From positions 372,001-436,000 of the forward strand of contig NZ_LT635469.1 of the NCBI RefSeq assembly GCF_900120295.1: DNA of 64,000 bases, given 5' to 3'. Positions 1 to 64,000 of this stretch are shown here, in pieces. The notes below the pieces were generated by a model. That model was not told where the DNA came from, searched no databases, and saw only the letters and a list, made by a program, of their open reading frames with translations. Position 1 is the stretch's first letter; every line of letters starts with the position of its first letter. The DNA comes from Blautia sp. Marseille-P3201T. GTDB taxonomy: Bacteria > Bacillota > Clostridia > Lachnospirales > Lachnospiraceae. Both the position numbers and the translations under genes were made by a program.

Positions 1-1244
1 TTTCGAATAGTTTTGATGAAGAAAAATATATTAATGCACGAATGCGGAGGGACTATTTGATTGCATCTACAGACACTTTAAATCCGAGTGTTGGATATAT
101 TAGATCTTCGGCGGCATTGAACGAGGAGGTCATGGAACAAGTAGAGAAAAATTCTATAGTCCAAAATGGTACTAGATTATATAAAAATACAGTAGATAAT
201 TCTGACATAAGTTTTGAATGGGGCAATGAAGGAATTGAAATAAAAGAATATATGCCCAATGTAGAAGTTGATGGCGTAATTACAAATGAAGCAATAACAA
301 ATTATGGACAGGTAACATTGTCAAAGGATGAAAAAGCATTATGTAATGTGTGTGGTATTTCTGAGAATTTTGTTGATAAAATGGAAATTTTAGATGGGGA
401 AAGCAATATTGCCACCATTAAAGAAAAGCTAAAAAGTGGGAACTATATTTTGGCTGCTGTTTCTAAAAATACAAAGGGTGGTTATAGTAGTCAGGCATTA
501 GAGAATTTACCAGATATTGGTGAAATAGTGACGATTTATAAGAATGGAAAACCACTGAAGAAAGCAGAAGTGCTATCACAAATTTTGGTAGTGGATTCAG
601 AACAGATATCAGGAGATAGTTTAACTGGTGATAATACTATTTTAGGACCTTGGTTTTATTTAGGAGAAGATTTATTTAAAGAATTGTATGGAGAAGGCAA
701 TTTAGTGAATTATTCTTTTGACGCAGATGAGAAAGATGCGCCTGCTGTACGAAGAATGTTGAACCAGATTTCACAAGAATTTTCAGATGTTGGATTTGAA
801 ACTACAGAGCAAAGGCACTCTGAAATCGAAAATTATAAAGCACTGGTCAGAATACTGTGTGTTTTAATCGGAGGAATTTTAGGTGTGATTGGAATTGTAA
901 ATCTTGTGAATATTATTTTTACAAATCTAATTGTGCGAAACCGAGAATTAGCAACATTTAGAAGCATAGGTGCAACAAAGAAACAGTTGCGTGAACTGAT
1001 TATAAGGGAGAGTATAGGATATGTTTTCTATGCTGCAGTTGGTGGCTTTATACTTGCAACACTAATCGGCATGACAGCAGTTAGGGGGATTTGTTCTTCT
1101 GTTTGGCTTTTTACTTTTCAATTTACATTACTTCCAGCAGCTATTGTCATAGTGTTGTACTTAATAATAGCTGTTATTGCTTCTGAGGCAGGGATTTATT
1201 TTTGGGAAAAAGGAAGTATTACAGAACGCCTCAGAAATTTGTAG
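1..1244 (+). CDS. FtsX-type ABC permease, C-terminal part (starts before window)
   Basis: The reading frame is open from the first bases, so this is the C-terminal half of a larger permease. The visible part aligns end to end with residues from about 450 onward of the permease at 2550-5141, with closely similar wording. It has a long extracytoplasmic region (about residues 1-255 of the visible part) and then an FtsX-like block with three membrane segments near 270-300, 330-360 and 365-385. The motif NRELATFRSIGATKKQLREL is typical of MacB/BceB permeases. Three Cys-rich peptide genes follow directly. By family, it should be the membrane partner of a BceA-like ATPase encoded before the window. 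I infer a role in sensing, exporting or giving immunity to the adjacent peptides. It differs most from its paralogue in the middle of the extracellular region. Confidence 0.85.
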   Translation, partial: SNSFDEEKYINARMRRDYLIASTDTLNPSVGYIRSSAALNEEVMEQVEKNSIVQNGTRLYKNTVDNSDISFEWGNEGIEIKEYMPNVEVDGVITNEAITNYGQVTLSKDEKALCNVCGISENFVDKMEILDGESNIATIKEKLKSGNYILAAVSKNTKGGYSSQALENLPDIGEIVTIYKNGKPLKKAEVLSQILVVDSEQISGDSLTGDNTILGPWFYLGEDLFKELYGEGNLVNYSFDADEKDAPAVRRMLNQISQEFSDVGFETTEQRHSEIENYKALVRILCVLIGGILGVIGIVNLVNIIFTNLIVRNRELATFRSIGATKKQLRELIIRESIGYVFYAAVGGFILATLIGMTAVRGICSSVWLFTFQFTLLPAAIVIVLYLIIAVIASEAGIYFWEKGSITERLRNL

Positions 1245-1257
1245 ATAGGATGATTTA

Positions 1258-1273
1258 CAGCATAAAAATGCTG
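1258..1273 (+). promoter_or_regulatory. Small hairpin before peptide array 1
   Basis: CAGCAT-AAAA-ATGCTG forms a 6-bp stem between the permease stop and the first peptide start. The same hairpin recurs at 5155-5170 before array 2 with a wobble pair, and the flanking sequence is also conserved. It may stabilise or tune the downstream peptide message. There is no U-tract, so it is not an intrinsic terminator. Confidence 0.4.
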
Positions 1274-1309
1274 ATAAACCAGAAATATAAGTGAAAGGAG
1301 GCGGATAAT

Positions 1310-1444
1310 ATGTTAGAACTTGAAAAGAGAATGCAGGAAGAGCCTTTTGATGTAGAGGTTCAGTATTGTGATCCAGATGATTGTGCTCATGATTGTTTAA
1401 CAGCACCTGGACACTGTAACACACATTTTACTTCAATGTTATAA
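1310..1444 (+). CDS. Cys-rich RiPP precursor peptide, class A, array 1
   Basis: A 44-aa peptide starting at ATG behind a strong GGAGG site. It has a charged N-terminal segment (MLELEKRMQEEP) and then the shared core FDVEVQYCDPDDC. Cysteines are at 20, 25, 29 and 36, giving C-x4-C-x3-C-x6-C. Seven related peptides occur in this window, always just downstream of an FtsX-type permease and near two radical SAM/SPASM enzymes, so it is most likely a ribosomally made, modified peptide. It has no signal peptide, as expected for a cytoplasmically modified precursor. The x6 spacing and non-aromatic C-terminus mark it as the first-in-array class (A). I do not recognise a named family with certainty; Clostridial Cys-rich rSAM peptide families are the nearest concept. 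Confidence 0.85.
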   Translation: MLELEKRMQEEPFDVEVQYCDPDDCAHDCLTAPGHCNTHFTSML

Positions 1445-1458
1445 GGAGGAACGTAACC

Positions 1459-1596
1459 ATGAAAGAATTAGAAAAGAAAATTCAGGAATTAGGATTCGAC
1501 GTAGAAACCCAGTATTGCGATCCGAGTGATTGCTATCATGACTGCTACGGTGAAGGCGTTAACAATTGTGATGCACATTTTACAGAAATTTGGTAA
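1459..1596 (+). CDS. Cys-rich RiPP precursor peptide, class B, array 1
   Basis: A 45-aa peptide, ATG behind AAGGAGG, 14 nt after the previous stop. Core FDVETQYCDPSDCYHDC with cysteines at 20, 25, 29 and 37 (C-x4-C-x3-C-x7-C), and a C-terminus ending in Ile-Trp. It differs from the first peptide in the array by the longer last loop and the aromatic end, which defines class B. Tandem placement with tight spacing implies co-transcription with the permease. Probable substrate of the radical SAM enzymes at 5852-6886 and 9468-10673, by inference from gene context. Confidence 0.85.
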   Translation: MKELEKKIQELGFDVETQYCDPSDCYHDCYGEGVNNCDAHFTEIW

Positions 1597-1613
1597 GACT
1601 GGAGGAACACTAT

Positions 1614-1751
1614 ATGGAAAAAATGGAGAAAAAAATCCAGGAAGTTGCATTTGATGTCGAAGTTCAGTATTGTGATCCAAGTGATTGTTATCACGATTGC
1701 AAACATGAAGGTGTCAATAACTGTGATGCCGATATGACAACAATCTGGTAA
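1614..1751 (+). CDS. Cys-rich RiPP precursor peptide, class B, array 1
   Basis: A 45-aa peptide, ATG behind GGAGG. Starts MEKMEKKIQEVAFDVEV and carries the QYCDPSDCYHDC core; cysteines at 20, 25, 29 and 37; ends Ile-Trp. Very close to the preceding peptide and to the one at 5432-5569, so the array has grown by duplication. It is the last gene before a terminator hairpin at 1773-1805. Confidence 0.85.
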   Translation: MEKMEKKIQEVAFDVEVQYCDPSDCYHDCKHEGVNNCDADMTTIW

Positions 1752-1772
1752 AAATTGACAAATTACAGAAAG

Positions 1773-1805
1773 TGGTTCTTGTTTTTAATGCAAGAACCAT
1801 TTTCT
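1773..1805 (+). terminator. Intrinsic terminator after peptide array 1
   Basis: TGGTTCTTG and CAAGAACCA form a perfect 9-bp stem with a 9-nt loop, followed by TTTTCT. It separates array 1 from the promoter of the next transporter module. Confidence 0.75.
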
Positions 1806-1834
1806 AATTTTAGGATTAGATTTATTTTATGCCT

Positions 1835-1866
1835 GTAATAATTCAGTAAGGATTGTAGATTATATT
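1835..1866 (+). promoter_or_regulatory. OmpR-type direct-repeat operator and promoter, site 1
   Basis: GTAATAATT at 1835-1843 and GTAAGGATT at 1846-1854 are direct repeats exactly 11 bp apart, followed by a TATATT -10 box at 1861-1866. The -35 position is overlapped by the repeats, which fits activation by an OmpR/PhoB-type dimer. The same arrangement, with the same 15-bp distance from the second repeat to the -10 box, occurs at 5794-5825. The likely ligand is the receiver-less winged-helix protein at 16329-16658 (inference). Confidence 0.6.
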
Positions 1867-1890
1867 AAAATAAAACATGAGGTGAGAAAC

Positions 1891-2553
1891 ATGGAATTGG
1901 TTAAAACATCAGATTTGAAAAAGTATTATCGTACCGGAGAGATTTGTGTGAAGGCATTGGATCAGGTCAATCTTTCTGTTGAAGAAGGCGAGTTTATTGC
2001 TGTTGTTGGGCCGTCAGGCTGCGGTAAGACAACATTACTGAATATGCTGGGCGGATTGGATAATCCGACAGAGGGAACGGTTCTGATACATGGAAAAGAT
2101 ATAACAAAAATGAAATCGGAAGAACTGACGGTGTATCGAAGAAAACATATCGGATTTGTATTTCAGAATTATAATCTTCTTCAAACACTGAATGTAAAAA
2201 GCAATATATTGTTACCACTTTATTTAGGGAACAGTAAAATTGATGAAGCATATTTTGAAGAGATTGTAGAAATTCTGGGTATTAAAAATAAGTTGAAAAA
2301 TTTACCGAACACCTTATCGGGCGGACAGCAGCAGAGAGTTGCCATTGCCAGGGCAATGATCACGAAGCCGGATATTGTCTTGGCAGATGAGCCGACAGGA
2401 AATCTGGACAGTGAATCCAGCGAAGAAGTGCTTAGACTGCTCAGGGAGTCAGGAGAGCGTTACAATCAGACGATTATTATGATAACCCATAGTAAAGAAA
2501 TTGCAGAAACAGCATCAAGGATTATAAGAATGAGAGATGGTAAAATCGTATGA
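1891..2553 (+). CDS. ABC transporter ATPase, LolD/BceA type (module 2)
   Basis: A 220-aa ATPase. Walker A GPSGCGKTT (near residue 38), Q-loop FQNYNLLQ, signature LSGGQQQRVAIARA and Walker B IVLADEPTGNLD are all intact. The ATG at 1891 was chosen because GAGGTGAG lies just upstream; an in-frame GTG at 1882 is also possible. It overlaps the permease start by 4 nt (ATGA), so the two are translationally coupled. The family drives FtsX/MacB-type permeases acting on peptides, lipoproteins or antimicrobials. Here it forms a complete module with the permease and the three peptides at 5206-5714. Confidence 0.93.
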   Translation: MELVKTSDLKKYYRTGEICVKALDQVNLSVEEGEFIAVVGPSGCGKTTLLNMLGGLDNPTEGTVLIHGKDITKMKSEELTVYRRKHIGFVFQNYNLLQTLNVKSNILLPLYLGNSKIDEAYFEEIVEILGIKNKLKNLPNTLSGGQQQRVAIARAMITKPDIVLADEPTGNLDSESSEEVLRLLRESGERYNQTIIMITHSKEIAETASRIIRMRDGKIV

Positions 2554-5141
2554 GTAATGAAAAGAAAATAATCAAAGAAATGGTTCAGGGAAATTTGAAA
2601 GTACATAGGAAAAGAAATCTTCTTCTTGTATTGGCAATTACCTTAACGACCATTTTATTCACATCCGTATTGGAAATTGGATTTGGCGGTATGCAATCCA
2701 TTCAGGAAACACAGCTAAAATTATCTGGAGCAAAATGGGATGCGGAATTACGATATTTGAATACTGATCAGTTTCATGAAGTAAATAATTCTAATTTATT
2801 TGAAACAGTTGGTTGTAGAATTCCTATTTCTTTTGTGAATGGAACGAAAAAACATTCAATTGAAATAGATTACTTTGATTCAAAAGGAATGGATTTATAT
2901 TATCTTGATTTAGAAGAAGGAAAGCAACCAAAGGCAGCAAATGAAATTGTTGTGTCTGATAAAGCATTGGAAGAATTAGGAACACAGGCGAAAATAGGAG
3001 CTGAAATTCCGGTATCCTTTACTCTGCGTGACAAAGATTATACGTTTAATATGAAACTATCAGGCTGGTATAAAACTAATAAGAATACAAGTTATTTGAT
3101 AGTTTCAGAAGAATTTTTGAATCAAAATTCAGATTTGCTACAAGTTTCTTATCAACAAGATGGAGAAACTGCTGGAACTTATTTTGCCAGTGTTTGCATG
3201 AAAAATAAAACCAATGTTGAACAATATCTTGAAGAATATGTTAAGGATCTAGGGGGACAGTCAGAGGATGCTCGGGGAAAAGATTTCATAAAAATATCAA
3301 TAAATCCTATCAGTAATGCTGGAGAGAGCAACAGTGGGATTATTCTTTCCATTATTCTTTTCGGATGTTTGTTTGTGCTATGTGGATATCTTTTAATTTA
3401 TAATATTTTTGATATAGGTGTGATGCAGGATATTCAAGAATTTGGAATGATGAAAACGATTGGAATGACCGGCAAACAGATTAAGAGATTAATGAGAAAA
3501 CAGATGCTTTTTCTATCTTGTATTGGTATTACGATTGGTTTGTTGATTGGATATGGGTTAGGGGGACTGCTGTTACCTATTGTTTTGAAAAATTGGGAAT
3601 ATAGTGAAGAAGAGCTTACAGTTGTCCAGTCTGTACACCCGGCTATCTTTGTTTTAACAGTCGTTTTTGTATTGATTACAGTATTTTTGAGTATGAGAAG
3701 ACCTTCCCGAAAGGCAGCCAAGTATTCTGCAATTGAAACAGCAAAATACACAGAGATAAAGAAAAAAACTGCTGAAAAGGATGTTCGTTCTATTGGAAAT
3801 ATAGCAAGGAACAATTTGCAAAGGAATAAAAAAAGAACAGTTTTAGTATTTACTTCCCTTATACTAAGTGTTATATTTGTGAACTCTTTATGGACTATTT
3901 CAAATAGTTTTGATGAAGAAAAGTATGTTAATGCTAAGATGCGTAGAGATTATTTAGTTGCATCTAAAGATGCATTAAACCCAGGCGTAGGATATGTCAA
4001 ATCTTCTGCAGCACTGAATGAAGAAGCTATACAGAAATTAGAAGATAATTCTATGGTTCAAAATGGAACAAAATTATATAAGAATACGGTAGATAATGCT
4101 GATATAAGTTTTGAATGGGGAAGTGAAGGTATTGATATACAACAATACAGTCCCAATATAGAAGTTGACGGAGTAGTTACAAATGAAGCAACAACTAATT
4201 ATGGTCCAATAACATTGGCAAAAGATGAGAGAGCATTGTGTAATGTATGTGGAATTTCTGAGAACTTTATTGACAAAATGGAAATATGGGATGGTGAAAA
4301 AGATCGTGCCACAATAAAAGAAAAATTAAAAAGTGGGAATTATGCTCTTGTAGCTTCTATGAAAAATGATAATGGAGTTCCAAATGAGAATCTTTTTAAC
4401 AATTCGCCTGCCTTAGGGGAAGATATAGAGATATATAAAGCGGGAAAATTGATTAAAAAAGTAAAAGTGCTGGCTAGGATTGTTGTTATCAGGTCTGAAA
4501 GAGTAGTAGGTGGACACGCAACTGGAGGAGGTACTATTTTAGGTCCGTGGTTTTATTTAGGAGAAGATTTGTTTAAAGAATTATATGGAGAGGGTAATTT
4601 GGTAAATTATTCTTTTGATGCAGATGAGAAAGATGCTATTGCTGTGAAGAGAATATTGAGTCAGATCTCACAAGAATTTCCTGATGTAGGATTTGAAACA
4701 ACAGAGCAAAGGCGTGCAGAAATCGAAAACTATAAAATGTTAGTTCGTATTTTATGTGTGTTAATAGGAGGAGTTTTAGGTGTAATTGGAGTTGTAAATC
4801 TTATAAATATTATTTTTACAAATCTAATCGTGAGAAATAGGGAATTAGCAACATTTAGAAGTATAGGTGCCACCAGGAAACAGCTTCGTGAATTGATTAT
4901 GAGAGAAAGTGTGGGATATGTTTTTTATGCCGCAATCGGTGGCTTTATATTTGCTGCATTTATCAGTATTACTGTAGTCAAGGCAATATGTTTTTCCAAC
5001 TGGTTTTTAGCTTTTAGATTTACATTACTTCCAGCAATTACCGTAATAATACTATATTTGATAATATCTATTATAGCTTCTGAAGTAGGAATTTATCTTT
5101 GGGAGAAAAAAAGTATTACAGACCGTCTTAGGAATCTGTAG
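2550..5141 (+). CDS. ABC permease with two FtsX domains (module 2)
   Basis: An 863-aa membrane protein. A first membrane segment lies near residues 22-45, then an extracytoplasmic domain, then a first FtsX block at about 265-395. A further segment follows near 428-450, a second extracytoplasmic domain at about 455-745, and a last FtsX block at about 750-863. The segment EFGMMKTIGMTGKQIKRLM is a typical FtsX cytoplasmic motif. The C-terminal 400 residues closely match the partial permease at the window start. The divergence is mostly in the second extracellular domain, as expected if it contacts the cognate peptides. It probably works with the ATPase at 1891-2553 in peptide sensing, immunity or release; the substrate is inferred from gene order only. 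Confidence 0.9.
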   Translation: MSNEKKIIKEMVQGNLKVHRKRNLLLVLAITLTTILFTSVLEIGFGGMQSIQETQLKLSGAKWDAELRYLNTDQFHEVNNSNLFETVGCRIPISFVNGTKKHSIEIDYFDSKGMDLYYLDLEEGKQPKAANEIVVSDKALEELGTQAKIGAEIPVSFTLRDKDYTFNMKLSGWYKTNKNTSYLIVSEEFLNQNSDLLQVSYQQDGETAGTYFASVCMKNKTNVEQYLEEYVKDLGGQSEDARGKDFIKISINPISNAGESNSGIILSIILFGCLFVLCGYLLIYNIFDIGVMQDIQEFGMMKTIGMTGKQIKRLMRKQMLFLSCIGITIGLLIGYGLGGLLLPIVLKNWEYSEEELTVVQSVHPAIFVLTVVFVLITVFLSMRRPSRKAAKYSAIETAKYTEIKKKTAEKDVRSIGNIARNNLQRNKKRTVLVFTSLILSVIFVNSLWTISNSFDEEKYVNAKMRRDYLVASKDALNPGVGYVKSSAALNEEAIQKLEDNSMVQNGTKLYKNTVDNADISFEWGSEGIDIQQYSPNIEVDGVVTNEATTNYGPITLAKDERALCNVCGISENFIDKMEIWDGEKDRATIKEKLKSGNYALVASMKNDNGVPNENLFNNSPALGEDIEIYKAGKLIKKVKVLARIVVIRSERVVGGHATGGGTILGPWFYLGEDLFKELYGEGNLVNYSFDADEKDAIAVKRILSQISQEFPDVGFETTEQRRAEIENYKMLVRILCVLIGGVLGVIGVVNLINIIFTNLIVRNRELATFRSIGATRKQLRELIMRESVGYVFYAAIGGFIFAAFISITVVKAICFSNWFLAFRFTLLPAITVIILYLIISIIASEVGIYLWEKKSITDRLRNL

Positions 5142-5154
5142 ATGAGGTGATTTA

Positions 5155-5170
5155 CAGCATAAAAGTGCTG
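5155..5170 (+). promoter_or_regulatory. Small hairpin before peptide array 2
   Basis: CAGCAT-AAAA-GTGCTG repeats the hairpin at 1258-1273. The outer pairs are kept and one pair becomes T-G, so pairing survives a base change. Confidence 0.4.
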
Positions 5171-5205
5171 ATAAACCAAAATATAAATGAAGGGAGGCGG
5201 AGAAT

Positions 5206-5340
5206 ATGTTAGAGCTTGAAAAGAAAATGCAGGAAGAGTTATTTGATGTAGAAGTTCAATACTGCAATCCAGATGACTGCGATTATGATTGCTTAATGAC
5301 TGAAAACCACTGTAATACACATTGGACATCATTAAGGTAG
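5206..5340 (+). CDS. Cys-rich RiPP precursor peptide, class A, array 2
   Basis: A 44-aa peptide behind GGGAGG. N-terminus MLELEKKMQEEL, core FDVEVQYCNPDDC with Asn replacing the usual Asp after the first Cys. Cysteines at 20, 25, 29 and 36 (x6 last loop). It is the clear partner of the class A peptide at 1310-1444 and again comes first after the permease. Confidence 0.85.
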   Translation: MLELEKKMQEELFDVEVQYCNPDDCDYDCLMTENHCNTHWTSLR

Positions 5341-5431
5341 AAGAAGGTTTTATGAATGCACTAAAAAGAAAACATATAAAACTGTATTCTATGATTTATG
5401 CAGCAATAGTAGATTAGAGGAGGAATGCTAT

Positions 5432-5569
5432 ATGGAAAAAATGGACAAAAAAATCCAGGAAGTCACCTTTGATGTAGAAGTTCAGTATTGTGATCCGAGT
5501 GATTGCTATCATGATTGTACTCATGAAGGAGTAGATAACTGCGATGCACATTTTACAAAGATATGGTAA
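5432..5569 (+). CDS. Cys-rich RiPP precursor peptide, class B, array 2
   Basis: A 45-aa peptide behind GAGGAGG. Core FDVEVQYCDPSDCYHDC, cysteines at 20, 25, 29 and 37, C-terminus Ile-Trp. The 91-nt gap to the previous peptide holds only a doubtful 21-codon frame. Nearly the same as the peptide at 1614-1751. Confidence 0.85.
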   Translation: MEKMDKKIQEVTFDVEVQYCDPSDCYHDCTHEGVDNCDAHFTKIW

Positions 5570-5585
5570 GATGGAGGAACACGAT

Positions 5586-5714
5586 ATGGAAAAAAGAATT
5601 CAGGAAGCTACGTTTGACGCAGAAGTCCAGTATTGTGATCCAGATGACTGTTATTACGACTGTAAGCTGAATGTTCCCAACTATTGTAATGAGGTGGTAA
5701 CATTATATTGGTAG
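5586..5714 (+). CDS. Cys-rich RiPP precursor peptide, class B variant, array 2
   Basis: A 42-aa peptide behind GGAGG with a shortened N-terminus (MEKRIQEATFDAEV). Cysteines at 17, 22, 26 and 34, keeping C-x4-C-x3-C-x7-C, with DDCYYDC in the core and a Tyr-Trp end. The divergent tail (KLNVPNY then NEVVTLYW) suggests diversification of the part after the third Cys. Confidence 0.83.
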   Translation: MEKRIQEATFDAEVQYCDPDDCYYDCKLNVPNYCNEVVTLYW

Positions 5715-5737
5715 AAATACCAAGAAAATTTAATGCC

Positions 5738-5770
5738 TGTCCCTGTAGGTCTTCCTGCAGGGACACTTTT
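5738..5770 (+). terminator. Strong intrinsic terminator after array 2
   Basis: TGTCCCTGTAGG and CCTGCAGGGACA form a 12-bp stem (one G-T pair) with a TCTT loop, followed by a short T-run. It ends the module 2 transcript just before the maturation operon. Confidence 0.85.
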
Positions 5771-5793
5771 GTATTTATACATATTTTCCTGGT

Positions 5794-5825
5794 GTAATAA
5801 TTTGGTAAGATTTTGTAAGTATACT
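5794..5825 (+). promoter_or_regulatory. OmpR-type direct-repeat operator and promoter, site 2
   Basis: GTAATAATT (5794-5802) and GTAAGATTT (5805-5813) are 11 bp apart, with a TATACT -10 box at 5820-5825. Spacing of repeats and -10 box is identical to site 1 at 1835-1866. It would drive the maturation operon beginning with the radical SAM gene at 5852. Confidence 0.6.
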
Positions 5826-5851
5826 AATTCCATAAGAAAGGGGGAAACCGT

Positions 5852-6886
5852 ATGAATATTACATTCTGGGTAACCGAAAAATGCAATTTAGCTTGTAAAT
5901 ACTGCTATGTACATAAGCAGCCCAAAACAATGACATTGGAAACAGCAGAACAGACAATCAAATATTTTACCGATAAATTTGATGAAACTGTTGCAGCAGG
6001 AAAACGGATTAATGTGGCTTTACATGGTGGTGAGCCATTACTGAATTTTGATGTTATTCGGTATATTGTAGAAACCTTAAAAGAGCGGTATGATGGTCAT
6101 ATCATTTTTACAATGACAACAAATGGAACAGTGTTTGAAAAGGATATTTATGATTTTATAAAGGGTAAGGTACAGATTTCTGTAAGCATTGATGGAAACA
6201 GGACAACAAATGATACAAACCGTATTTATCCAAATGGTGAGTCTTCCTTTGATAAAGTAATGGAAACCTTAAAATTTTTAAAAGAACAGGGTGAATATAT
6301 CCGGGTCAGAATGACTGTCAATAAGGAAACTCTTCCGGCTATGGCTGAAAATTATATTTATCTGGATCAGATGGATATGGGAGTAGTAACTTTTGCATTA
6401 GATGCCGGAGCTGCATGGAACCAACAAGATATGCAGATATATTATGAAAACTACGAAAAAATCATGGATTACATGATAGAAAAAGATAAAAAAGCAGCGC
6501 AGTATTTATTGTTTAATATTAAAGAGGCAACCTTCAGAAGACGTACTGGCTGTGACGGTGGAACAAATACATTCCATATATCTGCGGATGGTGGAATTTA
6601 CCCATGCGCATTAGCTGCTGATAAAGTGGATTATTGGCTGGGAGATGTTTGGAAAGGATTGCAACCGGAAAAACTAGAGGCTCTCCATAAGATTAACGAA
6701 ATTCCAGTGACAGGGTGCGGAGATTGTACATTTAAACAGAATTGTTCCAGCCAGGTATGTAAACTGATTAATAAAGCATATACCGGAGATTACTATACTG
6801 TTTCTGCTTTCCAGTGCAATGAAAGAGATATTGTTTATCGGATTTATAAAAAGTACAAATATATATTGGAGGGATTCCATGTATAG
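5852..6886 (+). CDS. Radical SAM/SPASM peptide maturase
   Basis: A 344-aa enzyme. The radical SAM cluster motif C-x3-C-x2-C is at C11, C15 and C18 (CNLACKYCY), very near the N-terminus, so there is no N-terminal peptide-binding domain. The GGEPLLN motif follows. The C-terminal third carries a SPASM-like Cys set (GCDGG, YPCAL, GCGDC, NCSSQVC, FQC) expected to hold auxiliary Fe-S clusters. By family, such enzymes install thioether, C-C or related crosslinks on RiPP precursors. Its place between the peptide arrays and a protease/exporter makes the Cys-rich peptides the likely substrate. It starts the maturation operon behind a direct-repeat promoter and overlaps the protease start by 8 nt. Confidence 0.9.
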   Translation: MNITFWVTEKCNLACKYCYVHKQPKTMTLETAEQTIKYFTDKFDETVAAGKRINVALHGGEPLLNFDVIRYIVETLKERYDGHIIFTMTTNGTVFEKDIYDFIKGKVQISVSIDGNRTTNDTNRIYPNGESSFDKVMETLKFLKEQGEYIRVRMTVNKETLPAMAENYIYLDQMDMGVVTFALDAGAAWNQQDMQIYYENYEKIMDYMIEKDKKAAQYLLFNIKEATFRRRTGCDGGTNTFHISADGGIYPCALAADKVDYWLGDVWKGLQPEKLEALHKINEIPVTGCGDCTFKQNCSSQVCKLINKAYTGDYYTVSAFQCNERDIVYRIYKKYKYILEGFHV

Positions 6887-7922
6887 TCCCAAAGTGGTAG
6901 TTGTAGACTCCGGTGTAGATACACAAAATCAGGAAATCATGGAGCATGTAATTCAGGGATTTTCTTTTCAAAAGAGTGCAGAAGAAGATGAAGTTATTGA
7001 AGAGGAAAATTTTGATGATGTTTTTGGTCATGGAACCAACTGCATTGATTGTATCTTACAATTTGCAGAGCAGGCACAATTTTATCCTATAAAGATTGTA
7101 AATGAATTAGGAAAAACGACCAGTTCGTTACTGCTTGCTGCGCTGGAAAAGTGCAGGGAACTACCGGTAGATCTTATTTGTTTAAGTCTTTCCGTAACAC
7201 AAATGCTTGATCCTGCTATGGAAAAGGAATTGAGGGATATTTGTAATGACCTGGAAAAACAGGGAAAGATTATCTGTGCTTCGGAATGTAATAATGCAAA
7301 GGATACCATACCGGCAATTTATAAAAGTGTGATTGGCGTGGGAGAATTATTACCAGATGCAAAGAAAAAAGTTCTTGTAGACAGGGCGGCAAGCGTTCAG
7401 GTTCTGGCGGATATTTCACCGATATTTGTTGCAGGAAAATCTGGACGATATAATTTTTTTAAGGGGACTTCAAAGGGAAATGCTTATGTGGCAGGTCTTC
7501 TGGCCAGAGCTATGCAAACAGCACCGAATATAAAAAGCATACAGGAGGCATTAAACATACTGGAAAAGACAGATGATCCTTTAGAAGAAATTGATTTAGA
7601 GTGTGTAGGAAAGCTCCAGACTGATGAAGTGGGACAGATGATTTTGGAAAAAGTACATAGGAGATTGTTAGAGTTTGGCTGCACATCTTCCCTTGACGAA
7701 ATCAGCAGGTATCCATTTCTTTCCCAAATTACAGGAGTGAATTTCTTTAATTTTTACGATTTTATCAGCGGGATATATAGGGAATTAAAAATTACGAAGT
7801 TGGATTATCATACCATAAAAGTAGGTGATGTTTGTACCCTGTATAATCTGGTTGAACATTTGAGAAGGAATGTGTGTTATGAAGAAAAAGAATGTTGTTT
7901 TGGAGCAGATACGAAAGTATAA
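6879..7922 (+). CDS. Subtilisin-like (S8) protease, cytoplasmic
   Basis: A 347-aa protein. The start at 6879 is supported by GGAGGG just upstream and lies inside the end of the radical SAM gene. The catalytic triad is visible: Asp10 in VVVDSGVD, His51 in FGHGTNC and Ser198 in GTSKGNAYVAG. There is no signal peptide or propeptide, and the mature-type domain begins at once, so it should act in the cytoplasm. The last 90 residues are an additional C-terminal region of unknown role. In this context it is the best candidate to remove the leader of the modified peptides before export. It overlaps the next gene by 44 nt. Confidence 0.88.
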   Translation: MYSPKVVVVDSGVDTQNQEIMEHVIQGFSFQKSAEEDEVIEEENFDDVFGHGTNCIDCILQFAEQAQFYPIKIVNELGKTTSSLLLAALEKCRELPVDLICLSLSVTQMLDPAMEKELRDICNDLEKQGKIICASECNNAKDTIPAIYKSVIGVGELLPDAKKKVLVDRAASVQVLADISPIFVAGKSGRYNFFKGTSKGNAYVAGLLARAMQTAPNIKSIQEALNILEKTDDPLEEIDLECVGKLQTDEVGQMILEKVHRRLLEFGCTSSLDEISRYPFLSQITGVNFFNFYDFISGIYRELKITKLDYHTIKVGDVCTLYNLVEHLRRNVCYEEKECCFGADTKV

Positions 7923-8820
7923 ATGGGGTTATCTGTTTGGGATTATATTGGTAGCTATGGACGCTATAGTGACCTATATTTATCCTCAGTTAATTACCAA
8001 TATTCTGGATAAAGCGGTTCCGGCAAAAGATCCAGGGGCTGTGATTTCTAATGTTGCATATATGGCTATATGCCAGCTTGTATCTATTACAGTGGCATTG
8101 GCATTGAGTTATCTGTTTTGCAAAATGTCAAATGGTTTTATTGTTAAAATCAAGTTATTGCTGATACAAGCAATGTTTCAGGTTGATGGGAAGGAAATAG
8201 AGAAGAAATCAAATCTATTTATGACCAGCATGAATGCAGATGTTAATAACATAGAAATGTTATCTTCCCGTATGCTTTCTGATCTGCTGATACAAATTGT
8301 GACTGTGATTATTACAGCGGTAATTTTAATACAGATTAATCCGGTTATCTTTTGGTTTATGCTTTTGATTTATCCGATTCTTATTGCTATCCAGATTTTC
8401 TTTAACAAAAAAATCATGGGGCAGTCCAGAAAAGTAATGGGAAAAATGGATATTGGGAATGGTTTGATTAAGGAATTTGTGAGTAATCTTTACGAGTATC
8501 TGGCTTTAAATGGAAGAAATTATTATATAGATAAGTTTTGCAGGAATGAAACTTCTTTGCGAAATGAAATCCTAAAGCAAAATATGTTAATGGCCTATAA
8601 TCGTTCAGTACCGCAGCTCATTAGTACCGCTACTTTTTTGATTGTATTGGCAATCAGTGGTGTTATGGTGATTAACGGACAGGTACAGTTTGGAGAGCTG
8701 ACAGTGATTATTATGTACACACAAAGAATGTTTAATCCGTTGTCCTCAATCATGCTTGTAATTGGACAGTTCCAGAAGGCAAAAGTATCAATGGATCGAA
8801 TTAATGAGATTGTAGGGTGA
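7879..8820 (+). CDS. ABC exporter membrane subunit (split half-transporter)
   Basis: A 313-aa protein with the fold order of an ABC exporter membrane domain, with hydrophobic segments near residues 15-40, 55-80, 135-160, 160-180, 245-265 and 270-295, ending just before the usual nucleotide-binding domain. The ATG at 7879 is preferred because AGAAGGA lies 9 nt upstream, whereas the ATG at 7870 abuts that site. The nucleotide-binding domain is a separate gene starting at 8817. Most homologues are single chains of about 570 aa, so this is a split form. It probably exports the matured Cys-rich peptide. Confidence 0.85.
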   Translation: MKKKNVVLEQIRKYKWGYLFGIILVAMDAIVTYIYPQLITNILDKAVPAKDPGAVISNVAYMAICQLVSITVALALSYLFCKMSNGFIVKIKLLLIQAMFQVDGKEIEKKSNLFMTSMNADVNNIEMLSSRMLSDLLIQIVTVIITAVILIQINPVIFWFMLLIYPILIAIQIFFNKKIMGQSRKVMGKMDIGNGLIKEFVSNLYEYLALNGRNYYIDKFCRNETSLRNEILKQNMLMAYNRSVPQLISTATFLIVLAISGVMVINGQVQFGELTVIIMYTQRMFNPLSSIMLVIGQFQKAKVSMDRINEIVG

Positions 8821-9452
8821 AGCAAATGGATATATCAAAAATTGAAATAAAAGATGTAAATTTCAGTTATAAAGATGTAAAAGTATATAGAAAAAATTTG
8901 AATATGTGTCTTGAGAAGGGCTCTATTTATCTGATTAAAGGGAAAAATGGTTCAGGAAAAAGTACACTGGCTGGTATCCTGTTAAAAATCTGGAATGACT
9001 TTTCAGGAACGATATTATTAGATGGGAAAAGCATTACTAATTTTTCCAGGGAAATACTTACAGAAACAATAGGAATTTGTTTTCAAAAGCCACCGATTTT
9101 TCGTGACACCATAAGAAATAACATTTCTCTAAACGACCCTATTCCAGTAGAAAAATATATTTCCTTATTATCATTTTATAAAGATTTGGAAGAAATGGGG
9201 CGTACATTAGAGTCGGAACTTATTGATACTGGAAGTGTTTCAGGCGGGCAGGCGCAGAAAATAGGTATTATCCGGACAGTGTGTAGGGAACGTTCTGTAT
9301 ATATTTTTGACGAACCTACATCAAACCTGGATAGTGTTTCTAAAAAAGAATTTTATGATATGATAGAACACTTGAAACAGAAGAGTATTATTATTTTATT
9401 TTCGCATGAAGTAGATGCAGAAAAAAATGCAGACTTTATCATTGAGTTGTAA
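8817..9452 (+). CDS. ABC exporter ATPase subunit (split half-transporter)
   Basis: A 211-aa ATPase starting at GTG that overlaps the TGA of the membrane subunit by 4 nt. Walker A GKNGSGKST, Q-loop CFQKPP, signature VSGGQAQK and Walker B SVYIFDEPTSNLD are intact. Its first residues (ISKIEIKDVNFSYKD) match the linker plus nucleotide-binding domain start of fused ABC exporters. It pairs with the membrane subunit encoded just upstream. Confidence 0.9.
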   Translation: MKQMDISKIEIKDVNFSYKDVKVYRKNLNMCLEKGSIYLIKGKNGSGKSTLAGILLKIWNDFSGTILLDGKSITNFSREILTETIGICFQKPPIFRDTIRNNISLNDPIPVEKYISLLSFYKDLEEMGRTLESELIDTGSVSGGQAQKIGIIRTVCRERSVYIFDEPTSNLDSVSKKEFYDMIEHLKQKSIIILFSHEVDAEKNADFIIEL

Positions 9453-9467
9453 AGGAGGGAACCGGAT

Positions 9468-10673
9468 ATGTATATGAGAAGTCCAAATGCAAAAGTTTTA
9501 GTACGTGAAGAAAGAGTTGTTTTATGTAACACCAGAAATGGAGGCTTTGTAAAAACCTCAGAGGCTTATTTTCAGTATCTGGAAAAATATCTGGAAGAGA
9601 ACAATGGAGAGTTTACCATTGAGGAAGAAGATACTGTGGTAAAGAAAAATGCCTATAAGTTATTTCAGGAGCTGTGCCGGATTCATTTTTATATTTCGGA
9701 AGAACAGATGAAAAATGAGATAACCTATCCGTATCAGATCGTATATCTTTCTTTGACCAATAGGTGTAATCTAAGATGTAAACATTGTGTGGCGTCTGCC
9801 TGCATAGAAGAAGTAGATCACATGAATACGGAAGATTGGAAAAAGGTAATTGATCAGGTGGTGGTTTTAAATCCAGAACAGATTAACCTGACCGGTGGGG
9901 AACCGTTAATCCGTCCTGATTTCTGTGAGATATTGGAATATTTAAGAGCAAATTATAAAGGTGCAATTACCTTGTCTACAAATGCGTTACTGTTGAATGA
10001 CCGGCTTATGGAAATCATTAAAAAGAATGTTGATGGTGTTTCTGTTAGTCTTGATGGTTTTGATTCCTATAGCTGCACAAAAGTGCGAGGAGAAGGGATT
10101 TATGACCGGGTGATTGCCGGGATCAAAAAATTAAAAGAAGCTGGAATGGAAAAAGTATCTGTTTCCATGTTGGAAACAAAATACACCTATGGACATGATC
10201 AGGACTTTTATAAATTATGTGAAGAGTTAGATGTAAAACCATTGATCCGAAGATTTGCTCCTTCAGGAAGAGGAGAAGAGAACCAAAGAGAATTACTTCC
10301 ACCAATGGAATACATAGAGAAATTGGAAAAGCAGCATTTAAGATGTGCATTATGTCAGCCTGGTAAAAAAGAGTTAAATATCAGTGAAAACGGAGATGTA
10401 TATCCTTGCGCTCCACTTAGCAATTTAGAAAATCTTTTTATGGGAAATCTGCTGGAAACACCGATTACAGAAATTATTGAGAACCCGGCATGGAAAGAGG
10501 AATTGGAAAAGTTAAGACCTTGGAGAATGGAAAAATGTAAGGACTGTGATGTGAACCTGTTTTGCCATTCTTGTATCAATTTTACTCTGGGAATGCAGAG
10601 TGATGAGGAAATCTTCCAGAAGTTTTGTGAAAAACAAAAAGGACATTTAGAAAAATTATTATGGGGGAATTAG
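9468..10673 (+). CDS. Radical SAM/SPASM peptide maturase with N-terminal recognition-like domain
   Basis: A 401-aa enzyme behind AAAGGAGGG. Residues 1-85 form a small domain before the cluster motif that looks like a peptide-recognition (PqqD/RRE-like) element. The radical SAM motif is C100, C104 and C107 (CNLRCKHC), followed by TGGEPL. The C-terminus holds a SPASM-like set (LRCALCQPG, YPCAPL, CKDCDVNLFCHSC and a last Cys in FCEKQ). Unlike the first radical SAM protein it has the extra N-terminal domain, so it may be the one that binds leader peptides, or the two may act in turn. Co-operonic with protease, exporter and thioredoxin-like gene. Confidence 0.9.
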   Translation: MYMRSPNAKVLVREERVVLCNTRNGGFVKTSEAYFQYLEKYLEENNGEFTIEEEDTVVKKNAYKLFQELCRIHFYISEEQMKNEITYPYQIVYLSLTNRCNLRCKHCVASACIEEVDHMNTEDWKKVIDQVVVLNPEQINLTGGEPLIRPDFCEILEYLRANYKGAITLSTNALLLNDRLMEIIKKNVDGVSVSLDGFDSYSCTKVRGEGIYDRVIAGIKKLKEAGMEKVSVSMLETKYTYGHDQDFYKLCEELDVKPLIRRFAPSGRGEENQRELLPPMEYIEKLEKQHLRCALCQPGKKELNISENGDVYPCAPLSNLENLFMGNLLETPITEIIENPAWKEELEKLRPWRMEKCKDCDVNLFCHSCINFTLGMQSDEEIFQKFCEKQKGHLEKLLWGN

Positions 10674-10675
10674 TT

Positions 10676-11380
10676 ATGAAGAATAGAAAAAGACTTTTAA
10701 AAACAGTAGGGTTATTAACAGCAGCTACAGTGATGACCGTATCTTTCAATGCAGAAAATGTTCTTGCTTACTCAACAGGGGAAGAGGCTGCTATCGCAGT
10801 TTCAGAGGAAGATCCATACGAAAATGTTACGAAAATCAATTTGAAGGATATGTTTAACCAGAACCAGGAGGATTACTACGTTTATTTTTACATGGTTCAG
10901 TGTCCGTTTTGTAATCAGGTGAAAGATAAAATGCTGAATTTTGCGGCAGAAAATGATAATGTATATTTTGTAGATTATGCTTTAAGAGAAAACCGCCCTT
11001 TACAGAAATATAACTGGACGGAAACGCGATCCAAATATAACAAAAAGATAGGATATGTGGATAGTGATGGAAACAAGGTATTTTTACCAGGCGAATCGGA
11101 AGAAAAATATCAAAATATGAAGAATGATTATGGAAAACGTATGCGCTTTAATTTTGTAACCATTACTCCAGAGGATATTCCGGCATTCCCTGGTTCACAG
11201 GTAGGGGATATCTATACGGATATTCAGACACCAGAAATTGATTATGCTTCTATTACAAAATACGAAGATATGTTAATTGCAGGAGTTCCGGCTTTATATC
11301 GAATTACAAATGGAAAAATTACAGAATTTTATTTTGACTCTGTAGAAATAGAGGAGTTTTTCAATAGCATGGGAAGGTGA
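10676..11380 (+). CDS. Secreted/anchored thioredoxin-like protein with CPFC motif
   Basis: A 234-aa protein; the ATG at 10676 follows GGGGGAAT, 3 nt after the previous stop. Residues 1-31 form a signal peptide or anchor (MKNRKRLLKT, then a hydrophobic stretch). A thioredoxin-like fold follows, with C76-P-F-C79 in YMVQCPFCNQVK and a later VPALYR segment in the cis-Pro position. Such proteins reduce or form disulfides outside the membrane. Next to an operon exporting peptides with four Cys, a role in disulfide formation or protection of the product is plausible. The region between about 105 and 180 is an insertion compared with simple thioredoxins. Confidence 0.85.
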   Translation: MKNRKRLLKTVGLLTAATVMTVSFNAENVLAYSTGEEAAIAVSEEDPYENVTKINLKDMFNQNQEDYYVYFYMVQCPFCNQVKDKMLNFAAENDNVYFVDYALRENRPLQKYNWTETRSKYNKKIGYVDSDGNKVFLPGESEEKYQNMKNDYGKRMRFNFVTITPEDIPAFPGSQVGDIYTDIQTPEIDYASITKYEDMLIAGVPALYRITNGKITEFYFDSVEIEEFFNSMGR

Positions 11381-11384
11381 GATT

Positions 11385-11438
11385 ATGGATATAAAGGAAA
11401 TCTTAAACCCTATATGGTTATGGATTTATAGAAGCTAA
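11385..11438 (+). CDS. Possible 17-aa hydrophobic peptide
   Basis: ATG at 11385 encodes a 17-aa peptide (MDIKEILNPIWLWIYRS) 4 nt after the thioredoxin-like gene and before the next ATPase gene. A GGAAGGTGAGA stretch overlaps the upstream stop and could serve as ribosome site. Aromatic-rich and membrane-like. It could equally be spacer sequence; no relative is seen elsewhere in the window. Confidence 0.25.
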   Translation: MDIKEILNPIWLWIYRS

Positions 11439-11467
11439 AAGAATTGCGGGATGGAGGAATCGACAGT

Positions 11468-12136
11468 ATGGCCATACTTGAAACAACGGACTTGAAAAAG
11501 TATTACGGTTCAGGTGAAAATATCACGAAAGCATTGGACGGTATTTCATTGAAAATAGAGGAAGGTGAATTTGTTGCTATTGTAGGCGTTTCTGGAAGTG
11601 GAAAATCCACGTTACTAAATATGATTGGAGGATTGGATATCCCCACTTCCGGAAATGTCTTAGTAAAGGGAAAAAACATAGGGCAGCTAAACGAAGAAGA
11701 ATTAACAATTTTTCGTAGAAGGAATATTGGATTTGTTTTTCAGAATTACAATTTAATTCCGATATTAAATGTCTATGAAAATATTGTTTTTCCAGTAGAG
11801 CTGGATGGGAATGAAGTGGATCAGGAGTTCCTGGATAAGATTATCACGATTTTAGGAATTGATAAAAAACTGGAAAATTTACCAAGCGATTTATCGGGAG
11901 GACAGCAGCAGAGAGTTGCGATTGCCAGAGCTTTGATTACGAAGCCTGCTATCGTCTTGGCTGATGAACCGACAGGAAATCTTGATACGCAGTCAAGCCT
12001 TGAAGTGATGGGATTGTTAAAGCAAACCAGTAAGCGGTTCTGTCAAACTATTGTTATGATTACCCATAATATGAATTTAGCACAAATGGCAGATAGGATT
12101 ATCAGAATTCAAGATGGAAAGATTATGGATATATAA
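11468..12136 (+). CDS. ABC transporter ATPase, LolD/BceA type (module 3)
   Basis: A 222-aa ATPase; ATG at 11468 is preferred because GGAGG precedes it. Walker A GVSGSGKST, Q-loop FQNYNLIP, signature LSGGQQQRVAIARA and Walker B IVLADEPTGNLD are intact. Closely similar to the ATPase at 1891-2553, so modules 2 and 3 are paralogous. Followed 17 nt later by its permease. Confidence 0.92.
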   Translation: MAILETTDLKKYYGSGENITKALDGISLKIEEGEFVAIVGVSGSGKSTLLNMIGGLDIPTSGNVLVKGKNIGQLNEEELTIFRRRNIGFVFQNYNLIPILNVYENIVFPVELDGNEVDQEFLDKIITILGIDKKLENLPSDLSGGQQQRVAIARALITKPAIVLADEPTGNLDTQSSLEVMGLLKQTSKRFCQTIVMITHNMNLAQMADRIIRIQDGKIMDI

Positions 12137-12153
12137 TAACAGGAGGGGACAGC

Positions 12154-14757
12154 GTGTATTCGACCAGAAACAAGAAATGTATGCTGAAACTAGCAAAGAA
12201 AGATTTCTTGAAAAATAGAACAAGAAATATCGTTGCTGTTTTGGCCATGATCTTAACAACGGTATTATTTGCTACCCTAATAACAACGGGGGTAGGAGCG
12301 TATGAGTCAGTCCAGCTTACTTTGCAGAAACAAAAAGGAAGTAAAGCAGATGCTGATATACGTTACATGACAGAGGAACAGTTTGAAAAATTATCAAAAG
12401 ATGAAAGAGTTGATTTTGTCGGTCTTAGAAGACCGATTGGATTTTTAAGCAATGCGAAAACACATAATATAGAATTAGATTATATGGATTCTATTGAGCA
12501 GGAATTGACCTTTTCCGTTCCTATATTAGGTTGTGCGCCTACAAAAGAAAACGAAATTGCAACAACGGATAGAGCATTAGAAAGTTTGGGAGTAGAGCCT
12601 AAAGTAGGCGCAGAAGTTGAAATAGAATTTGAATTGCGAGATCAGACTTATCAATATAAAATGGTTGTTTCTGGAATATGGGAAGCATCAAATTCACAGA
12701 GCAGTCTGATGTTAGTATCAGATAAATTTATGCAGGCAAATGAAGAAATATTTCCATATACCTTTGACAAAGACAGGCAATATGCCGGAACATATTTTTC
12801 AGATGTAGCATTTAAAAATACCAACAATATGGAAAAGCAGCTCCACGATATTGTGTTGAGCCTGGGTGGAAATCCGGAAGATGCCAATGCAGAAAACTAC
12901 ATTGCTTGTGCAGTTAACAGAATTACCAATCCGGAAATGAATGTATCTGTACTTTTTATCGGTTTGGTTTTTGCACTGCTTTTTGTATTCGCAGGTTATT
13001 TACTCATTTTCAATATTTTTGAAATTTCTGTTTTACAAGATGTACAGAAGTACGGTTTATTAAAAACAATAGGAACTACTCAAAAACAGATAAAGTTTTT
13101 AGTCCGTATACAAACATTGTGGCTATTGCTGATTGCGCTGCCATGTGGATTATTAATAGGATATTTTCTTGGAAAGGCAATCTTGCCATTTGCGATTGGA
13201 TTTATTACGAATGAGTATTCAAATCTATCGGTAGAGGTTTCGCCAAATGTAATTATTTTTATTGGGGCAGCCATTTTTACAATCTTTACTGTATTAGTCA
13301 GTGTAAGAAAACCAATCAATATAATTTCTAAAATTTCTCCTATAGAAGCTCTCAGATATTCAGAGAAAAAGGAGAAAGGTAAGAAAATAAAGCATACAAA
13401 GAAAATTTCTGTTTGGAGATTAGCCTTATCAAATGTGAAGAGAAAGAAGAAAAGAAGCATATTTATTGTTATATCCATGACACTTTGCTGTATGCTGCTT
13501 AATTCTACTTTAATTATAGTAAATAGCATTGATATTGACAAAGCGGTAAAAGAACAGTGCGCAGCAGATGTGGTAATTGCGAATGGAAATACCTTTAATA
13601 ACCTTAAAGGCTATATACAACATACGGACAGTCTTGATGAAAACATAGTAGAACTGATCGAAAATCAGTTTGAAATGGAAGATAAAGGATTTATATATAA
13701 GAATACTTTAGATGACAGAGATATTACGATTGATTATGGACTGACGTATAATAAAGAAGATGTGGTAAAAGAAGATGGAAAAGCCGGTATCATGGTGGAT
13801 CAATATTATATTCCGTTAGGATATGATGACTTTCCGGTATGTAATGTATATGGCTGTAACGAAAATGTCTTCCAGAGATGTGATTTTCTGAAAATAGCAG
13901 GTGATCTTTCAGTTACAGAGTTATATCAAAAGCTGGAAGAAGGAAATTATGTTGTTGAAGCAGTACGAAAAAAGCAAGGACAGTCTTCAGTAAATGCAGA
14001 GGATTTTCAATGTGAAATCGGAGATAAAATCAAAGTTCACAGTAACGGAGAAGAAGAACGTGAGCTTGAAGTGATTGCTCAGATGAGTGTGACTTCAACG
14101 GAGTATGAAGTCCCTAATGTGACAACAGGAATTACCGCTGTTGGAGGGGACGCTCCCATGTTTTATATTTCAGAGAACACATTTAAAAATATATACGAAA
14201 ATCCTTCTTTGATGAGTTTTTCGTTTAATGTAGATAAAGAAGAATTAGTAGCGGTTACAGAACAACTAGAAAAACTTGTTGAACAGAAAGAAGGCGAAAT
14301 CGGCTGTAGTTCAGTTATAATGCTGAGAAATAGTTTGAGCGGTATTAAGGATACTGTTTATATTATCGGTGGATTTATTAGTATGATTCTGGGCATTTCA
14401 GGATTTATTAACTTTATAAATCTGATGATTACAAATATCATAACACGAAAAAAGGAATATGCAGTAATGCAAAGTATCGGTATGACAACAAAGCAGTTGA
14501 TTAGGCTTATTGTGAATGAAGGATTGTTATATGCTTTGTCTTCGACGGTATTAGGAATTGTACTTTCTGCTTTAGTAGACAGTACAATGGTAAAAATAAT
14601 CTGTAATGCAATTTGGTTTATGACCTATAAATTGCTACTATGGCCGGCGATAACGTTATCTGTTGTAACTATAATTCTTTCGGGAGTTATTCCTGCAATT
14701 GTGTTTAAATCTTTCAATAAGGAAAGCATTGTAGAAAAAATAAGAAAAGATTTTTAA
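12154..14757 (+). CDS. ABC permease with two FtsX domains (module 3)
   Basis: An 867-aa protein starting at GTG behind GGAGGGG. Same layout as the permease at 2550-5141: N-terminal segment near 28-50, first extracytoplasmic domain, first FtsX block (about 265-405), central segment near 430-455, second extracytoplasmic domain (about 460-740) and last FtsX block. The match is clear but more distant than between modules 1 and 2. The extracellular half still shares the IYKNTLDDRDITIDYG-like segment and the VCNVYGC/VCNVCGI element. Followed by peptides at 14806 and 14959, completing a third transporter-peptide module. Confidence 0.9.
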   Translation: MYSTRNKKCMLKLAKKDFLKNRTRNIVAVLAMILTTVLFATLITTGVGAYESVQLTLQKQKGSKADADIRYMTEEQFEKLSKDERVDFVGLRRPIGFLSNAKTHNIELDYMDSIEQELTFSVPILGCAPTKENEIATTDRALESLGVEPKVGAEVEIEFELRDQTYQYKMVVSGIWEASNSQSSLMLVSDKFMQANEEIFPYTFDKDRQYAGTYFSDVAFKNTNNMEKQLHDIVLSLGGNPEDANAENYIACAVNRITNPEMNVSVLFIGLVFALLFVFAGYLLIFNIFEISVLQDVQKYGLLKTIGTTQKQIKFLVRIQTLWLLLIALPCGLLIGYFLGKAILPFAIGFITNEYSNLSVEVSPNVIIFIGAAIFTIFTVLVSVRKPINIISKISPIEALRYSEKKEKGKKIKHTKKISVWRLALSNVKRKKKRSIFIVISMTLCCMLLNSTLIIVNSIDIDKAVKEQCAADVVIANGNTFNNLKGYIQHTDSLDENIVELIENQFEMEDKGFIYKNTLDDRDITIDYGLTYNKEDVVKEDGKAGIMVDQYYIPLGYDDFPVCNVYGCNENVFQRCDFLKIAGDLSVTELYQKLEEGNYVVEAVRKKQGQSSVNAEDFQCEIGDKIKVHSNGEEERELEVIAQMSVTSTEYEVPNVTTGITAVGGDAPMFYISENTFKNIYENPSLMSFSFNVDKEELVAVTEQLEKLVEQKEGEIGCSSVIMLRNSLSGIKDTVYIIGGFISMILGISGFINFINLMITNIITRKKEYAVMQSIGMTTKQLIRLIVNEGLLYALSSTVLGIVLSALVDSTMVKIICNAIWFMTYKLLLWPAITLSVVTIILSGVIPAIVFKSFNKESIVEKIRKDF

Positions 14758-14805
14758 GTTGTCATTTGACAATTTTAAAATAATTTCATGAAGGGAGGCA
14801 TCACT

Positions 14806-14940
14806 ATGATGAATATGGAGCCAAAAGCACAGGAAGAAGAATTTGACATTGAAGTTCAGTATTGTGATCCTGATGATTGTTTGAGTGACTGTGTTGTAGA
14901 GGAAAATATCTGTACAGCAGTAGTAACTGGTTGGTTGTAA
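14806..14940 (+). CDS. Cys-rich RiPP precursor peptide, class A, array 3
   Basis: A 44-aa peptide behind GGGAGG. N-terminus MMNMEPKAQEEE, core FDIEVQYCDPDDC, cysteines at 20, 25, 29 and 36 (x6 last loop). It ends in TAVVTGWL, a tail shared with the next peptide and not with arrays 1-2. First in its array, as in the other two. Confidence 0.85.
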   Translation: MMNMEPKAQEEEFDIEVQYCDPDDCLSDCVVEENICTAVVTGWL

Positions 14941-14958
14941 GCGTAAAGGAGAAAAAAT

Positions 14959-15096
14959 ATGGGTGAAGTAGAGAAAAAAATGCAGAAAGCAACATTTGAT
15001 GTGGAAGTGCAATATTGTGATCCTAATGATTGTCTTCATGACTGTGTTCAGAGTGGATACAATAACTGTACAGCAGTAGTAACCGGTTGGTTATAA
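14959..15096 (+). CDS. Cys-rich RiPP precursor peptide, class B, array 3
   Basis: A 45-aa peptide behind AAAGGAG. Core FDVEVQYCDPNDCLHDC, cysteines at 20, 25, 29 and 37 (x7 last loop). Shares the C-terminal TAVVTGWL with its neighbour, so tails look homogenised within an array. That suggests each array is matched to its own transporter. Confidence 0.85.
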   Translation: MGEVEKKMQKATFDVEVQYCDPNDCLHDCVQSGYNNCTAVVTGWL

Positions 15097-15122
15097 AATT
15101 TAAAAACACAAATGAAGCAAAA

Positions 15123-15171
15123 GGAAATGCACCAGATAAAACCATAAGGGATAGTTTTCTGGTGCATTTCC
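15123..15171 (+). terminator. Long inverted repeat after array 3
   Basis: GGAAATGCACCAG (15123-15135) and CTGGTGCATTTCC (15159-15171) form a perfect 13-bp stem with a 23-nt loop. There is no long T-run, so it may be a weak terminator or a processing/stability element between the peptide array and the regulator genes. Confidence 0.6.
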
Positions 15172-15195
15172 ATTATAGAAAAGGAGAGAAGAACT

Positions 15196-15852
15196 ATGTA
15201 TCCATTTCTAGTTGAAAATATGGCAGATGAGGAAGCCTATATACAAAATTTAAACATTGAGGTAAATTCCAAAGAAGTTTGCTATTTTATGTGTGGGGAA
15301 AAGTTTGGACGGATACTTTTTGAAATCTTTTGCGGATATAAAAAACCGAAAACAGGAGAGATATTTGTATGTAATAAAGACTGGCTTGATTTGGACGAAA
15401 ATAGTCGTTCTCTTTTAAACAGGCGCTTGTTTGGAATAGCAGCAGAAGAGTTTCCGCTGATTGAATTTATGACGATTGAAGAAAACATTTCTATGCCAAG
15501 TCTGTTAGATGGAGATAAATCCAATATAGAGGAATTGGTTAAGGCTTTTGACATAGGGCACTTATTACAAAAATATCCTTCGGATCTTAATCATAGAGAA
15601 AAAATGAGATGTATCTGTGCGCGTGCCTTTTCCGGAGGCAGGAAGGTTGTTGTGATATTCGATTTATTCAAAAGAATGCAAGAGCAGAGCAAGGCAGAAC
15701 TTGCAATACTTACTTATCATGCAGCAAAAAGTTTGGGAATATCTGCTCTTTACATAAGTGAAGATTTAGACGAAAATTATGGCGCTTATGATCTTATATA
15801 CAAATACCGACCGGAGAAAAAGGAATTTTCTATTATTGATTATCGTGCATGA
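15196..15852 (+). CDS. Degenerate ABC ATPase-like protein
   Basis: A 218-aa protein with the overall order of a BceA/LolD-type ATPase but without its catalytic motifs. The P-loop position reads CGEKFGRILF with no GKS/T. The helical region keeps MTIEENISMPSLLDG (compare N-V-x-x-N-I-L-L-P-L). The signature position reads DLNHREKMRCICARAF, and the Walker B position VVVIFDLFKRM lacks the catalytic Glu. It should therefore not hydrolyse ATP. Strong ribosome site at the ATG; the stop overlaps the next gene by 4 nt (ATGA). Likely a regulatory or structural partner that mimics the transporter ATPase, perhaps passing information to the kinase-like protein (inference). Confidence 0.75.
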   Translation: MYPFLVENMADEEAYIQNLNIEVNSKEVCYFMCGEKFGRILFEIFCGYKKPKTGEIFVCNKDWLDLDENSRSLLNRRLFGIAAEEFPLIEFMTIEENISMPSLLDGDKSNIEELVKAFDIGHLLQKYPSDLNHREKMRCICARAFSGGRKVVVIFDLFKRMQEQSKAELAILTYHAAKSLGISALYISEDLDENYGAYDLIYKYRPEKKEFSIIDYRA

Positions 15853-16232
15853 ATGGAGCTGTAGAAATGGAACGTGATAGAGAATGTAGACTGCTGTTAA
15901 ATGATTTGAACGATATTCTTTCTGAACAATGTTTGGAACAAAGAGTTAGGTGCAGGTATTTGAATGATCCGGTGCAAGAGTTGGCAGAGTGTATCAATCA
16001 ACTGCTGGATATTTGTGAGAGGGCAGTAACAATGACACTGGATATAGAAAATGATTATCGTACTATGCGGGCGGAACTGCAGAGCAATATCCGAAATCCG
16101 CTAAGCTGCATAAAAACAAGTTGCTTTCTAATCAATTCACTTGCAGAAAAAAATATCCAGTCTGAAAAGCTCCAAGAGTATCTTCAAATTATAGAAAAGG
16201 CAGCGGAGGATATAGAGAGTACATTAAAATAA
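15849..16232 (+). CDS. Histidine-kinase dimerisation-domain remnant without phospho-His
   Basis: A 127-aa protein overlapping the previous gene by ATGA. Residues about 75-127 resemble a HisKA/DHp helical hairpin: RAELQSNIRNPLSCIKTS sits where sensor kinases have S-H-D-I-x-T-P-L-x-x-I, but His is replaced by Ser. There is no membrane segment and no ATP-binding domain. Either a pared-down scaffold that interacts with the receiver-less regulator nearby, or a decayed kinase; intact frame, ribosome coupling and length argue for a working small protein. The assignment rests on the H-box-like segment only. Confidence 0.55.
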   Translation: MNGAVEMERDRECRLLLNDLNDILSEQCLEQRVRCRYLNDPVQELAECINQLLDICERAVTMTLDIENDYRTMRAELQSNIRNPLSCIKTSCFLINSLAEKNIQSEKLQEYLQIIEKAAEDIESTLK

Positions 16233-16328
16233 CTGATAATTGAAGAAGTGCTGGGCGGGAAGTTTTCGTCCAGTATTTCTTTCTGGAATGAGAAAAGTTG
16301 AATTTACAAATCAAGAGGAGGCATACAC

Positions 16329-16658
16329 ATGAAGTATGTTTTTCCAGAATATAAAGAGAATGTAGTGTTGGGCAATGGGAAATTACAGTTAAATCCAATG
16401 TCCTATCAGGTTATCTACGAAGGAAAGGAGATAGACCTGACACCCAGGGAATTTGAAGTTTTATACCTACTGGCTTTAAAGCCAAACTGGGTAATGCCAA
16501 AGACAAATATTTATCATTCTGTATGGGGGATTCATTATCATGATGATCAGATACCATACAGAACAGTAGAATATGTGATATGGAAGATAAGAAAAAAGAT
16601 GGGATATGATATTATCGAAACGCTGGTCAATGTGGGGTATCGGTTGAAAAAGTTATAG
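16329..16658 (+). CDS. Stand-alone OmpR-type winged-helix DNA-binding protein
   Basis: A 109-aa protein behind GAGGAGG. It consists of a Trans_reg_C winged helix: LTPREFEVLYLLALKPNWVMPK then SVWG, RTVEYVIWKIRKKMG, and VNVGYRLKK at the end. The N-terminal receiver domain of a normal response regulator is missing, so control cannot be by Asp phosphorylation. It closely resembles the protein at 41788-42117 in the polyketide region. The direct-repeat promoters at 1835 and 5794 have the 11-bp period expected for this DNA-binding family, so it is the likely regulator of the peptide system. Confidence 0.88.
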   Translation: MKYVFPEYKENVVLGNGKLQLNPMSYQVIYEGKEIDLTPREFEVLYLLALKPNWVMPKTNIYHSVWGIHYHDDQIPYRTVEYVIWKIRKKMGYDIIETLVNVGYRLKKL

Positions 16659-16720
16659 TTTTCGGGAGATATAATTGAGATGAAATGGTATGTTATTATT
16701 ATTAATGGAGGATTTATTAC

Positions 16721-17200
16721 ATGAACGGAAATAAAAAAAGTGCAAAACAGTATCACCAATCTGTAATTACTGCTTTAGAAAAAAAAGTAAATGACATGAA
16801 AGATTCCGCTTATTCAGGATTGTATAGTGAAATAGCGTTTATCATTGGAATAGCAGTTATCATGATAGATACCTTTTTTCCACCAGAGGAAACGAAAGCT
16901 AATTGCGTATGGAAGATAATACTGATAGCTGTATCTATAGTCTGTATGTTTTATTTCGCTAAAAAAGTGAAAACAGTGAATGAAGTGGAAGAAGAGAAAA
17001 AGTTTTGGCCGAATTTTTTTATTCAATGGGCAACAAGTTTAGGGTATATAAATATGCCTGTAGCAATGATAGCTATTTTGGTAACATTTGATAAGGGCAA
17101 AGCATGGACATTATTTATGATGGGGGTTGCTGTAATTTTGACAGGTTTAACTTTAATAGAAGCACTTGTAAAAACTTCTAAAATTGTAAAAAGGTTGTAA
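16721..17200 (+). CDS. Small membrane protein, unknown
   Basis: A 159-aa protein behind GGAGG. It has a short charged N-terminus and four hydrophobic segments at about residues 33-51, 63-83, 103-122 and 127-147. No family recognised. It closes the peptide region before a bidirectional terminator, so it may be part of the same system, for example as an immunity protein (guess from position only). Confidence 0.65.
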   Translation: MNGNKKSAKQYHQSVITALEKKVNDMKDSAYSGLYSEIAFIIGIAVIMIDTFFPPEETKANCVWKIILIAVSIVCMFYFAKKVKTVNEVEEEKKFWPNFFIQWATSLGYINMPVAMIAILVTFDKGKAWTLFMMGVAVILTGLTLIEALVKTSKIVKRL

Positions 17201-17413
17201 GAGAAAATAAAATTGATTAAAAAATTGTATCACGTTTCCCAGCATCTTCACAATGCCATAGAACAGGTATGTGTAATAAAAGGGAACTGGAGTTTGGCGA
17301 TGAGATGTATCACATAGAGGAAAAATAGAGCAGATATGAGGAGGACATAGCTGCTTTTACTATAGGGACTAATTGAAGATACAGAATTTAAAAAAGTTCA
17401 TAATAAAGGTTAG
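17201..17413. other. Short non-coding stretch, possible gene remnant
   Basis: No convincing open frame. Two out-of-frame protein-like fragments are seen, one reading KLYHVSQHLHNAIEQV from about 17223 and one reading RELEFGDEMYHIEEK from about 17280. They suggest decayed coding sequence, but I cannot name the gene. Confidence 0.3.
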
Positions 17414-17460
17414 ACAGATTTACAGGAAATAGAATTTTTACATATCCTGTAAATCTGTTT
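17414..17460. terminator. Bidirectional terminator between converging genes
   Basis: ACAGATTTACAGGA (17414-17427) and TCCTGTAAATCTGT (17445-17458) form a perfect 14-bp stem flanked by T-rich sequence. It separates the peptide region from the convergent PPTase gene. Confidence 0.85.
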
Positions 17461-18114
17461 TTATATCGGTATAAAATAATTTTGGACTTCCGTTTCTGAC
17501 AATTTTATTAAGGAGCGTTCAGATACATTTTTCCCACAAATACAATACATATAATGGTCTTCTTGCCAGGTGTAAAATAATTTAGATAAATCAGGATTTA
17601 AAGAGTTGCATTGGGTTGCAGTACCAGTAAGACCGATTCTAAGCATTTTATAATAGGCTTCTTTTTGCGTCCATATTTTGTAAAATCTAAAAATTCGTTC
17701 AACATCTGAGGCATTGCTAATGTATTGAATTTCCGGTTGACTGAAAATGAGATCCATAATATCAAATGGTGGATAAGATATTTTTTCTACATCGGCTCCA
17801 ACTGGAGAATTAGCTGATATACAACTGATTATAGAACCATTTGAATGAGAAATACTGAAGTCATATTTAGGCTTAGATAAAAATAGCGGCTTGTGATTTT
17901 GAGAATATGAAAAGTATAATTCGGTATGCTTCAAACCAGATATAGTGCTTAATCCGATACGAGTAATAAGAGCAGAATAAAGAGAAAGTTTTTTGTCAAG
18001 TACATGAAAATATTGGTTTATTTTCTTTCTTCGTTCTTTGGAAACAAATTGCATTAAATCAGAATCTATATTTTTCCATTCGAGTGAAATAGTTGATAAA
18101 TACAGCACTAGCAC
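17461..18114 (-). CDS. 4'-phosphopantetheinyl transferase, Sfp type
   Basis: A 217-aa protein. I chose the GTG at 18114 because AGGGAGG lies 8 nt upstream on the minus strand. A longer frame upstream is hydrophobic and unlike the family. Motifs: FSISHSNG, PVGADVEKI (with the metal-binding Asp and Glu) and FYKIWTQKEAYYKMLRIGL (W-x-x-K-E-A-x-x-K). The enzyme moves the phosphopantetheine arm of CoA onto carrier proteins. The obvious client is the ACP at 36863-37099. Placement next to the carboxylase genes ties 17.4-21.8 kb to the polyketide pathway rather than to the peptides. Confidence 0.92.
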   Translation of the reverse strand: MLVLYLSTISLEWKNIDSDLMQFVSKERRKKINQYFHVLDKKLSLYSALITRIGLSTISGLKHTELYFSYSQNHKPLFLSKPKYDFSISHSNGSIISCISANSPVGADVEKISYPPFDIMDLIFSQPEIQYISNASDVERIFRFYKIWTQKEAYYKMLRIGLTGTATQCNSLNPDLSKLFYTWQEDHYMYCICGKNVSERSLIKLSETEVQNYFIPI

Positions 18115-18362
18115 GAGTAAATCCTCCCTAAGTATAATAATGAGCAGTTTACCATAGGAACAGAAAAATTTCAAATGCAAAATGAGCATCTTATAAGGAT
18201 ATTTCTGTGTAATAAAGACAAAAATATGCAAGTAAATCCAAAATCGTCTATAAGAATATAAAATATGCTATGTTAAAAAAAGTATAAAAGATAGCGTAAG
18301 AAAAGGGAATATTCTATCTAATAATCTTATTCTTATAACATCATGTAATATGGAGGCAAGGA

Positions 18363-18779
18363 ATGAAAACAGAAGAAATTGTACACTTATTAGAAAATGT
18401 ATACAAATATAATATATCAGAGCTTAGTATAAAAAGTGGAGATGAGAAGATTATCATCAAAAATGGCATTGATGAAAGGGCAGTTGATACTGTGGAAACT
18501 GTAACTGAAAGAATAGAGGGTGAAAGTAAAAATAGAATTGATGAAGAAAATATTATAAAATCACCCTTGGTGGGGCGTTTTTATGCAGCCCCTGCTATCG
18601 GAAGTGATAATTATGTTAAAGTGGGAGATAAAGTAGAAGAGGGGCAAACACTTGCTATTATCGAAGCAATGAAATTAATGAATGAAATTAAGAGTGAATA
18701 TAGCGGAACTATTAAAAGCATATTAGTAAAAAATGAAGAACTGGTGGAGTATGGACAGCCCTTATTTGTTTTAGTTTGA
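18363..18779 (+). CDS. accB: Acetyl-CoA carboxylase biotin carboxyl carrier protein
   Basis: A 138-aa protein behind GGAGG. The N-terminal part is a short helix-rich region, then a Pro/Ala-poor linker (about 40-65) and the biotinyl domain with EAMKLMNEI, biotin on Lys104. The carboxylase makes malonyl-CoA. It is the first gene of an accB-accC-accDA operon inside the island. Because the host surely has its own carboxylase, this set probably supplies extra malonyl-CoA for polyketide synthesis. Confidence 0.93.
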   Translation: MKTEEIVHLLENVYKYNISELSIKSGDEKIIIKNGIDERAVDTVETVTERIEGESKNRIDEENIIKSPLVGRFYAAPAIGSDNYVKVGDKVEEGQTLAIIEAMKLMNEIKSEYSGTIKSILVKNEELVEYGQPLFVLV

Positions 18780-18790
18780 AAGGAGTTTTT

Positions 18791-20131
18791 ATGTTTGAAA
18801 AAATACTTATTGCTAATAGAGGAGAAATAGCTGTACGAATTATAAAAGTATGTAAAGAGATGGGAATTAAGTCTGTAGCTATATATTCAGAGGCAGATAA
18901 AGACGCTTTACATACAAAAATGGCAGATGAGGCGATATGTATAGGACCTGCACCGTCAGGAGATAGTTATCTCAATATGGAAAATATTATTAGTGCAGCT
19001 GTAGGAACAGGAGCTCAGGCAATTCACCCAGGTTTTGGATTTTTATCAGAAAATAGTCTTTTTGCGGAAAAGTGCAAAGTATGTAATATTACATTCATTG
19101 GTCCAACACCAGAAGTGATTTGTAAAATGGGAAATAAAGTTGAAGCACGTAATATGATGAGAAATGCGGGAGTTCCGATTATATCAGGAAGCAGGACTCC
19201 CGTTTTTGATGTGTGTGAAGCAAAAAAAGTGGCATTAGAGCTTGGATTTCCAATTATGATAAAGGCAGCAGCAGGTGGTGGCGGAAAAGGTATGAGGATA
19301 TCCAATACAGAAGATGATTTTAATGAAAACTTTGTAACAGCCCAGATGGAAGCTAATAGTTCATTTAGAGATGGAACGATGTATTTAGAAAGGTATATAG
19401 AAGCGCCAAATCATATAGAATTTCAAATACTTGCAGATAAATATGGAAATGTTATACAGTTGGGAGAAAGAGATTGTTCTATTCAAAGGCATCATCAGAA
19501 AATTATTGAAGAAGCTCCTAGCCCAAAACTATCGGTAAAATTAAGAAAAGAAATGGGAAATATAGCGATCAAAGTTGCAAAAATTGTAAACTACGAAGGT
19601 GCAGGTACAGTAGAATTCTTGCTTGATAAGTTCGGAAAGTATTATTTTATTGAGATGAATACACGTATTCAAGTAGAACATGGAATTACAGAGATGATAT
19701 CTAATGTTGACATTGTTAAGGAACAGATAAAAATTGCAGCAGGCTATTCGCTTGAGTTTAAGCAAGAAAATATCTTACTGCAGGGTCATGCTATCGAATG
19801 TAGAATTAATGCGGAAAATCCGAAGATGGGTTTTGTCCCATGTCCTGGAAAAATTAATAATGTTTATTTTCCAAGTGGTAATGGTGTTCGCATTGATACT
19901 GCATTATTTAATGGTTGTAGTGTTTCACCTTTTTATGATTCTATGCTTGCAAAAATTATAGTGTATGATTCAGAACGAAAAAAGGCTATTAGAAAAATGA
20001 AAAATGTTTTAGAAAAAATAAAAATAGACGGAATTATAACTAATTTAGAATTTCAAAATGCTATTCTAAATCACCGCGATTTTGAAGAAGGGAATTTTAC
20101 AACGGACTTTATTGTAGATAAGTTTAGCTGA
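18791..20131 (+). CDS. accC: Biotin carboxylase subunit of acetyl-CoA carboxylase
   Basis: A 446-aa enzyme; ATG at 18791 follows AAAGGAG, 11 nt after the accB stop. ATP-grasp motifs are intact: GEIAVRIIK near the start, HPGFGFLSEN, KAAAGGGGKGMR as the glycine-rich loop, EAPSPKLS, EFLLDKFGKYYFIEMNTRIQ with the metal-binding Glu, and QVEHGITE (Val-Thr usual, here Gly-Ile). Length is normal for the family. It carboxylates biotin on AccB. Confidence 0.94.
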   Translation: MFEKILIANRGEIAVRIIKVCKEMGIKSVAIYSEADKDALHTKMADEAICIGPAPSGDSYLNMENIISAAVGTGAQAIHPGFGFLSENSLFAEKCKVCNITFIGPTPEVICKMGNKVEARNMMRNAGVPIISGSRTPVFDVCEAKKVALELGFPIMIKAAAGGGGKGMRISNTEDDFNENFVTAQMEANSSFRDGTMYLERYIEAPNHIEFQILADKYGNVIQLGERDCSIQRHHQKIIEEAPSPKLSVKLRKEMGNIAIKVAKIVNYEGAGTVEFLLDKFGKYYFIEMNTRIQVEHGITEMISNVDIVKEQIKIAAGYSLEFKQENILLQGHAIECRINAENPKMGFVPCPGKINNVYFPSGNGVRIDTALFNGCSVSPFYDSMLAKIIVYDSERKKAIRKMKNVLEKIKIDGIITNLEFQNAILNHRDFEEGNFTTDFIVDKFS

Positions 20132-20158
20132 TAATAAAGAAATAAGAGGAATGACATT

Positions 20159-21814
20159 ATGAATGACAAAGATAATCGAACAGATAGAAATAAAGAAAAT
20201 ATACCAGCAGTACCACCTGGAATGTGGATTAAGTGTACGAAATGTGGAAAATTGATTTATAGAAAAGAGTTAGAAAAAAATAAATTTATTTGTATGAAAT
20301 GTGGAAAATATTTTAGAATGCCTTCGGAAAATAGAATTTTGGATATTATAGATGAAGGATCATTTGTTGAACTGTTTACAGATGTATTGGATAAAAATCC
20401 AATTGATTTTCCAGGATATAGTGAAAAAAAAGAGATAATTAAAAAGGAAACTAATTTAGAGGAAGCTGTTATTACAGGAAAAGCGTCAATAGGGCATATA
20501 GAGGTTATGCTTGGTGTATGTGATACAAGATATCTGATGGGAAGTATGGGGTATATTGTAGGCGAGAAAATAACAAAATTATTCGAAAATGCAACCAAAG
20601 CCCAGCTACCAGTTATTATGATTAATTGTTCAGGAGGCGCACGTATGCAAGAAGGCATCATATCCTTGATGCAAATGGCAAAGACAGTAGATTCGGTAAA
20701 ACAACATTCAGATGCGGGGTTATTGTATATATCAGTTTTGACAGATCCGACAACCGGTGGGGTGGCCGCTAGTTTTGCTATGTTAGGTGATGTGATATTG
20801 GCTGAACCAAATTCATTAATTGGGTTTGCGGGTCCACGAGTAATTGAACAAACTACAAAACAGAAGTTGCCTGTAGGATTTCAAACCTCAGAATTTTTAT
20901 ATGAACATGGATTCCTTGATATGATTGTTATAAGAAGAGAATTAAAGGAACGTATCTATGAAATTCTTAAAGCTCACCAAAAGCCAAAGGTTATAGAAAG
21001 AAAACGTAAAACAATTTCTGTGTGCACTTTTTGTGATTATAAGGACAGTTGGAAAAAAGTACAATTATCAAGAAAAATAGATAGACCGACGACAGTAGAC
21101 TATATCACCCATGTATTTGAAAGATTTATAGAATTTCATGGAGACGGTGAAACCGGAGAGGATCAAGCAATAATTGGAGGTATAGCCTTTTTAGATAATA
21201 TTCCAGTTACAGTTATAGGACATCAAAAGGGAAAAACGACAGAAGAAAGAATTATTAGAAATTTCGGAATGGCACACCCTGAAGGATATAGAAAAGCAAT
21301 TCGTCTTATGAAAGAAGCGGAGAAATTTAGAAGACCAATTATAACATTTATAGATACACCTGGTGCAGCATGTGGAGTTGAGGCTGAAAAAAGAGGAGAA
21401 GCATCTGCAATAGCAAAATGTATATATGAAATGTTCAATTTAAAAGTGCCGATTTTGAGTATACTTATAGGCGAAGGTGGGAGTGGAGGAGCTTTAGGTT
21501 TAGCTGTTGCAAATGAGGTTTGGGCTATGGAAAATTCTACATATTCAATACTTTCTCCAGAAGGTTTCGCTTCTATTTTATGGAAAAATGAAAAACGTGC
21601 AAAAGAGGCAGCAAACCTTATGAAAATGACGGCAAAAGATTTATTAGATTTAGGAGTGATTGAGAAAATATTACCAGAAGGGAATGGAGCATCAGAGTTC
21701 AAAGTAATTACAGATTTTCTACAAGTTCAAATTCTTGATTTTATATATAATATGTCCCTTAAAAATGAAGATGAAATAGTGGCTTCAAGAGAAACAAGAT
21801 TTAGAAGTTTTTAG
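20159..21814 (+). CDS. Fused acetyl-CoA carboxyltransferase (AccD-AccA)
   Basis: A 551-aa protein joining both carboxyltransferase subunits. Residues 1-275 are AccD-like: a C4 zinc ribbon at C26, C29, C45 and C48, then the crotonase-type core with NCSGGARMQEG and PTTGGVAASFAMLGD. From about 300 on it is AccA-like: HQKGKTTEERIIRNFGMAHPEGYRKA, FIDTPGAACG and GEGGSGGALGLAVAN. A second C-x2-C (VCTFC) sits in the joint near residue 288. In most bacteria the two are separate chains; fusion fixes a 1:1 ratio. It overlaps no neighbour and ends at a hairpin shared with the convergent repressor gene. Confidence 0.92.
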   Translation: MNDKDNRTDRNKENIPAVPPGMWIKCTKCGKLIYRKELEKNKFICMKCGKYFRMPSENRILDIIDEGSFVELFTDVLDKNPIDFPGYSEKKEIIKKETNLEEAVITGKASIGHIEVMLGVCDTRYLMGSMGYIVGEKITKLFENATKAQLPVIMINCSGGARMQEGIISLMQMAKTVDSVKQHSDAGLLYISVLTDPTTGGVAASFAMLGDVILAEPNSLIGFAGPRVIEQTTKQKLPVGFQTSEFLYEHGFLDMIVIRRELKERIYEILKAHQKPKVIERKRKTISVCTFCDYKDSWKKVQLSRKIDRPTTVDYITHVFERFIEFHGDGETGEDQAIIGGIAFLDNIPVTVIGHQKGKTTEERIIRNFGMAHPEGYRKAIRLMKEAEKFRRPIITFIDTPGAACGVEAEKRGEASAIAKCIYEMFNLKVPILSILIGEGGSGGALGLAVANEVWAMENSTYSILSPEGFASILWKNEKRAKEAANLMKMTAKDLLDLGVIEKILPEGNGASEFKVITDFLQVQILDFIYNMSLKNEDEIVASRETRFRSF

Positions 21815-21828
21815 ATAGAGTTGATAAA

Positions 21829-21852
21829 GACTGAAGCGAAAAAACTTCAGTC
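21829..21852. terminator. Bidirectional terminator
   Basis: GACTGAAG and CTTCAGTC form an 8-bp stem with an A-rich 8-nt loop, with T-rich flanks on both strands. It lies between accDA and the convergent XRE gene. Confidence 0.75.
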
Positions 21853-21860
21853 TTTATTGA

Positions 21861-22208
21861 TTATTTTAAGTTGCGATTATGTAAAGAGATAAGTGTATTT
21901 TTTACTAGGTCATGTATAAAGCATATTTCTTTAGTTGAACAGTTTTTTAAAAGTAGAGAAATTTCTGTTTCATATACATTTGATGCTTGATTAATGCAGT
22001 CACATAATAATTCATCGGCAGATACATCAAGAGCATTTGCAATAGAAATAAAGGTTGTTAAACTTAGTTTGGTACAGCCTGTTTCAATATGCGAAATGTG
22101 TGTTGTTCCAACATCTGCTTTTTCTGCCAAAGCTTCTTGGGTAAGATTCTGGGATAGGCGTTTTTCACGAATACGTTTACCTAGGTTTACAAAATTGTTA
22201 TCTTTCAT
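21861..22208 (-). CDS. XRE-family transcriptional regulator
   Basis: A 115-aa protein. The ATG at 22208 follows GGAGG on the minus strand. Residues 10-65 form a Cro/C1-type helix-turn-helix (LTQEALAEKADVGTTHISHIETG), followed by LTTFISIANALDVSADELL. The C-terminal helical tail may mediate dimerisation. Divergent from the Agr-type two-component genes, it probably regulates itself and them. Confidence 0.88.
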   Translation of the reverse strand: MKDNNFVNLGKRIREKRLSQNLTQEALAEKADVGTTHISHIETGCTKLSLTTFISIANALDVSADELLCDCINQASNVYETEISLLLKNCSTKEICFIHDLVKNTLISLHNRNLK

Positions 22209-22446
22209 AATTGCACCTCCATGATTATATGTGTATTGTATGTGCAACCAAAATATTTCTTAATAACCTATATGTGCATATAGACTAAATAATGATAGTT
22301 TTAAGATGTTTAGAGAGTGTATGAAATAAAGCACATGGAATATATATTATTTAATCGGATTGCACTAATAAGATATGTAAACTATTTGGTAGAATCGCTA
22401 AAATCATGTTCACAGAAAGAAAAAAAATAAGGCAGAGGTGATAAAT

Positions 22447-23187
22447 ATGCCAAGAATAGCAATTGTAGATGATCAGGAAGAGTATTTAGAAGAAATTTGT
22501 AATTTAATAGAGAAGTTTTATTTTAAAAATGGAATTCCATACGTTGTGAATACTTTTTCAAATGCACAGTTGTTACTATACGAAATGGAAGAAAAATTGT
22601 ATTTTGATATTTATCTATTAGATATTGAAATGCCTGGGATAAACGGACTATCTTTAGCTGAAAAAATACGTTCTATGGATGATGCAGGATATATTGTGTT
22701 TATCACGTCACATTTAAAATTTTTAATAAATGGATATGATTATTTTGCATATCAGTTTATCCCTAAAAATAATTTGAAAAAGAAGTTGATATCGACATTA
22801 GAATCATTACAAAAAAGGCTGGATATTGAAGAAGAAAAGTTTTATCAAATATGTACTAATCATAGATATGAGAAAATTTTATATAAGGATATCTATTATG
22901 TGTATAAAGATGAAAAATATGCGATTTTTGTTACCCAAAACGGAAATATACCTATACGAGAAACCTTGAAGAACATTTATAAAGATTTAGAACAAAAAGA
23001 ATTTATTTTTATAGATAGAGGATACATTGTTAATGTCGTACACATTATGAGTTTATATAAAAATACTATTTACTTGCGTAATAGTAAAAATCTTAAAATT
23101 AGTAGAACATATACTGAAGAGGTAAAAAAGAGAATTCACACTTATTGGAAGGAACACACAACAAATGGAAGAGATATACATACTTAA
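22447..23187 (+). CDS. LytTR-family response regulator (AgrA/ComE-like)
   Basis: A 246-aa protein; ATG at 22447 follows GAGGTGA. Receiver domain at residues 1-120 with the acidic pair DDQ near the start, the phospho-acceptor in YLLDIEMPG and a Lys in FIPKNN. The C-terminal LytTR domain covers about 140-240. This family usually regulates bacteriocin or quorum-sensing loci. Its stop overlaps the kinase start by 23 nt. Likely regulates the lanthipeptide promoter at 24498. Confidence 0.92.
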   Translation: MPRIAIVDDQEEYLEEICNLIEKFYFKNGIPYVVNTFSNAQLLLYEMEEKLYFDIYLLDIEMPGINGLSLAEKIRSMDDAGYIVFITSHLKFLINGYDYFAYQFIPKNNLKKKLISTLESLQKRLDIEEEKFYQICTNHRYEKILYKDIYYVYKDEKYAIFVTQNGNIPIRETLKNIYKDLEQKEFIFIDRGYIVNVVHIMSLYKNTIYLRNSKNLKISRTYTEEVKKRIHTYWKEHTTNGRDIHT

Positions 23188-24466
23188 TGTACTCCAATAT
23201 TTACTAGGATATTTTGAGATTTATATGTGTTTTGAGATACTCCGAAAAGTTTATAAAAAGGAAAATACAAAGATAAAACAATGTTTTGAAATATTGATTT
23301 GTATAAGTTTGGCAGTAATAGAAGCTATTAATCGTAGCTTTCGATTATATTCTATTTTATTAATTGCTGTTGTTATAATCGTAATAAGTATAACGTTCTC
23401 ATTGATTTATAAAATCAAATTACGATATACATTGCTTCATACCTCATTGTATTGTTTGAGTTTAGAATTATTAGATCTATTTATCATATTCACAATGGGA
23501 ATAGTGTTACATAAAGAGGATTTGGGGATTATTATAGGAAGACGAAACAGTATATCCAGAATATTGGCATTGTTTTTGGGAAGAGCTTTAATGTTTCTAA
23601 TTTCCTTAGCCATAGTGAGGTATAAAGAACTTATAGATAAAAACCGCATAGGATCACTCGTGTTGATTTTGTTATCGGAAATTATCGGAGTTATATATTT
23701 TCAATCAGTGTATGCAGGCGATTCTATTCCTGATTTAGCAAAAGGATATTATATGTATTTCGTTATCATTATTTTAGCGATAATGTTTTTTGCTATATAT
23801 TCGATTTATAGAAGTGCGTTGGAAGAAAGTAAAATTATTAAATTGAGAAATCGAATGTTGGAACGTAATTATGAAGATCTTAAAGTATATTATAATGATT
23901 CTCGAACTTTATTTCATGATTATAGAGCCCATATTACTTTGCTGCAAAAATATTTGGAAGAAAATCAAATAGATAAAGCCTGTTTATATCTCAATAGTAT
24001 TAATAAACCACTTGCGGAATTGGAAAAGAAAATTTATACAGGAAATGCAGTTATTGATCTGGTAATGAATTATAAATTATCAGAACTAAAAGAAAAGAAT
24101 ATTAAAATAGAATATGATATTATGCCAATCGATTTTGGCAACTACCATTTTGAAGAAAGTGATATATTTGTTATTTTATACAACTTGTTCGATAATGCTA
24201 TAGAAGCTTGTGAAAATATCTACACAAGAGAAAAATGGATTTATTTATCATTAAGGCTTATTAATAATATGTTTATGCTTTGTATACAAAACAGCTACGA
24301 AATCGAGCCTAAATACGAAAATGGAGAACTTTTAACTATAAAAACAGATAAGCATTTTCATGGAATTGGTATGAAGAGTGTGAAGAAAATTGTTGAAAAA
24401 TATGAAGGACAGTTAGAATATGATAATAAGCAAAATATATTTGAAGTTAGCATAACCCTTTTTTGA
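23165..24466 (+). CDS. AgrC-like sensor histidine kinase
   Basis: A 433-aa protein. About six to seven membrane segments fill residues 5-215, then a cytoplasmic coil. The H-box is LFHDYRAHITLL, the N-box NLFDNAIEACE and the G-box HGIGMKSVKKIVEKY, typical of GHKL kinases of the AgrC/ComD type. No AgrB/AgrD pair is nearby, so the signal may be the mature lanthipeptide or a peptide from elsewhere. Operonic with the LytTR regulator. Confidence 0.92.
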   Translation: MEEIYILNVLQYLLGYFEIYMCFEILRKVYKKENTKIKQCFEILICISLAVIEAINRSFRLYSILLIAVVIIVISITFSLIYKIKLRYTLLHTSLYCLSLELLDLFIIFTMGIVLHKEDLGIIIGRRNSISRILALFLGRALMFLISLAIVRYKELIDKNRIGSLVLILLSEIIGVIYFQSVYAGDSIPDLAKGYYMYFVIIILAIMFFAIYSIYRSALEESKIIKLRNRMLERNYEDLKVYYNDSRTLFHDYRAHITLLQKYLEENQIDKACLYLNSINKPLAELEKKIYTGNAVIDLVMNYKLSELKEKNIKIEYDIMPIDFGNYHFEESDIFVILYNLFDNAIEACENIYTREKWIYLSLRLINNMFMLCIQNSYEIEPKYENGELLTIKTDKHFHGIGMKSVKKIVEKYEGQLEYDNKQNIFEVSITLF

Positions 24467-24497
24467 AGGTCAAAAAATTGTAAGTTAAGACATAATA

Positions 24498-24525
24498 CTG
24501 ACAAAATCTAAAAATATGGTATTAT
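24498..24525 (+). promoter_or_regulatory. Promoter of the lanthipeptide precursor
   Basis: CTGACA at 24498-24503 and TATTAT at 24520-24525 with a 16-bp spacer, 25 nt before the precursor start. The region upstream is AT-rich and may hold LytTR sites, which I could not define. Confidence 0.5.
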
Positions 24526-24550
24526 TTTAATAATCAAAGGAGGAGAAAAA

Positions 24551-24712
24551 ATGAAAACATGTTCAGAAAGAAATGAGCAGCGGATAAATAGTTTACAATT
24601 ATCAGAAAGTTTGGAAGACGAAATAAAGGAACTTGATGGAAAGAATGTAGAAGCAGGAGATGTTATTTTTACTACAGATACATCTTCATTTCTTACAATA
24701 GTTTGCTGCTAA
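24551..24712 (+). CDS. Class II lanthipeptide precursor (LanA-like)
   Basis: A 53-aa peptide behind AGGAGGAG. An acidic leader (residues 1 to about 36, with LSESLEDEIKELDGKNVEAG) ends in Ala-Gly and is followed by a core reading DVIFTTDTSSFLTIVCC. The core offers Thr and Ser at six positions (41, 42, 44, 45, 46, 49) and two C-terminal Cys (52, 53) for lanthionine rings. The double Cys at the end recalls the lacticin 481 group. A single Cys at position 4 of the leader is unusual. LanM at 25958 is the likely modifying enzyme. No second precursor is seen. Confidence 0.8.
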   Translation: MKTCSERNEQRINSLQLSESLEDEIKELDGKNVEAGDVIFTTDTSSFLTIVCC

Positions 24713-24741
24713 AATATTTTTAAATAAAAGGAGATATTAAT

Positions 24742-25068
24742 ATGGAAAATGAATTTACCGGTTTTAATTGTTTTATGGAAGAAAGTAGCGAAGTAGGTAA
24801 GGCATATATTGACATGATTTTGCAGCAGGAAAAGGCAAGTGCATTGGATAATAAAACACGTGAATTAGCGTATATTGCAGTGCTTGCAGCTACAGGAATT
24901 ATGGGTGGTTTGCTTTATCATGTACAATCTGCTAAAAAGTTAGGCGCAAGTCGTGATGAGGTAAAGAGTGCAATACTGGTGGGATTACCGGCTGTCGGAT
25001 TGACCATTATTGATCCGTTGGAAGCCGCTCTTAAAGCCTTTGACGGAAAATCAGACCAAATCCTTTGA
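24742..25068 (+). CDS. Carboxymuconolactone decarboxylase (CMD/AhpD) family protein
   Basis: A 108-aa all-helical protein behind AAAGGAG, 29 nt after the precursor. It has the CMD-family pattern (LDNKTRELAYIAVLAATG, then HVQSAKKLGASRDEVKSAILVGLPAVG). The C-x2-C redox pair of AhpD is absent; the only Cys is at position 10. Its role in a lanthipeptide locus is unknown: it could be a folding or binding partner, or a redox protein. It shares a transcript with the precursor up to the terminator at 25074. Confidence 0.8.
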   Translation: MENEFTGFNCFMEESSEVGKAYIDMILQQEKASALDNKTRELAYIAVLAATGIMGGLLYHVQSAKKLGASRDEVKSAILVGLPAVGLTIIDPLEAALKAFDGKSDQIL

Positions 25069-25073
25069 TTAAA

Positions 25074-25116
25074 AAGAAGAAGAGCCTATCACATAGTGAT
25101 AGCTCTTCTTCTTTTG
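25074..25116. terminator. Intrinsic terminator after the precursor operon
   Basis: AAGAAGAAGAGC plus TATCAC pairs with GTGATA plus GCTCTTCTTCTT, an 18-bp stem with one bulged C and a 3-nt loop, followed by a T-run. Confidence 0.85.
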
Positions 25117-25298
25117 TTTCTATAGAATTTTAAAAGTTTTAAGATATACGAAAAATTGCCCATCTTGTTTCTGTGAAGGTTATTCAATAAAATGGATCCG
25201 GGACAGTAAGAACATATGGTAAGGTTGAGGATTATTCTTAAAATTAAGTAAGTGACAAATGGGGGAAGGTTTGTGGTTTCTTCCTGGAATATTTGTTT

Positions 25299-25823
25299 TT
25301 AAAAGACGTTTGGTAAAGTGGCAATCCAATTTTCAATTGCTTGGACTAATATAAGTTGCTGTTGTAGAACGGCCATACCTGCAGTTGGAATTTCAGGTTT
25401 TTGCTCTTTGGAATTAATATTATCTTCTAAATATGCTTTCAGTATTTCAATGTTATTTTTTATATCAGAAAGGCATTTTTTTTGCTTATCAGGAGAAAGA
25501 TTATTTATATTTACTATTACTGCATTAAAATCCAGAAAGATGTGAATTGGTTTAGAAGAAATATCAAGCATTAACTTCTCAAATTCTTTCTCCCCTGTAT
25601 CTGTTAAAGTATAAATAGCCTTTTCTGGCATTTTTCCTTCTTTAATCGTAGTTCCTTTTATAAGGCCTTTTTCCTCTAATTGAAGAACTTTTTTATATAT
25701 AGAAGGGGTACTAATTTTTACCCATTTGGATATATTACGATATTCTACAAGTTTTTGAATATCATAAGCGCTTAAAGCTGATGTCTTTAACATACCTAAT
25801 ACAATTAAATCAATGGTTGCCAT
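25299..25823 (-). CDS. PadR-family transcriptional regulator
   Basis: A 174-aa protein with GGAGG at the start. The N-terminal winged helix (residues 1-80: VLGMLKTSALSAYDIQKLV, STPSIYKKVLQLEEKGLI, YTLTDTGEKEFEKLM) is PadR type; the helical C-terminal part dimerises. Divergent from LanM. Three copies of an ACTATA-N3-TATAGT palindrome lie before LanM and before the MATE gene, so it probably represses both and itself, with a small ligand or transporter substrate as inducer (inference). Confidence 0.9.
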   Translation of the reverse strand: MATIDLIVLGMLKTSALSAYDIQKLVEYRNISKWVKISTPSIYKKVLQLEEKGLIKGTTIKEGKMPEKAIYTLTDTGEKEFEKLMLDISSKPIHIFLDFNAVIVNINNLSPDKQKKCLSDIKNNIEILKAYLEDNINSKEQKPEIPTAGMAVLQQQLILVQAIENWIATLPNVF

Positions 25824-25838
25824 GCTGACCTCCTATCC

Positions 25839-25905
25839 TTGACATATACTATATATTATAGTAGTATAGTTGTTGATTTGGTTATAAATTATACTACTAT
25901 AATTT
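25839..25905. promoter_or_regulatory. LanM promoter with PadR-type operators
   Basis: TTGACA at 25839-25844 and TAGTAT at 25862-25867 (17-bp spacer) flank the palindrome ACTATA-TAT-TATAGT at 25848-25862. Further half-sites (ACTATAATTT and its complement) continue to about 25905. A repressor bound here would block both LanM and the divergent regulator gene. Confidence 0.65.
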
Positions 25906-25957
25906 TACGGTGTCAATACAAATAGAAAATAACAAATGATTTATTGGGTGAATATAA

Positions 25958-28924
25958 ATGAGAGAACGCTATTTATTTGAAAGAAAATATATAAGAAAAG
26001 ATAATGAGTTAAAAATTCCTTCTAAATGGGAAAAATTAATAGGAGAAGATACAGTTAAGATACTTTGCAAAGAGTATAAAGAGATTTCTTCTTTTTTTTC
26101 TGAAAATACTCAATATTATGAACAGGAAGCTCCCTCAAATGTTGAGTATATGGAAATTTTAGAAATGTATTTAGCAGGGAGTTATAAAAGCGAAATCATT
26201 ATAGAAAATACAATGAAAGATAAATTGTTTTTTACATTTTATATACCATTTTTTAAACTAGCCCGATATTATTCAAGAAAAAAATATGGAGATATTTTAG
26301 AAAAATATTTTTCTAAAGGAATTTATGAGGAGTTATATTCGGCCTTAGCTTGCGTGGCAACCAGGGTTTTAGTTAATGAAATACAGTTTCTTGAAAACAA
26401 ATTGGTAGGAAAGAATGCAAATGAAAAATATTCTACATATGTTAAAATGTATTTAAGTAATGATGAATATATAGAGGAGCTTTTTCAGTTTTACCCTCTG
26501 TTATTAAGATGTATTTTAGAGAAAATTTGTAGTGTCGTAGAGTTTTATCATCAATTGATCAGTAGATGGGAAAAAAATGTAATAGAAATAAAAAAATGTA
26601 TAAATATAGATAATACCGAGATTACAAAAATTAAGAAAGTAGGGGATAATCACAGAAATGGAAAGCATACGGTGAAAATTTTTTTGAAAAACGGAAATGC
26701 TGTATTTTATAAACCAAGAAATTTGAGGATATCAAAAATTTATTATGAATGCTTAAATATATTATATGAATATGTAGGATTGTCATGTTTTAAATATAGA
26801 ATAGCAGATTTTGGAGAGTATGGTTGGGAAGAAGAAATAAAATATCAAAAATGTAAAAATAAAGATGAAGTAAAAAATTATTATGTTAGAATGGGGTGTC
26901 ATATTGCACTGAGTTACATATTAGATATTCAGGATTTCCATTATGAAAACTTGATTTCTCATGGGGAATATCCTGTGTTTATAGATATTGAAGTGCTCTG
27001 TGGACATATCACAAAAAATTATATTCCGTTGACCGCTAACGAGAAAGCAAAATTATTTGTAGAAAATTCAGTATTAGGAAGTGGGATTTTACCAAGGGGG
27101 AATAAGGAGATGGATATATTTTGTGCTTTAAGCGGAAAAGGCGGAATAAAAACTGGGAGAAAAAGATTGATCCTGATAAATTCCAAAACTTCAGATATGA
27201 AATTTGTATACAAAGATGCAAAAACGAAGAAAGGATATAATAGTCCACAGATAAATCATAAAGAATATAGATATAATGGATTTGTAGATGAGATTTGTCT
27301 GGGATTTAGGAAAAGCTATGAATATATCTGGAAAAATAATAAGATTTTTGAGGGACGATTTCAAAACTTTAGTTCCAGAATGTTGTATAATCATACTCAA
27401 AACTATTCTAAACTTATTCAATTATCATATCACCCTATGTTTATGACAGATGGAGGAGAAAGACAGCTAATCCTTTCAAAAAATTTCTTCTTCCATATAC
27501 GAATTAATCCAAAAAATGGAAAAGATTTATTTGAATCAGAGTTATATGCTATGCTTAAAGGAGATATTCCTTACTTTAGTTTTTTATCGAATAAAAAAGA
27601 ATTGTATATGGATAATCATCAAATGATCAAAGAATATTTTACCATTACACCAGAGCAGTATATTAAAATGCGGATTAAATCATTATCTAGCCAGGATTTA
27701 TATATTCAACAATATTTATTAAATAACGCTATAAAAGGATCAACAGTTCATTTGGAAAATCGAATGGATTATATGCATGATACAAATTTTTCCGTTATTA
27801 AAATATGCAAACAGATTGCTGATTATCTTATGAAAATAGGGATAAAGAATAGTTTAAAAACAGATATTAATTGGATTATTTCCTTGACTGGTACCATACA
27901 TATATCAGATATGTTTTTATATGAAGGAATTGCTGGCATGATAGTTTTTTTTGCAGCATTAAATGAAGTAGCACCAACAAGAGCATATTTAGAAGTACAG
28001 AATATTTTATTGAATAAGTTGCTAGAATATACAATGAATAATTCTTCTTCAAAGGCGTATTCAGGTGCATTTTGTGGTGAGGCATCTATTATTTATACAT
28101 ATTTGGTATTATATAAGATAAGCAACGAAGAAAAATATATAAAATATGCAAAAATACATGAAAATAAGTTGTTTGCTAGTTTGGAAAAAGATAGGATGGG
28201 AGATTTGCTATATGGTAATGCCGGTGCTGTCATAATATATTTAAATATGTATGAATTAACAATGGATAAAAAATATATTTTGCGTGCTGAGATTGCGGCG
28301 AATTATATTTTGAAAAATTTGAAAGAAACGTATAGCATATTTAATAATATTGAAGGTAATAAAATTTCTCGGCTGGATAGGGGGATTGCACATGGAGGTA
28401 GCGGATATAGTATTTGTTTTACCAGATTATTTGGAAAGACAAAGAAGAGGAAATATCTAAACATTGCATTGGAGCTATTAAAGTATGATATTAAAAGAAA
28501 TAAAAAAGAGAATAAAAGAAGTAGAAAGATATATTGGTGTCATGGGGCAGCAGGAATAGTATTGGCGCAGCAAGAAATATTAAAATATATTGAAGATGGT
28601 TCATATCAGCATATTTTTGAAGATTATCAGACAAAAATTAGCATGATAGAAAATAATTTTAATATAGAACTGGATAGTTTATGCTTATGTCATGGGATTT
28701 TAGGAAATATTATGATTATAGAGCAATTAACAGGAAAAATTCCGTGTGTACCTTGGACAAGCTCTCTGAGTAAATTAAATTATTTTATAGAAAAAAATCT
28801 GTGGACAAATTTAGAAAATAGTAATCCAGGATTCATGATGGGATTGGCAGGAATTGGATATGCAGTGCTGTATTTAAATCAAGATACTAAAAAATTTCCT
28901 AATATTTTAAAACTAGAACTCTAA
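25958..28924 (+). CDS. lanM: Class II lanthipeptide synthetase LanM
   Basis: A 988-aa bifunctional enzyme. The N-terminal dehydratase (about 130-600) shows the LanM kinase-like motifs VFYKPRNLRIS and QDFHYENLISHGEYPVFIDIE, which phosphorylate and eliminate Ser/Thr. The C-terminal LanC-like cyclase (about 650-988) has GIAHGGSGYS and the zinc ligands Cys861 (WCHGAAG), Cys911 and His912 (LCHGILGN). Length is normal. Very AT-rich codon use, like the precursor. It should dehydrate and cyclise the precursor at 24551. Expression is probably under PadR control, separately from the precursor promoter. Confidence 0.94.
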   Translation: MRERYLFERKYIRKDNELKIPSKWEKLIGEDTVKILCKEYKEISSFFSENTQYYEQEAPSNVEYMEILEMYLAGSYKSEIIIENTMKDKLFFTFYIPFFKLARYYSRKKYGDILEKYFSKGIYEELYSALACVATRVLVNEIQFLENKLVGKNANEKYSTYVKMYLSNDEYIEELFQFYPLLLRCILEKICSVVEFYHQLISRWEKNVIEIKKCINIDNTEITKIKKVGDNHRNGKHTVKIFLKNGNAVFYKPRNLRISKIYYECLNILYEYVGLSCFKYRIADFGEYGWEEEIKYQKCKNKDEVKNYYVRMGCHIALSYILDIQDFHYENLISHGEYPVFIDIEVLCGHITKNYIPLTANEKAKLFVENSVLGSGILPRGNKEMDIFCALSGKGGIKTGRKRLILINSKTSDMKFVYKDAKTKKGYNSPQINHKEYRYNGFVDEICLGFRKSYEYIWKNNKIFEGRFQNFSSRMLYNHTQNYSKLIQLSYHPMFMTDGGERQLILSKNFFFHIRINPKNGKDLFESELYAMLKGDIPYFSFLSNKKELYMDNHQMIKEYFTITPEQYIKMRIKSLSSQDLYIQQYLLNNAIKGSTVHLENRMDYMHDTNFSVIKICKQIADYLMKIGIKNSLKTDINWIISLTGTIHISDMFLYEGIAGMIVFFAALNEVAPTRAYLEVQNILLNKLLEYTMNNSSSKAYSGAFCGEASIIYTYLVLYKISNEEKYIKYAKIHENKLFASLEKDRMGDLLYGNAGAVIIYLNMYELTMDKKYILRAEIAANYILKNLKETYSIFNNIEGNKISRLDRGIAHGGSGYSICFTRLFGKTKKRKYLNIALELLKYDIKRNKKENKRSRKIYWCHGAAGIVLAQQEILKYIEDGSYQHIFEDYQTKISMIENNFNIELDSLCLCHGILGNIMIIEQLTGKIPCVPWTSSLSKLNYFIEKNLWTNLENSNPGFMMGLAGIGYAVLYLNQDTKKFPNILKLEL

Positions 28925-28952
28925 AAAACTCTTCAAGAAATAAGAAAATTTC

Positions 28953-29006
28953 TTGACTAATACTATAATTTATAGTAATGTAATAGATGTCACTGTAAAT
29001 TATAGT
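28953..29006 (+). promoter_or_regulatory. MATE-gene promoter with PadR-type operators
   Basis: TTGACT at 28953-28958 and TAATGT at 28976-28981 (17-bp spacer) flank the palindrome ACTATA-ATT-TATAGT at 28962-28976. A second copy, ACTGTA-AAT-TATAGT, lies at 28992-29006. Same layout as the LanM promoter, so both share one regulator. Confidence 0.65.
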
Positions 29007-29026
29007 ATTAGAAAAGGAGTGGAAAA

Positions 29027-30424
29027 ATGAAAGGACATAACAAAAAAATGGAATTATTAGGGAGTGCACCGATTCCAAAAGCGTTATTGGCAATGGGAAT
29101 TCCAACTATGATAGGAATGATGATCAGTGCAATTTACAATTTGGTAGATGCCTATTTTGTTGGAGGCTTGGGAACGAGCCAAATGGGTGCGATTTCAGTA
29201 ACGTATCCTCTAAGTCAGGTGATTGTTGGGTTAGGACTATTGTTTGGTAATGGCGCAGGCTCATATATTTCTAGGCTGCTAGGGCGTGGGAATAATGATG
29301 ATGCTAAAAAAGTTGCGAGTACAGCCTTATACAGTGGTCTTTTACTTGGAATTATTTTCATAATTGGCACGTTAGCTTTTCTTGAGCCAATTCTGAGGTT
29401 TCTTGGTACAACAGAAAGTATCATGCCATATGCGATTAAATATGCAAGAATTTTTATTGCTGCATCTATTTTTAATATTTTCAATGTGATGATGAATAAT
29501 ATTATAACAAGTGAAGGTGCGGCTAAAATATCTATGTTTGCAATGTTGTCAGGCGCATTATTAAATATGATTTTAGATCCTATTTTTATAAACGTATTAA
29601 ATATGGGCGTTACAGGAGCTGCTATTGCTTCAGCTATAGGACAGGCTCTTTCAACAGTTGTTTTTCTTTCATATATTCTTATGAAAAAAAGTATTTTTAC
29701 ATTTAAGATTAAAGATTGTTGTTATTCTAAGGAAAATATGAAGGAAATTTTGAAGATAGGAGTACCAACATTAGTATTCCAGTTATTGACAAGTTTATCA
29801 ATAATTTTAATTAATAATCAGGCCAATGCTTTGAGTGTAACACATACAAAAGAATATGTAGATTCAGTAATTGCCGGAATGGGAGCTGTAACAAGAATAG
29901 TTTCTATGGGAAGTTTAATGGTATTTGGATTTATTAAAGGTTTTCAACCAATTGCAGGATATAGTTATGGAGCAAAAAATTTTAAACGACTAAATGAATC
30001 AATTAAAACATCTATTTTGTGGTCAACTGTGTTTTGCGTGCTTTTTGGATTAATATTAATTTTATTCCCTGCAACAATTATTTCTAAATTTACAGCAGGA
30101 GATATGGAACTTGTTAGAATAGGGCAGGCTTCACTCAGAGCAAATGGATTTTCTATTATGCTTTTTGGATTCTATACGGTGTATTCTTCTCTATTTCTTG
30201 CATTGGGTAAAGGTTTAGAAGGATTTATTTTGGGAGCCTGTAGACAAGGAATTTGTTTTGTACCAATTATATTGTTATTGCCGAGTCTGGTAGGAATAAA
30301 TGGTATCTTATATGCACAGCCAATTGCAGATCTTATTTCTGCAATTATCACAGTGTTTATGGCCATAAATTTACACAAAAGCTTGGAAAAGGAAAGACTT
30401 TTATATATTAAAAATAAAGAATAA
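29027..30424 (+). CDS. MATE-family efflux transporter
   Basis: A 465-aa protein with about 12 membrane segments, behind AAAAGGAG. It starts with the typical MATE opening (LLGSAPIPKALLAMGIPTMIG) and has the central repeat pattern of two six-helix halves. MATE pumps export small cationic or aromatic compounds by Na+ or H+ antiport. No LanT-type peptidase exporter is present, so it could export the lanthipeptide or give resistance. It may instead export the polyketide. Co-regulated with LanM by shared operators. Confidence 0.93.
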   Translation: MKGHNKKMELLGSAPIPKALLAMGIPTMIGMMISAIYNLVDAYFVGGLGTSQMGAISVTYPLSQVIVGLGLLFGNGAGSYISRLLGRGNNDDAKKVASTALYSGLLLGIIFIIGTLAFLEPILRFLGTTESIMPYAIKYARIFIAASIFNIFNVMMNNIITSEGAAKISMFAMLSGALLNMILDPIFINVLNMGVTGAAIASAIGQALSTVVFLSYILMKKSIFTFKIKDCCYSKENMKEILKIGVPTLVFQLLTSLSIILINNQANALSVTHTKEYVDSVIAGMGAVTRIVSMGSLMVFGFIKGFQPIAGYSYGAKNFKRLNESIKTSILWSTVFCVLFGLILILFPATIISKFTAGDMELVRIGQASLRANGFSIMLFGFYTVYSSLFLALGKGLEGFILGACRQGICFVPIILLLPSLVGINGILYAQPIADLISAIITVFMAINLHKSLEKERLLYIKNKE

Positions 30425-30496
30425 TGATAGGATATGCCTTATTACTTAAAAATGTTTTATTGATATAAAAGTAAAAAAATTGAGAATTAACAAAAA

Positions 30497-30540
30497 AATA
30501 GCAGGATATAATTTTCATAGTTATATCCTGCTATTTTTTT
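30497..30540. terminator. Intrinsic terminator after the MATE gene
   Basis: AATAGCAGGATATAA (30497-30511) and TTATATCCTGCTATT (30521-30535) form a perfect 15-bp stem followed by TTTTT. Confidence 0.9.
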
Positions 30541-30550
30541 GATTCTAAAT

Positions 30551-30558
30551 AATAAATA
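30551..30558. repeat. Target-site duplication, left copy
   Basis: AATAAATA directly abuts the left end of the IS66-family element; the same 8 bases abut its right end at 33305-33312. Confidence 0.9.
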
Positions 30559-30706
30559 GTAAGCGCAAAATAATTCGACGGATTGTGTTGCCCTAAAAAT
30601 GAATCCATAATAATCATTAGAAAATGCAAGCATTTCACTTTATCTTCTCTTGCCAGAAATGATAGATGCGAGCATTTTACTCTATCCGATTTATGGAGGT
30701 GTGCTC

Positions 30707-31120
30707 ATGAGAAGCAAAAGAATACCTGCCAAAGAACAATACCGTCTCATCATGGAATGCCGTCAAAGTGGATTGACAGATCATCAATGGTGTGTGGAAC
30801 ACGACATCAAACCGGGGACTTTTTACAACTGGGTAAAAAGGCTGCGTCAGAAAGGTTGTGTGGATTTGCCAGCGTCAACCGGACGCAGCTATCGTGCACC
30901 GGAAAGCCAGGAAGTTGTCAGAGTGGATTTTCATGATACTGACCCGCTCCCATATGAACAGCCATTCAATGTGATTCCGGTAGCTACGGAAAGAAATAAC
31001 CTTTCCGTAGCAGAGCCAATGAAGCTGTCTGTAGGAAGCTTCCATCTAACAATACCAAATGGAACAGATCCTCAGCTTCTGGCTCAAACGCTCCGCATTG
31101 TGAAGGAGTTGGAATGTTAG
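30707..31120 (+). CDS. tnpA: IS66 accessory protein TnpA
   Basis: A 137-aa protein; ATG at 30707 follows GGAGG. It has an N-terminal helix-turn-helix of the IS66 type (RSGLTDHQWC-like segment, then KPGTFYNWVKRLRQKG). Overlaps tnpB by 7 nt. Required with TnpB for transposition of IS66 elements. Confidence 0.9.
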   Translation: MRSKRIPAKEQYRLIMECRQSGLTDHQWCVEHDIKPGTFYNWVKRLRQKGCVDLPASTGRSYRAPESQEVVRVDFHDTDPLPYEQPFNVIPVATERNNLSVAEPMKLSVGSFHLTIPNGTDPQLLAQTLRIVKELEC

Positions 31121-31458
31121 GGGATATCACAGCCGCCGATGAAATCTATATCGTAACAGGCAGAACGGATATGCGGAAATCCATTGACGGGCTGTGTGCT
31201 ATTGTAGAAGAACAACTCCATATGGATCCAAGGCGAAGCGCCCTGTATCTTTTCTGTGGAAAACGTTGTGACAGGATCAAAGCTTTGCTCTGGGAGTCTG
31301 ACGGATTTGTGCTGCTGTATAAACGCATGGAAGTCCAGGGCAGGTTCCGCTGGCCCAGAAATCAGCTGGAAGTAAAGCAACTGACCTGGCAGCAATTCGA
31401 CTGGCTCATGTCCGGTCTTGAAATCGAACAGCCAAAGGCATTCAAACCTACGCAATGA
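31114..31458 (+). CDS. tnpB: IS66 accessory protein TnpB (Orf2)
   Basis: A 114-aa protein with the family pattern GRTDMRKSIDGLCAIV, LYLFCGKRCDRIKALLWESDGF and RFRWP. Normal length. Translationally coupled to tnpA by overlap. Confidence 0.93.
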   Translation: MLGDITAADEIYIVTGRTDMRKSIDGLCAIVEEQLHMDPRRSALYLFCGKRCDRIKALLWESDGFVLLYKRMEVQGRFRWPRNQLEVKQLTWQQFDWLMSGLEIEQPKAFKPTQ

Positions 31459-31609
31459 TCGTGTAAAAACTCTATGCCAACCAACAAAAATGGAGAGCTT
31501 TCTACACCCTGTATCATGTCTGCAATCCCTTGTAAATACTGGATTTTCTGCTTCTTTTTCATTGCTTTTTATGGTATAATAAGAGCAATGAAAAAGGAGC
31601 AGAAGACAT

Positions 31610-33226
31610 ATGGCCGATAATTCAAAAGATTCAAAAATCCTTGCGTACAAGGACATGATCAACCAACTGAATAAGACGATTTCCGCACAGACAGAACTGA
31701 TCCAGTCTTTACAAAAAACATTGGAAGCAGACCGTCTGGAAAAAGAAAACCTTCGTCAGCAGATTGAATATCTCACGAAGAAACTCTTTGGTACTTCCAG
31801 TGAAAAACGGAAAGATATCGATGGTCAGCTGAATCTTTTTGATGAAGCCGAGCAGGAGGCAGATCCGACATGGAAACAGGAACTTCCTGATGACATCACT
31901 GTTCCGGAACATAAGCGAAAAGCACGACGGACACATGCAGATCTCTTTAAAAATGTCCCTTCCTGCGACGAGATCATTTCTCTTCCGGAGGAGGAGCGAA
32001 ACTGTCCAACCTGCGGAACACAGATGGAATGTATTGGGAAAGAATTCGTCCGCCATGAATTCCGGTTTACCCCTGCCAAAGGGAAAGTAGTAAATATCTA
32101 TCGTGAAACCTATAAATGCCCGGAGTGTGCCATATCAGAGGAACACCCGGATGATCAGACATTTGTCAAAGCGCCTGTCCAGGAACCATTGATCCCAGAA
32201 AGTTATGCATCGGAATCCGTTGTAGGATGGGCAATGCACCAGAAGTACCAGAATGGTCTGCCATTAAACCGGCAGGAATCGGAATGGAAGCAGCTGGGTG
32301 TCCCATTAAGCCGGGCTACGCTTGCTAACTGGATCATTTACTGTGCCGAGAATTACCTCTGTCATGTTTATGATTATTTTCACCGTCAGTTACGGATGCG
32401 TAAATATCTGATGGCAGATGAAACCCGGGTTCAGGTACTGAATGAGCCGGAGCGCAATCCTGAAACAGATTCCTGGATGTGGCTCTTCCGCAGTGGAGAA
32501 GATGGACTTCCGCCGATCCTGCTCTATCATTACACAGAGACAAGGGCAAAGTTCCATGCGGCATCTTTCCTGCAGGGGTTCCGTGGATATCTGGAGACCG
32601 ATGGATACCAGGGTTATAACGATCTGCCGGATATCAAACGCTGCTCTTGCTGGGCACATGTGAGACGTTATTTCACAGATGCCATACCGAAAGGGAAAGA
32701 GTATGATTACAGCCTTCCGGCAGTGCAGGGAGTACAATTCTGCTCCAAGCTGTTTGATTGTGAGCGGTACTCAAAAGCAAAAAATCATACTGCGGAGCAG
32801 AGAAAACAGTTCCGTCTTGAAAAGGAGAAGCCGATACTGGAGGCATTCTGGAATTGGCTGGATCAACAGCGTCCAAATAAGGGAACCCGTTTGGCGAAAG
32901 CGGTGAACTATGCCCAAAATCGGAAAGACACCCTGATGACCTATCTGGAAGACGGTCATTGCAGTTTATCCAATAATCTTAGCGAGAATGCAATCAGACC
33001 ATTCACTGTTGGCCGGAAAAACTGGCTGTTCAGTGCCAGTCCGAAGGGAGCTGCCTCTAGCGCTATTGTGTATACAATGGTTGAGATGGCAAAAGCGAAT
33101 GACCTGAATACCTACAAATATCTGACATACCTCTTATCACAGCGGCCAGACGCTAAAATGTCAGATGAACAGCTGGAACAGCTTGCCCCATGGAGCGAGA
33201 CTGCGAAAGCGAACTGTCAAAACTAA
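31610..33226 (+). CDS. tnpC: IS66 transposase TnpC
   Basis: A 538-aa transposase. The N-terminal coiled coil (about 10-60, LEADRLEKENLRQQIEYL) precedes a zinc-binding region (NCPTCGTQ, KCPECA) and the DDE catalytic core, with MADETRVQVL, LETDGYQGYND and SNNLSENAIRPFTVGRKNWLF in the positions of the three acidic residues. Full length, with no break. It is preceded by a 150-nt gap after tnpB that contains a promoter-like stretch. Confidence 0.94.
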   Translation: MADNSKDSKILAYKDMINQLNKTISAQTELIQSLQKTLEADRLEKENLRQQIEYLTKKLFGTSSEKRKDIDGQLNLFDEAEQEADPTWKQELPDDITVPEHKRKARRTHADLFKNVPSCDEIISLPEEERNCPTCGTQMECIGKEFVRHEFRFTPAKGKVVNIYRETYKCPECAISEEHPDDQTFVKAPVQEPLIPESYASESVVGWAMHQKYQNGLPLNRQESEWKQLGVPLSRATLANWIIYCAENYLCHVYDYFHRQLRMRKYLMADETRVQVLNEPERNPETDSWMWLFRSGEDGLPPILLYHYTETRAKFHAASFLQGFRGYLETDGYQGYNDLPDIKRCSCWAHVRRYFTDAIPKGKEYDYSLPAVQGVQFCSKLFDCERYSKAKNHTAEQRKQFRLEKEKPILEAFWNWLDQQRPNKGTRLAKAVNYAQNRKDTLMTYLEDGHCSLSNNLSENAIRPFTVGRKNWLFSASPKGAASSAIVYTMVEMAKANDLNTYKYLTYLLSQRPDAKMSDEQLEQLAPWSETAKANCQN

Positions 33227-33304
33227 ACATAGAGTAAAACGCTTGCATCTATCATTTTGGTGCAAGCGTGATTCATGGGCAGCGTAGCAATATTTTGCGC
33301 TTAC

Positions 33305-33312
33305 AATAAATA
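33305..33312. repeat. Target-site duplication, right copy
   Basis: AATAAATA matches the bases at 30551-30558 exactly. Confidence 0.9.
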
Positions 33313-33812
33313 TGCCATATACAAAATAGAGTAAGACACTTTCTCTTTAAAAAATGTCATTAATTTTTTTAAGAAAATAAAGGAATATCCTGAATAGCTT
33401 TTCGACACCCGTCTGGTGATATAGAAAGCACGTTTGAGGGTCTTTTTTTGTTCTAAATTATTCCTTTTATGAAGAAATGGTTCAAGGTTATTATGCAGTG
33501 CAAATATGATAAGACATTGATAAATATCTCATAGAAATGTATTAATGATTAAATACAAAAAGGTGGTTTTCGAGTACTATAATTTTGATTTATAAATTTC
33601 CGGATCTATGATTTCGAGTCATCAAATATTCAATAAATGGGTGACAATGCACAGTGTTTTATAGACACAATAAATATTTACATGGAAAGGACAATATATT
33701 GCAGATTAGGACATTTTTACCTATATATAGAAAAATAGTGATATTTTTTAGTGGACATAGAGTATTGTTCAAAGAAAATTATTCAGAGAAATATATGGGA
33801 AGAGGTAAAAAA
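33313..33812. other. 500-base non-coding stretch before the polyketide genes
   Basis: AT-rich with no convincing gene. Around 33403-33447 there is a GACACCC...GAGGGTC pair with a CACC-CGTCT-GGTG hairpin inside, followed by seven T, which looks like a terminator. Downstream must lie the promoter of the glycosyltransferase operon. I could not define it, and I see no copy of the 11-bp direct repeat found at 1835 and 5794. Confidence 0.5.
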
Positions 33813-35012
33813 ATGTCTAAAGTATTATTTTTGAATATTCCTTCACATGGGCATATAAACCCAACATTAGGTTTGGTGGAAGGATTAGTGAAACAGGGAG
33901 ACGAAGTTTTATATTTTACTACAGAAGAGTTTAGAAAGAAAGTAGAAAGTATGGGAGCAACATTTATAAGTTATGGCTCAAAATCTGATTTTTTTGTTCC
34001 TAAAAATAAGAAACCAGGAAAATCAATTCTTGACGATTTGTTAAATAGAATAGATGAGGTGCTGAATAGAGCTGATATTATCGAATATATTTTAAAACAA
34101 ATTCAAGGAATGAAATTTGACTATATTATCTATGGCTCAATGTTTCCATACGGAAATGTAATATCTCAGATATTAAAAATCCCGGCTATCTCTTCTTTTG
34201 CTGTATTTGCGAAACCAAAAGTTTTTATGGAAAAAGGAAATGAAGAGTTTATAAAAAATCATAAAGCTACAGGAACATATCAGAGACTCTATATGAAATT
34301 AGAAACTTTATATGGGGTACAGATGCCCCCAATGTTAGATCTGTTTTTTAATAAAGGGGAATTAAATATTGCATATACATCTGAATTATTTGTTTCTAAC
34401 ATAAAAGAAGAATATGATGATAGTTTTCTTTTTATCGGTCCACCAGTTTATGATAGAAAAGAAAAAATTGAATTTCCATTTGAGAAAATAAACGGTAGAA
34501 AAGTAATATATATTTCTTTGGGGACAGTATTTAATAGTATTGACACCGAACTGTATGAAACATTTTTTAAAGCATTTTCTGACTATGACGGGATAGTCAT
34601 AATGAGTGCGTTTAAAATGGACATATCAAAATTTCATATACCAGAGAACTTTATTGTACAAAATTATGTGCCACAGTCAGAAATACTTAAATATGTGGAG
34701 GGGGCAATAACTCATGGAGGAATGAATAGCACAAGTGATTTAATATATAATAATGTACCATTTGTGACAATTCCCATAGGCGCTGATCAAAGATATATTG
34801 CTAGTAGAGTTTCAGAGCTAGGAGCTACTATTTGTTTAAATAAAGATAATATATCGCCCCAATTACTATCGGACTCCATGAAAAGAGTAATTACGGAAAG
34901 AAAATATAGAGAAGCGGTAGAAAAAATTTCTATTTCTTTTAAAGATGCAGGAGGATATAAAAAGGCATTAATGGAGATAAGTAAATTTAAAATTTTACAT
35001 AGTATAGAATAA
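33813..35012 (+). CDS. Glycosyltransferase, UGT/MGT (GT1) family
   Basis: A 399-aa enzyme. The start at 33813 (MSKVLFLNIPSHGHINP) follows AAGAGG and gives the usual GT1 N-terminus. The C-terminal donor-binding region reads AITHGGMNSTSDLIYNNVPFV and PIGADQRYIASRV, as in macrolide and antibiotic glycosyltransferases. It would attach a sugar to the polyketide. No sugar-nucleotide biosynthesis genes are in the island segment seen, so a host sugar donor is likely. First gene of the second polyketide operon. Confidence 0.92.
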   Translation: MSKVLFLNIPSHGHINPTLGLVEGLVKQGDEVLYFTTEEFRKKVESMGATFISYGSKSDFFVPKNKKPGKSILDDLLNRIDEVLNRADIIEYILKQIQGMKFDYIIYGSMFPYGNVISQILKIPAISSFAVFAKPKVFMEKGNEEFIKNHKATGTYQRLYMKLETLYGVQMPPMLDLFFNKGELNIAYTSELFVSNIKEEYDDSFLFIGPPVYDRKEKIEFPFEKINGRKVIYISLGTVFNSIDTELYETFFKAFSDYDGIVIMSAFKMDISKFHIPENFIVQNYVPQSEILKYVEGAITHGGMNSTSDLIYNNVPFVTIPIGADQRYIASRVSELGATICLNKDNISPQLLSDSMKRVITERKYREAVEKISISFKDAGGYKKALMEISKFKILHSIE

Positions 35013-35031
35013 ATAAGGTAAGGTGTTACGT

Positions 35032-35985
35032 ATGCAAAAATTCTCAGAAGATCTTACAATGGCGCATGAATACTACAGGGAACAGGATTATAAAAATTGT
35101 TTAAAAGTATATGATATATTGTTTCATAAAGGAGAGCAGCTTTCAATAAGTGAGCTAAAAGAATACGCAATTTCTCTGCAAAAGAATATGAGATATTTTG
35201 AGAGCATTGAAATAGCAAGAAAAATTTTGGATAAAAAAAGAGTAGATATAGATATATTTTTAAACATGTGCATTTGCTTAGGAAAAATTGGAAAATATCC
35301 TGATGCGCTTGAGTATTATAATAAAATCTTGAAAATAAATAAAAATTATAATATTCAGATTGGCTATTATGCATATTTGTTAGGACAAGTGGGAAAAAAC
35401 GAAATGGCAGATTTTTATTATAAAATTGCTATTGATATAGAGCCAGATAATGCATGGTATATAAGTCATTACGCTTTTTTTCTTCAAAAAATAAAAGAGT
35501 ATAGTTGGTCAGAGTATTATTATAAAATAGCGCTAAACAAAGATAAAAATAACAGTTGGCTATCAAAACGTTACGCATATTTTCTTAAAGAATTAAAAGG
35601 AAAAGAAAAAGCGTATTCCTATTATGAGCAGTTGTTTTGCGAGAATCCTTATAATTATAACTATTATATAAATGCAGCAGAATTAGCATTTATATCAAAT
35701 GATATAGAAGAATCTTTAAGGTATCTGGAAAAGGCAAACTCCATTAATAAACCTAAAGTTATGGAAATTATACTTCGATTTTATTGGGCAATATATTATA
35801 TTTTGTCTGATGATTTGGAAGAATTCGAGAAAGAAACATTAGCACTAAAAGCTTTGCGCAGACAATATACAGGGTTTATTCATAGAGATTTGACAGATCT
35901 CAGTTTTTATATTTCAAACAATCTGAATGAGATTAAAAAACAAAAATATGAATATATTTCTAGTATTTTGTATAAGGGGGAATAG
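35032..35985 (+). CDS. TPR-repeat protein
   Basis: A 317-aa protein; ATG at 35032 follows AAGGTAAGG. It is built from repeated TPR-like helix pairs (for example PDALEYYNKILKINKNY, MADFYYKIAIDIEPDN, WSEYYYKIALNKDKNN). No signal peptide and no enzyme domain. It could hold polyketide enzymes together or belong to regulation; nothing in the sequence decides this. It sits tightly between the glycosyltransferase and the cyclase, so it belongs to the same operon. Confidence 0.8.
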   Translation: MQKFSEDLTMAHEYYREQDYKNCLKVYDILFHKGEQLSISELKEYAISLQKNMRYFESIEIARKILDKKRVDIDIFLNMCICLGKIGKYPDALEYYNKILKINKNYNIQIGYYAYLLGQVGKNEMADFYYKIAIDIEPDNAWYISHYAFFLQKIKEYSWSEYYYKIALNKDKNNSWLSKRYAYFLKELKGKEKAYSYYEQLFCENPYNYNYYINAAELAFISNDIEESLRYLEKANSINKPKVMEIILRFYWAIYYILSDDLEEFEKETLALKALRRQYTGFIHRDLTDLSFYISNNLNEIKKQKYEYISSILYKGE

Positions 35986-35989
35986 CAGT

Positions 35990-36811
35990 ATGAAAATAAT
36001 AGATCTTAGTTTTAATGTTGAGCCAAATCTTTCTGAACCTATGTCAATCAAAATAAAAACAAGACCACATTCAGGGGGCTCTAAATTTGGAAGAAAAATA
36101 ATATTTATGGGAAAACGTAGTTTGAAAGATAAGGCAATGGCAGTGATTCATTATATGTCAGGGAAAGAACGTATAACTAAAAAAAGCTTTCCTGATCAAG
36201 AGTTTATCAACGAACAAAGGATTTCATTGTCTGTTCATACAGGAACACATTTAGATGCTCCTTCACATTTTGGAACAAAATGTGAAGGAAAAAGACCTAA
36301 AACAATAGATGAAATACCATTGGAATGGTGTTATGGAAATGGAGTTGTATTGAATTTTTGCAATAAAGGTCCATGTGAAGAGATTAGTGTTGAAGATGTA
36401 AAAAAGGAGTTAGAAAGAATTGAATATTGCCTTCAAGAAAACGATATTGTTCTGATAAGAACAGATACGGATAAAAAGTGGGGTAAGCCAAATTATTTTT
36501 ATGAAGCTCCTGGCATGTCAAGAGAAGCAACAAAATTTTTAGTTGAAAGTGGTGTGAAAATAATAGGTATAGATTGTTATTCATTAGATAAACCATTCAT
36601 GGCTATGGTAAAGCAGTATTATAGAACGAATGACAAAAAATGCTTATGGCCAGCTCATTTTTATGGACGAGAAAAAGAATATTGCCATATTGAAAGGCTT
36701 ACAAACTTAGATAAGATCCCAATGAATTATGGGTTTAAGTTTTGTTGTTTCCCTATTAAATTAAAAGAAATGGGAGCTGCATGGGTTAGAGCGGTAGCTA
36801 TTATTGAATAG
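35990..36811 (+). CDS. Metal-dependent cyclase/hydrolase (PF04199 type)
   Basis: A 273-aa protein; the ATG at 35990 follows AAGGGGGAA. The metal-binding motif H-x-G-T-H-x-D-x-P-x-H is present (SVHTGTHLDAPSHF), and EAPGMSREATKFLVESGVKIIGID follows as in kynurenine-formamidase-like enzymes. Members occur in aromatic polyketide clusters as putative cyclases. Here it probably takes part in ring closure or product release. A small hairpin (TTTAACTGA/TCAGTTAAA, 36817-36838) lies between this gene and the ACP gene and may adjust their relative expression. Confidence 0.85.
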   Translation: MKIIDLSFNVEPNLSEPMSIKIKTRPHSGGSKFGRKIIFMGKRSLKDKAMAVIHYMSGKERITKKSFPDQEFINEQRISLSVHTGTHLDAPSHFGTKCEGKRPKTIDEIPLEWCYGNGVVLNFCNKGPCEEISVEDVKKELERIEYCLQENDIVLIRTDTDKKWGKPNYFYEAPGMSREATKFLVESGVKIIGIDCYSLDKPFMAMVKQYYRTNDKKCLWPAHFYGREKEYCHIERLTNLDKIPMNYGFKFCCFPIKLKEMGAAWVRAVAIIE

Positions 36812-36862
36812 TGAGATTTAACTGATTATTCAGTTAAAATATATAAAAATGGAGGTATAAAA

Positions 36863-37099
36863 ATGGAACAAAAAATTTACGAAATTTTAAAAGAGAGGTT
36901 TGGTATTGAAGACACAATTAACTCAGATACAGATTTAGTTAATCAATTGGGATTTGAGTCTATTTCATTAGTAGAGTTAGCAAGTGTCTTATCAAAGGAA
37001 ACTGGCGTTAAAGTTACTCATAGTCAAGCAATAAAATGGACGACAGTTAAATCTATTCTGTCAACACTTGCTACAAATAGTAAAGATAACAATGCATAA
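36863..37099 (+). CDS. Acyl carrier protein
   Basis: A 78-aa acidic helical protein behind TGGAGG. The phosphopantetheine site is Ser33 in LGFESISLVEL, with Glu in place of the more usual Asp before the Ser. Length is right for a discrete ACP of a type II synthase. It should carry the growing polyketide chain. Likely activated by the PPTase at 17461. Confidence 0.92.
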   Translation: MEQKIYEILKERFGIEDTINSDTDLVNQLGFESISLVELASVLSKETGVKVTHSQAIKWTTVKSILSTLATNSKDNNA

Positions 37100-37110
37100 G
37101 GAGATTTTTT

Positions 37111-37587
37111 ATGGGATATACAGTTAATTCTATCATAATAAAAAAAGAGATAAACGAACTGTTCGAGATTATTAATGATGTTAGAAATTGGCCGGAATTA
37201 CATAACTATCAAGATGTAAAAATACTTGAAAAAAAGAAATTGCTAGATGGAAGGAGAAAGATTGTTTTTCAAGTTACGGGGAATAAAGAAGAGGAACCGG
37301 TTGAAATTTGGACATCTCAGAGAATTATAGATGTTACTAATATGTGTGCACGAGGGGTAAGACTAGAGCCTATGTACCCATTTAGACATTGGATACTTGA
37401 TGTTGTTTTATCAGTAGAAAAAGAAGGAACAAAAATGACTTGGATACAGGACTTTAGTATGGATAAAAATTCAGGATTTACTGAAGAGGCTGTTGAAGAA
37501 ATGATTAATAAAGGCAGTAAGAAAGAACTTCAAATTTTTAAGGAAAAAATTGAGAGTGGCATAGTTAGCAGCAAGACAGAATTATAA
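37111..37587 (+). CDS. SRPBCC-fold polyketide cyclase/aromatase
   Basis: A 158-aa protein behind AAGGAG. The pattern (VRNWPELHNYQDVKILEKK, then RHWILDVVLSVEKEGTKMTWIQDF) is typical of the START/Bet v1-like polyketide cyclase family that includes TcmN-type aromatases. It would fold the poly-beta-ketone and set the first aromatic ring. It is one of two SRPBCC proteins in the cluster. Confidence 0.85.
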   Translation: MGYTVNSIIIKKEINELFEIINDVRNWPELHNYQDVKILEKKKLLDGRRKIVFQVTGNKEEEPVEIWTSQRIIDVTNMCARGVRLEPMYPFRHWILDVVLSVEKEGTKMTWIQDFSMDKNSGFTEEAVEEMINKGSKKELQIFKEKIESGIVSSKTEL

Positions 37588-37596
37588 TAAAATATC

Positions 37597-37670
37597 AATA
37601 AAATGGCAAGGAAAGATTTGTGAATTGTGCTTGGAATTTTTTGAAAATCTTTTATGCCATTTTATTATTC
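37597..37670 (+). terminator. Inverted repeat, possible attenuator
   Basis: AATAAAATGGCA (37597-37608) and TGCCATTTTATT (37655-37666) form a 12-bp stem around a 46-nt loop, followed by A/T-rich sequence. It lies between the carrier/cyclase genes and KS-alpha and may reduce read-through. Confidence 0.55.
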
Positions 37671-37702
37671 TGTAAATAAAGATATATTATAAGGAGATTC
37701 AG

Positions 37703-38959
37703 ATGAGAAGAGTTGTCGTAACGGGGATAGGACTAATTACGCCTATAGGCATAGGAAAAGAAGAATTCTGGAAAAATAATAAAGAAGGAAAAAGTGGTAT
37801 ATGCGATATGCCAGAACTGGAAAAATTCGGTTTTGAATCTAAGGCTTACGGTTATGTGAAAAATTTTAAGCCAGAGCAATTAGGATTAACATTACGTGAA
37901 ATTAGAAGAATGGATAGGATTACTCAATTTGGAGTTTTATGTACAGATCAAGCTGTTAAAGATTCAAAAATAGATTTATCTAAAATAGACAAAAATAGAG
38001 TAGGCGTTAATATTGCAAATGCAGTAGCAGGCACAAAATTCATGGATGAAGAATTTTCAGTTTTAACCAATAATGGAAAAGAGGTGGTAAATCCGGAAGA
38101 TATATCACCTTATGCATATGCACGCTCTATGCCTAATACAACTTCAAATGAAGTATCATATCGTTATGGTTTTAATGGAACCTGTTGTACAATGGCAACA
38201 GGATGTACAACAGGAATTGATTCTATAGGATTTGCGTATGATCAAATACGGTGTGGGGAATTGGACGTAATGATATGCGGAGCGGCTGAGGCTCCAATAA
38301 CGCCTATAACTATTGCTGCCTTTGAAGCAATAGGAACACTTTCTACAAATAATAATCCGCCAGAAAAGGCCTCCAGACCTTTTGATGATACAAGAAATGG
38401 ATTTGTTTTAGCGGAAGCAGCAGGGATATTAGTTTTAGAAGAACTTGGACATGCTTTAAATAGAGGTGCACATATCTACGGAGAAATTGCGGGATATGGT
38501 TCAGTAAATAATGCCATGCATATGACAGGTTTGAAGCCAGATGGTGAGGATTTATCAAGAGCAATAAAAATTGCAATAGAGGAAGCTAATATCACACCAT
38601 TTGAGATTGATTATATCAATGCTCATGGTAGTGGAACCAAACAAAATGATATAAATGAAACAGGCGCCTATAAAAAAGTATTTGGTGAGCTGGCCTATAA
38701 AATACCGATGAGTAGTACAAAATCAATGACAGGTCACCCTCTTGGTGCGGCTAGTGCAGTAGAAGCAATTGTTTGTTGTCTGGCATTGGAAAATAATTTT
38801 ATGCCACCTACAATTAATTATAACAAGAAAGATGCACTATGTGATTTGGATTATATACCCAATTGTGGAAGAGAAAAAAATTTAAATGTTGTTTTAACAA
38901 ATGCCAGTGGATTCGGTGGACTTCATGCAGCCATGATTTTAAAGAAATATATAGACTAA
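37703..38959 (+). CDS. Type II polyketide ketosynthase alpha (KS-alpha)
   Basis: A 418-aa condensing enzyme behind AAGGAG. The catalytic Cys168 sits in ATGCTTGIDSIG, close to the type II polyketide signature G-C-T-S-G-L-D rather than that of FabF. His308 (NAHGSGT) and His345 (SMTGHPLGAAS) complete the triad. It is followed by a homologue lacking these residues, as in all aromatic type II synthases. It would join malonyl units on the ACP. No ketoreductase is seen nearby. Confidence 0.94.
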   Translation: MRRVVVTGIGLITPIGIGKEEFWKNNKEGKSGICDMPELEKFGFESKAYGYVKNFKPEQLGLTLREIRRMDRITQFGVLCTDQAVKDSKIDLSKIDKNRVGVNIANAVAGTKFMDEEFSVLTNNGKEVVNPEDISPYAYARSMPNTTSNEVSYRYGFNGTCCTMATGCTTGIDSIGFAYDQIRCGELDVMICGAAEAPITPITIAAFEAIGTLSTNNNPPEKASRPFDDTRNGFVLAEAAGILVLEELGHALNRGAHIYGEIAGYGSVNNAMHMTGLKPDGEDLSRAIKIAIEEANITPFEIDYINAHGSGTKQNDINETGAYKKVFGELAYKIPMSSTKSMTGHPLGAASAVEAIVCCLALENNFMPPTINYNKKDALCDLDYIPNCGREKNLNVVLTNASGFGGLHAAMILKKYID

Positions 38960-38997
38960 TTGATAATAGTTGTTATTGAATAAAAAGGAGTATACAG

Positions 38998-40236
38998 ATG
39001 AATAGACGAAGAGTTGTCATAACAGGATTGGGAGTGATTTCACCATCAGGAAATGATGTGGAAACATTTTGGGAATCGTTAAAACAAGGTAAATCAAGTA
39101 TAGGCCCAATTACGAAATTTGATACAAGCGATTTTGATGTAAAAATTGCTGGGGAAGTAAAAAATTTTGACATTAAGAAATATGGATTTCCATTTATGCT
39201 TACTAGGCAATTAGATGAATTTACACATTATGCTATGGCTGCAACAAAGATGGCTTTAGACGATTCTATGATAAATCTTGAAATGGTTGATAGAACCAGA
39301 ATGGGGGTTTTTGCAGGCAATTGTCTTGGAGGAGTTGGGTTTGGTGAGAAAGAATTGTATAATTTATATAGAGAAGGTTGGCAGTGTGTAAGTCCCTATC
39401 AGTCTATTTCATGGTTCTATACTGCACCACAAGGACAAATCTCAATTTTTTACAAATTAAAAGGTTATAGTAAAACTTTTGTAGCAGATAGAATAAGTTC
39501 TGATGTTGCACTGGGGTATGCATATCAATCGATTATGTTGAATCGTTTAGATACTTGTTTGGTTTGCGGCACAGAGGCTGGAGTATTTCCATACGGAATG
39601 TCACTGTTTTCAAGTAGTGATGTTTTATCAAAAAAACGAGATGCTTGTTATTGTCCATATGATTTAAAAAGAAATGGAATGATTCTTGGGGAGGGGGCAG
39701 GTACCTTAGTAATTGAGGAATTAGAACACGCATTAAAGCGCAATGCGCCAATATACGGTGAAATTCTTTCCTTTAGTAATAATTGTGATGGGGTTCATCA
39801 TAAAGAAAAAAATAAAAATGGAAAAAAATATAAAGAGGTAATAGAATCTTGCATTAGAAAAGCAAATATATCGTATGATGAAATTGATTATATTAATTTA
39901 GATGGTGCTGCTCTATGGGAAGATGATGTCATTGAAACAAATGTATTAAAGGAAATTTGGGGAAAAGAAATTGGTACAGTATCTTTAAGCTGTCCTAAAT
40001 CAATGTTTGGAAACACTTTTGGGGCTGCTGGAGCATTAGATGCAATTATTAATTGTTTGGCAATCAAAAATAACACAGTACCTCCCACAATAAATTATGA
40101 GGATCAGGATTCAAATTGTGATTTGAATTATACACCTAATAAAGCTTTGCATAGAAATATCAATACAGTATTACAAATTGCAAGGGGGAGAGGGGGAATT
40201 AATAGTGCTATGCTCCTTCGTGAATTTAAAGAATAG
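38998..40236 (+). CDS. Chain-length factor (KS-beta)
   Basis: A 412-aa KS homologue behind AAAAGGAG, 38 nt after KS-alpha. Every catalytic residue is replaced: Arg165 at the Cys position (VADRISSDVALGYA), Asp302 in NLDGAAL instead of NAHGSG, and Asn339 in SMFGNTFGAAG instead of GHP. This is the hallmark of KS-beta, which pairs with KS-alpha and sets chain length. In most actinobacterial chain-length factors the Cys is replaced by Gln; Arg here is unusual. Confidence 0.92.
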   Translation: MNRRRVVITGLGVISPSGNDVETFWESLKQGKSSIGPITKFDTSDFDVKIAGEVKNFDIKKYGFPFMLTRQLDEFTHYAMAATKMALDDSMINLEMVDRTRMGVFAGNCLGGVGFGEKELYNLYREGWQCVSPYQSISWFYTAPQGQISIFYKLKGYSKTFVADRISSDVALGYAYQSIMLNRLDTCLVCGTEAGVFPYGMSLFSSSDVLSKKRDACYCPYDLKRNGMILGEGAGTLVIEELEHALKRNAPIYGEILSFSNNCDGVHHKEKNKNGKKYKEVIESCIRKANISYDEIDYINLDGAALWEDDVIETNVLKEIWGKEIGTVSLSCPKSMFGNTFGAAGALDAIINCLAIKNNTVPPTINYEDQDSNCDLNYTPNKALHRNINTVLQIARGRGGINSAMLLREFKE

Positions 40237-40275
40237 TATAGAAATTGGCATGTTATAGAAAAGAGGTTATGGAGA

Positions 40276-40719
40276 GTGCCTGTAATAAAAAAGGAGATAA
40301 TTTTAAAAGGTACAACAAAAGAGATATTTAAAAGAATGTCTGAGTATAGCTTTATTCAAGAAATGAATTCGTCTGCAAATGTATGTACAAAAATTATTTT
40401 TAAAAAACCAAGAATCATCAGATATGGTATAGAAGTAAAGAATGTTGGGTATTGGGAATCTGAAAGGGTATTTATACCAGAAAAAAATGTAATTATTACA
40501 CAGCGTAAAGAACCGATGGGACCATTTAAATATTTAGTTGTTATCTATGTTTTAGAAAAAGATAATCAGGGAACAAAATTTACATATATTGAAGAATTTG
40601 ACGTATGTGATAATTATCAAAATGAAGTAGAAAAAATTTATTCCGACATTTCAAAAAAAGTAAATCCCATTTTACAAAAGATCACAGATTATTTTAATTC
40701 GGAACATATTTTGCAATAA
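40276..40719 (+). CDS. Second SRPBCC-fold cyclase-like protein
   Basis: A 147-aa protein starting at GTG with AAAGAGG 9 nt upstream. The fold pattern is the same as at 37111 but sequence is distant (KEIFKRMSEYSFIQEMN, then GTKFTYIEEFDV). Likely a second-ring cyclase or a binding protein for the intermediate. A strong hairpin follows. Confidence 0.78.
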   Translation: MPVIKKEIILKGTTKEIFKRMSEYSFIQEMNSSANVCTKIIFKKPRIIRYGIEVKNVGYWESERVFIPEKNVIITQRKEPMGPFKYLVVIYVLEKDNQGTKFTYIEEFDVCDNYQNEVEKIYSDISKKVNPILQKITDYFNSEHILQ

Positions 40720-40756
40720 GTACTATTGATAAGAGGGATTGGTAAATATGGAATAA

Positions 40757-40799
40757 TAAAAACTCTTGTATTGTAGATGAAGCAATACGAGAGTTTTTA
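40757..40799. terminator. Strong hairpin inside the polyketide operon
   Basis: TAAAAACTCTTGTATTG (40757-40773) and CAATACGAGAGTTTTTA (40783-40799) form a 17-bp stem with one G-T pair and a 9-nt loop, ending in a T-run on both strands. It lies before the malonyl transferase gene, so that gene is either attenuated or has its own promoter. Confidence 0.75.
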
Positions 40800-40824
40800 T
40801 ACATAAGAGTATAGGAGGTTCGTT

Positions 40825-41748
40825 ATGGCAAAAAATATTGCATTTGTTTTTCCGGGACAAGGTGCACAATATTCTGGTATGGGAAAAGATTTTTATAATC
40901 AATATGAAAAAGCAAAACAAATTTATGATTATGCATCTGAAATTTGTAATATAGATGTAAAAAAAATCTGTTTTGATAGTTCTGACAGTAGAATTCATGA
41001 AACAAAATATACACAAATTGCAATTTTTACTACGTCATTAGCAATTTTAGAATGTGTACATGAAATGGGTGTCACTTCAACTGTTAATGCTGGGTTAAGC
41101 TTAGGTGAGTATACTGCATTGGCAGCATCAAATGTGATTGATATAAAAGACTTATTTTTATTAGTCAAAAAAAGAGGAAAATATATGCAAGAGGCTTTCC
41201 CGACAGGCGGTGCAATGGCTGCGGTTATTGGCCTTTCTGAAAGAGAGGTGGTGGCAATTTGTAATCAGATGAATGGTAATATATACATTGCTAATTATAA
41301 TTGTCCCGGACAAATAGTCGTAACAGGGGAAAAGGCTATAGTGGAAGCATCGTATGAAATATTTCAAAAAAAAGGAGCAAAGATGGTTTTACCGTTAAAT
41401 GTTAGTGGACCATTTCATTCGCCATTATTAGAAACGGCTAAAAAGAAACTTGAAATTAGTTTGAAAGATGTACAAATTAATAATTTTATCATTCCCTATG
41501 TATCAAATGTTAATGCAAAATATATTAATTATAGTTGTGATATTAAATCATTACTTTCTGAGCAAATTGTTTCTTCTGTGAAATGGCAACAGAGTATAAA
41601 AGAAATGATAAGACAGGGGGTAGATTTGTTTATTGAAGTAGGTCCGGGATCAACATTGACAAATTTGATTAGAAAAATTGACCCTGGCGTAGAAGTGCTA
41701 AATATTCAAGCTGTGGGAGATATGAAAACTTTGTTGAAAGTTAATTGA
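40825..41748 (+). CDS. fabD: Malonyl-CoA:ACP transacylase
   Basis: A 307-aa enzyme behind AGGAGG. GQGAQYSGMG near the start, nucleophile Ser92 in GLSLGEYTAL, and His198 in SGPFHSPLL. It loads malonyl groups on the ACP. A dedicated copy in a type II polyketide cluster is unusual, because most clusters borrow the host enzyme. Together with the carboxylase genes at 18363-21814 it makes the island self-sufficient for malonyl-ACP. Confidence 0.94.
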   Translation: MAKNIAFVFPGQGAQYSGMGKDFYNQYEKAKQIYDYASEICNIDVKKICFDSSDSRIHETKYTQIAIFTTSLAILECVHEMGVTSTVNAGLSLGEYTALAASNVIDIKDLFLLVKKRGKYMQEAFPTGGAMAAVIGLSEREVVAICNQMNGNIYIANYNCPGQIVVTGEKAIVEASYEIFQKKGAKMVLPLNVSGPFHSPLLETAKKKLEISLKDVQINNFIIPYVSNVNAKYINYSCDIKSLLSEQIVSSVKWQQSIKEMIRQGVDLFIEVGPGSTLTNLIRKIDPGVEVLNIQAVGDMKTLLKVN

Positions 41749-41787
41749 AGTTATTATAGAAAACAATAGTGTAATAGAGGAAGAAAA

Positions 41788-42117
41788 ATGAGAAATGTTT
41801 TTCCAGAATATAAGTCAGATGTGATATTGGGAAATGGGGAATTGCAATTAGATCCTATGTCCTATAATGTGTTTTATAAAAAAAGAGAGATAAATTTGTC
41901 ACCGCGAGAGTTTGAAGTCCTTTATCTTTTAGCTCAAAGACCTAATTGGGTCATCCCAAAGAAAAATATTTACTGTTCCGTTTGGGGAAGTAATTATTAT
42001 GATGATCAGATTCCGTATAAAACAGTGGAACACGTAGTATGGAAGATACGAAAAAAGATGGGGCGTGATATTATAGAAACATTGATCAATGTAGGGTATA
42101 GACTAAAAAAGATGTAA
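41788..42117 (+). CDS. Stand-alone OmpR-type winged-helix protein, paralogue
   Basis: A 109-aa protein behind GAGG. It matches the protein at 16329-16658 at most positions over its full length (REFEVLYLLA, SVWG, KTVEHVVWKIRKKMG, VGYRLKKM). The receiver domain is missing here too. It ends the polyketide region and probably controls it. Two paralogues flanking the two biosynthetic regions suggest duplication and specialisation. Confidence 0.88.
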   Translation: MRNVFPEYKSDVILGNGELQLDPMSYNVFYKKREINLSPREFEVLYLLAQRPNWVIPKKNIYCSVWGSNYYDDQIPYKTVEHVVWKIRKKMGRDIIETLINVGYRLKKM

Positions 42118-42129
42118 AGGCAGGATCGT

Positions 42130-42240
42130 GTGAGTAAAAGTTTTGATAATCTGATTGAATTTTTTGAAGATACGCCATATAATATGGGCAACTATAAGAA
42201 GGCGCGTACATACATCATTTGCCTAAATATCACGTTGTGA
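42130..42240 (+). pseudogene. Short gene remnant
   Basis: A 36-codon frame from GTG (VSKSFDNLIEFFEDTPYN, then MGNYKKARTYIICLNITL) ending at a stop, with protein-like composition at first but an abrupt end. It reads like the N-terminal piece of a mobile-element protein cut off by rearrangement. No family named. Confidence 0.4.
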
Positions 42241-42304
42241 CAGGAAACGGAGATAAACCCTTACAGAGCTTTTCAGGATAATCAAAAGAAAAAGGAGGCT
42301 GACT

Positions 42305-42913
42305 ATGAACATATATGAAGAAATAGATCAGGAAACAATGATGTTGCTTTTAGATTCCTTGTGTAAACGGACAGTGGAGGGAAAACAGATATGGGAAAAT
42401 ATGGAGTATAATCCTATTTCCTTTTTACAGAAAGATATTTATGAAAAAGAAGGTACCTGTATATCACAAATGTTTGAAGCAACAACGGTGTTCAACGGTA
42501 TTGAATATGAATTAGAACTTTCAGAGTCAATCGACCTTCCGTCTAGTAAGGGAGATATTTTTGGAACAATTTCTTATGAAACTGAGAACGGAGAAGAGAA
42601 TACGTATGATTTCTCTTTGGCTTTTGACGTAGAGAAATATGATGATGCAAACGCGGAAGAATTGCAGGGTATTTTTGGAAATTCAATCATTGTACAGTTT
42701 ACAGATGCAATGGTGGGAGTATTTGAAAATTCAGATGCGGTAGCTGAGGGATTTGCTTATGCAAGATACTTTCATCAAACAGGAATTGATCCGGAATGGG
42801 AAACCAATCCTCTTGTGAAACTGGGGGAGAAACTGATGAAAGAGCACGCAATGCTGGATTTTCATAAAATAGTATTGGATATAGATTATAGAAAAAGTTT
42901 ATTGAAACGATAA
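42305..42913 (+). CDS. Hypothetical acidic protein of the mobile element
   Basis: A 202-aa soluble acidic protein behind AAAGGAGG. There is no signal peptide, membrane segment or motif that I recognise. Composition and position, next to the backbone genes, suggest a mobile-element accessory protein. The GC content begins to rise from here on compared with the polyketide genes. Confidence 0.65.
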   Translation: MNIYEEIDQETMMLLLDSLCKRTVEGKQIWENMEYNPISFLQKDIYEKEGTCISQMFEATTVFNGIEYELELSESIDLPSSKGDIFGTISYETENGEENTYDFSLAFDVEKYDDANAEELQGIFGNSIIVQFTDAMVGVFENSDAVAEGFAYARYFHQTGIDPEWETNPLVKLGEKLMKEHAMLDFHKIVLDIDYRKSLLKR

Positions 42914-42952
42914 GGAACCTGCTATAATAGGATACAAATTTGTGGGAAACTA

Positions 42953-42981
42953 TTGATATTTTTTAGGGTATCGCATATAAT
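42953..42981 (+). promoter_or_regulatory. Strong sigma-A promoter for a candidate RNA
   Basis: TTGATA (42953-42958), a 17-bp spacer and a perfect TATAAT (42976-42981). Transcription would start near 42988 and meet the terminator at 43201-43240. Confidence 0.75.
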
Positions 42982-42987
42982 ATAGTT

Positions 42988-43240
42988 AAGCTAAAAGGCT
43001 TCGTGTAGCGGCACGTAAAAGCTGTACTGTGCCCGGGCAGGGTAATTACTGGGACTATTTGATACTCGGAAGGGTATTACGCCCACACCAGGGAGATACG
43101 GTGAGTCCGCGCCGGGGACTCAATGATACCGGCGACATTTTAGACATTCGGAAGGATGTCGCGGCTGACAGCCAGCATAAAACCGCTTTTTAAGATTATT
43201 GGCGCTGGATAACAAAAAAGTTGTCCAGTGCTGTTTTTTT
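42988..43240 (+). ncRNA. Candidate structured non-coding RNA
   Basis: About 250 nt between a consensus promoter and an intrinsic terminator, with no open frame. It is clearly GC-richer than its surroundings. Clear hairpins: ATACTC-GGAA-GGGTAT (43062-43077), TGAGTCC/GGACTCA (43102-43122) and GACATTC-GGAA-GGATGTC (43143-43160). Two of them share a GGAA tetraloop with the same closing pairs. The terminator is a 13-bp stem (43201-43232) followed by seven T. It does not match a named class that I can recall with confidence. It could be a leader of the PBECR4 gene or an independent RNA. Confidence 0.6.
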
Positions 43241-43269
43241 ATACTATAGTGATGATTGGGAAAAAATAG

Positions 43270-43902
43270 ATGGGAAAACAACAGGATAGAGAGAAAATTG
43301 TACAGGAGATTAAAGTGGCTGCTGATCTGTATAGGAAGCATTTAGTAGGTAAAAGATTTCTATATGTATTTGAGGGCAGATATATTGAGGTGCTTTATAA
43401 AGCTGCCAATTTTAGACACTTGACAGGTGTGGCTACGAACCTTTCAGCAAAAAAGTTTTATAGTTATGCGGCAAAAAAGATGCTTCAGGCTTCGCAGATA
43501 TTTTTTACACCGCAGCATCCGTTTGCGTTGTGTAAGCGTAAGATTAAGCATATCGGACAGATTGCAATGCTGGCTGGCTCAGAAGGATTTATGTTGGAAG
43601 AGATTGTTACAAACACGAGAACTTATAAGTTTGGCACAACGGATCTTAATTTTACTTTATGTTTAAATAAAGAGTATGATGATAAGGGGCAGCAAAAGGG
43701 CGATTGCTTTGTAGTAGAATCGTTGCGAGATGAAGATTGCTTTTCTAAAAGTAGAACAGCCTATACAGTAACTCATATTTTTTCAGCACCGAATGATGCG
43801 AAAAAATATACAAATTTATTGTTTTTAGATGAAAACGCAACGATAGACGGTCTTCCAGATGAAATTAAAAATATGTTGGATCAAACTTTATTACATAAAT
43901 AA
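43270..43902 (+). CDS. PBECR4-type nuclease-domain protein
   Basis: A 210-aa protein. The pattern YIEVLYKAANFRHLTGV and CKRKIKHIGQIAMLAG, followed by a beta-rich part with YKFGTTDLNFTLCL and KSRTAYTVTHIF, fits the PBECR4 domain found in phage and conjugative elements and related to toxin-type RNases. The His in RHLTGV is the likely catalytic element. No antitoxin gene is obvious. The ribosome site is weak and the start lies just after the candidate RNA, so that RNA may control it. Confidence 0.65.
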   Translation: MGKQQDREKIVQEIKVAADLYRKHLVGKRFLYVFEGRYIEVLYKAANFRHLTGVATNLSAKKFYSYAAKKMLQASQIFFTPQHPFALCKRKIKHIGQIAMLAGSEGFMLEEIVTNTRTYKFGTTDLNFTLCLNKEYDDKGQQKGDCFVVESLRDEDCFSKSRTAYTVTHIFSAPNDAKKYTNLLFLDENATIDGLPDEIKNMLDQTLLHK

Positions 43903-43998
43903 AAATGGAGAGTACAGGTCTTGGCGTATGGAAAATACTACAGGACTTTCTTGCAAAAGAATTTTTTTAAGACATGAGAGAAAAGAGGTGTTTTCTAT

Positions 43999-44178
43999 AT
44001 GGCTACATCAAGTATCTTTACAGAGTTTGTGATTGAAGATCCTCAAAAGGCAGAAGCATTTATTAATGCGCTGGAAATGTCCAGTCAAGACCCAATATGG
44101 AGCCCATCTGCCACGTCCATTCCCATATTAGAAAGTGTGGAAGAGATACGGAGGTTTCTGGAAAGAAAAAACAAGTAA
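43999..44178 (+). CDS. Small mobile-element protein (59 aa)
   Basis: A 59-aa protein behind AAAAGAGG, starting MATSSIFTEFVIEDPQKAEAF. Small proteins with this opening are common in Clostridial integrative elements. Function unknown. Soluble and helical at the end. Ends 41 nt before a terminator. Confidence 0.75.
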   Translation: MATSSIFTEFVIEDPQKAEAFINALEMSSQDPIWSPSATSIPILESVEEIRRFLERKNK

Positions 44179-44219
44179 GCCTATGTATTGGCAAATATCT
44201 TAGATAAATAGAAGCTATT

Positions 44220-44256
44220 GGAGAGGAGTCGATATGTGACATTCTCTCCTTTTTTA
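44220..44256 (+). terminator. Intrinsic terminator
   Basis: GGAGAG pairs with CTCTCC, with an inner GTC/GAC helix in the loop, followed by a run of seven T. Confidence 0.65.
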
Positions 44257-44456
44257 TGCCTAAATGAAGAGATAATGCAGTGCTTTTTCGTAAACGGTGC
44301 AAAAATCGTTTTCAATGCGTTCAGATATAATAAATCTCTAAAACAAAAAAAGGAAAGAAATGGTAATGAAACGGGGAAATCTTGCCCCCATAGTCCATTA
44401 CCAGGGAAAGGATTTGTAATTATAATAGAGCCTGTAATCAACGAGGAGATAAAAGA

Positions 44457-44813
44457 ATGCAGAATGAACTTTATATTGTAGCAGATGCCATAAAAGCCTT
44501 GCGGGAAGCCAGGGGGCTGACCCAGGAGCAGCTTGCGGAGAAAGCGGATATTTCTGTATCACATTTGGCAAAGATTGAAACACATGCCAGACTTATGGGA
44601 ATGAAAACTTATATACGGCTGCTGGAAGCTATGGATATTCCCATAAAAGAACACTTCATACACATGGGAACAGCGAAAAAAGATATGATGCTGAAGGAGA
44701 AAATCTGGTATCTGGTACAGGATTGTGATGAAAGAGAAACCAGCCTTTTGATTTATTCCATAGAGGGAATTAAGAAAGGGCTAAAGGAATATCAGCAAGA
44801 CAGCAGGAAGTGA
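44457..44813 (+). CDS. XRE-family regulator of the mobile element
   Basis: A 118-aa protein. Helix-turn-helix at about 8-62 (LREARGLTQEQLAEKADIS, then SHLAKIETHARLMGMKTYIRLLEAMDI). The C-terminal part may bind a partner. Its TGA overlaps a possible GTG of the next gene, so the two form an operon. Probably controls excision or the recombinases. Confidence 0.88.
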   Translation: MQNELYIVADAIKALREARGLTQEQLAEKADISVSHLAKIETHARLMGMKTYIRLLEAMDIPIKEHFIHMGTAKKDMMLKEKIWYLVQDCDERETSLLIYSIEGIKKGLKEYQQDSRK

Positions 44814-44839
44814 GAATACAGATGGGGAGGAAAAGGGAA

Positions 44840-45295
44840 ATGTTATCAAGAGAAAAGGTAGAAGCAGTATTATTTAAAATGGGAATGCCGGCCAATGTAA
44901 AAGGATTTGGTTATATCGTGGACTGTGTTCTGATCCTGGAGAAAGACAGCAAGATCAAAACCACATATCTGTACTTTAAGGTAGCCCAGCAAAATGGCAC
45001 GACAGGGCAGCGGGTAGAACGGGCAATCCGCCATGCGTTTGATATTGTCCGAAGCTGCAGAGGTGATTATGATGTGGTGAACCATTATATCGGTTTTATC
45101 AACTGTGCCAATTCCCCTTCCTTATCCATGCTTACAATGAAGATACGGGAGGAAGCACTGGAAGTACCGGAACCAAAACCGGAAAAGAAAGAAGAGAACG
45201 TGATTACGGGAATTACCGAAGACCGGCTTTTGGAGTTGATGCGGCAGGCATATACGGAATTTTGGGCAGATATGATTATCCGGTTAAAAAAATAA
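44840..45295 (+). CDS. Stand-alone Spo0A C-terminal-domain protein
   Basis: A 151-aa protein. The ATG at 44840 has GGGGAGG 9 nt upstream; an overlapping GTG at 44810 is an alternative. Residues 1-105 resemble the DNA-binding domain of Spo0A (VEAVLFKMGMPANVKGFGYIVDCV, then TTGQRVERAIRHAFDI). The receiver domain is absent. A linker and an amphipathic helix follow. It may tie the element to the host sporulation programme or simply use this fold for local control. Confidence 0.75.
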   Translation: MLSREKVEAVLFKMGMPANVKGFGYIVDCVLILEKDSKIKTTYLYFKVAQQNGTTGQRVERAIRHAFDIVRSCRGDYDVVNHYIGFINCANSPSLSMLTMKIREEALEVPEPKPEKKEENVITGITEDRLLELMRQAYTEFWADMIIRLKK

Positions 45296-45319
45296 AGAGA
45301 AATGCAGACCGAAAACAGT

Positions 45320-45357
45320 CTGCCAAAACACATCAGGGTTATGGTGTCTTTTGGCAG
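45320..45357. terminator. Hairpin after the Spo0A-like gene
   Basis: CTGCCAAAA and TTTTGGCAG pair around a 20-nt loop containing a further CAC/GTG pairing. The following T-run is short. Confidence 0.6.
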
Positions 45358-45930
45358 GCTGATGTTTTCAGCCGGGAAGAACCTTGAAAACTGAATATCA
45401 GTATGGTGATATTTTTTTAAAACAAACGTGTCATTTCTGACGCTAATCTATAGAAATATCTTAAAGGACACAAAACATTTCGGCACATTCTATTTTGTAT
45501 GATGCAGGGTCATGAGCTGTGCGAAGATACATTTGTCCGCATTGACAGCAGGTAAGGCAGAAAAGAAGCGGATCAAACAAGGAATCGTAGAAGATGAAGG
45601 AAAAGTGTGAGCAGCGCCCGGACATAGGCTGTGGGTGGCAGGCAGTCTGAAAGCCGAATGATAATGATACCTTTGCATAAAACACTGCAACCAGGGTAGC
45701 GTCTGGGACATGCTGCAGCGGGAAAGGGTGCTGCAGGGTGTCAGGCGGCCAGCCGGGCCGGTCCTACATGCTCCCGTTCACACCGGGGTGAGAAAATAAA
45801 AAACATGCTGGCAGGGAAAGCCCTGCCGGTATGGTGTGTAAAATGGGTTCATTTTAGGGCTATGGGGAAACGCCGGTTTCTTTATAGCCCTGGAATGAAA
45901 ACAGGAGCCAAAGAAAGAGGAGGCAGAGCA
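45358..45930. other. 570-base GC-rich non-coding region with several hairpins
   Basis: No convincing gene. Hairpins include GGCAGGG-AAAG-CCCTGCC (near 45813-45830) and GGGCTAT/ATAGCCC (about 45858-45888), besides CTGCAG-flanked and CCGG-rich segments near 45700-45770. This could be a leader RNA for the downstream operon or an origin or recombination region of the element. Confidence 0.4.
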
Positions 45931-46476
45931 ATGAATAGAGAGATGTTACAGAAACTGTTTTCAGAAGATAAAGAGGTCTTTCAGGGAGGAATGTTATTCC
46001 CTGCATGGATCTGCAAAGGAAAAAAAGAGATAGAAAATAGGAACAGTCCCCAGCGGGCGGCAGTGTATCTGGATATTCCCATTCCATGTGCCGGGCTTTT
46101 GTATTATGAAAAAGAAAAAAGCCTGCATTACTGTGAACAGCAGACTTACCATGTGGTTACTTTACTGGAAGGTGTAGGGTGTGGTAATTCTATAGAAAAA
46201 GAAAACTGGCAGAGACTGGCAGTGCTTGCAGGAAAAGGCATGATTGACGTGATTGTGGTATCCGGGCTTAGCAGGTTATCCTATTGTCCGGAGGAAATTT
46301 TACAGACTATGGAACTGCTCCAGGCTTTCCAGGTGCAGATCGACTGTATCGGTTATGGGATTTTAGATTATGCCAGACTGAAACAGTATTTAATGCACAC
46401 CTGGGAGAAACAGGAACAATTTGAGCAGGACTTAGATGCGTATCTGTGCAGTTGCTGTACCAGGGAAGGGATATAA
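45931..46476 (+). CDS. Recombinase-domain-like accessory protein
   Basis: A 181-aa protein behind GAGGAGG. The segment LAGKGMIDVIVVSGLSRLSY is the counterpart of the catalytic-domain strand and helix D-x-I-I-V-K-D-L-S-R-L-G in serine recombinases, and IDCIGYG follows in the right place. The N-terminal catalytic Ser region is not recognisable. It may be an inactive recombinase relative that assists the three large enzymes downstream. It ends one base into the next gene. Confidence 0.6.
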   Translation: MNREMLQKLFSEDKEVFQGGMLFPAWICKGKKEIENRNSPQRAAVYLDIPIPCAGLLYYEKEKSLHYCEQQTYHVVTLLEGVGCGNSIEKENWQRLAVLAGKGMIDVIVVSGLSRLSYCPEEILQTMELLQAFQVQIDCIGYGILDYARLKQYLMHTWEKQEQFEQDLDAYLCSCCTREGI

Positions 46477-46730
46477 TGCTCTCGCGGGAAGAACTGCTGA
46501 AGATGCGGGAAATGACGTTTGAGGACATTGACCCGAAAGAGATACAAGATGTAGAGAAACTGAAGATTGATGTAAAAAAGAGCAAACCGGAGAAGGTTCG
46601 GGAAATCCTGGAGTCCGGAAAGAACCCTTATTTTCTGAAATATAAGGGGATTACCATAAAGATTGGGTTTGCTTCTACCAACCGTACCATAGAGGAAGCC
46701 ATGCAAAGCCTTGTGCAGATGAAATGGTAA
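46476..46730 (+). CDS. Small mobile-element protein (84 aa, DUF6870-like)
   Basis: An 84-aa protein starting in the stop of the previous gene. The pattern MREMTFEDIDPKEIQDVEKL and KNPYFLKYKGITIKI resembles small proteins found beside recombinases in Lachnospiraceae elements. Function unknown. Confidence 0.7.
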   Translation: MLSREELLKMREMTFEDIDPKEIQDVEKLKIDVKKSKPEKVREILESGKNPYFLKYKGITIKIGFASTNRTIEEAMQSLVQMKW

Positions 46731-46830
46731 AGCCACGACAGGGATAGGGAAGAAAGCGGATTGTTGGCAGATTACAGGGTGGACAAACCTTCTGGACTAT
46801 GGTAGGATGATGGCAAGGACCTAGTAGCCT

Positions 46831-46872
46831 CTATCATTTAGGGAATCGGCTGACGAATCTAAATGATAGGAG
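46831..46872 (+). promoter_or_regulatory. Hairpin overlapping the first recombinase ribosome site
   Basis: CTATCATTTAG (46831-46841) and CTAAATGATAG (46859-46869) form a perfect 11-bp stem. The right arm runs into the AGGAG ribosome site (46868-46872) of the recombinase gene starting at 46881, so folding could hide it. Confidence 0.5.
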
Positions 46873-46880
46873 CGAATACA

Positions 46881-48548
46881 ATGAAAAATCAAATACTTAA
46901 AAAAATCTATCGTGCGGTTGTTTACCTGCGCCTTTCTGACGAAGATGGTGATAACAGGGAAAGCGACAGCATATCAAACCAGAGGATACTAATCCATAGC
47001 TTCTTAAAGAGCCACCCTGAAATTCAGGTGGTAAAAGAATGTGTAGATGATGGATATACAGGCACAAACTTTAACCGCCCCGGTTTTCAGGAAATGCTGC
47101 GTATGCTGGAAGAGGGGGAAGCAGACTGTATTATTGTCAAAGACCTTTCCCGTTATGGAAGGGACTTTTCCGGTGTTTTACAGTATGTGGAACGTATCCT
47201 GCCGAAAATGGGTGTGCGCCTGATCCTTGTCAATGACAATTATGACAGCCTCACGCCAAATCGTGATTTCCTTACCCTGAGATTTAAAAGTTTAATCAAT
47301 GACCTTTATCCTGCGGATACCTCCAAAAGTGTGCGCTCTCATTTGTATGTCAAAATGACAGCCGGGCAGTGTGTAGCGCCTTTTGCTTTTTATGGTTATC
47401 TGAAATCCGAAGAGGATAAACATAAGCTAGTTATGGACGAAGTGGCAGCTTCTGTTGTACGGGATATTTACCACATGAAAATGCAGGGCTGCAGCCTAAC
47501 GGATATATCCGAAGAATTAAACCGGCGTGGGATCTTGACGCCTCTTCGGTATAAGCAGGTATATTTAAAACAGAAATTAAAGACAGGGTTCCGTCTGACG
47601 GAAAAACCGGTCTGGATGCCAACTATGGTGCGTCGTATCCTTCTTGATGAACGCTACACCGGAGTGCTGATACAGGGAAAAACCACAACGCCCAACCATA
47701 AAGTAAAGGTTGTGATCCACAAAGAGGAAGCTGAGTGGATACGGTATGAAAATGCCTTTGAGCCGGTTATCAACAGACACCAATATGAAGTGGTGGGCAA
47801 CCTGATGAAAATGGATACCATGAGAGGGGCAAAGGGGCTGGCGCTTCTTTCCGGCCTGGTAAAATGCGGGGACTGTAAAGAAAGCATGGTGCTGAAAAGC
47901 CCGGATAAAGTCCACCACTATTATGTATGTTCGACTTCCCTTTATGAAAAGCAGTGCAGTTCCCATAGTATCAGTGAGAAAAAACTGGTAGGGGCTGTGA
48001 CAGAAGCAATCCTGCATTATATTTCTGTTCTGGTGGAACTGAAGGAGATATTGGCGTATGTAAAAACTGCCTCAATCCCAAGACAGCGGCTTTTGGAAGA
48101 AGACAAAAAACTGGAGATGCTAGAAAAGGAGAGCCAGAGGATCTTAAACATTAAAGTAAAACTGTATGACAGTTTTGCAGAAGAAATCCTGGACCGGACA
48201 GAATTTGAAACCTTCAAAGCAAAGTATGACCAGTCTTTAGAGGAAATCCGGCAGGCAATGGAGTGCCAGCAAAGGGAAATCCGAAACCTGCAGGAAACCC
48301 TTGAAAAACAGCAGGAGTGGCTGGAATATTTTCTGGAATACCAGGACCGGACGGAAGTGGACCGCTTAATGCTGGTAAATCTGGTCAAACGGATTGAGGT
48401 ATATGAGCAGAAGCGCATTATCATTCATTTTTGGTTTGAAGATGAATTTGAAAAGGCATTGGGACTGCTGGAAACAGTAAACAGGGCAAAGCCGGATCAG
48501 CGTGTGGAAGCCTTCCTGAAAGGAAAGGGGGCGGAAGCAAGTGCCTAA
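46881..48548 (+). CDS. Large serine recombinase 1
   Basis: A 555-aa enzyme; ATG at 46881 follows AGGAGCG. The catalytic domain opens with AVVYLRLSDED with the nucleophile region DSISNQR (Ser in the family position), then DDGYTGTNFNRPGF and VKDLSRYGRD. A recombinase domain and a zinc-ribbon (CGDC ... YYVC ... CSSH) follow, then a coiled coil at about 390-480. It should cut and rejoin DNA for integration or excision of the island. It overlaps the next recombinase by 8 nt. Confidence 0.94.
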   Translation: MKNQILKKIYRAVVYLRLSDEDGDNRESDSISNQRILIHSFLKSHPEIQVVKECVDDGYTGTNFNRPGFQEMLRMLEEGEADCIIVKDLSRYGRDFSGVLQYVERILPKMGVRLILVNDNYDSLTPNRDFLTLRFKSLINDLYPADTSKSVRSHLYVKMTAGQCVAPFAFYGYLKSEEDKHKLVMDEVAASVVRDIYHMKMQGCSLTDISEELNRRGILTPLRYKQVYLKQKLKTGFRLTEKPVWMPTMVRRILLDERYTGVLIQGKTTTPNHKVKVVIHKEEAEWIRYENAFEPVINRHQYEVVGNLMKMDTMRGAKGLALLSGLVKCGDCKESMVLKSPDKVHHYYVCSTSLYEKQCSSHSISEKKLVGAVTEAILHYISVLVELKEILAYVKTASIPRQRLLEEDKKLEMLEKESQRILNIKVKLYDSFAEEILDRTEFETFKAKYDQSLEEIRQAMECQQREIRNLQETLEKQQEWLEYFLEYQDRTEVDRLMLVNLVKRIEVYEQKRIIIHFWFEDEFEKALGLLETVNRAKPDQRVEAFLKGKGAEASA

Positions 48549-50232
48549 GGTAAGCAAAAGAGGACAGAAAAGACAAAACAGCAAGCCGGAAATGAAGTAT
48601 CTGAGAACCTATATTTATGTAAGGCTTTCCGAAAAGGACGGAGGGCATGGCAGAAGGGATTCCATTTATATCCAAAAACAGATTTGCGAAGACTACGCAA
48701 AGAAACACCCGGAAATGCTGGTGGTAAAAGTCTATGCGGATAATGGTGTGACAGGTACAACGTTCCAAAGGGACGCATTTGAAGAATTGATGGAAGATGT
48801 AGCAAATAAAAAGGTTGATTGCATCATTGTAAAGGATTTTGCCCGGTTTGGAAGGGACGCCTTAAATGCTGTCGATTTGATTGATGTGATTTTCCCAACC
48901 TTAAATATCCGGTTTGTTTCCGTTATGGACGAATATGACAGTGCAAACCCGGCTTGTGTAGAAGACCGGACCACCAATATTTTGAAGCACTTTATGAATG
49001 ATTATTATGCCAGGGAAGTTTCAGAGAAACTGGTACAGGCACACCGGCTGTCCAGGGAACGGGGAGAGTTCTGGGGTTCCAGACCTCCTTATGGATACCA
49101 AAGGGCAGAGGAAAACAGCAAGAAGCTGGTGCCGGAACCAGAGGAAGCAGAAATAATCCGGCAGATTTTTTACTGGTATGTGTTTGAAGAAATGTCAAGC
49201 TATGATATAGCAAGGGAACTGAATGGAAGAAAGGTATTAGGACCGGAGGACAGCTATCAGAAAAGGAAACAGGGAAAGGAGCCGGAAAAAAGGCGGTTAT
49301 GGAGATCAGACGGTATCCGGAAGATTTTACAGAACCCCGTTTATATAGGCGCTGCTGTTTATGGGAAAACAAAACAGATGCTTGCGCAGAATATTCCCCT
49401 TCAGATGATACCAAAAGAGCAGTGGGAAGTGTGTGAAAATGCCTGGGAAGCAGTTGTGGAACAGGCGATTTATGAGAAAGCACAGGAAATTGCAAAGGAA
49501 CGCTGGAAAGATACATTAGATAACTGGGCTGCAAACCCAAAAGAAAAGCAGGGGGCAGATGGTCCTTTTAAGGGAAGGATTTTCTGCGGACATTGCGGAA
49601 GACGTCTTGGAAGGGGCAGGAATGGTGGCAATGAGAAACATAAATATATGGCTTATAAATGCCCGTCCTTTTCCCTTACCGATCATACGGAATGTTTCCG
49701 GGCAGTGAATGAAATCTACATCAATCAGGCAGTCAAGGCAGCACTCCGCTATCAGATCCAGCTTGCTGTGGAAAGTAAGAAGACCTATGGTGCTGAGTTT
49801 TATCAGAAGCTGGAGCAGGAGGTAGCAGAAAAAATAAAAAGTGCCAGACAGAAGTATGAGAAATATGGAAGAAAACTGGAAACCTTGTTCGAGCATTATG
49901 CTACCGGGCTGTTGGACTGCAAGGAATATCAGGAGATTAAAGCAACCTATCAGGAAGAACAGCAAGCAGCCAGACAGAATATGAAGCAGATACAGCTACG
50001 TGGACAGCATCTATTAGATCAGGTGAAGGCAAGAATGGACTGGACAGAGGAACTTCTAAAGTACCAAAGGTTCCGGAAGATAGAGAAAGGGATTGCGGAC
50101 CGCTTTATTGAAAAGATTACGGTATATTCCAAAGACTATGTGGAAATCGTGTTCTGGTTTGGGGATTTATTTGAAAAAGAGCTGGAAAAAGAACTGGCCA
50201 ATATGGAAGGAGGTCTTCCGTATGCAGTATGA
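48541..50232 (+). CDS. Large serine recombinase 2
   Basis: A 563-aa enzyme starting at GTG inside the end of recombinase 1. Motifs: TYIYVRLSEKDGG, RRDSIYIQKQI with the Ser, DNGVTGTTFQRDAF, VKDFARFGRD. The zinc ribbon reads CGHCGRRLG ... YKCPSF, and a long coiled coil lies near 410-500. Clearly related to the two neighbours but not a recent copy. Ends 11 nt into the third recombinase gene. Confidence 0.94.
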   Translation: MPKVSKRGQKRQNSKPEMKYLRTYIYVRLSEKDGGHGRRDSIYIQKQICEDYAKKHPEMLVVKVYADNGVTGTTFQRDAFEELMEDVANKKVDCIIVKDFARFGRDALNAVDLIDVIFPTLNIRFVSVMDEYDSANPACVEDRTTNILKHFMNDYYAREVSEKLVQAHRLSRERGEFWGSRPPYGYQRAEENSKKLVPEPEEAEIIRQIFYWYVFEEMSSYDIARELNGRKVLGPEDSYQKRKQGKEPEKRRLWRSDGIRKILQNPVYIGAAVYGKTKQMLAQNIPLQMIPKEQWEVCENAWEAVVEQAIYEKAQEIAKERWKDTLDNWAANPKEKQGADGPFKGRIFCGHCGRRLGRGRNGGNEKHKYMAYKCPSFSLTDHTECFRAVNEIYINQAVKAALRYQIQLAVESKKTYGAEFYQKLEQEVAEKIKSARQKYEKYGRKLETLFEHYATGLLDCKEYQEIKATYQEEQQAARQNMKQIQLRGQHLLDQVKARMDWTEELLKYQRFRKIEKGIADRFIEKITVYSKDYVEIVFWFGDLFEKELEKELANMEGGLPYAV

Positions 50233-51796
50233 TTTTCTTTTTGCTTATCTGCGTCTTTCCAGAGATGATAAAGAAAAAATGGAGGAAAGCAACAGCATTA
50301 AAAATCAAAGGCTTTTGATCCAGCATTTTGTAGAAAAACAGCCGGAATTTGCAGGGGCAAAGGTTTTCTTCTTCGTAGATGACGGTTACAGCGGTACAAC
50401 CTTTGACCGCCCGGAATTTAAGCGCATGATAGGGCTGATCACCAGGAGAAAACGGATCTGTATCATTGTCAAAGATTTGAGCCGCCTGGGAAGGGATACC
50501 ATAGAAACACAAAACTATATCGAAAAAATATTTCCGTTCCTTGGGGTGCGCTTCATTTCAATCAATGATTTTTATGACAGCAGCCAGAAACCTTCTGAAA
50601 GAAAGGATACGGAGATTAAATTTAAGAACCTGATCAATGGGATTTATCCCCAGATTTGTTCCGACAATATCAAAAAAGTCATGAGGAAGCAGGCTGAAAT
50701 GGGACAATATCATGGTTCAATCCCAACATACGGATATTGCTTCCATGACGGGGTGCATACAAAACTTCATCTGGATACGGAGGCAGCCTCCATTGTGAGA
50801 GGGATCTTCGACCAGAGGTTAGCAGGAATGAGTTATGCAGACATTGCCAGGGCTCTGAACGAAAAAGAACTTGAAACACCTACGGTATATCTACAAAGGA
50901 AAGGCTGGGCACCGGAATCAAAGAAATCCGTACAGTTCTGGGACGGAAATTTAGTGAAACAGATTTTATTTAATCCGGTTTATGCAGGACTGACAGTAAG
51001 AGGGAAAACAGAAACCAGGGTTCCGTCAAAAAGAGAGTGCCGGTATATTCCAAGAGAGGATTGGATTTGTGTAGGAGGAAGACATGAAGCGATTGTAACG
51101 GAACAGGAACTCCAGAAGGTTCAGGACATGGTAGAGAAAAGGAGAAAATATTATGGGAGGACACCGTCTCCTGAAAATATTTTTTCAGGCCTGATCCGTT
51201 GCGGACATTGTGGTCGGAAAATGAGAATACGGGTGGCATATAAAGAAAAACCGATTTATTGTGGAAGCACTACAACAGCCCCAAATGCTTCCTGTTATCC
51301 AAAGAAATATAAGCAGAAAGAGTTGGAAGAACTGGTGCTAATTATGATAAGACAGCAGGCAGCCCTTGCAGAGGATACCATAAAGCAGTTAAAGAAAGCC
51401 AATCAGACTTTGAATATTCCGAAACTCCGGTATCGGAAAAAGCAATATGAAAAGAAGTTGGCGCTTTGTAAACAGGAGAAAATGGAACTGTATGAACAAT
51501 ATGCAGAAGAACATATTTCTTTGAAGGATTACCTGGCACGAAAACAAACCTGTATGGAGAAAACAGCAGCTTATCAGCAAAAGATACAGGAGATAGAAGC
51601 AAGGATTTTAAAAGGGGAGGAGGAAAAACAAAAGGAGAAATCAGAAGGACTGCAACTTTTTGTAAAATATCAGGGATTGGAAGAGCTGTCTTATGAAGTT
51701 CTGCATGAGCTGATAGAAGTCATAAATTTTTATGATCCGGAACATATTGAAATTGTATGGAAATACAGGGACGAATTTCTGAAAGCAGTAGGATAA
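50222..51796 (+). CDS. Large serine recombinase 3
   Basis: A 524-aa enzyme; ATG at 50222 follows GGAGG. Motifs: LFAYLRLSRDDKE, ESNSIKNQRL with the Ser, DDGYSGTTFDRPEF and VKDLSRLGRD. The zinc ribbon reads RCGHCGRKM ... YCGS ... C, followed by a coiled coil (about 400-480). All three catalytic domains look intact. Three overlapping recombinases suggest that several are needed together. Confidence 0.94.
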   Translation: MQYDFLFAYLRLSRDDKEKMEESNSIKNQRLLIQHFVEKQPEFAGAKVFFFVDDGYSGTTFDRPEFKRMIGLITRRKRICIIVKDLSRLGRDTIETQNYIEKIFPFLGVRFISINDFYDSSQKPSERKDTEIKFKNLINGIYPQICSDNIKKVMRKQAEMGQYHGSIPTYGYCFHDGVHTKLHLDTEAASIVRGIFDQRLAGMSYADIARALNEKELETPTVYLQRKGWAPESKKSVQFWDGNLVKQILFNPVYAGLTVRGKTETRVPSKRECRYIPREDWICVGGRHEAIVTEQELQKVQDMVEKRRKYYGRTPSPENIFSGLIRCGHCGRKMRIRVAYKEKPIYCGSTTTAPNASCYPKKYKQKELEELVLIMIRQQAALAEDTIKQLKKANQTLNIPKLRYRKKQYEKKLALCKQEKMELYEQYAEEHISLKDYLARKQTCMEKTAAYQQKIQEIEARILKGEEEKQKEKSEGLQLFVKYQGLEELSYEVLHELIEVINFYDPEHIEIVWKYRDEFLKAVG

Positions 51797-51852
51797 GAAA
51801 GAACTGGGAGAGCTTATTGTCCTAGATTCCGGTAGAGAAAAAGATTTCATAA

Positions 51853-51890
51853 AAGAGGAGGAAAACGCTGCGGTGTCTTCCTCTTCTTTG
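51853..51890 (+). terminator. Imperfect terminator hairpin after the recombinases
   Basis: AAGAGGAGGAAAAC pairs imperfectly with GTGTCTTCCTCTT and is followed by a T-rich stretch. Confidence 0.5.
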
Positions 51891-51931
51891 GTATTAGGAG
51901 AAAATTTGGCAAAGAAGATGGGGGAAGAGCC

Positions 51932-52402
51932 ATGTATCTTGAAACATATTCTATGGAAGAACTGATGGAACTGATAGAAGAGAAAGGGTATTGCTCTGTG
52001 GAGGCAGTAGAAATCCTGAAAGAAATGGAACAGGCAAAAAAAGGGTATGATTTTTTACTCCGGGATTGTGAGAAAAAAGCGTGGAAAACAGACCAGGTGG
52101 TAGTTGATTATTACCGGCATCTCTTAGAAGAATTGCGGAAAGCGTTGCCCTATGATGCTATGGGAGGACAGCACACGATTCCGATTTTGGTGTTACAGGA
52201 GTTCCGTAAACCGGACATTGTAGAAAAAATCAGGGATTTTATTGGCTGTCAGGCTGGATTTTCCGATCATGCTCTGTTACAAGAAATACAAAAATTTATG
52301 ACCGTACATCTGGACCCGCAGGGAATTATCCTCTATATGGACGTATTGGGAAACCAGCCGGCGGCAAGAAATGTTTACAAACAGGGAGGACAAATATGGT
52401 AA
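51932..52402 (+). CDS. Hypothetical mobile-element protein (156 aa)
   Basis: A 156-aa soluble helical protein, rich in Glu and Lys in the first half, with AMGGQHTIPILVLQEFRKPD in the middle. Not recognised. It overlaps the next gene by 7 nt, so it belongs to an operon of accessory proteins at the right end of the island. Confidence 0.65.
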   Translation: MYLETYSMEELMELIEEKGYCSVEAVEILKEMEQAKKGYDFLLRDCEKKAWKTDQVVVDYYRHLLEELRKALPYDAMGGQHTIPILVLQEFRKPDIVEKIRDFIGCQAGFSDHALLQEIQKFMTVHLDPQGIILYMDVLGNQPAARNVYKQGGQIW

Positions 52403-53142
52403 AAGAAAGAGTATTGGCGGTTCCGGATACAAGTATTTTTATTGCAGAGCTGCCGGAAGCGACCAGAAACATCATACGGAAAGATTTAGAAGAACACGCA
52501 AGAGAACATCATTACCGGCTGGAATGGGATCTGGAAAATAAGGATTATATGGCAATGGGCCAGAGATTTTACGATATAGAAGGCATTTATATGGGAACAT
52601 ATCTGCATTTCTGTAAGGAAGGAGAAGATGTAGAAGCCTATGAAAGAAGCCTGAAAAGAAACATTTCTATCAAATTGTACCAGGACGAGGTAGAAAAGCT
52701 TTGCATGAAGTCTGGAGTTGTTGGATTATCAATCAGTGAACTGTTTGAAAACTTTGTTGCCGATTTGATTTGCGGTACACATACCAATGGATCTGATGAG
52801 CGCATGTATATTGAGCAGTGGTTTGAACGGTGTTATTTCAGCATTATGCCAGAGAAAACTTTTTTATCTTATCTGCTTGAAATGCAGGAAGTAGACAGCG
52901 TTTTGGAATGTTGGGAAATCTTGCAGGAATTGAAGGGTCTGGACGAACCAGACAGTTATGACAAAGAGGAACTGGAAATCCAGCAGAACACTTTGGAAGA
53001 GTATTTTCAGGAATATAGAACCTATACAAGAGAACCGGCAGAAGAGCAGTTGGAAGCTGCTATGGAAAAAGTGTTGGAATGGAATAAAGAAAGAGAGCAT
53101 TTATTGGAGGGGACTGTTCCAGAGAAGTCTTTGGGGCGGTAG
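52396..53142 (+). CDS. Hypothetical mobile-element protein (248 aa)
   Basis: A 248-aa acidic protein behind GGAGG. It has predicted helices throughout and a coiled-coil tendency near 190-235. Not recognised. Overlaps the upstream gene by 7 nt. Confidence 0.65.
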   Translation: MVKERVLAVPDTSIFIAELPEATRNIIRKDLEEHAREHHYRLEWDLENKDYMAMGQRFYDIEGIYMGTYLHFCKEGEDVEAYERSLKRNISIKLYQDEVEKLCMKSGVVGLSISELFENFVADLICGTHTNGSDERMYIEQWFERCYFSIMPEKTFLSYLLEMQEVDSVLECWEILQELKGLDEPDSYDKEELEIQQNTLEEYFQEYRTYTREPAEEQLEAAMEKVLEWNKEREHLLEGTVPEKSLGR

Positions 53143-53167
53143 CCGGATTAGAGAAAGGAAGAAAACA

Positions 53168-53689
53168 GTGATAAGTAATGCGGAGAGAATTGTGTTAAGG
53201 AATATGTACCCGCCAGGGTGCCGGGTAGAATTGGAAGATATGGAGGCTGATCCGTATGTAAAACTGAGTCCCAGTGATTTAGGAACTGTACAGTTTGTAG
53301 ATGATGCCGGACAGATCCATGTATCCTGGGATTGTGGACACAGCCTTGCTATGGTGTTTGGTGTAGATCATTGCAAATGTGTTATGAGAGAGGAACGCTT
53401 GCAGGAAATATTACAGAGAGTACAGGCTATGCCATTTGAGAACTTGGAAAAAATGGAACTATATATTAGGGAAAAATTATCCGGGGCTTTCCCCAAAATC
53501 AGCTTTCAGAAAAAAGAAGGGCAGGAGGTTCTTGTAGATATGGGAGTTGCTGCATTTATGAAAAAAGGTCTTGGTGTGGCAATTCAATATGAAACTGACA
53601 GTCAGCAGCACATCTTCATAAAAAAGATGGAAATCCAGGGACAGGAGTTGGAAAGGAAAAATCCTTTTCCAGTACAGAAGAAACGATAA
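53168..53689 (+). CDS. DUF4314-domain protein
   Basis: A 173-aa protein starting at GTG with GAAAGGAAG upstream. The first 75 residues fit DUF4314 (LRNMYPPGCRVELEDME, then GTVQFVDDAGQIHVSWDCGHSLAM), a small beta-barrel common in Firmicute mobile elements. The second half has FENLEKMELYIREKL and is different. It is the last gene of the island before the chromosome junction. Confidence 0.8.
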   Translation: MISNAERIVLRNMYPPGCRVELEDMEADPYVKLSPSDLGTVQFVDDAGQIHVSWDCGHSLAMVFGVDHCKCVMREERLQEILQRVQAMPFENLEKMELYIREKLSGAFPKISFQKKEGQEVLVDMGVAAFMKKGLGVAIQYETDSQQHIFIKKMEIQGQELERKNPFPVQKKR

Positions 53690-53729
53690 GAATGGTTTCT
53701 TTTAATTGCAAAAATCGACAATTTTTTTT

Positions 53730-53760
53730 GGATATAACTTGACAGGATAGGGAAAGACAA
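53730..53760. other. Right junction of the island with an ABC ATPase gene (attR-like)
   Basis: The coding frame of the ABC ATPase at 53742-54383 begins in the middle of the P-loop. Reading back in frame, GKTTLLNC is preceded by a stop (GGA TAG GGA AAG ACA), where an intact gene would have a sense codon. The upstream sequence (53700-53735) is unrelated AT-rich DNA. This is what integration into the P-loop codons would leave. Confidence 0.65.
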
Positions 53761-54383
53761 CGCTTTTAAACTGTATTTCCACTATTGATAAGGTGACAAG
53801 CGGTCATGTTTTGCTGGAAGGGCAGGATATTACAAAGTTAAAAGGTAATGCACTGATGAAATTTCGAAGAGAACAGCTGGGATTTATTTTTCAGGATTTT
53901 AATCTCCTAGATACTTTAAATGCTTTTGACAATATTGCTCTTGCTCTTCAGATACAAGGGAAAAAACCAGAAGAAATTAAGAAGAGAGTAAGAGAAATCA
54001 GCGAAAAACTGAATGTGGCGGAAATCTTAAAGAAATATCCTTATGAAATGTCAGGCGGGCAGCGTCAGAGAATTGCCTGCGCAAGAGCAATGGTGACGGA
54101 GCCTTCTTTGATTTTGGCAGATGAACCTACAGGAGCTTTGGACTCTCAAAGTGCAGGAATGTTTCTTGGCAGTTTACAGTATATGAATGAGGCAATGCAG
54201 GCTACTATTTTAATGGTAACCCACGATGCTTTTTCTGCAAGCTATGCAAAGCGTGTTCTGTTTATGAAGGATGGCAAGCTGTTCCACGAGCTGCGAAAAG
54301 GAAACAATGACAGGAAGGAATTCTTTAATGAAATTATTCATGTGATTTCACTTCTGGGAGGTGACTTAAATCATGTTGTTTAA
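53742..54383 (+). pseudogene. BceA-type ABC ATPase gene, 5' end lost at the island junction
   Basis: The remaining frame starts at the P-loop (GKTTLLNCISTIDK) and then has the Q-loop FQDFNLLD, the signature MSGGQRQRIACARA and Walker B LILADEPTGALD. The first 40 or so residues and part of Walker A are missing. Internal GTG at 53793 could start a 196-aa protein but it would lack the P-loop. The frame overlaps the permease gene by 11 nt, as in BceAB operons. The missing 5' part should be at the far left end of the island. Confidence 0.8.
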
Positions 54384-56385
54384 TCTATCCAGAAAGAATT
54401 TTAAGAAGAGTATTCGGGATTATTCGGTATATTTTTTTACGTTGATTTTAGGCGTGGCAGTTTTTTATATTTTTAATGCTATTGAAACCCAGACAGCCAT
54501 GATGGAAGTGACAAAGGCAAAGGCAGAAATTATTGATATGATGAACAGCGCTTTAGAGGCTGTCAGCATATTTGTGTCTTTTATTTTAGGCTATCTGATT
54601 GTATATGCCAGCCGCTTTATGTTAAAAAAGAGAAAAAAAGAATTTGCAGTTTATCTTACATTGGGTATGAAGAAAACACAGATTTCGGGAATGCTGTGGA
54701 TAGAAACGGTCTTTATGGGGATTATTTCATTGGGAGCAGGGCTTCTTGTGGGAATTGGACTTTCTCAGTTCATGTCCCTTTTTGTGTCGAAAATTTTTGA
54801 GGCAGATTTATCGAAATTTGTATTTACCGTGTCAGGAAAAGCGATTGTGAAATCCGTGTTTTATTTTCTGGTGATTTATATTGTAGTGATGATTTTAAAT
54901 ACATGGGAAATCAGCCGTGCCAGACTGATTTGTTTTTTGACTGCTGAGAAGAAAAAAGAGAAGAACATCTTGAAAAATCCAATTCTCAGTGTTTTGATTT
55001 TTATTCTGGCATGGGTGATTTTAGGATATGCCTATTATAATGTAACTGGCAATGCACAGACGCTTACTACAGAAGTAGATGTGTTTACCCAGATTATTTT
55101 GGGAATTATCGGAACTTTTCTGGTATTTTGGTCTGTTTCAGGATTTTTTGCAGCAATGGCAGGAAAAGTGTCAAAGGTGTATTATAAGGGATTAAATTCT
55201 TTTGCCGTAGGAGAGATTTCCAATAAATTAAATTCCATGGTAGTGTCTGCAACCATTATCTGTCTCTTGCTTTTTATGACAGTTTGCATTATTACATCTG
55301 TTTTTACCAGAAAAGCTTATAAAGATAAATTGGTAGATGAGCTGGCGCCTATGGACATTTCTATGGAAAAAGTTGTGGGAGAGGACCACAAGAGTATTGA
55401 GGATGTATTTGAAGAAAAGAAGATATCTATGGATGCTTTTTGTGATATTACAGAAGCATATTCTTTCAACAGTGAAGAAATTACAAATGCAGCTGTTTTA
55501 GGAAATTATTTGCTGGAGAATATGGATAAATATGGACAAGAGTATGCCAATACTCCGGTGGAAGTCATGAAAGTGAGTGATTATAATAAATTTGCCGAGA
55601 TGTACAACAAAAAGACGTATAGTCTGAAGGAAAACGAATATCTGATTGTGGCAAATCAGGAGAGTTCTGTGAAACTGTTTAACAGCGGATTGAAAGAAAA
55701 TCAGGAGATTAGTTTTCAGGAAAGGACATACCACGCAAAAGAAACCGTTTGTCAGGATGGATTTATGATGATGAGTTATGAAAAATATAATATGGGAATT
55801 TTACTCCTTCCCGATGAAGTGGATTTATCACAATGCAGTCAGTATCGCAATTATATTGCCGCCAATTATAAAAATGACAGTAAAAAATTCAGAACTATGG
55901 TAGATAAGCAGATTTCCAATAACATGAAACATTCATGGGAAGCTACTTATCCGGTTGTTACTGCCACACGTTCCAATATTATTGATGACAGTATTGGTAC
56001 AAGCGCCATGTATATTTTCTTAGGGATGTATCTGGGAATTAGCTTTTTACTTTCAGGAGCGGCGATTTTGTCCTTAAAAGTGCTTTCTGATGCAGCAGAC
56101 AGTAAGGATAAATATGAAATTTTGAGAAAACTGGGATGCGAAGAAAGAAAAATCAGAGCTGTTGTATGGAAACAAAACAGTATGTTTTTCGGTTTGCCTG
56201 TTTTGGTGGCGAGTATTCATTCCATTTTCGGTATTCAGGTATGTAATCAGCTGCTTTCGATTTACGGAGAACAGAGCATTTTGCCGGGACTTACTGCAAC
56301 CGTGCTGTTGGTATTGTTTTTCTATGGAGGATATTTCCTTATTGCTCAGATGTGTTCGTTGAGAATAATCAGAGGTGAAAAATGA
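54373..56385 (+). CDS. BceB-type ABC permease
   Basis: A 670-aa membrane protein behind GGGAGGTGA. Ten membrane segments in the BceB layout: one near 20, three at about 55-180, several at 200-320, a large extracellular loop at about 320-540 and three segments at the end. The KKEFAVYLTLGMKKTQISGML stretch is the FtsX motif. BceAB systems sense or remove cell-wall-active peptides such as bacitracin. Because its ATPase gene is broken by the island, this permease is probably without function in this strain. Confidence 0.9.
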   Translation: MLFNLSRKNFKKSIRDYSVYFFTLILGVAVFYIFNAIETQTAMMEVTKAKAEIIDMMNSALEAVSIFVSFILGYLIVYASRFMLKKRKKEFAVYLTLGMKKTQISGMLWIETVFMGIISLGAGLLVGIGLSQFMSLFVSKIFEADLSKFVFTVSGKAIVKSVFYFLVIYIVVMILNTWEISRARLICFLTAEKKKEKNILKNPILSVLIFILAWVILGYAYYNVTGNAQTLTTEVDVFTQIILGIIGTFLVFWSVSGFFAAMAGKVSKVYYKGLNSFAVGEISNKLNSMVVSATIICLLLFMTVCIITSVFTRKAYKDKLVDELAPMDISMEKVVGEDHKSIEDVFEEKKISMDAFCDITEAYSFNSEEITNAAVLGNYLLENMDKYGQEYANTPVEVMKVSDYNKFAEMYNKKTYSLKENEYLIVANQESSVKLFNSGLKENQEISFQERTYHAKETVCQDGFMMMSYEKYNMGILLLPDEVDLSQCSQYRNYIAANYKNDSKKFRTMVDKQISNNMKHSWEATYPVVTATRSNIIDDSIGTSAMYIFLGMYLGISFLLSGAAILSLKVLSDAADSKDKYEILRKLGCEERKIRAVVWKQNSMFFGLPVLVASIHSIFGIQVCNQLLSIYGEQSILPGLTATVLLVLFFYGGYFLIAQMCSLRIIRGEK

Positions 56386-56430
56386 TGATTAGGGTTCGTG
56401 GTTATTGTAAATATGTAAACATCATAGGGC

Positions 56431-56466
56431 GAAGAGGCTGTTGCACTTAATACAACAGCCTCTTCT
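56431..56466. terminator. Intrinsic terminator after the BceB gene
   Basis: GAAGAGGCTGTTG (56431-56443) and CAACAGCCTCTTC (56453-56465) form a perfect 13-bp stem with a 9-nt loop. Confidence 0.85.
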
Positions 56467-56492
56467 GTAATAAAACTTATTTTCAAAAATTT

Positions 56493-56771
56493 TTATTCGT
56501 CCCAGCCTTCATAAAAACGGATATTTACGGAAATATTTCTTACAATATCCCCTTCCTTTAAATTCATATCACTGACGTCTGAAACAGAAGGCAGGGAACA
56601 GTCTTCTTCAGAAAGCTCAAGGCTAATCCAGTTGTAAGCGGCTTCATTGGCATCGTCAACAGCATCTTCTAAGGTGTCGCCCTTTGCATAACAACATTCT
56701 AAATCAGGAAAATACCCCTGATAACTTCCATCATCTGTTTTGCTGAAAACAGCAGGATATATAAATTTCAT
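56493..56771 (-). CDS. HicB-like antitoxin-family protein, no HicA partner
   Basis: A 92-aa protein; ATG at 56771 follows GAAGGGAG on the minus strand. It has the HicB partial RNase H-like fold (MKFIYPAVFSKTDDGSYQGYFPDLECC, then AKGDTLEDAVDDANEAAYNW). A HicA toxin gene is not adjacent on either side. No DNA-binding tail is evident. It may be an orphan or regulate something else. Confidence 0.8.
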   Translation of the reverse strand: MKFIYPAVFSKTDDGSYQGYFPDLECCYAKGDTLEDAVDDANEAAYNWISLELSEEDCSLPSVSDVSDMNLKEGDIVRNISVNIRFYEGWDE

Positions 56772-56972
56772 AATAATCTCCCTTCTAAGTCTAAAACAAG
56801 ATAAGAAAAGTATATAACAAAAAAGAATAGGATACAACAATAGAATTCCTCTGTATTTTTTGAAATTTTGCCTGAAATGGCATTGAAAAGTTTAGAGTTG
56901 CCCGCAAACCTTGGAAATATTCAATGTTTGCGGGTGATTTGAATTGTTTTTGTGTTATAGATTATTCAAGTA

Positions 56973-57852
56973 TTACATTTTAGAAATAAATTCATCCAGT
57001 GATTGGACGGTTAATGCTGTCTGCATCCAAGTTTCAACTACTTCTATATCCTGCTGCTCTTGTAAAGTTTTTAAAAGAGTGTCAGGTAATTGTCCGAATT
57101 TTTCTAAGGTCATCTGAAGCATTTTCTTTGCCATTTTTAGTTGACCTTGCTGCATACCTTCTTTTCTTCCCTCTCTGCGTTCATCTTGCATCAATAATTC
57201 CAAAAGCATAAATCTCTCCTCCATTTCCCTGCTCCCCTTGATATGGGTGACTGATTTCTGCACTTGCCTTACATAATCATCTTGAAAATCCTTTTGACTT
57301 TCTTTTAAGTCTGCATGTACAAATCTCAGAAAAGAAACCAGCTCCTTTGGCACATCTTCTTCATCTTCTCCACAGGTGTTCAGGAACATAATACAGCGTC
57401 CGTCTTTTAAAGATACCTTTTTAGTTTCTTCACAAGCTGTGCGAAAAGTATATCGGTATTTCCTTTCACCAAAAGGATCAAAGTCGCAGAGAAAAATTAC
57501 ATAGCTATCAGGAAGTTCTTCATATTCACATCCCTTTGCTAAAAGCTCCATATCCATCTGGCTTTGATAATAACGACTTCTGCGACCAAGAGCCGGCTGT
57601 TTTAGCACCTGCATCTCTACGTTATAACGTGTATTGTTTCCATCTTTTGCATAAACGTCTAGTCGTACGCCTTTATACTCCGGATGATAAACAATACTTT
57701 TCTCTGTACTGATTTCTACATGGGCGATTTTAATAGAAAGAGCACGCTCTAAAAAGCCTTTGCAATTTTCTTCATCTGACATGACTGCTGCAAACATAAA
57801 ATTATTTTTGATTGTAAGATTTTTAATAAGGTATTCATATTTTTTCCTCCAT
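56973..57852 (-). pseudogene. PD-(D/E)XK nuclease/transposase-family gene with a probable frameshift
   Basis: The main frame gives 274 aa from an internal ATG at 57797 and fits the PDDEXK_2 (Rpn-like) family: RLDVYAKDGNNTRYNVEMQV is the nuclease core and the C-terminus has the usual helical REGRKEGMQQGQ region. Family members start earlier. Reading further upstream in frame gives YLIKNLTIKNNFMFAAVMSD, but no start codon. A good GGAGG-less ATG at 57852 lies in another frame, separated by a run of six A on the minus strand (57840-57845); one more A would join them. Either a real frameshift or a sequencing error in a homopolymer. Confidence 0.7.
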
Positions 57853-57961
57853 CTTACAGAGGAATTCTATGAAGTAAAGTATAGCAGATAAAAAAAGGAC
57901 TTACAATCATTAAAAAATATATTAACACAGAAATATATTTTTCGCTGTGCAACATTTAAAC

Positions 57962-57991
57962 TTGACAATACATGATATGTAACGTTATATT
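57962..57991 (+). promoter_or_regulatory. Promoter with a small palindrome before the ABC exporter
   Basis: TTGACA at 57962-57967 and TATATT at 57986-57991 (18-bp spacer). The spacer holds ACAT-GAT-ATGT at 57970-57980, a possible operator for the ArsR-like regulator encoded at 59724-60281. Confidence 0.6.
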
Positions 57992-58021
57992 ATATATAAT
58001 AAAAAGTGGGAGGTAATTGAT

Positions 58022-59668
58022 ATGAAAAAATTTCATACGGAAATTAATAAAGTATTTTTGCAGTTTAGAAAAAAGCAAATCCTTACCATAGCACTTTCTG
58101 CTCTTATGGTATTGTCCAAATTTTTGCTTTTAATGATTATGCAGAAAGCAGTAGACAGTATTACCAGCAATAAGCTTGAAGTGACGATTGGTTATTTAAA
58201 AGAAAGTATGCTGTTGATTTTTGCATTTTTTTTGATTAATTGTATTTTTCAATATTTTTTCAGGGATTTGGAATATACATGTCATTATGCTTTGGTGAAA
58301 AGTCTTTTTGGAAAAGCAGTAGATAAAAAATATATTTTTCATGAAAAACATTCATCTACATTATTATTATCTATGATTAAGGAAGACAGCAAATTTATTT
58401 CTGACTGGAAAAGTATTGGATTAATCGCAGTAATTAGCAATGCAATTACTTTAGTTATAGCTTTTGTGATTTTGTTTTATTATAATGTTCTGATTACCGT
58501 ATTTATTTTGGTAATTATTATAACCTGTTTTGCTCTTACTCATTATATCAGCAAAAAAATCGGAAATAAGACTTATGATTTGCAGATTTCTAATTCTGAG
58601 ATGAACCAGAGAATTATGGAGTCCTTCAATGGAATAAAAGACATAAAGCAGTATCGAAAAGAGGATTTTTTTAAGAAGCAATTAGATGGATTTATTGACA
58701 GAGATACTTATCGGCATAGCAAAAGCATTTCCAGACTTTCCGCAGTTTTTACGTCTATTTATGCAGTTTTGACAACAGCATTACCGATTTTGGCATTGAT
58801 AGCAGGGGTGCTTTTGATTTTAGCCGGACAATTTACAATTGGGCAGTTAATTACTACTTATGCACTAATTGGGAATTTACAGGAACCGGTTTTGGCTATT
58901 CCGGAAATGTTAAATCAGCGCAGACAGGCATTATCTATTCAGGAAAAAATTATGGCAATTTTAGAAAAAGAAGATGCCATATATTTGAAAAATACTTTAG
59001 ATAAATTACAAGAATTTTCTATGGACTCGAAAGAGTATCAGTTTGAAGATGGGAAAACGATTTTAAAGAACCTTAAACTGGTGATAAAGAAAGGAAACCA
59101 CATTCTTCTAAAAGGTGAGAGCGGAAAAGGGAAAACAAGTGTATTAAATTTAATTTCCAGATTTTATAGCACACAGGGGCAGGCAATTACCATGATGTAT
59201 AACCAGATTTCTATTGATGCTATTTCTCCTGACAGTTACTATGAGCATGTAATACAGGCACAGCAGATACCATATATTTTCAAAGCTTCTTTATTTGATA
59301 ATATAGCATTAGGTGAAAGTTATAGAAAAGAAGATGTGAAAGAAATACTTCAAGTTGTGTGTCTGGAAGAACTGGTACTGGAAAAGGGAATTGATTATCA
59401 AATTGAAGAAAAGGGAGAAAATCTTTCAGGAGGTCAGAGACAGAGAATTGGAATTGCAAGAGCATTGATACGAAAGCCGGATATACTTATGCTGGATGAA
59501 CCCACCAGTGCTTTAAATGAAGAATTGTCAAAGATTTTGGTAAAACGTGTTGTGGAGTATTGTATTCAAAATGAAATTGCCTTAATCACTGTCTCACACA
59601 GCGAAGTATTTGAAGAATATTATGAGACAAGAGGATATGAAAAAGTTGAGAAGATAATACTGCAATAG
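58022..59668 (+). CDS. ABC exporter half-transporter
   Basis: A 548-aa protein behind GGGAGG. Membrane domain at about 1-310 with six segments, and a nucleotide-binding domain from 330 on. Walker A is GESGKGKT, signature LSGGQRQRIGIARA, Walker B PDILMLDEPTSAL and the H-loop is in TVSHSE. Unlike the exporter at 7879-9452 it is a single chain. Substrate unknown; peptides or small molecules are usual. Convergent with the regulator downstream. Confidence 0.92.
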   Translation: MKKFHTEINKVFLQFRKKQILTIALSALMVLSKFLLLMIMQKAVDSITSNKLEVTIGYLKESMLLIFAFFLINCIFQYFFRDLEYTCHYALVKSLFGKAVDKKYIFHEKHSSTLLLSMIKEDSKFISDWKSIGLIAVISNAITLVIAFVILFYYNVLITVFILVIIITCFALTHYISKKIGNKTYDLQISNSEMNQRIMESFNGIKDIKQYRKEDFFKKQLDGFIDRDTYRHSKSISRLSAVFTSIYAVLTTALPILALIAGVLLILAGQFTIGQLITTYALIGNLQEPVLAIPEMLNQRRQALSIQEKIMAILEKEDAIYLKNTLDKLQEFSMDSKEYQFEDGKTILKNLKLVIKKGNHILLKGESGKGKTSVLNLISRFYSTQGQAITMMYNQISIDAISPDSYYEHVIQAQQIPYIFKASLFDNIALGESYRKEDVKEILQVVCLEELVLEKGIDYQIEEKGENLSGGQRQRIGIARALIRKPDILMLDEPTSALNEELSKILVKRVVEYCIQNEIALITVSHSEVFEEYYETRGYEKVEKIILQ

Positions 59669-59723
59669 AGGTGTATTAAGCGGGAGACTGTCGCTTCAAA
59701 CAGTACTCCCGAATAACAGCTCC

Positions 59724-60281
59724 TTATAATTTATGCGTGATAAGGGCATATTCCCAAGGGTTTGTATTTTCTTCTTTTGTGCTGTGTTCTTTTAAAAAGT
59801 CGTAAATTTGGTTCATGAGTAATGCAGCATCTTCATCCGATAAAAAAGCAATGCCGGTCAGAATATTGCCATGGAGGCAGGAGGCTTCTAAAAGCTGTTC
59901 TTCATTTTCGCATTCCGGTACATGCTCATGAAAAGTTTTGAGACATCTTTCAAGGATGCTTCGTACATCATTTTCCAGAATTAAATCACGTTCTTTTTGA
60001 AGTTCTGTTCCAGAACCTAAACTAATCATTGCATCGGTCAAACGAAAAAAACGGGCACAAATTCCTCGGATTTGTTCGGTATGATCCAACGCTACCACAC
60101 CAATGGACTCTAGCTTTTTTATATGAAATTGAATAGAAGAAGCTGAAATGCCAAGAGCATTAGAGAGGTATTTCGGCGTAACGGGAACACCGGCACGCTG
60201 CATTTCATGAAGAATTTCCTGACGAACAGGGTTCATGTAAATTTCCAATTCTTTTTTTGTTCTGAGTATGATTGTTTCCAT
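59724..60281 (-). CDS. ArsR-like winged-helix regulator
   Basis: A 185-aa protein; ATG at 60281 follows GGAGT on the minus strand. The N-terminal winged helix is clear (MNPVRQEILHEMQRAGVPVTPKYLSNALGISASSIQFHIKKLESIGVV). The C-terminal half is an acidic helical domain that may bind a ligand. It probably controls the ABC exporter at 58022 or itself. No metal-binding Cys cluster is seen in the DNA-binding part. Confidence 0.85.
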   Translation of the reverse strand: METIILRTKKELEIYMNPVRQEILHEMQRAGVPVTPKYLSNALGISASSIQFHIKKLESIGVVALDHTEQIRGICARFFRLTDAMISLGSGTELQKERDLILENDVRSILERCLKTFHEHVPECENEEQLLEASCLHGNILTGIAFLSDEDAALLMNQIYDFLKEHSTKEENTNPWEYALITHKL

Positions 60282-60433
60282 AGTCACTCCTAATTTATAA
60301 TCCACGAATATACTTCTATAAAATATATTTTTATAAAATGTATTATAACATGGTGTACAGAGCGCTTCAACAGTTGCAAGGTGTTTCAGTTCATGATAGT
60401 ATAAAGAGATTAGGAAAGTAAAGGAGAACAGAC

Positions 60434-61213
60434 ATGAGTTCTTATGAAAGTTTTGCCAGTGTGTATGATATGTTTATGGATAACATTCCATACAGAGAAT
60501 GGTGCAGATATTTAATCGGTCTGTTGCAGGAATATGGCGTACAGGATGGATTGGTTTTGGAATTAGGATGTGGCACAGGGAAAGCCACAAGACTTTTATC
60601 AAGAGCAGGCTATGATATGATAGGGATTGATAATTCTCCCGATATGCTGGAGATTGCTCTTGAAAAAGAAGGAAAGACAAAAGACGATATTTTGTATCTT
60701 TTACAGGATATGCGCTCTTTTGAATTATATGGAACAGTGCGTGCGATAGTTTCTATATGTGACAGTATAAATTACGTCATTGAGCCGGAGGATTTGCTTA
60801 AAGTATTTAAATTAGTCAATAATTATCTTGATCCGGGTGGGGTATTTATATTTGACATGAATACCAAATATAAATATGAAGAAATTTTAGGTGAGTGTAC
60901 CATTGCAGAAAACAGGGATACAGCCAGCTTTATCTGGGATAACTATTATGACTGTGAAGAACAGATTAATGAGTATGATTTGACATTATTTATTCCGGAG
61001 GAAGAAGCAGGAAAAAATATGTACAGAAAGTACGAAGAAATTCATTATCAGAGAGCTTATGATATGGAAGAAGTAAAAAATCTTCTGGCAAAGGCAGGTA
61101 TGGAATTTGTAGCTGTATACGATGCTTTTACTCATCGACCACCAAGAGCAGTCAGTGAGAGAGTATATATCATAGCAAGAGAAAAAGGAAAAACAAGACA
61201 ACAGGAGAAATAG
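60434..61213 (+). CDS. SAM-dependent methyltransferase
   Basis: A 259-aa enzyme behind AAAGGAG. SAM-binding motif LVLELGCGTGKATRLL near residue 42, then MIGIDNSPDMLEIA and the post-motif LDPGGVFIFDMN. Substrate unknown. Four nt before hslO, so the two are in one operon, as often seen in Lachnospiraceae. Confidence 0.9.
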   Translation: MSSYESFASVYDMFMDNIPYREWCRYLIGLLQEYGVQDGLVLELGCGTGKATRLLSRAGYDMIGIDNSPDMLEIALEKEGKTKDDILYLLQDMRSFELYGTVRAIVSICDSINYVIEPEDLLKVFKLVNNYLDPGGVFIFDMNTKYKYEEILGECTIAENRDTASFIWDNYYDCEEQINEYDLTLFIPEEEAGKNMYRKYEEIHYQRAYDMEEVKNLLAKAGMEFVAVYDAFTHRPPRAVSERVYIIAREKGKTRQQEK

Positions 61214-61217
61214 AAAT

Positions 61218-62099
61218 ATGAAAGATTATATTGTAAGAGCTACCGCAGCGAACAGCCAAATTCGTGCGTTTGCCGCTACAACAAGAGAAATGGTAGAATT
61301 TGCCAGAGCAGCGCACAATACCAGCCCTGTGGCAACGGCTGCACTGGGACGTCTTTTGACAGCAGGTTCTATGATGGGAATTATGATGAAAGGTGAGAAA
61401 GACCTTTTAACCTTGCAGGTAAAAGCAGGAGGTCCTTTAAACGGGATGACGGTGACGGCAGACTCAAAAGGAAATGTAAAGGGCTATGTGGGCAATCCAA
61501 ATGTGGTTATCCATGCCAATGAAAAAGGCAAATTAGATGTTGCAGGCGCAGTAGGCGTAGGTTTTATGAATGTTATTAAGGATATGGGATTAAAAGAGCC
61601 GTATGTAGGGCAAACTGTTTTACAGACCAGTGAAATTGCAGAGGATTTAACGTATTATTTTGCCACCAGTGAACAGGTTCCGTCCTCCGTGGGACTGGGC
61701 GTTCTTATGGAAAAGGACAATACGGTGAAGCAGGCAGGGGGCTTTATTATTCAGCTTATGCCGTTTACAGAAGAAGCAGTAATTGAAAAATTAGAAGAAA
61801 ATTTAAAAAATGTAACCTCTGTAACAGAGCTGTTGGAAAAAGGTCATACACCGGAAAGTCTTCTGGAAACACTTCTTGCAGGATTTGATTTGGAAATCAA
61901 TGAAAAAGTACCTACCCAGTTTCATTGTAATTGTACAAAAGAAAGAGTAGAAAAAGCATTGATCAGTATCGGAAGAAAAGAAATTCAGGAACTGATTGAT
62001 GAAGGAAAAGAAATTGAAATGAATTGTCATTTCTGCAATAAGAATTATATTTTTACAGTAGAAGAATTAAAGAATATTTTAAAAGCGTGCAGAAAATAA
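61218..62099 (+). CDS. hslO: Redox-regulated chaperone Hsp33
   Basis: A 293-aa protein behind AGGAG. N-terminal IVRATAANSQIRAFAATT and the C-terminal zinc-binding C-x-C and C-x2-C (FHCNCTK and MNCHFCNKNY) that form the redox switch. Normal length. A chromosomal housekeeping gene, which confirms the island ended before here. Confidence 0.95.
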   Translation: MKDYIVRATAANSQIRAFAATTREMVEFARAAHNTSPVATAALGRLLTAGSMMGIMMKGEKDLLTLQVKAGGPLNGMTVTADSKGNVKGYVGNPNVVIHANEKGKLDVAGAVGVGFMNVIKDMGLKEPYVGQTVLQTSEIAEDLTYYFATSEQVPSSVGLGVLMEKDNTVKQAGGFIIQLMPFTEEAVIEKLEENLKNVTSVTELLEKGHTPESLLETLLAGFDLEINEKVPTQFHCNCTKERVEKALISIGRKEIQELIDEGKEIEMNCHFCNKNYIFTVEELKNILKACRK

Positions 62100-62125
62100 A
62101 AGAAGCAGGAAAGGTGTGGTAAGTA

Positions 62126-64000
62126 ATGAAGGATGGTTTCATAAAAGCAGCAGCAGCAACACCACAAATTGAAGTGGCAGATTGCATCCATAACACACAG
62201 GAAATTATAAAAAAAGCAAAAGAAATGAGTGCAGAGGGAGCCAGAATTCTGGTGTTTCCTGAGCTGTGTATTACAGGCTATACCTGTCATGATTTATTTT
62301 TTAATGAGACTTTATTACAGTCAGCAAAGAAACAGCTTTTGGTTTTAGCAGAGGAATTAAAAGATACAGAGGGACTCATTTTTGTAGGACTTCCTTTGGA
62401 ATATAATGGGAAACTTTATAATACGGCAGCGGCAATTAACAGAGGAGAAATTCTGGGAATTATTCCAAAACACAGCATTCCTAATTATGGTGAATTTTAC
62501 GAAGCAAGGTATTTTACATCAGGCAGAGATATAGAAGGCGAGATAAAACTGGGAGATAAAATGGTTCCTTTCGGAAGTAAGGTGTTGTTTGAATGTGAAG
62601 AAATGCCTCAGCTTTGTATTGCAGCAGAAATCTGTGAAGATGTATGGACACCTGTATCACCGGGATTGTTTCATGCTATGGCAGGAGCTAATGTAATTGT
62701 AAATCTCTCTGCCAGTGATGAAGTCGCAGGAAAATCCGAATATCGCAGAGATCTGGTAAAAGGTCAGTCAGCAAGACTTTTGTGTGGGTATATTTATGCT
62801 ACTGCAGGAAATGGTGAGTCTACACAGGATTTGGTTTTTGGAGGTCAGAATTTAATCTGTGAAAATGGCAGTGTTCTTGCAGAAGCACAGTTATTTAAAA
62901 ATGAAACGATTTATGCAGTATTAGATGTCCAGAAACTTCGTGGAGAGAGAAGAAGAATTTCTACATGGATGGAGGAGAAAGGAGAGAAGCATCTTCATAT
63001 TTCCTTCCATTTACCAATGGAAGAAACAGAACTGCAAAATAATTTTGCAAAAAATCCTTTTGTTCCGGATTGTGATTTGGAGAGAGCAAAAAGATGCGAG
63101 GAAATTCTTACCATACAGGCAATGGGACTGAAAAAGAGAATGGAGCACACAAGATGCAAATCAGCTGTTCTGGGTATTTCAGGCGGTTTGGACTCCACGC
63201 TTGCACTTCTGGTTACTGCAAGAGCCATGGACTTTATGGGATTGGACAGAAAAAATATTACGGCAGTGACAATGCCATGTTTTGGAACTACAGACAGAAC
63301 ATATACAAATGCCTGTGAGCTTACCAAACGTCTGGGGGCAGAGCTTTTGGAAGTAGATATTAAAAAGGCTGTTTTGCAGCATTTTGAGGATATTGGTCAC
63401 GATTATAATGTGCATGATGTTACTTTTGAAAATGCACAGGCAAGAGAGAGAACCCAGGTTATTATGGATATTGCAAATCAGCAGGGCGGTATGGTAATCG
63501 GAACGGGAGATTTCTCAGAGCTGGCGCTTGGATGGGCAACTTATAACGGAGACCATATGTCTATGTACGGTGTAAACGGCGGTGTGCCAAAAACCATGGT
63601 TCGCCATTTGGTTCGCCATTATGCGGATACCTGCAAAGAAGAAAAGCTTGCAGAAATTTTAAGAGATGTTTTAGATACACCGGTAAGTCCGGAATTACTG
63701 CCTCCAAAGGAAGGGGAAATTGCACAGAAAACAGAGGATTTAGTAGGACCTTATGAGCTTCACGACTTTTTCCTCTATTATATGCTGCGTTTTCATTTTT
63801 CACCTTCTAAGATTTACCGTATTGCCAAGAAAACCTTTGCGGGAATTTATACAAAAGAAGAAATTTTAAAATGGATGAAAAAGTGCTATTGGAGATTTTT
63901 CTCACAGCAGTTTAAACGTTCCTGTCTGCCGGATGGACCAAAGGTAGGAAGCGTATCGGTTTCACCGAGAGGAGATTTGCGTATGCCAAGTGATGCCTGC
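62126..64000 (+). CDS. nadE: Glutamine-dependent NAD+ synthetase (continues past window)
   Basis: ATG at 62126 follows AGGAAAGGTG. 625 codons are visible without a stop; about 640 is usual, so only the last few are missing. N-terminal nitrilase-type glutaminase: Glu in LVFPELCITGY, then the Lys of IIPKHSIPNY and the Cys in AAEICEDVW. C-terminal synthetase: GISGGLDSTLALLV is the ATP P-loop and GTGDFSELALGW follows. Makes NAD from deamido-NAD using glutamine as nitrogen donor. Confidence 0.95.
   Translation, partial: MKDGFIKAAAATPQIEVADCIHNTQEIIKKAKEMSAEGARILVFPELCITGYTCHDLFFNETLLQSAKKQLLVLAEELKDTEGLIFVGLPLEYNGKLYNTAAAINRGEILGIIPKHSIPNYGEFYEARYFTSGRDIEGEIKLGDKMVPFGSKVLFECEEMPQLCIAAEICEDVWTPVSPGLFHAMAGANVIVNLSASDEVAGKSEYRRDLVKGQSARLLCGYIYATAGNGESTQDLVFGGQNLICENGSVLAEAQLFKNETIYAVLDVQKLRGERRRISTWMEEKGEKHLHISFHLPMEETELQNNFAKNPFVPDCDLERAKRCEEILTIQAMGLKKRMEHTRCKSAVLGISGGLDSTLALLVTARAMDFMGLDRKNITAVTMPCFGTTDRTYTNACELTKRLGAELLEVDIKKAVLQHFEDIGHDYNVHDVTFENAQARERTQVIMDIANQQGGMVIGTGDFSELALGWATYNGDHMSMYGVNGGVPKTMVRHLVRHYADTCKEEKLAEILRDVLDTPVSPELLPPKEGEIAQKTEDLVGPYELHDFFLYYMLRFHFSPSKIYRIAKKTFAGIYTKEEILKWMKKCYWRFFSQQFKRSCLPDGPKVGSVSVSPRGDLRMPSDAC

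Follow-up and report, generated by a model that had tools for sequence, protein, structure and literature searches.

The window, a 64,000-nucleotide stretch of Blautia sp. Marseille-P3201T (contig NZ_LT635469.1, positions 372,001 to 436,000), contains a polyketide synthase (PKS) gene set at 17461-41748, each gene of which is an open reading frame (Pfam and NCBIfam scans). The ketosynthase alpha (KS-alpha), chain-length factor (CLF), acyl carrier protein (ACP), three cyclase-type proteins, glycosyltransferase, phosphopantetheinyl transferase (PPTase), carboxylase and malonyl transferase that an earlier note had read from the sequence are all present, by family match or, for Cyc3, by predicted fold. 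They lie within a unit shared with Lachnospiraceae bacterium 3-1 (about 16607-42118), whose 3' boundary of high similarity is 42118, directly past a winged-helix gene, rather than 41748. The features are as follows.

16329-16658, plus strand: orphan OmpR-type winged-helix regulator, upstream copy (Trans_reg_C 6.5e-16; 74% amino acid identity to the copy at 41788-42117)
16721-17200, plus strand: small protein inside the shared unit (no Pfam match; 91% DNA identity in Lachnospiraceae bacterium 3-1)
17461-18231, minus strand: Sfp-type PPTase (ACPS 1.5e-14; a 217-aa ORF in Lachnospiraceae bacterium 3-1)
18363-18779, plus strand: AccB, biotin carboxyl carrier protein (Biotin_lipoyl 4.5e-23)
18776-20131, plus strand: AccC, biotin carboxylase (CPSase_L_D2 3.2e-74)
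20159-21814, plus strand: AccDA, fused carboxyltransferase (ACCA 2.5e-107 and a zinc finger)
21861-22247, minus strand: XRE-type regulator (HTH_3 6e-15; ORF also in Lachnospiraceae bacterium 3-1)
22438-23187, plus strand: LytTR response regulator (Pfam scan)
23165-24466, plus strand: GHKL histidine kinase (HATPase_c_5 7.7e-24)
24551-24712, plus strand: candidate class II lanthipeptide precursor (LanA), 53 aa (ribosome-binding site AGGAGG; end rich in Thr/Ser and containing two Cys)
24742-25068, plus strand: carboxymuconolactone decarboxylase (CMD)/AhpD-like protein (CMD 8e-12)
25299-25823, minus strand: PadR regulator (Pfam scan)
25958-28924, plus strand: LanM, class II lanthionine synthetase (TIGR03897, 570 bits against a cut-off of 304)
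29027-30424, plus strand: MATE efflux transporter (MatE 1.3e-43; TIGR00797, 194 bits)
30559-33304, plus strand: IS66 insertion (IS66 genes; 8-bp duplication and inverted ends)
33654-35012, plus strand: MGT-type glycosyltransferase (TIGR01426, 391 bits against a cut-off of 260; PDB 10zg 2.4e-80; YjiC 2.3e-51)
35023-35985, plus strand: TPR protein (Pfam scan)
35927-36811, plus strand: Cyc1, cyclase-family protein (PF04199 5.8e-36)
36863-37099, plus strand: ACP (PP-binding 4.9e-11; Ser in GFES)
37111-37587, plus strand: Cyc2, SRPBCC, TcmN/WhiE-type aromatase/cyclase (profile matches 3tl1 (WhiE) 1.2e-38, TcmN 2.2e-38, ZhuI 5e-4, BexL 6e-4; Pfam Polyketide_cyc2 4.6e-5, just under its cut-off)
37703-38959, plus strand: KS-alpha (3.6e-51; Cys-His-His; tree)
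38998-40236, plus strand: CLF (3.4e-39; Cys to Arg, His to Asp, His to Asn; tree)
40276-40719, plus strand: Cyc3, second SRPBCC-like protein, of predicted aromatase/cyclase fold (AlphaFold pLDDT 93; Foldseek TcmN 3.9e-9)
40825-41748, plus strand: malonyl-CoA:ACP transacylase (MCAT; TIGR00128, 306 bits against a cut-off of 261)
41788-42117, plus strand: orphan winged-helix regulator, downstream copy (directly precedes the end of high similarity to the sister copy)

Judging from homologues, the true starts of three genes probably lie inside the longest ORF, at about 18114 (PPTase), about 33813 (glycosyltransferase) and 35990 (Cyc1). The cluster had been called self-contained, and it does have its own carboxylase, MCAT and PPTase, beside a separate set on contig C10 of the same genome, where the KS, AccDA, MCAT (PF00698) and PPTase (PF01648) families find further matches, stronger in the case of AccDA. 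However, that description omitted the lanthipeptide genes and IS66 inside the interval, such that the reading as a type II aromatic PKS stands whereas that of the interval as a PKS cluster alone does not. New here are the class II LanM, the candidate precursor, IS66, the recurrence in Lachnospiraceae bacterium 3-1 and Omnitrophota as holders of the next closest CLFs, along with the XRE regulator, the LytTR/GHKL pair, the CMD-family protein, PadR, MATE and the TPR protein.

The ketosynthase pair belongs with the aromatic systems. In the alignment KS-alpha retains the catalytic Cys-His-His, all three catalytic residues of the CLF are replaced by Arg-Asp-Asn, and the ACP is discrete, with a phosphopantetheine Ser. 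In a tree of 88 KS rows the window KS-alpha groups with Streptomyces aromatic KS-alpha (27 rows) and the window CLF with Streptomyces CLFs (26 rows), each at 100/99, while 35 rows of FabF or other genome KS are set apart at 99/95, with the caveats that the rows from the window form long, isolated branches, that the nearest fork of the CLF is weak (77/89) and that the tree program warned of long branches and uneven letter composition in some rows. Of the 70 pairs that have the Cys motif, 16 entered the tree; it leaves aside the truncated CLF of S. haemolyticus, and loci L146 and L154, which have no central ORF, are absent. The earlier note had named a position among fatty acid synthases as the outcome that would speak against its type II assignment, and the pair instead falls apart from FabF. 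It is very improbable that the pair is a duplicated fatty acid synthase set making a modified lipid, a candidate that we rejected on this tree placement. The FabF-like model TIGR03150 does score KS-alpha at 468 bits and the CLF at 364, both below its cut-off of 494, KS-alpha passes the NF005589 threshold, Listeria FabF leads the solved structures matched by KS-alpha by 5 bits (373, with actinorhodin KS-alpha a close second at 368), and carboxylase and MCAT genes are typical of fab operons too. However, the CLF lacks every catalytic residue, scans of the main island ORFs gave no FabG-, FabZ- or enoyl-reductase-like match, and a TcmN-type cyclase adjoins the pair.

Among plasmids the best match of KS-alpha is a Streptomyces KS (48%), in line with the aromatic assignment; the Streptomyces plasmid clusters that it matches are annotated with CLF, ACP, FabG and aromatase/cyclase. 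The CLF taken alone is equally near to FabF (up to 40%) and to Firmicute CLFs (31-37%). The claim that such clusters are rare agrees, as regards the relatives of this genome, with the searches made: a CLF search of 392 genomes matched 303 at 1e-50, and the best match besides its own genome (311 bits, 40%) is no higher than expected of FabF, which means that a distant CLF might go unnoticed among them.

Cyc2 is of the same type as the tetracenomycin TcmN and WhiE spore-pigment aromatase/cyclases of Streptomyces, the cyclase alone being compared, and TcmN and WhiE are non-reducing systems. Cyc3 is without a match in Pfam and NCBIfam scans, but the first Foldseek matches of its AlphaFold model are TcmN and WhiE, and it is predicted to be a second aromatase-fold protein, with the proviso that the model alignment included 27 Cyc2-type rows and may be biased toward that fold. 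No ketoreductase (KR), dehydratase (DH), oxygenase, methyltransferase or SDR turned up when the main ORFs of the island were scanned against Pfam, in keeping with the absence of a ketoreductase noted earlier; the lack of oxygenase and methyltransferase matches sets the island apart from the tetracenomycin and WhiE systems. No self-resistance gene was recognised. The absence of KR among these ORFs, together with the TcmN/WhiE-type cyclase, places the cluster in the non-reducing subclass. An aryl-polyene type cluster, which might come to mind because other genomes of the family have KS pairs beside ORFs that look SDR- or FabZ-like by eye, was rejected since the island scans gave no KR or DH gene; those family KS rows present in the tree (L154 is not among them) lie outside the aromatic groups, and this reading is the hardest of all to credit.

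The island character that had been proposed is supported by Lachnospiraceae bacterium 3-1, scaffold KE159573.1, where gene content and order equal those of the unit. From the glycosyltransferase to MCAT the genes are 97.3-99.8% identical in DNA, yet the two genomes represent different lineages, with rpoB at 76% DNA and 85% protein identity and the fab locus at about 68% DNA, and their sequences diverge directly after 42118. A near-identical unit against such divergence points to a recent transfer between distinct Lachnospiraceae, as far as these sequences tell. A phage-borne copy was rejected, as a viral_contigs scan with exact 8-residue CLF patterns, which catch close relatives only, matched 15 stretches but no relative. 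The sister copy is without IS66 and has two other insertions with IS110-like ORFs, as well as two assembly gaps. It is conceivable that the unit is decaying or silent, as IS66 separates the biosynthetic genes from the transporter and both copies carry insertions. This is unlikely, however, since the window ORFs are open, the insertions are apparently intergenic, and the core genes differ by few residues between hosts (KS-alpha 1, CLF 4, Cyc1 1, Cyc2 1). We favour, with a probability of roughly 85%, the reading that the window set would be an intact, horizontally moving, non-reducing aromatic type II PKS cluster.

A scan of 84,980 species' genomes with two CLF motifs confirmed 240 loci, of which the best 80 were considered. 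Among these 80, Lachnospiraceae bacterium 3-1 is the only close relative. By title, 68 of the other 79 are Candidatus Omnitrophota, the remainder are Nitrospirae, Deltaproteobacteria, Planctomycetales and unplaced MAGs, and none is a Firmicute. Their CLFs are 39-46% and their KS-alpha, where full length, 47-54% identical to those of the window. Full-length KS-alpha/CLF pairs occur at 76 of the 79 loci, relatives of Cyc1 at 70 and of Cyc2 at 64. Cyclases follow the CLF in these loci, but precede KS-alpha in the window, and the surroundings of two such loci that were examined contain genes for MFS, SDR, B12 radical SAM and amidohydrolase proteins. Across 84 rows the CLF active-site column reads R 65, K 16, S 2 and Q 1; the KS-alpha column is without Cys in six, probably because a CLF was picked where a contig end cuts KS-alpha. 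Locus L055 has a 77-aa ORF between CLF and Cyc1. An ACP regex gave no match in the CLF-Cyc1 interval of the related loci, but the motif is poor and we claim no ACP count for them. Extra KS copies in 12 other genomes were rejected as aromatic synthases, since the ones that entered the tree do not join the aromatic groups; ORFs beside some of these copies resemble SDR and FabZ by eye.

Plasmid clusters of Priestia megaterium, Lactobacillus gasseri, Staphylococcus saccharolyticus and Apilactobacillus kunkeei (pPKS) also combine KS-alpha, CLF, a PF04199-type cyclase, an SRPBCC protein and a small gene resembling ACP, and some of them also have CMD or PPTase. Unlike the window, they have AMP-ligase and methyltransferase genes, with a cupin annotated in three, and their KS-alpha (39-45% to that of the window) form a separate clade in the tree. 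S. haemolyticus carries a shortened cluster, and an Enterococcus faecium PF04199 gene has no annotated PKS genes in the surrounding stretch.

Wexrubicin of Blautia wexlerae and clostrubin of Clostridium are likewise type II polyketides of anaerobic Clostridia, a likeness by description; wexrubicin is called an anthracycline. As B. wexlerae presumably belongs to the same family as the host, the window could hold the wexrubicin cluster or a close relative. We regard this as distinctly unlikely: anthracycline pathways usually have a KR, and the best 80 of the 240 loci include no close relative other than Lachnospiraceae bacterium 3-1, which speaks indirectly against one in Blautia unless its CLF is without both motifs or its genome is outside the scanned set.

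The unit also encodes peptide functions. LanM has dehydratase and LanC-like domains (Pfam and NCBIfam) and carries WCHG and CHG motifs, which we take to have a zinc role. The candidate LanA looks by eye like a peptide with a Ser/Thr and Cys core and has no meaningful family match; it is identical in Lachnospiraceae bacterium 3-1, and a comparison with plasmids gave only three chance matches (E 1 to 5). The CMD gene, whose protein is 35% identical to that of the Priestia PKS cluster, starts 29 bp past the candidate LanA ORF. Most likely, the lanthipeptide genes specify a peptide of their own and are carried along with the PKS. It is possible, though doubtful, that the one mobile unit yields a hybrid, a class II lanthipeptide joined to the non-reducing polyketide or maturing together with it. 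The proximity of the precursor ORF to a CMD gene, of a sort that Firmicute polyketide clusters contain as well, the retention by both hosts of precursor and LanM beside the PKS, and the lack of a match to the C39 peptidase of LanT-type transporters (PF03412, E 0.001) in the whole genome would fit such a hybrid, and there is precedent in the lipolanthines, in which a long acyl chain is combined with a lanthipeptide from class III enzymes. However, no joining acyltransferase or ligase was recognised.

Returning to a PKS that acts by itself, the best prediction from the gene content is an unreduced, possibly glycosylated aromatic polyketide, a chemical class that includes the tetracyclines and anthracyclines. 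Malonyl units, on an assumed acetate starter, would be joined into a poly-beta-ketone without reduction, and to judge by the gate residues of the CLF this chain may exceed C16. Cyc2, the TcmN-like protein, would fold the chain and aromatise the first ring or rings, and Cyc1 and Cyc3 may act in subsequent cyclisation or in release. The glycosyltransferase would then attach a sugar. Export may fall to MATE or to a transporter nearby, and an antibiotic or signalling role of the product is an assumption.

The literature bearing on such clusters comprises PMC9648514 and general reviews; a Cariaco Basin paper yielded no passage on 'type II'. Strict anaerobes are the source of few known aromatic polyketides, clostrubin and wexrubicin being the examples met in this literature. 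The cluster belongs to an already known kind, the type II aromatic PKS, but the member itself is new. It stands out in being apparently non-reducing, without an oxygenase match, a recent mover between distinct Lachnospiraceae and compact enough to express. Given that its closest outside KS relatives reside in uncultured Omnitrophota and others, its product may reveal what those many loci make.

The stretch at about 16607-42118 carries an intact, apparently non-reducing type II aromatic polyketide cluster, and the genes on which the earlier note had based a self-contained cluster at 17461-41748, its own carboxylase and malonyl transferase among them, are all found as open reading frames in the window. 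The island is laid out as follows.

Left part, in order: PPTase (minus strand), AccB, AccC, AccDA, XRE regulator (minus strand), LytTR/GHKL pair
Middle part, in order: 53-aa open reading frame, CMD-family protein, PadR (minus strand), LanM, MATE, IS66 element
24551-24712: the 53-aa open reading frame of the middle part, a candidate class II lanthipeptide precursor; it has an AGGAGG site, some 40 residues resembling a leader and, at its end, TTDTSSFLTIVCC
Right part, single strand, in order: glycosyltransferase, TPR protein, Cyc1 (PF04199 cyclase), ACP, Cyc2 (SRPBCC), KS-alpha
Right part, same strand, after KS-alpha: chain-length factor (CLF), Cyc3 (SRPBCC-like), MCAT, winged-helix regulator

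The glycosyltransferase is of the MGT type and related to YjiC. As had been proposed, the main island open reading frames gave no ketoreductase match, nor did they match a dehydratase, oxygenase or methyltransferase. The source genome (2.94 Mb, 10 contigs) has further KS, MCAT, AccDA-family and PPTase-family matches clustered at 163-175 kb of another contig, C10, so that for these families the island carries second copies; a third, weak PF03255 match also lies on C10. Just upstream, at 15196-16658, small proteins (weakly ABC ATPase-like and HisKA-only) adjoin an orphan winged-helix gene, of which a 74% identical copy at 41788-42117 closes the other end of the polyketide unit.

Do KS-alpha and CLF form an aromatic pair, or are they FabF-type fatty acid synthases? 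At the three catalytic positions KS-alpha retains Cys and both His, and the CLF carries Arg, Asp and Asn instead. An 88-row tree under the LG+C20 model groups KS-alpha with Streptomyces aromatic KS-alpha (27 rows, support 100/99) and the CLF with those of Streptomyces and others (26 rows, 100/99), separate from 35 rows of FabF or other genome KS (99/95). Each of the two window rows sits on a long branch, however, and for some rows the program warns of long branches and uneven composition. The tree thus places the pair outside FabF and not among fatty acid synthases. What counts against the aromatic reading is that the family models scored both proteins as FabF-like. Among solved structures, KS-alpha is nearest to Listeria FabF (373 bits), closely followed by actinorhodin KS-alpha (368) and an AntD-type KS (367); FabFs also lead the PDB matches of the CLF (285 bits, against 183 for the actinorhodin CLF), and the CLF alone is equally near to FabF (up to 40% identity) and Firmicute CLFs (31-37%).

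The cyclases bear on the reduction state. A profile built on Cyc2 together with 31 further rows, of which Cyc3 is one, matches 3tl1 (WhiE ORFVI; 1.2e-38) and TcmN (2.2e-38), and far more weakly ZhuI (5e-4) and BexL (6e-4), the names for 3tl1 and 3tfz being taken from the Cyc3 structure search. TcmN and WhiE belong to the non-reducing kind, which agrees with the lack of a ketoreductase. Cyc3 matches no family; the structure predicted for it (pLDDT 93) is closest to TcmN (E 3.9e-9, TM 0.81), with WhiE next. For Cyc1, which is similar to isatin hydrolase and kynurenine formamidase, we infer a role in the cluster. The division of aromatase/cyclases into reducing and non-reducing kinds is drawn in a review (PMC5321127).

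Of 397 genomes of the family, one has a match to Cyc2 (E 1e-4), and of 20 genomes of the genus, one has a match to the CLF at 1e-80; at 1e-50 the CLF finds matches in 303 of 392 genomes of the order, the best of them outside the window's own genome (311 bits, 40% identity) being in the FabF range. In two other Lachnospiraceae loci (L154, L157), KS pairs adjoin SDR- and FabZ-like open reading frames, read by eye, and are perhaps aryl-polyene-like. Several papers name wexrubicin (Blautia wexlerae) and clostrubin (Clostridium) (PMC11747023, PMC8549736, PMC8222398, PMC5686105), and a Blautia KS/CLF pair is among those listed for expression in another (PMC6638757). A literature search, with most subscription journals outside its coverage, returned no paper on the window cluster.

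When 84,980 species' genomes were scanned with two CLF motifs, the best 80 of 240 loci included a single close relative, in Lachnospiraceae bacterium 3-1 (G730; 5.1 Mb). Window 16607-42118 is collinear there. In DNA, the genes from the glycosyltransferase through MCAT are 97.3-99.8% identical and those from CMD through MATE 98.2-100%; the two-component genes reach 96-98% and the last regulator 93%, and the carboxylase and PPTase genes stand at 91-94%. By contrast, the values are 76% (DNA) and 85% (protein) for rpoB, and about 68% DNA identity (72-82% in shorter pieces) for the fab locus, with 75% for the FabF protein. Contamination of one draft is a conceivable cause, but the copies diverge by 0-9% depending on the gene, and their insertions are not the same: the IS66 element, flanked by an 8-bp duplication, is missing from G730, whose copy has two insertions with IS110-like open reading frames. 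On this comparison, we take the unit to have moved by horizontal transfer and to be mobile between Lachnospiraceae lineages. Its GC content without IS66 is 30.6%, against 35% and 39% in the adjoining flanks and 35-42% in six other stretches of the genome. High similarity ends on the right at 42118, directly past the regulator stop codon; since a 151-bp match (76%) at 43982 adjoins the unit end in G730, the sequences flanking it on the right share at least some similarity. The left edge falls just inside the 3' end of the upstream regulator copy and is less certain because an assembly gap in G730 starts about 90 bases off. To the right of the unit, 45805-51796 holds three consecutive large serine recombinases and a short resolvase-like protein.

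By title, the 79 other loci among these best 80 of 240 comprise 68 Candidatus Omnitrophota, 2 Nitrospirae, 2 Deltaproteobacteria, 2 Planctomycetales and 5 unplaced bacteria. All have KS-alpha and CLF, 70 have Cyc1 and 64 have Cyc2; all four occur in 64 of the 79, and 59 have them within 10 kb, arranged as KS-alpha, CLF, Cyc1, Cyc2. Some contigs break off before all four could show. This core seemingly represents a widespread aromatic polyketide pathway, on which a literature search found nothing. Cyc1 and Cyc2 follow the CLF in the Omnitrophota-type loci, whereas they precede KS-alpha in the window, and the two such loci examined have MFS, SDR, B12 radical SAM and amidohydrolase genes close by. 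Clusters on Firmicute plasmids share the core with the window, have AMP-ligases and methyltransferases in addition, and make up a separate clade in the tree. SpoU/TrmH-type rRNA methylase-like genes adjoin the polyketide genes in Priestia (L037, 10036-11226) and S. saccharolyticus (L042, 2616-3383), possibly for self-resistance. The A. kunkeei plasmid among them is described in one paper as encoding a putative polyketide antibiotic (PMC9648514).

Chain length was approached by reading the CLF gate from an alignment, with an assumed chain offset of 8 and at positions that we take to be F109, T112 and F116 of the actinorhodin CLF. The window CLF has Val, Gly and Leu here. Related CLFs from the best 80 of 240 loci have Trp-Ala-Leu (67 of 76) or Trp-Gly-Leu (9 of 76), four Firmicute plasmid CLFs Trp-Cys/Ser-Phe and one Streptomyces CLF Phe-Gly-Leu. 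The smaller residues of the window gate may hint, tentatively, at a chain longer than C16.

Class II lanthipeptide genes lie inside the mobile polyketide unit. LanM reaches 570 bits with the TIGR03897 model, whose cut-off is 304, and the candidate precursor, which has no meaningful family match, is identical in G730; a C39 peptidase was matched nowhere in the genome. Precursor and LanM (24551-28924) stand behind the GHKL/LytTR pair. The simplest reading is that these genes encode a separate peptide. A polyketide-lanthipeptide hybrid is possible, and lipolanthines (PMC10435860) are a precedent in which class III enzymes serve and a polyketide or fatty acid is joined to a lanthipeptide; no enzyme for such a joining was recognised. 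Another pairing of peptide and polyketide is seen on Lactobacillus gasseri plasmid p3 (L040, 1075-14822), where a circular bacteriocin gene is close to a type II cluster. Elsewhere in the window, 42-14757 looks like a radical-SAM peptide cluster: it encodes two radical SAM proteins, one of them with SPASM, an S8 subtilase, and ABC transporters, some of FtsX type. In sequence, the polyketide cluster stands apart from what there was to compare, and its product is worth determining.
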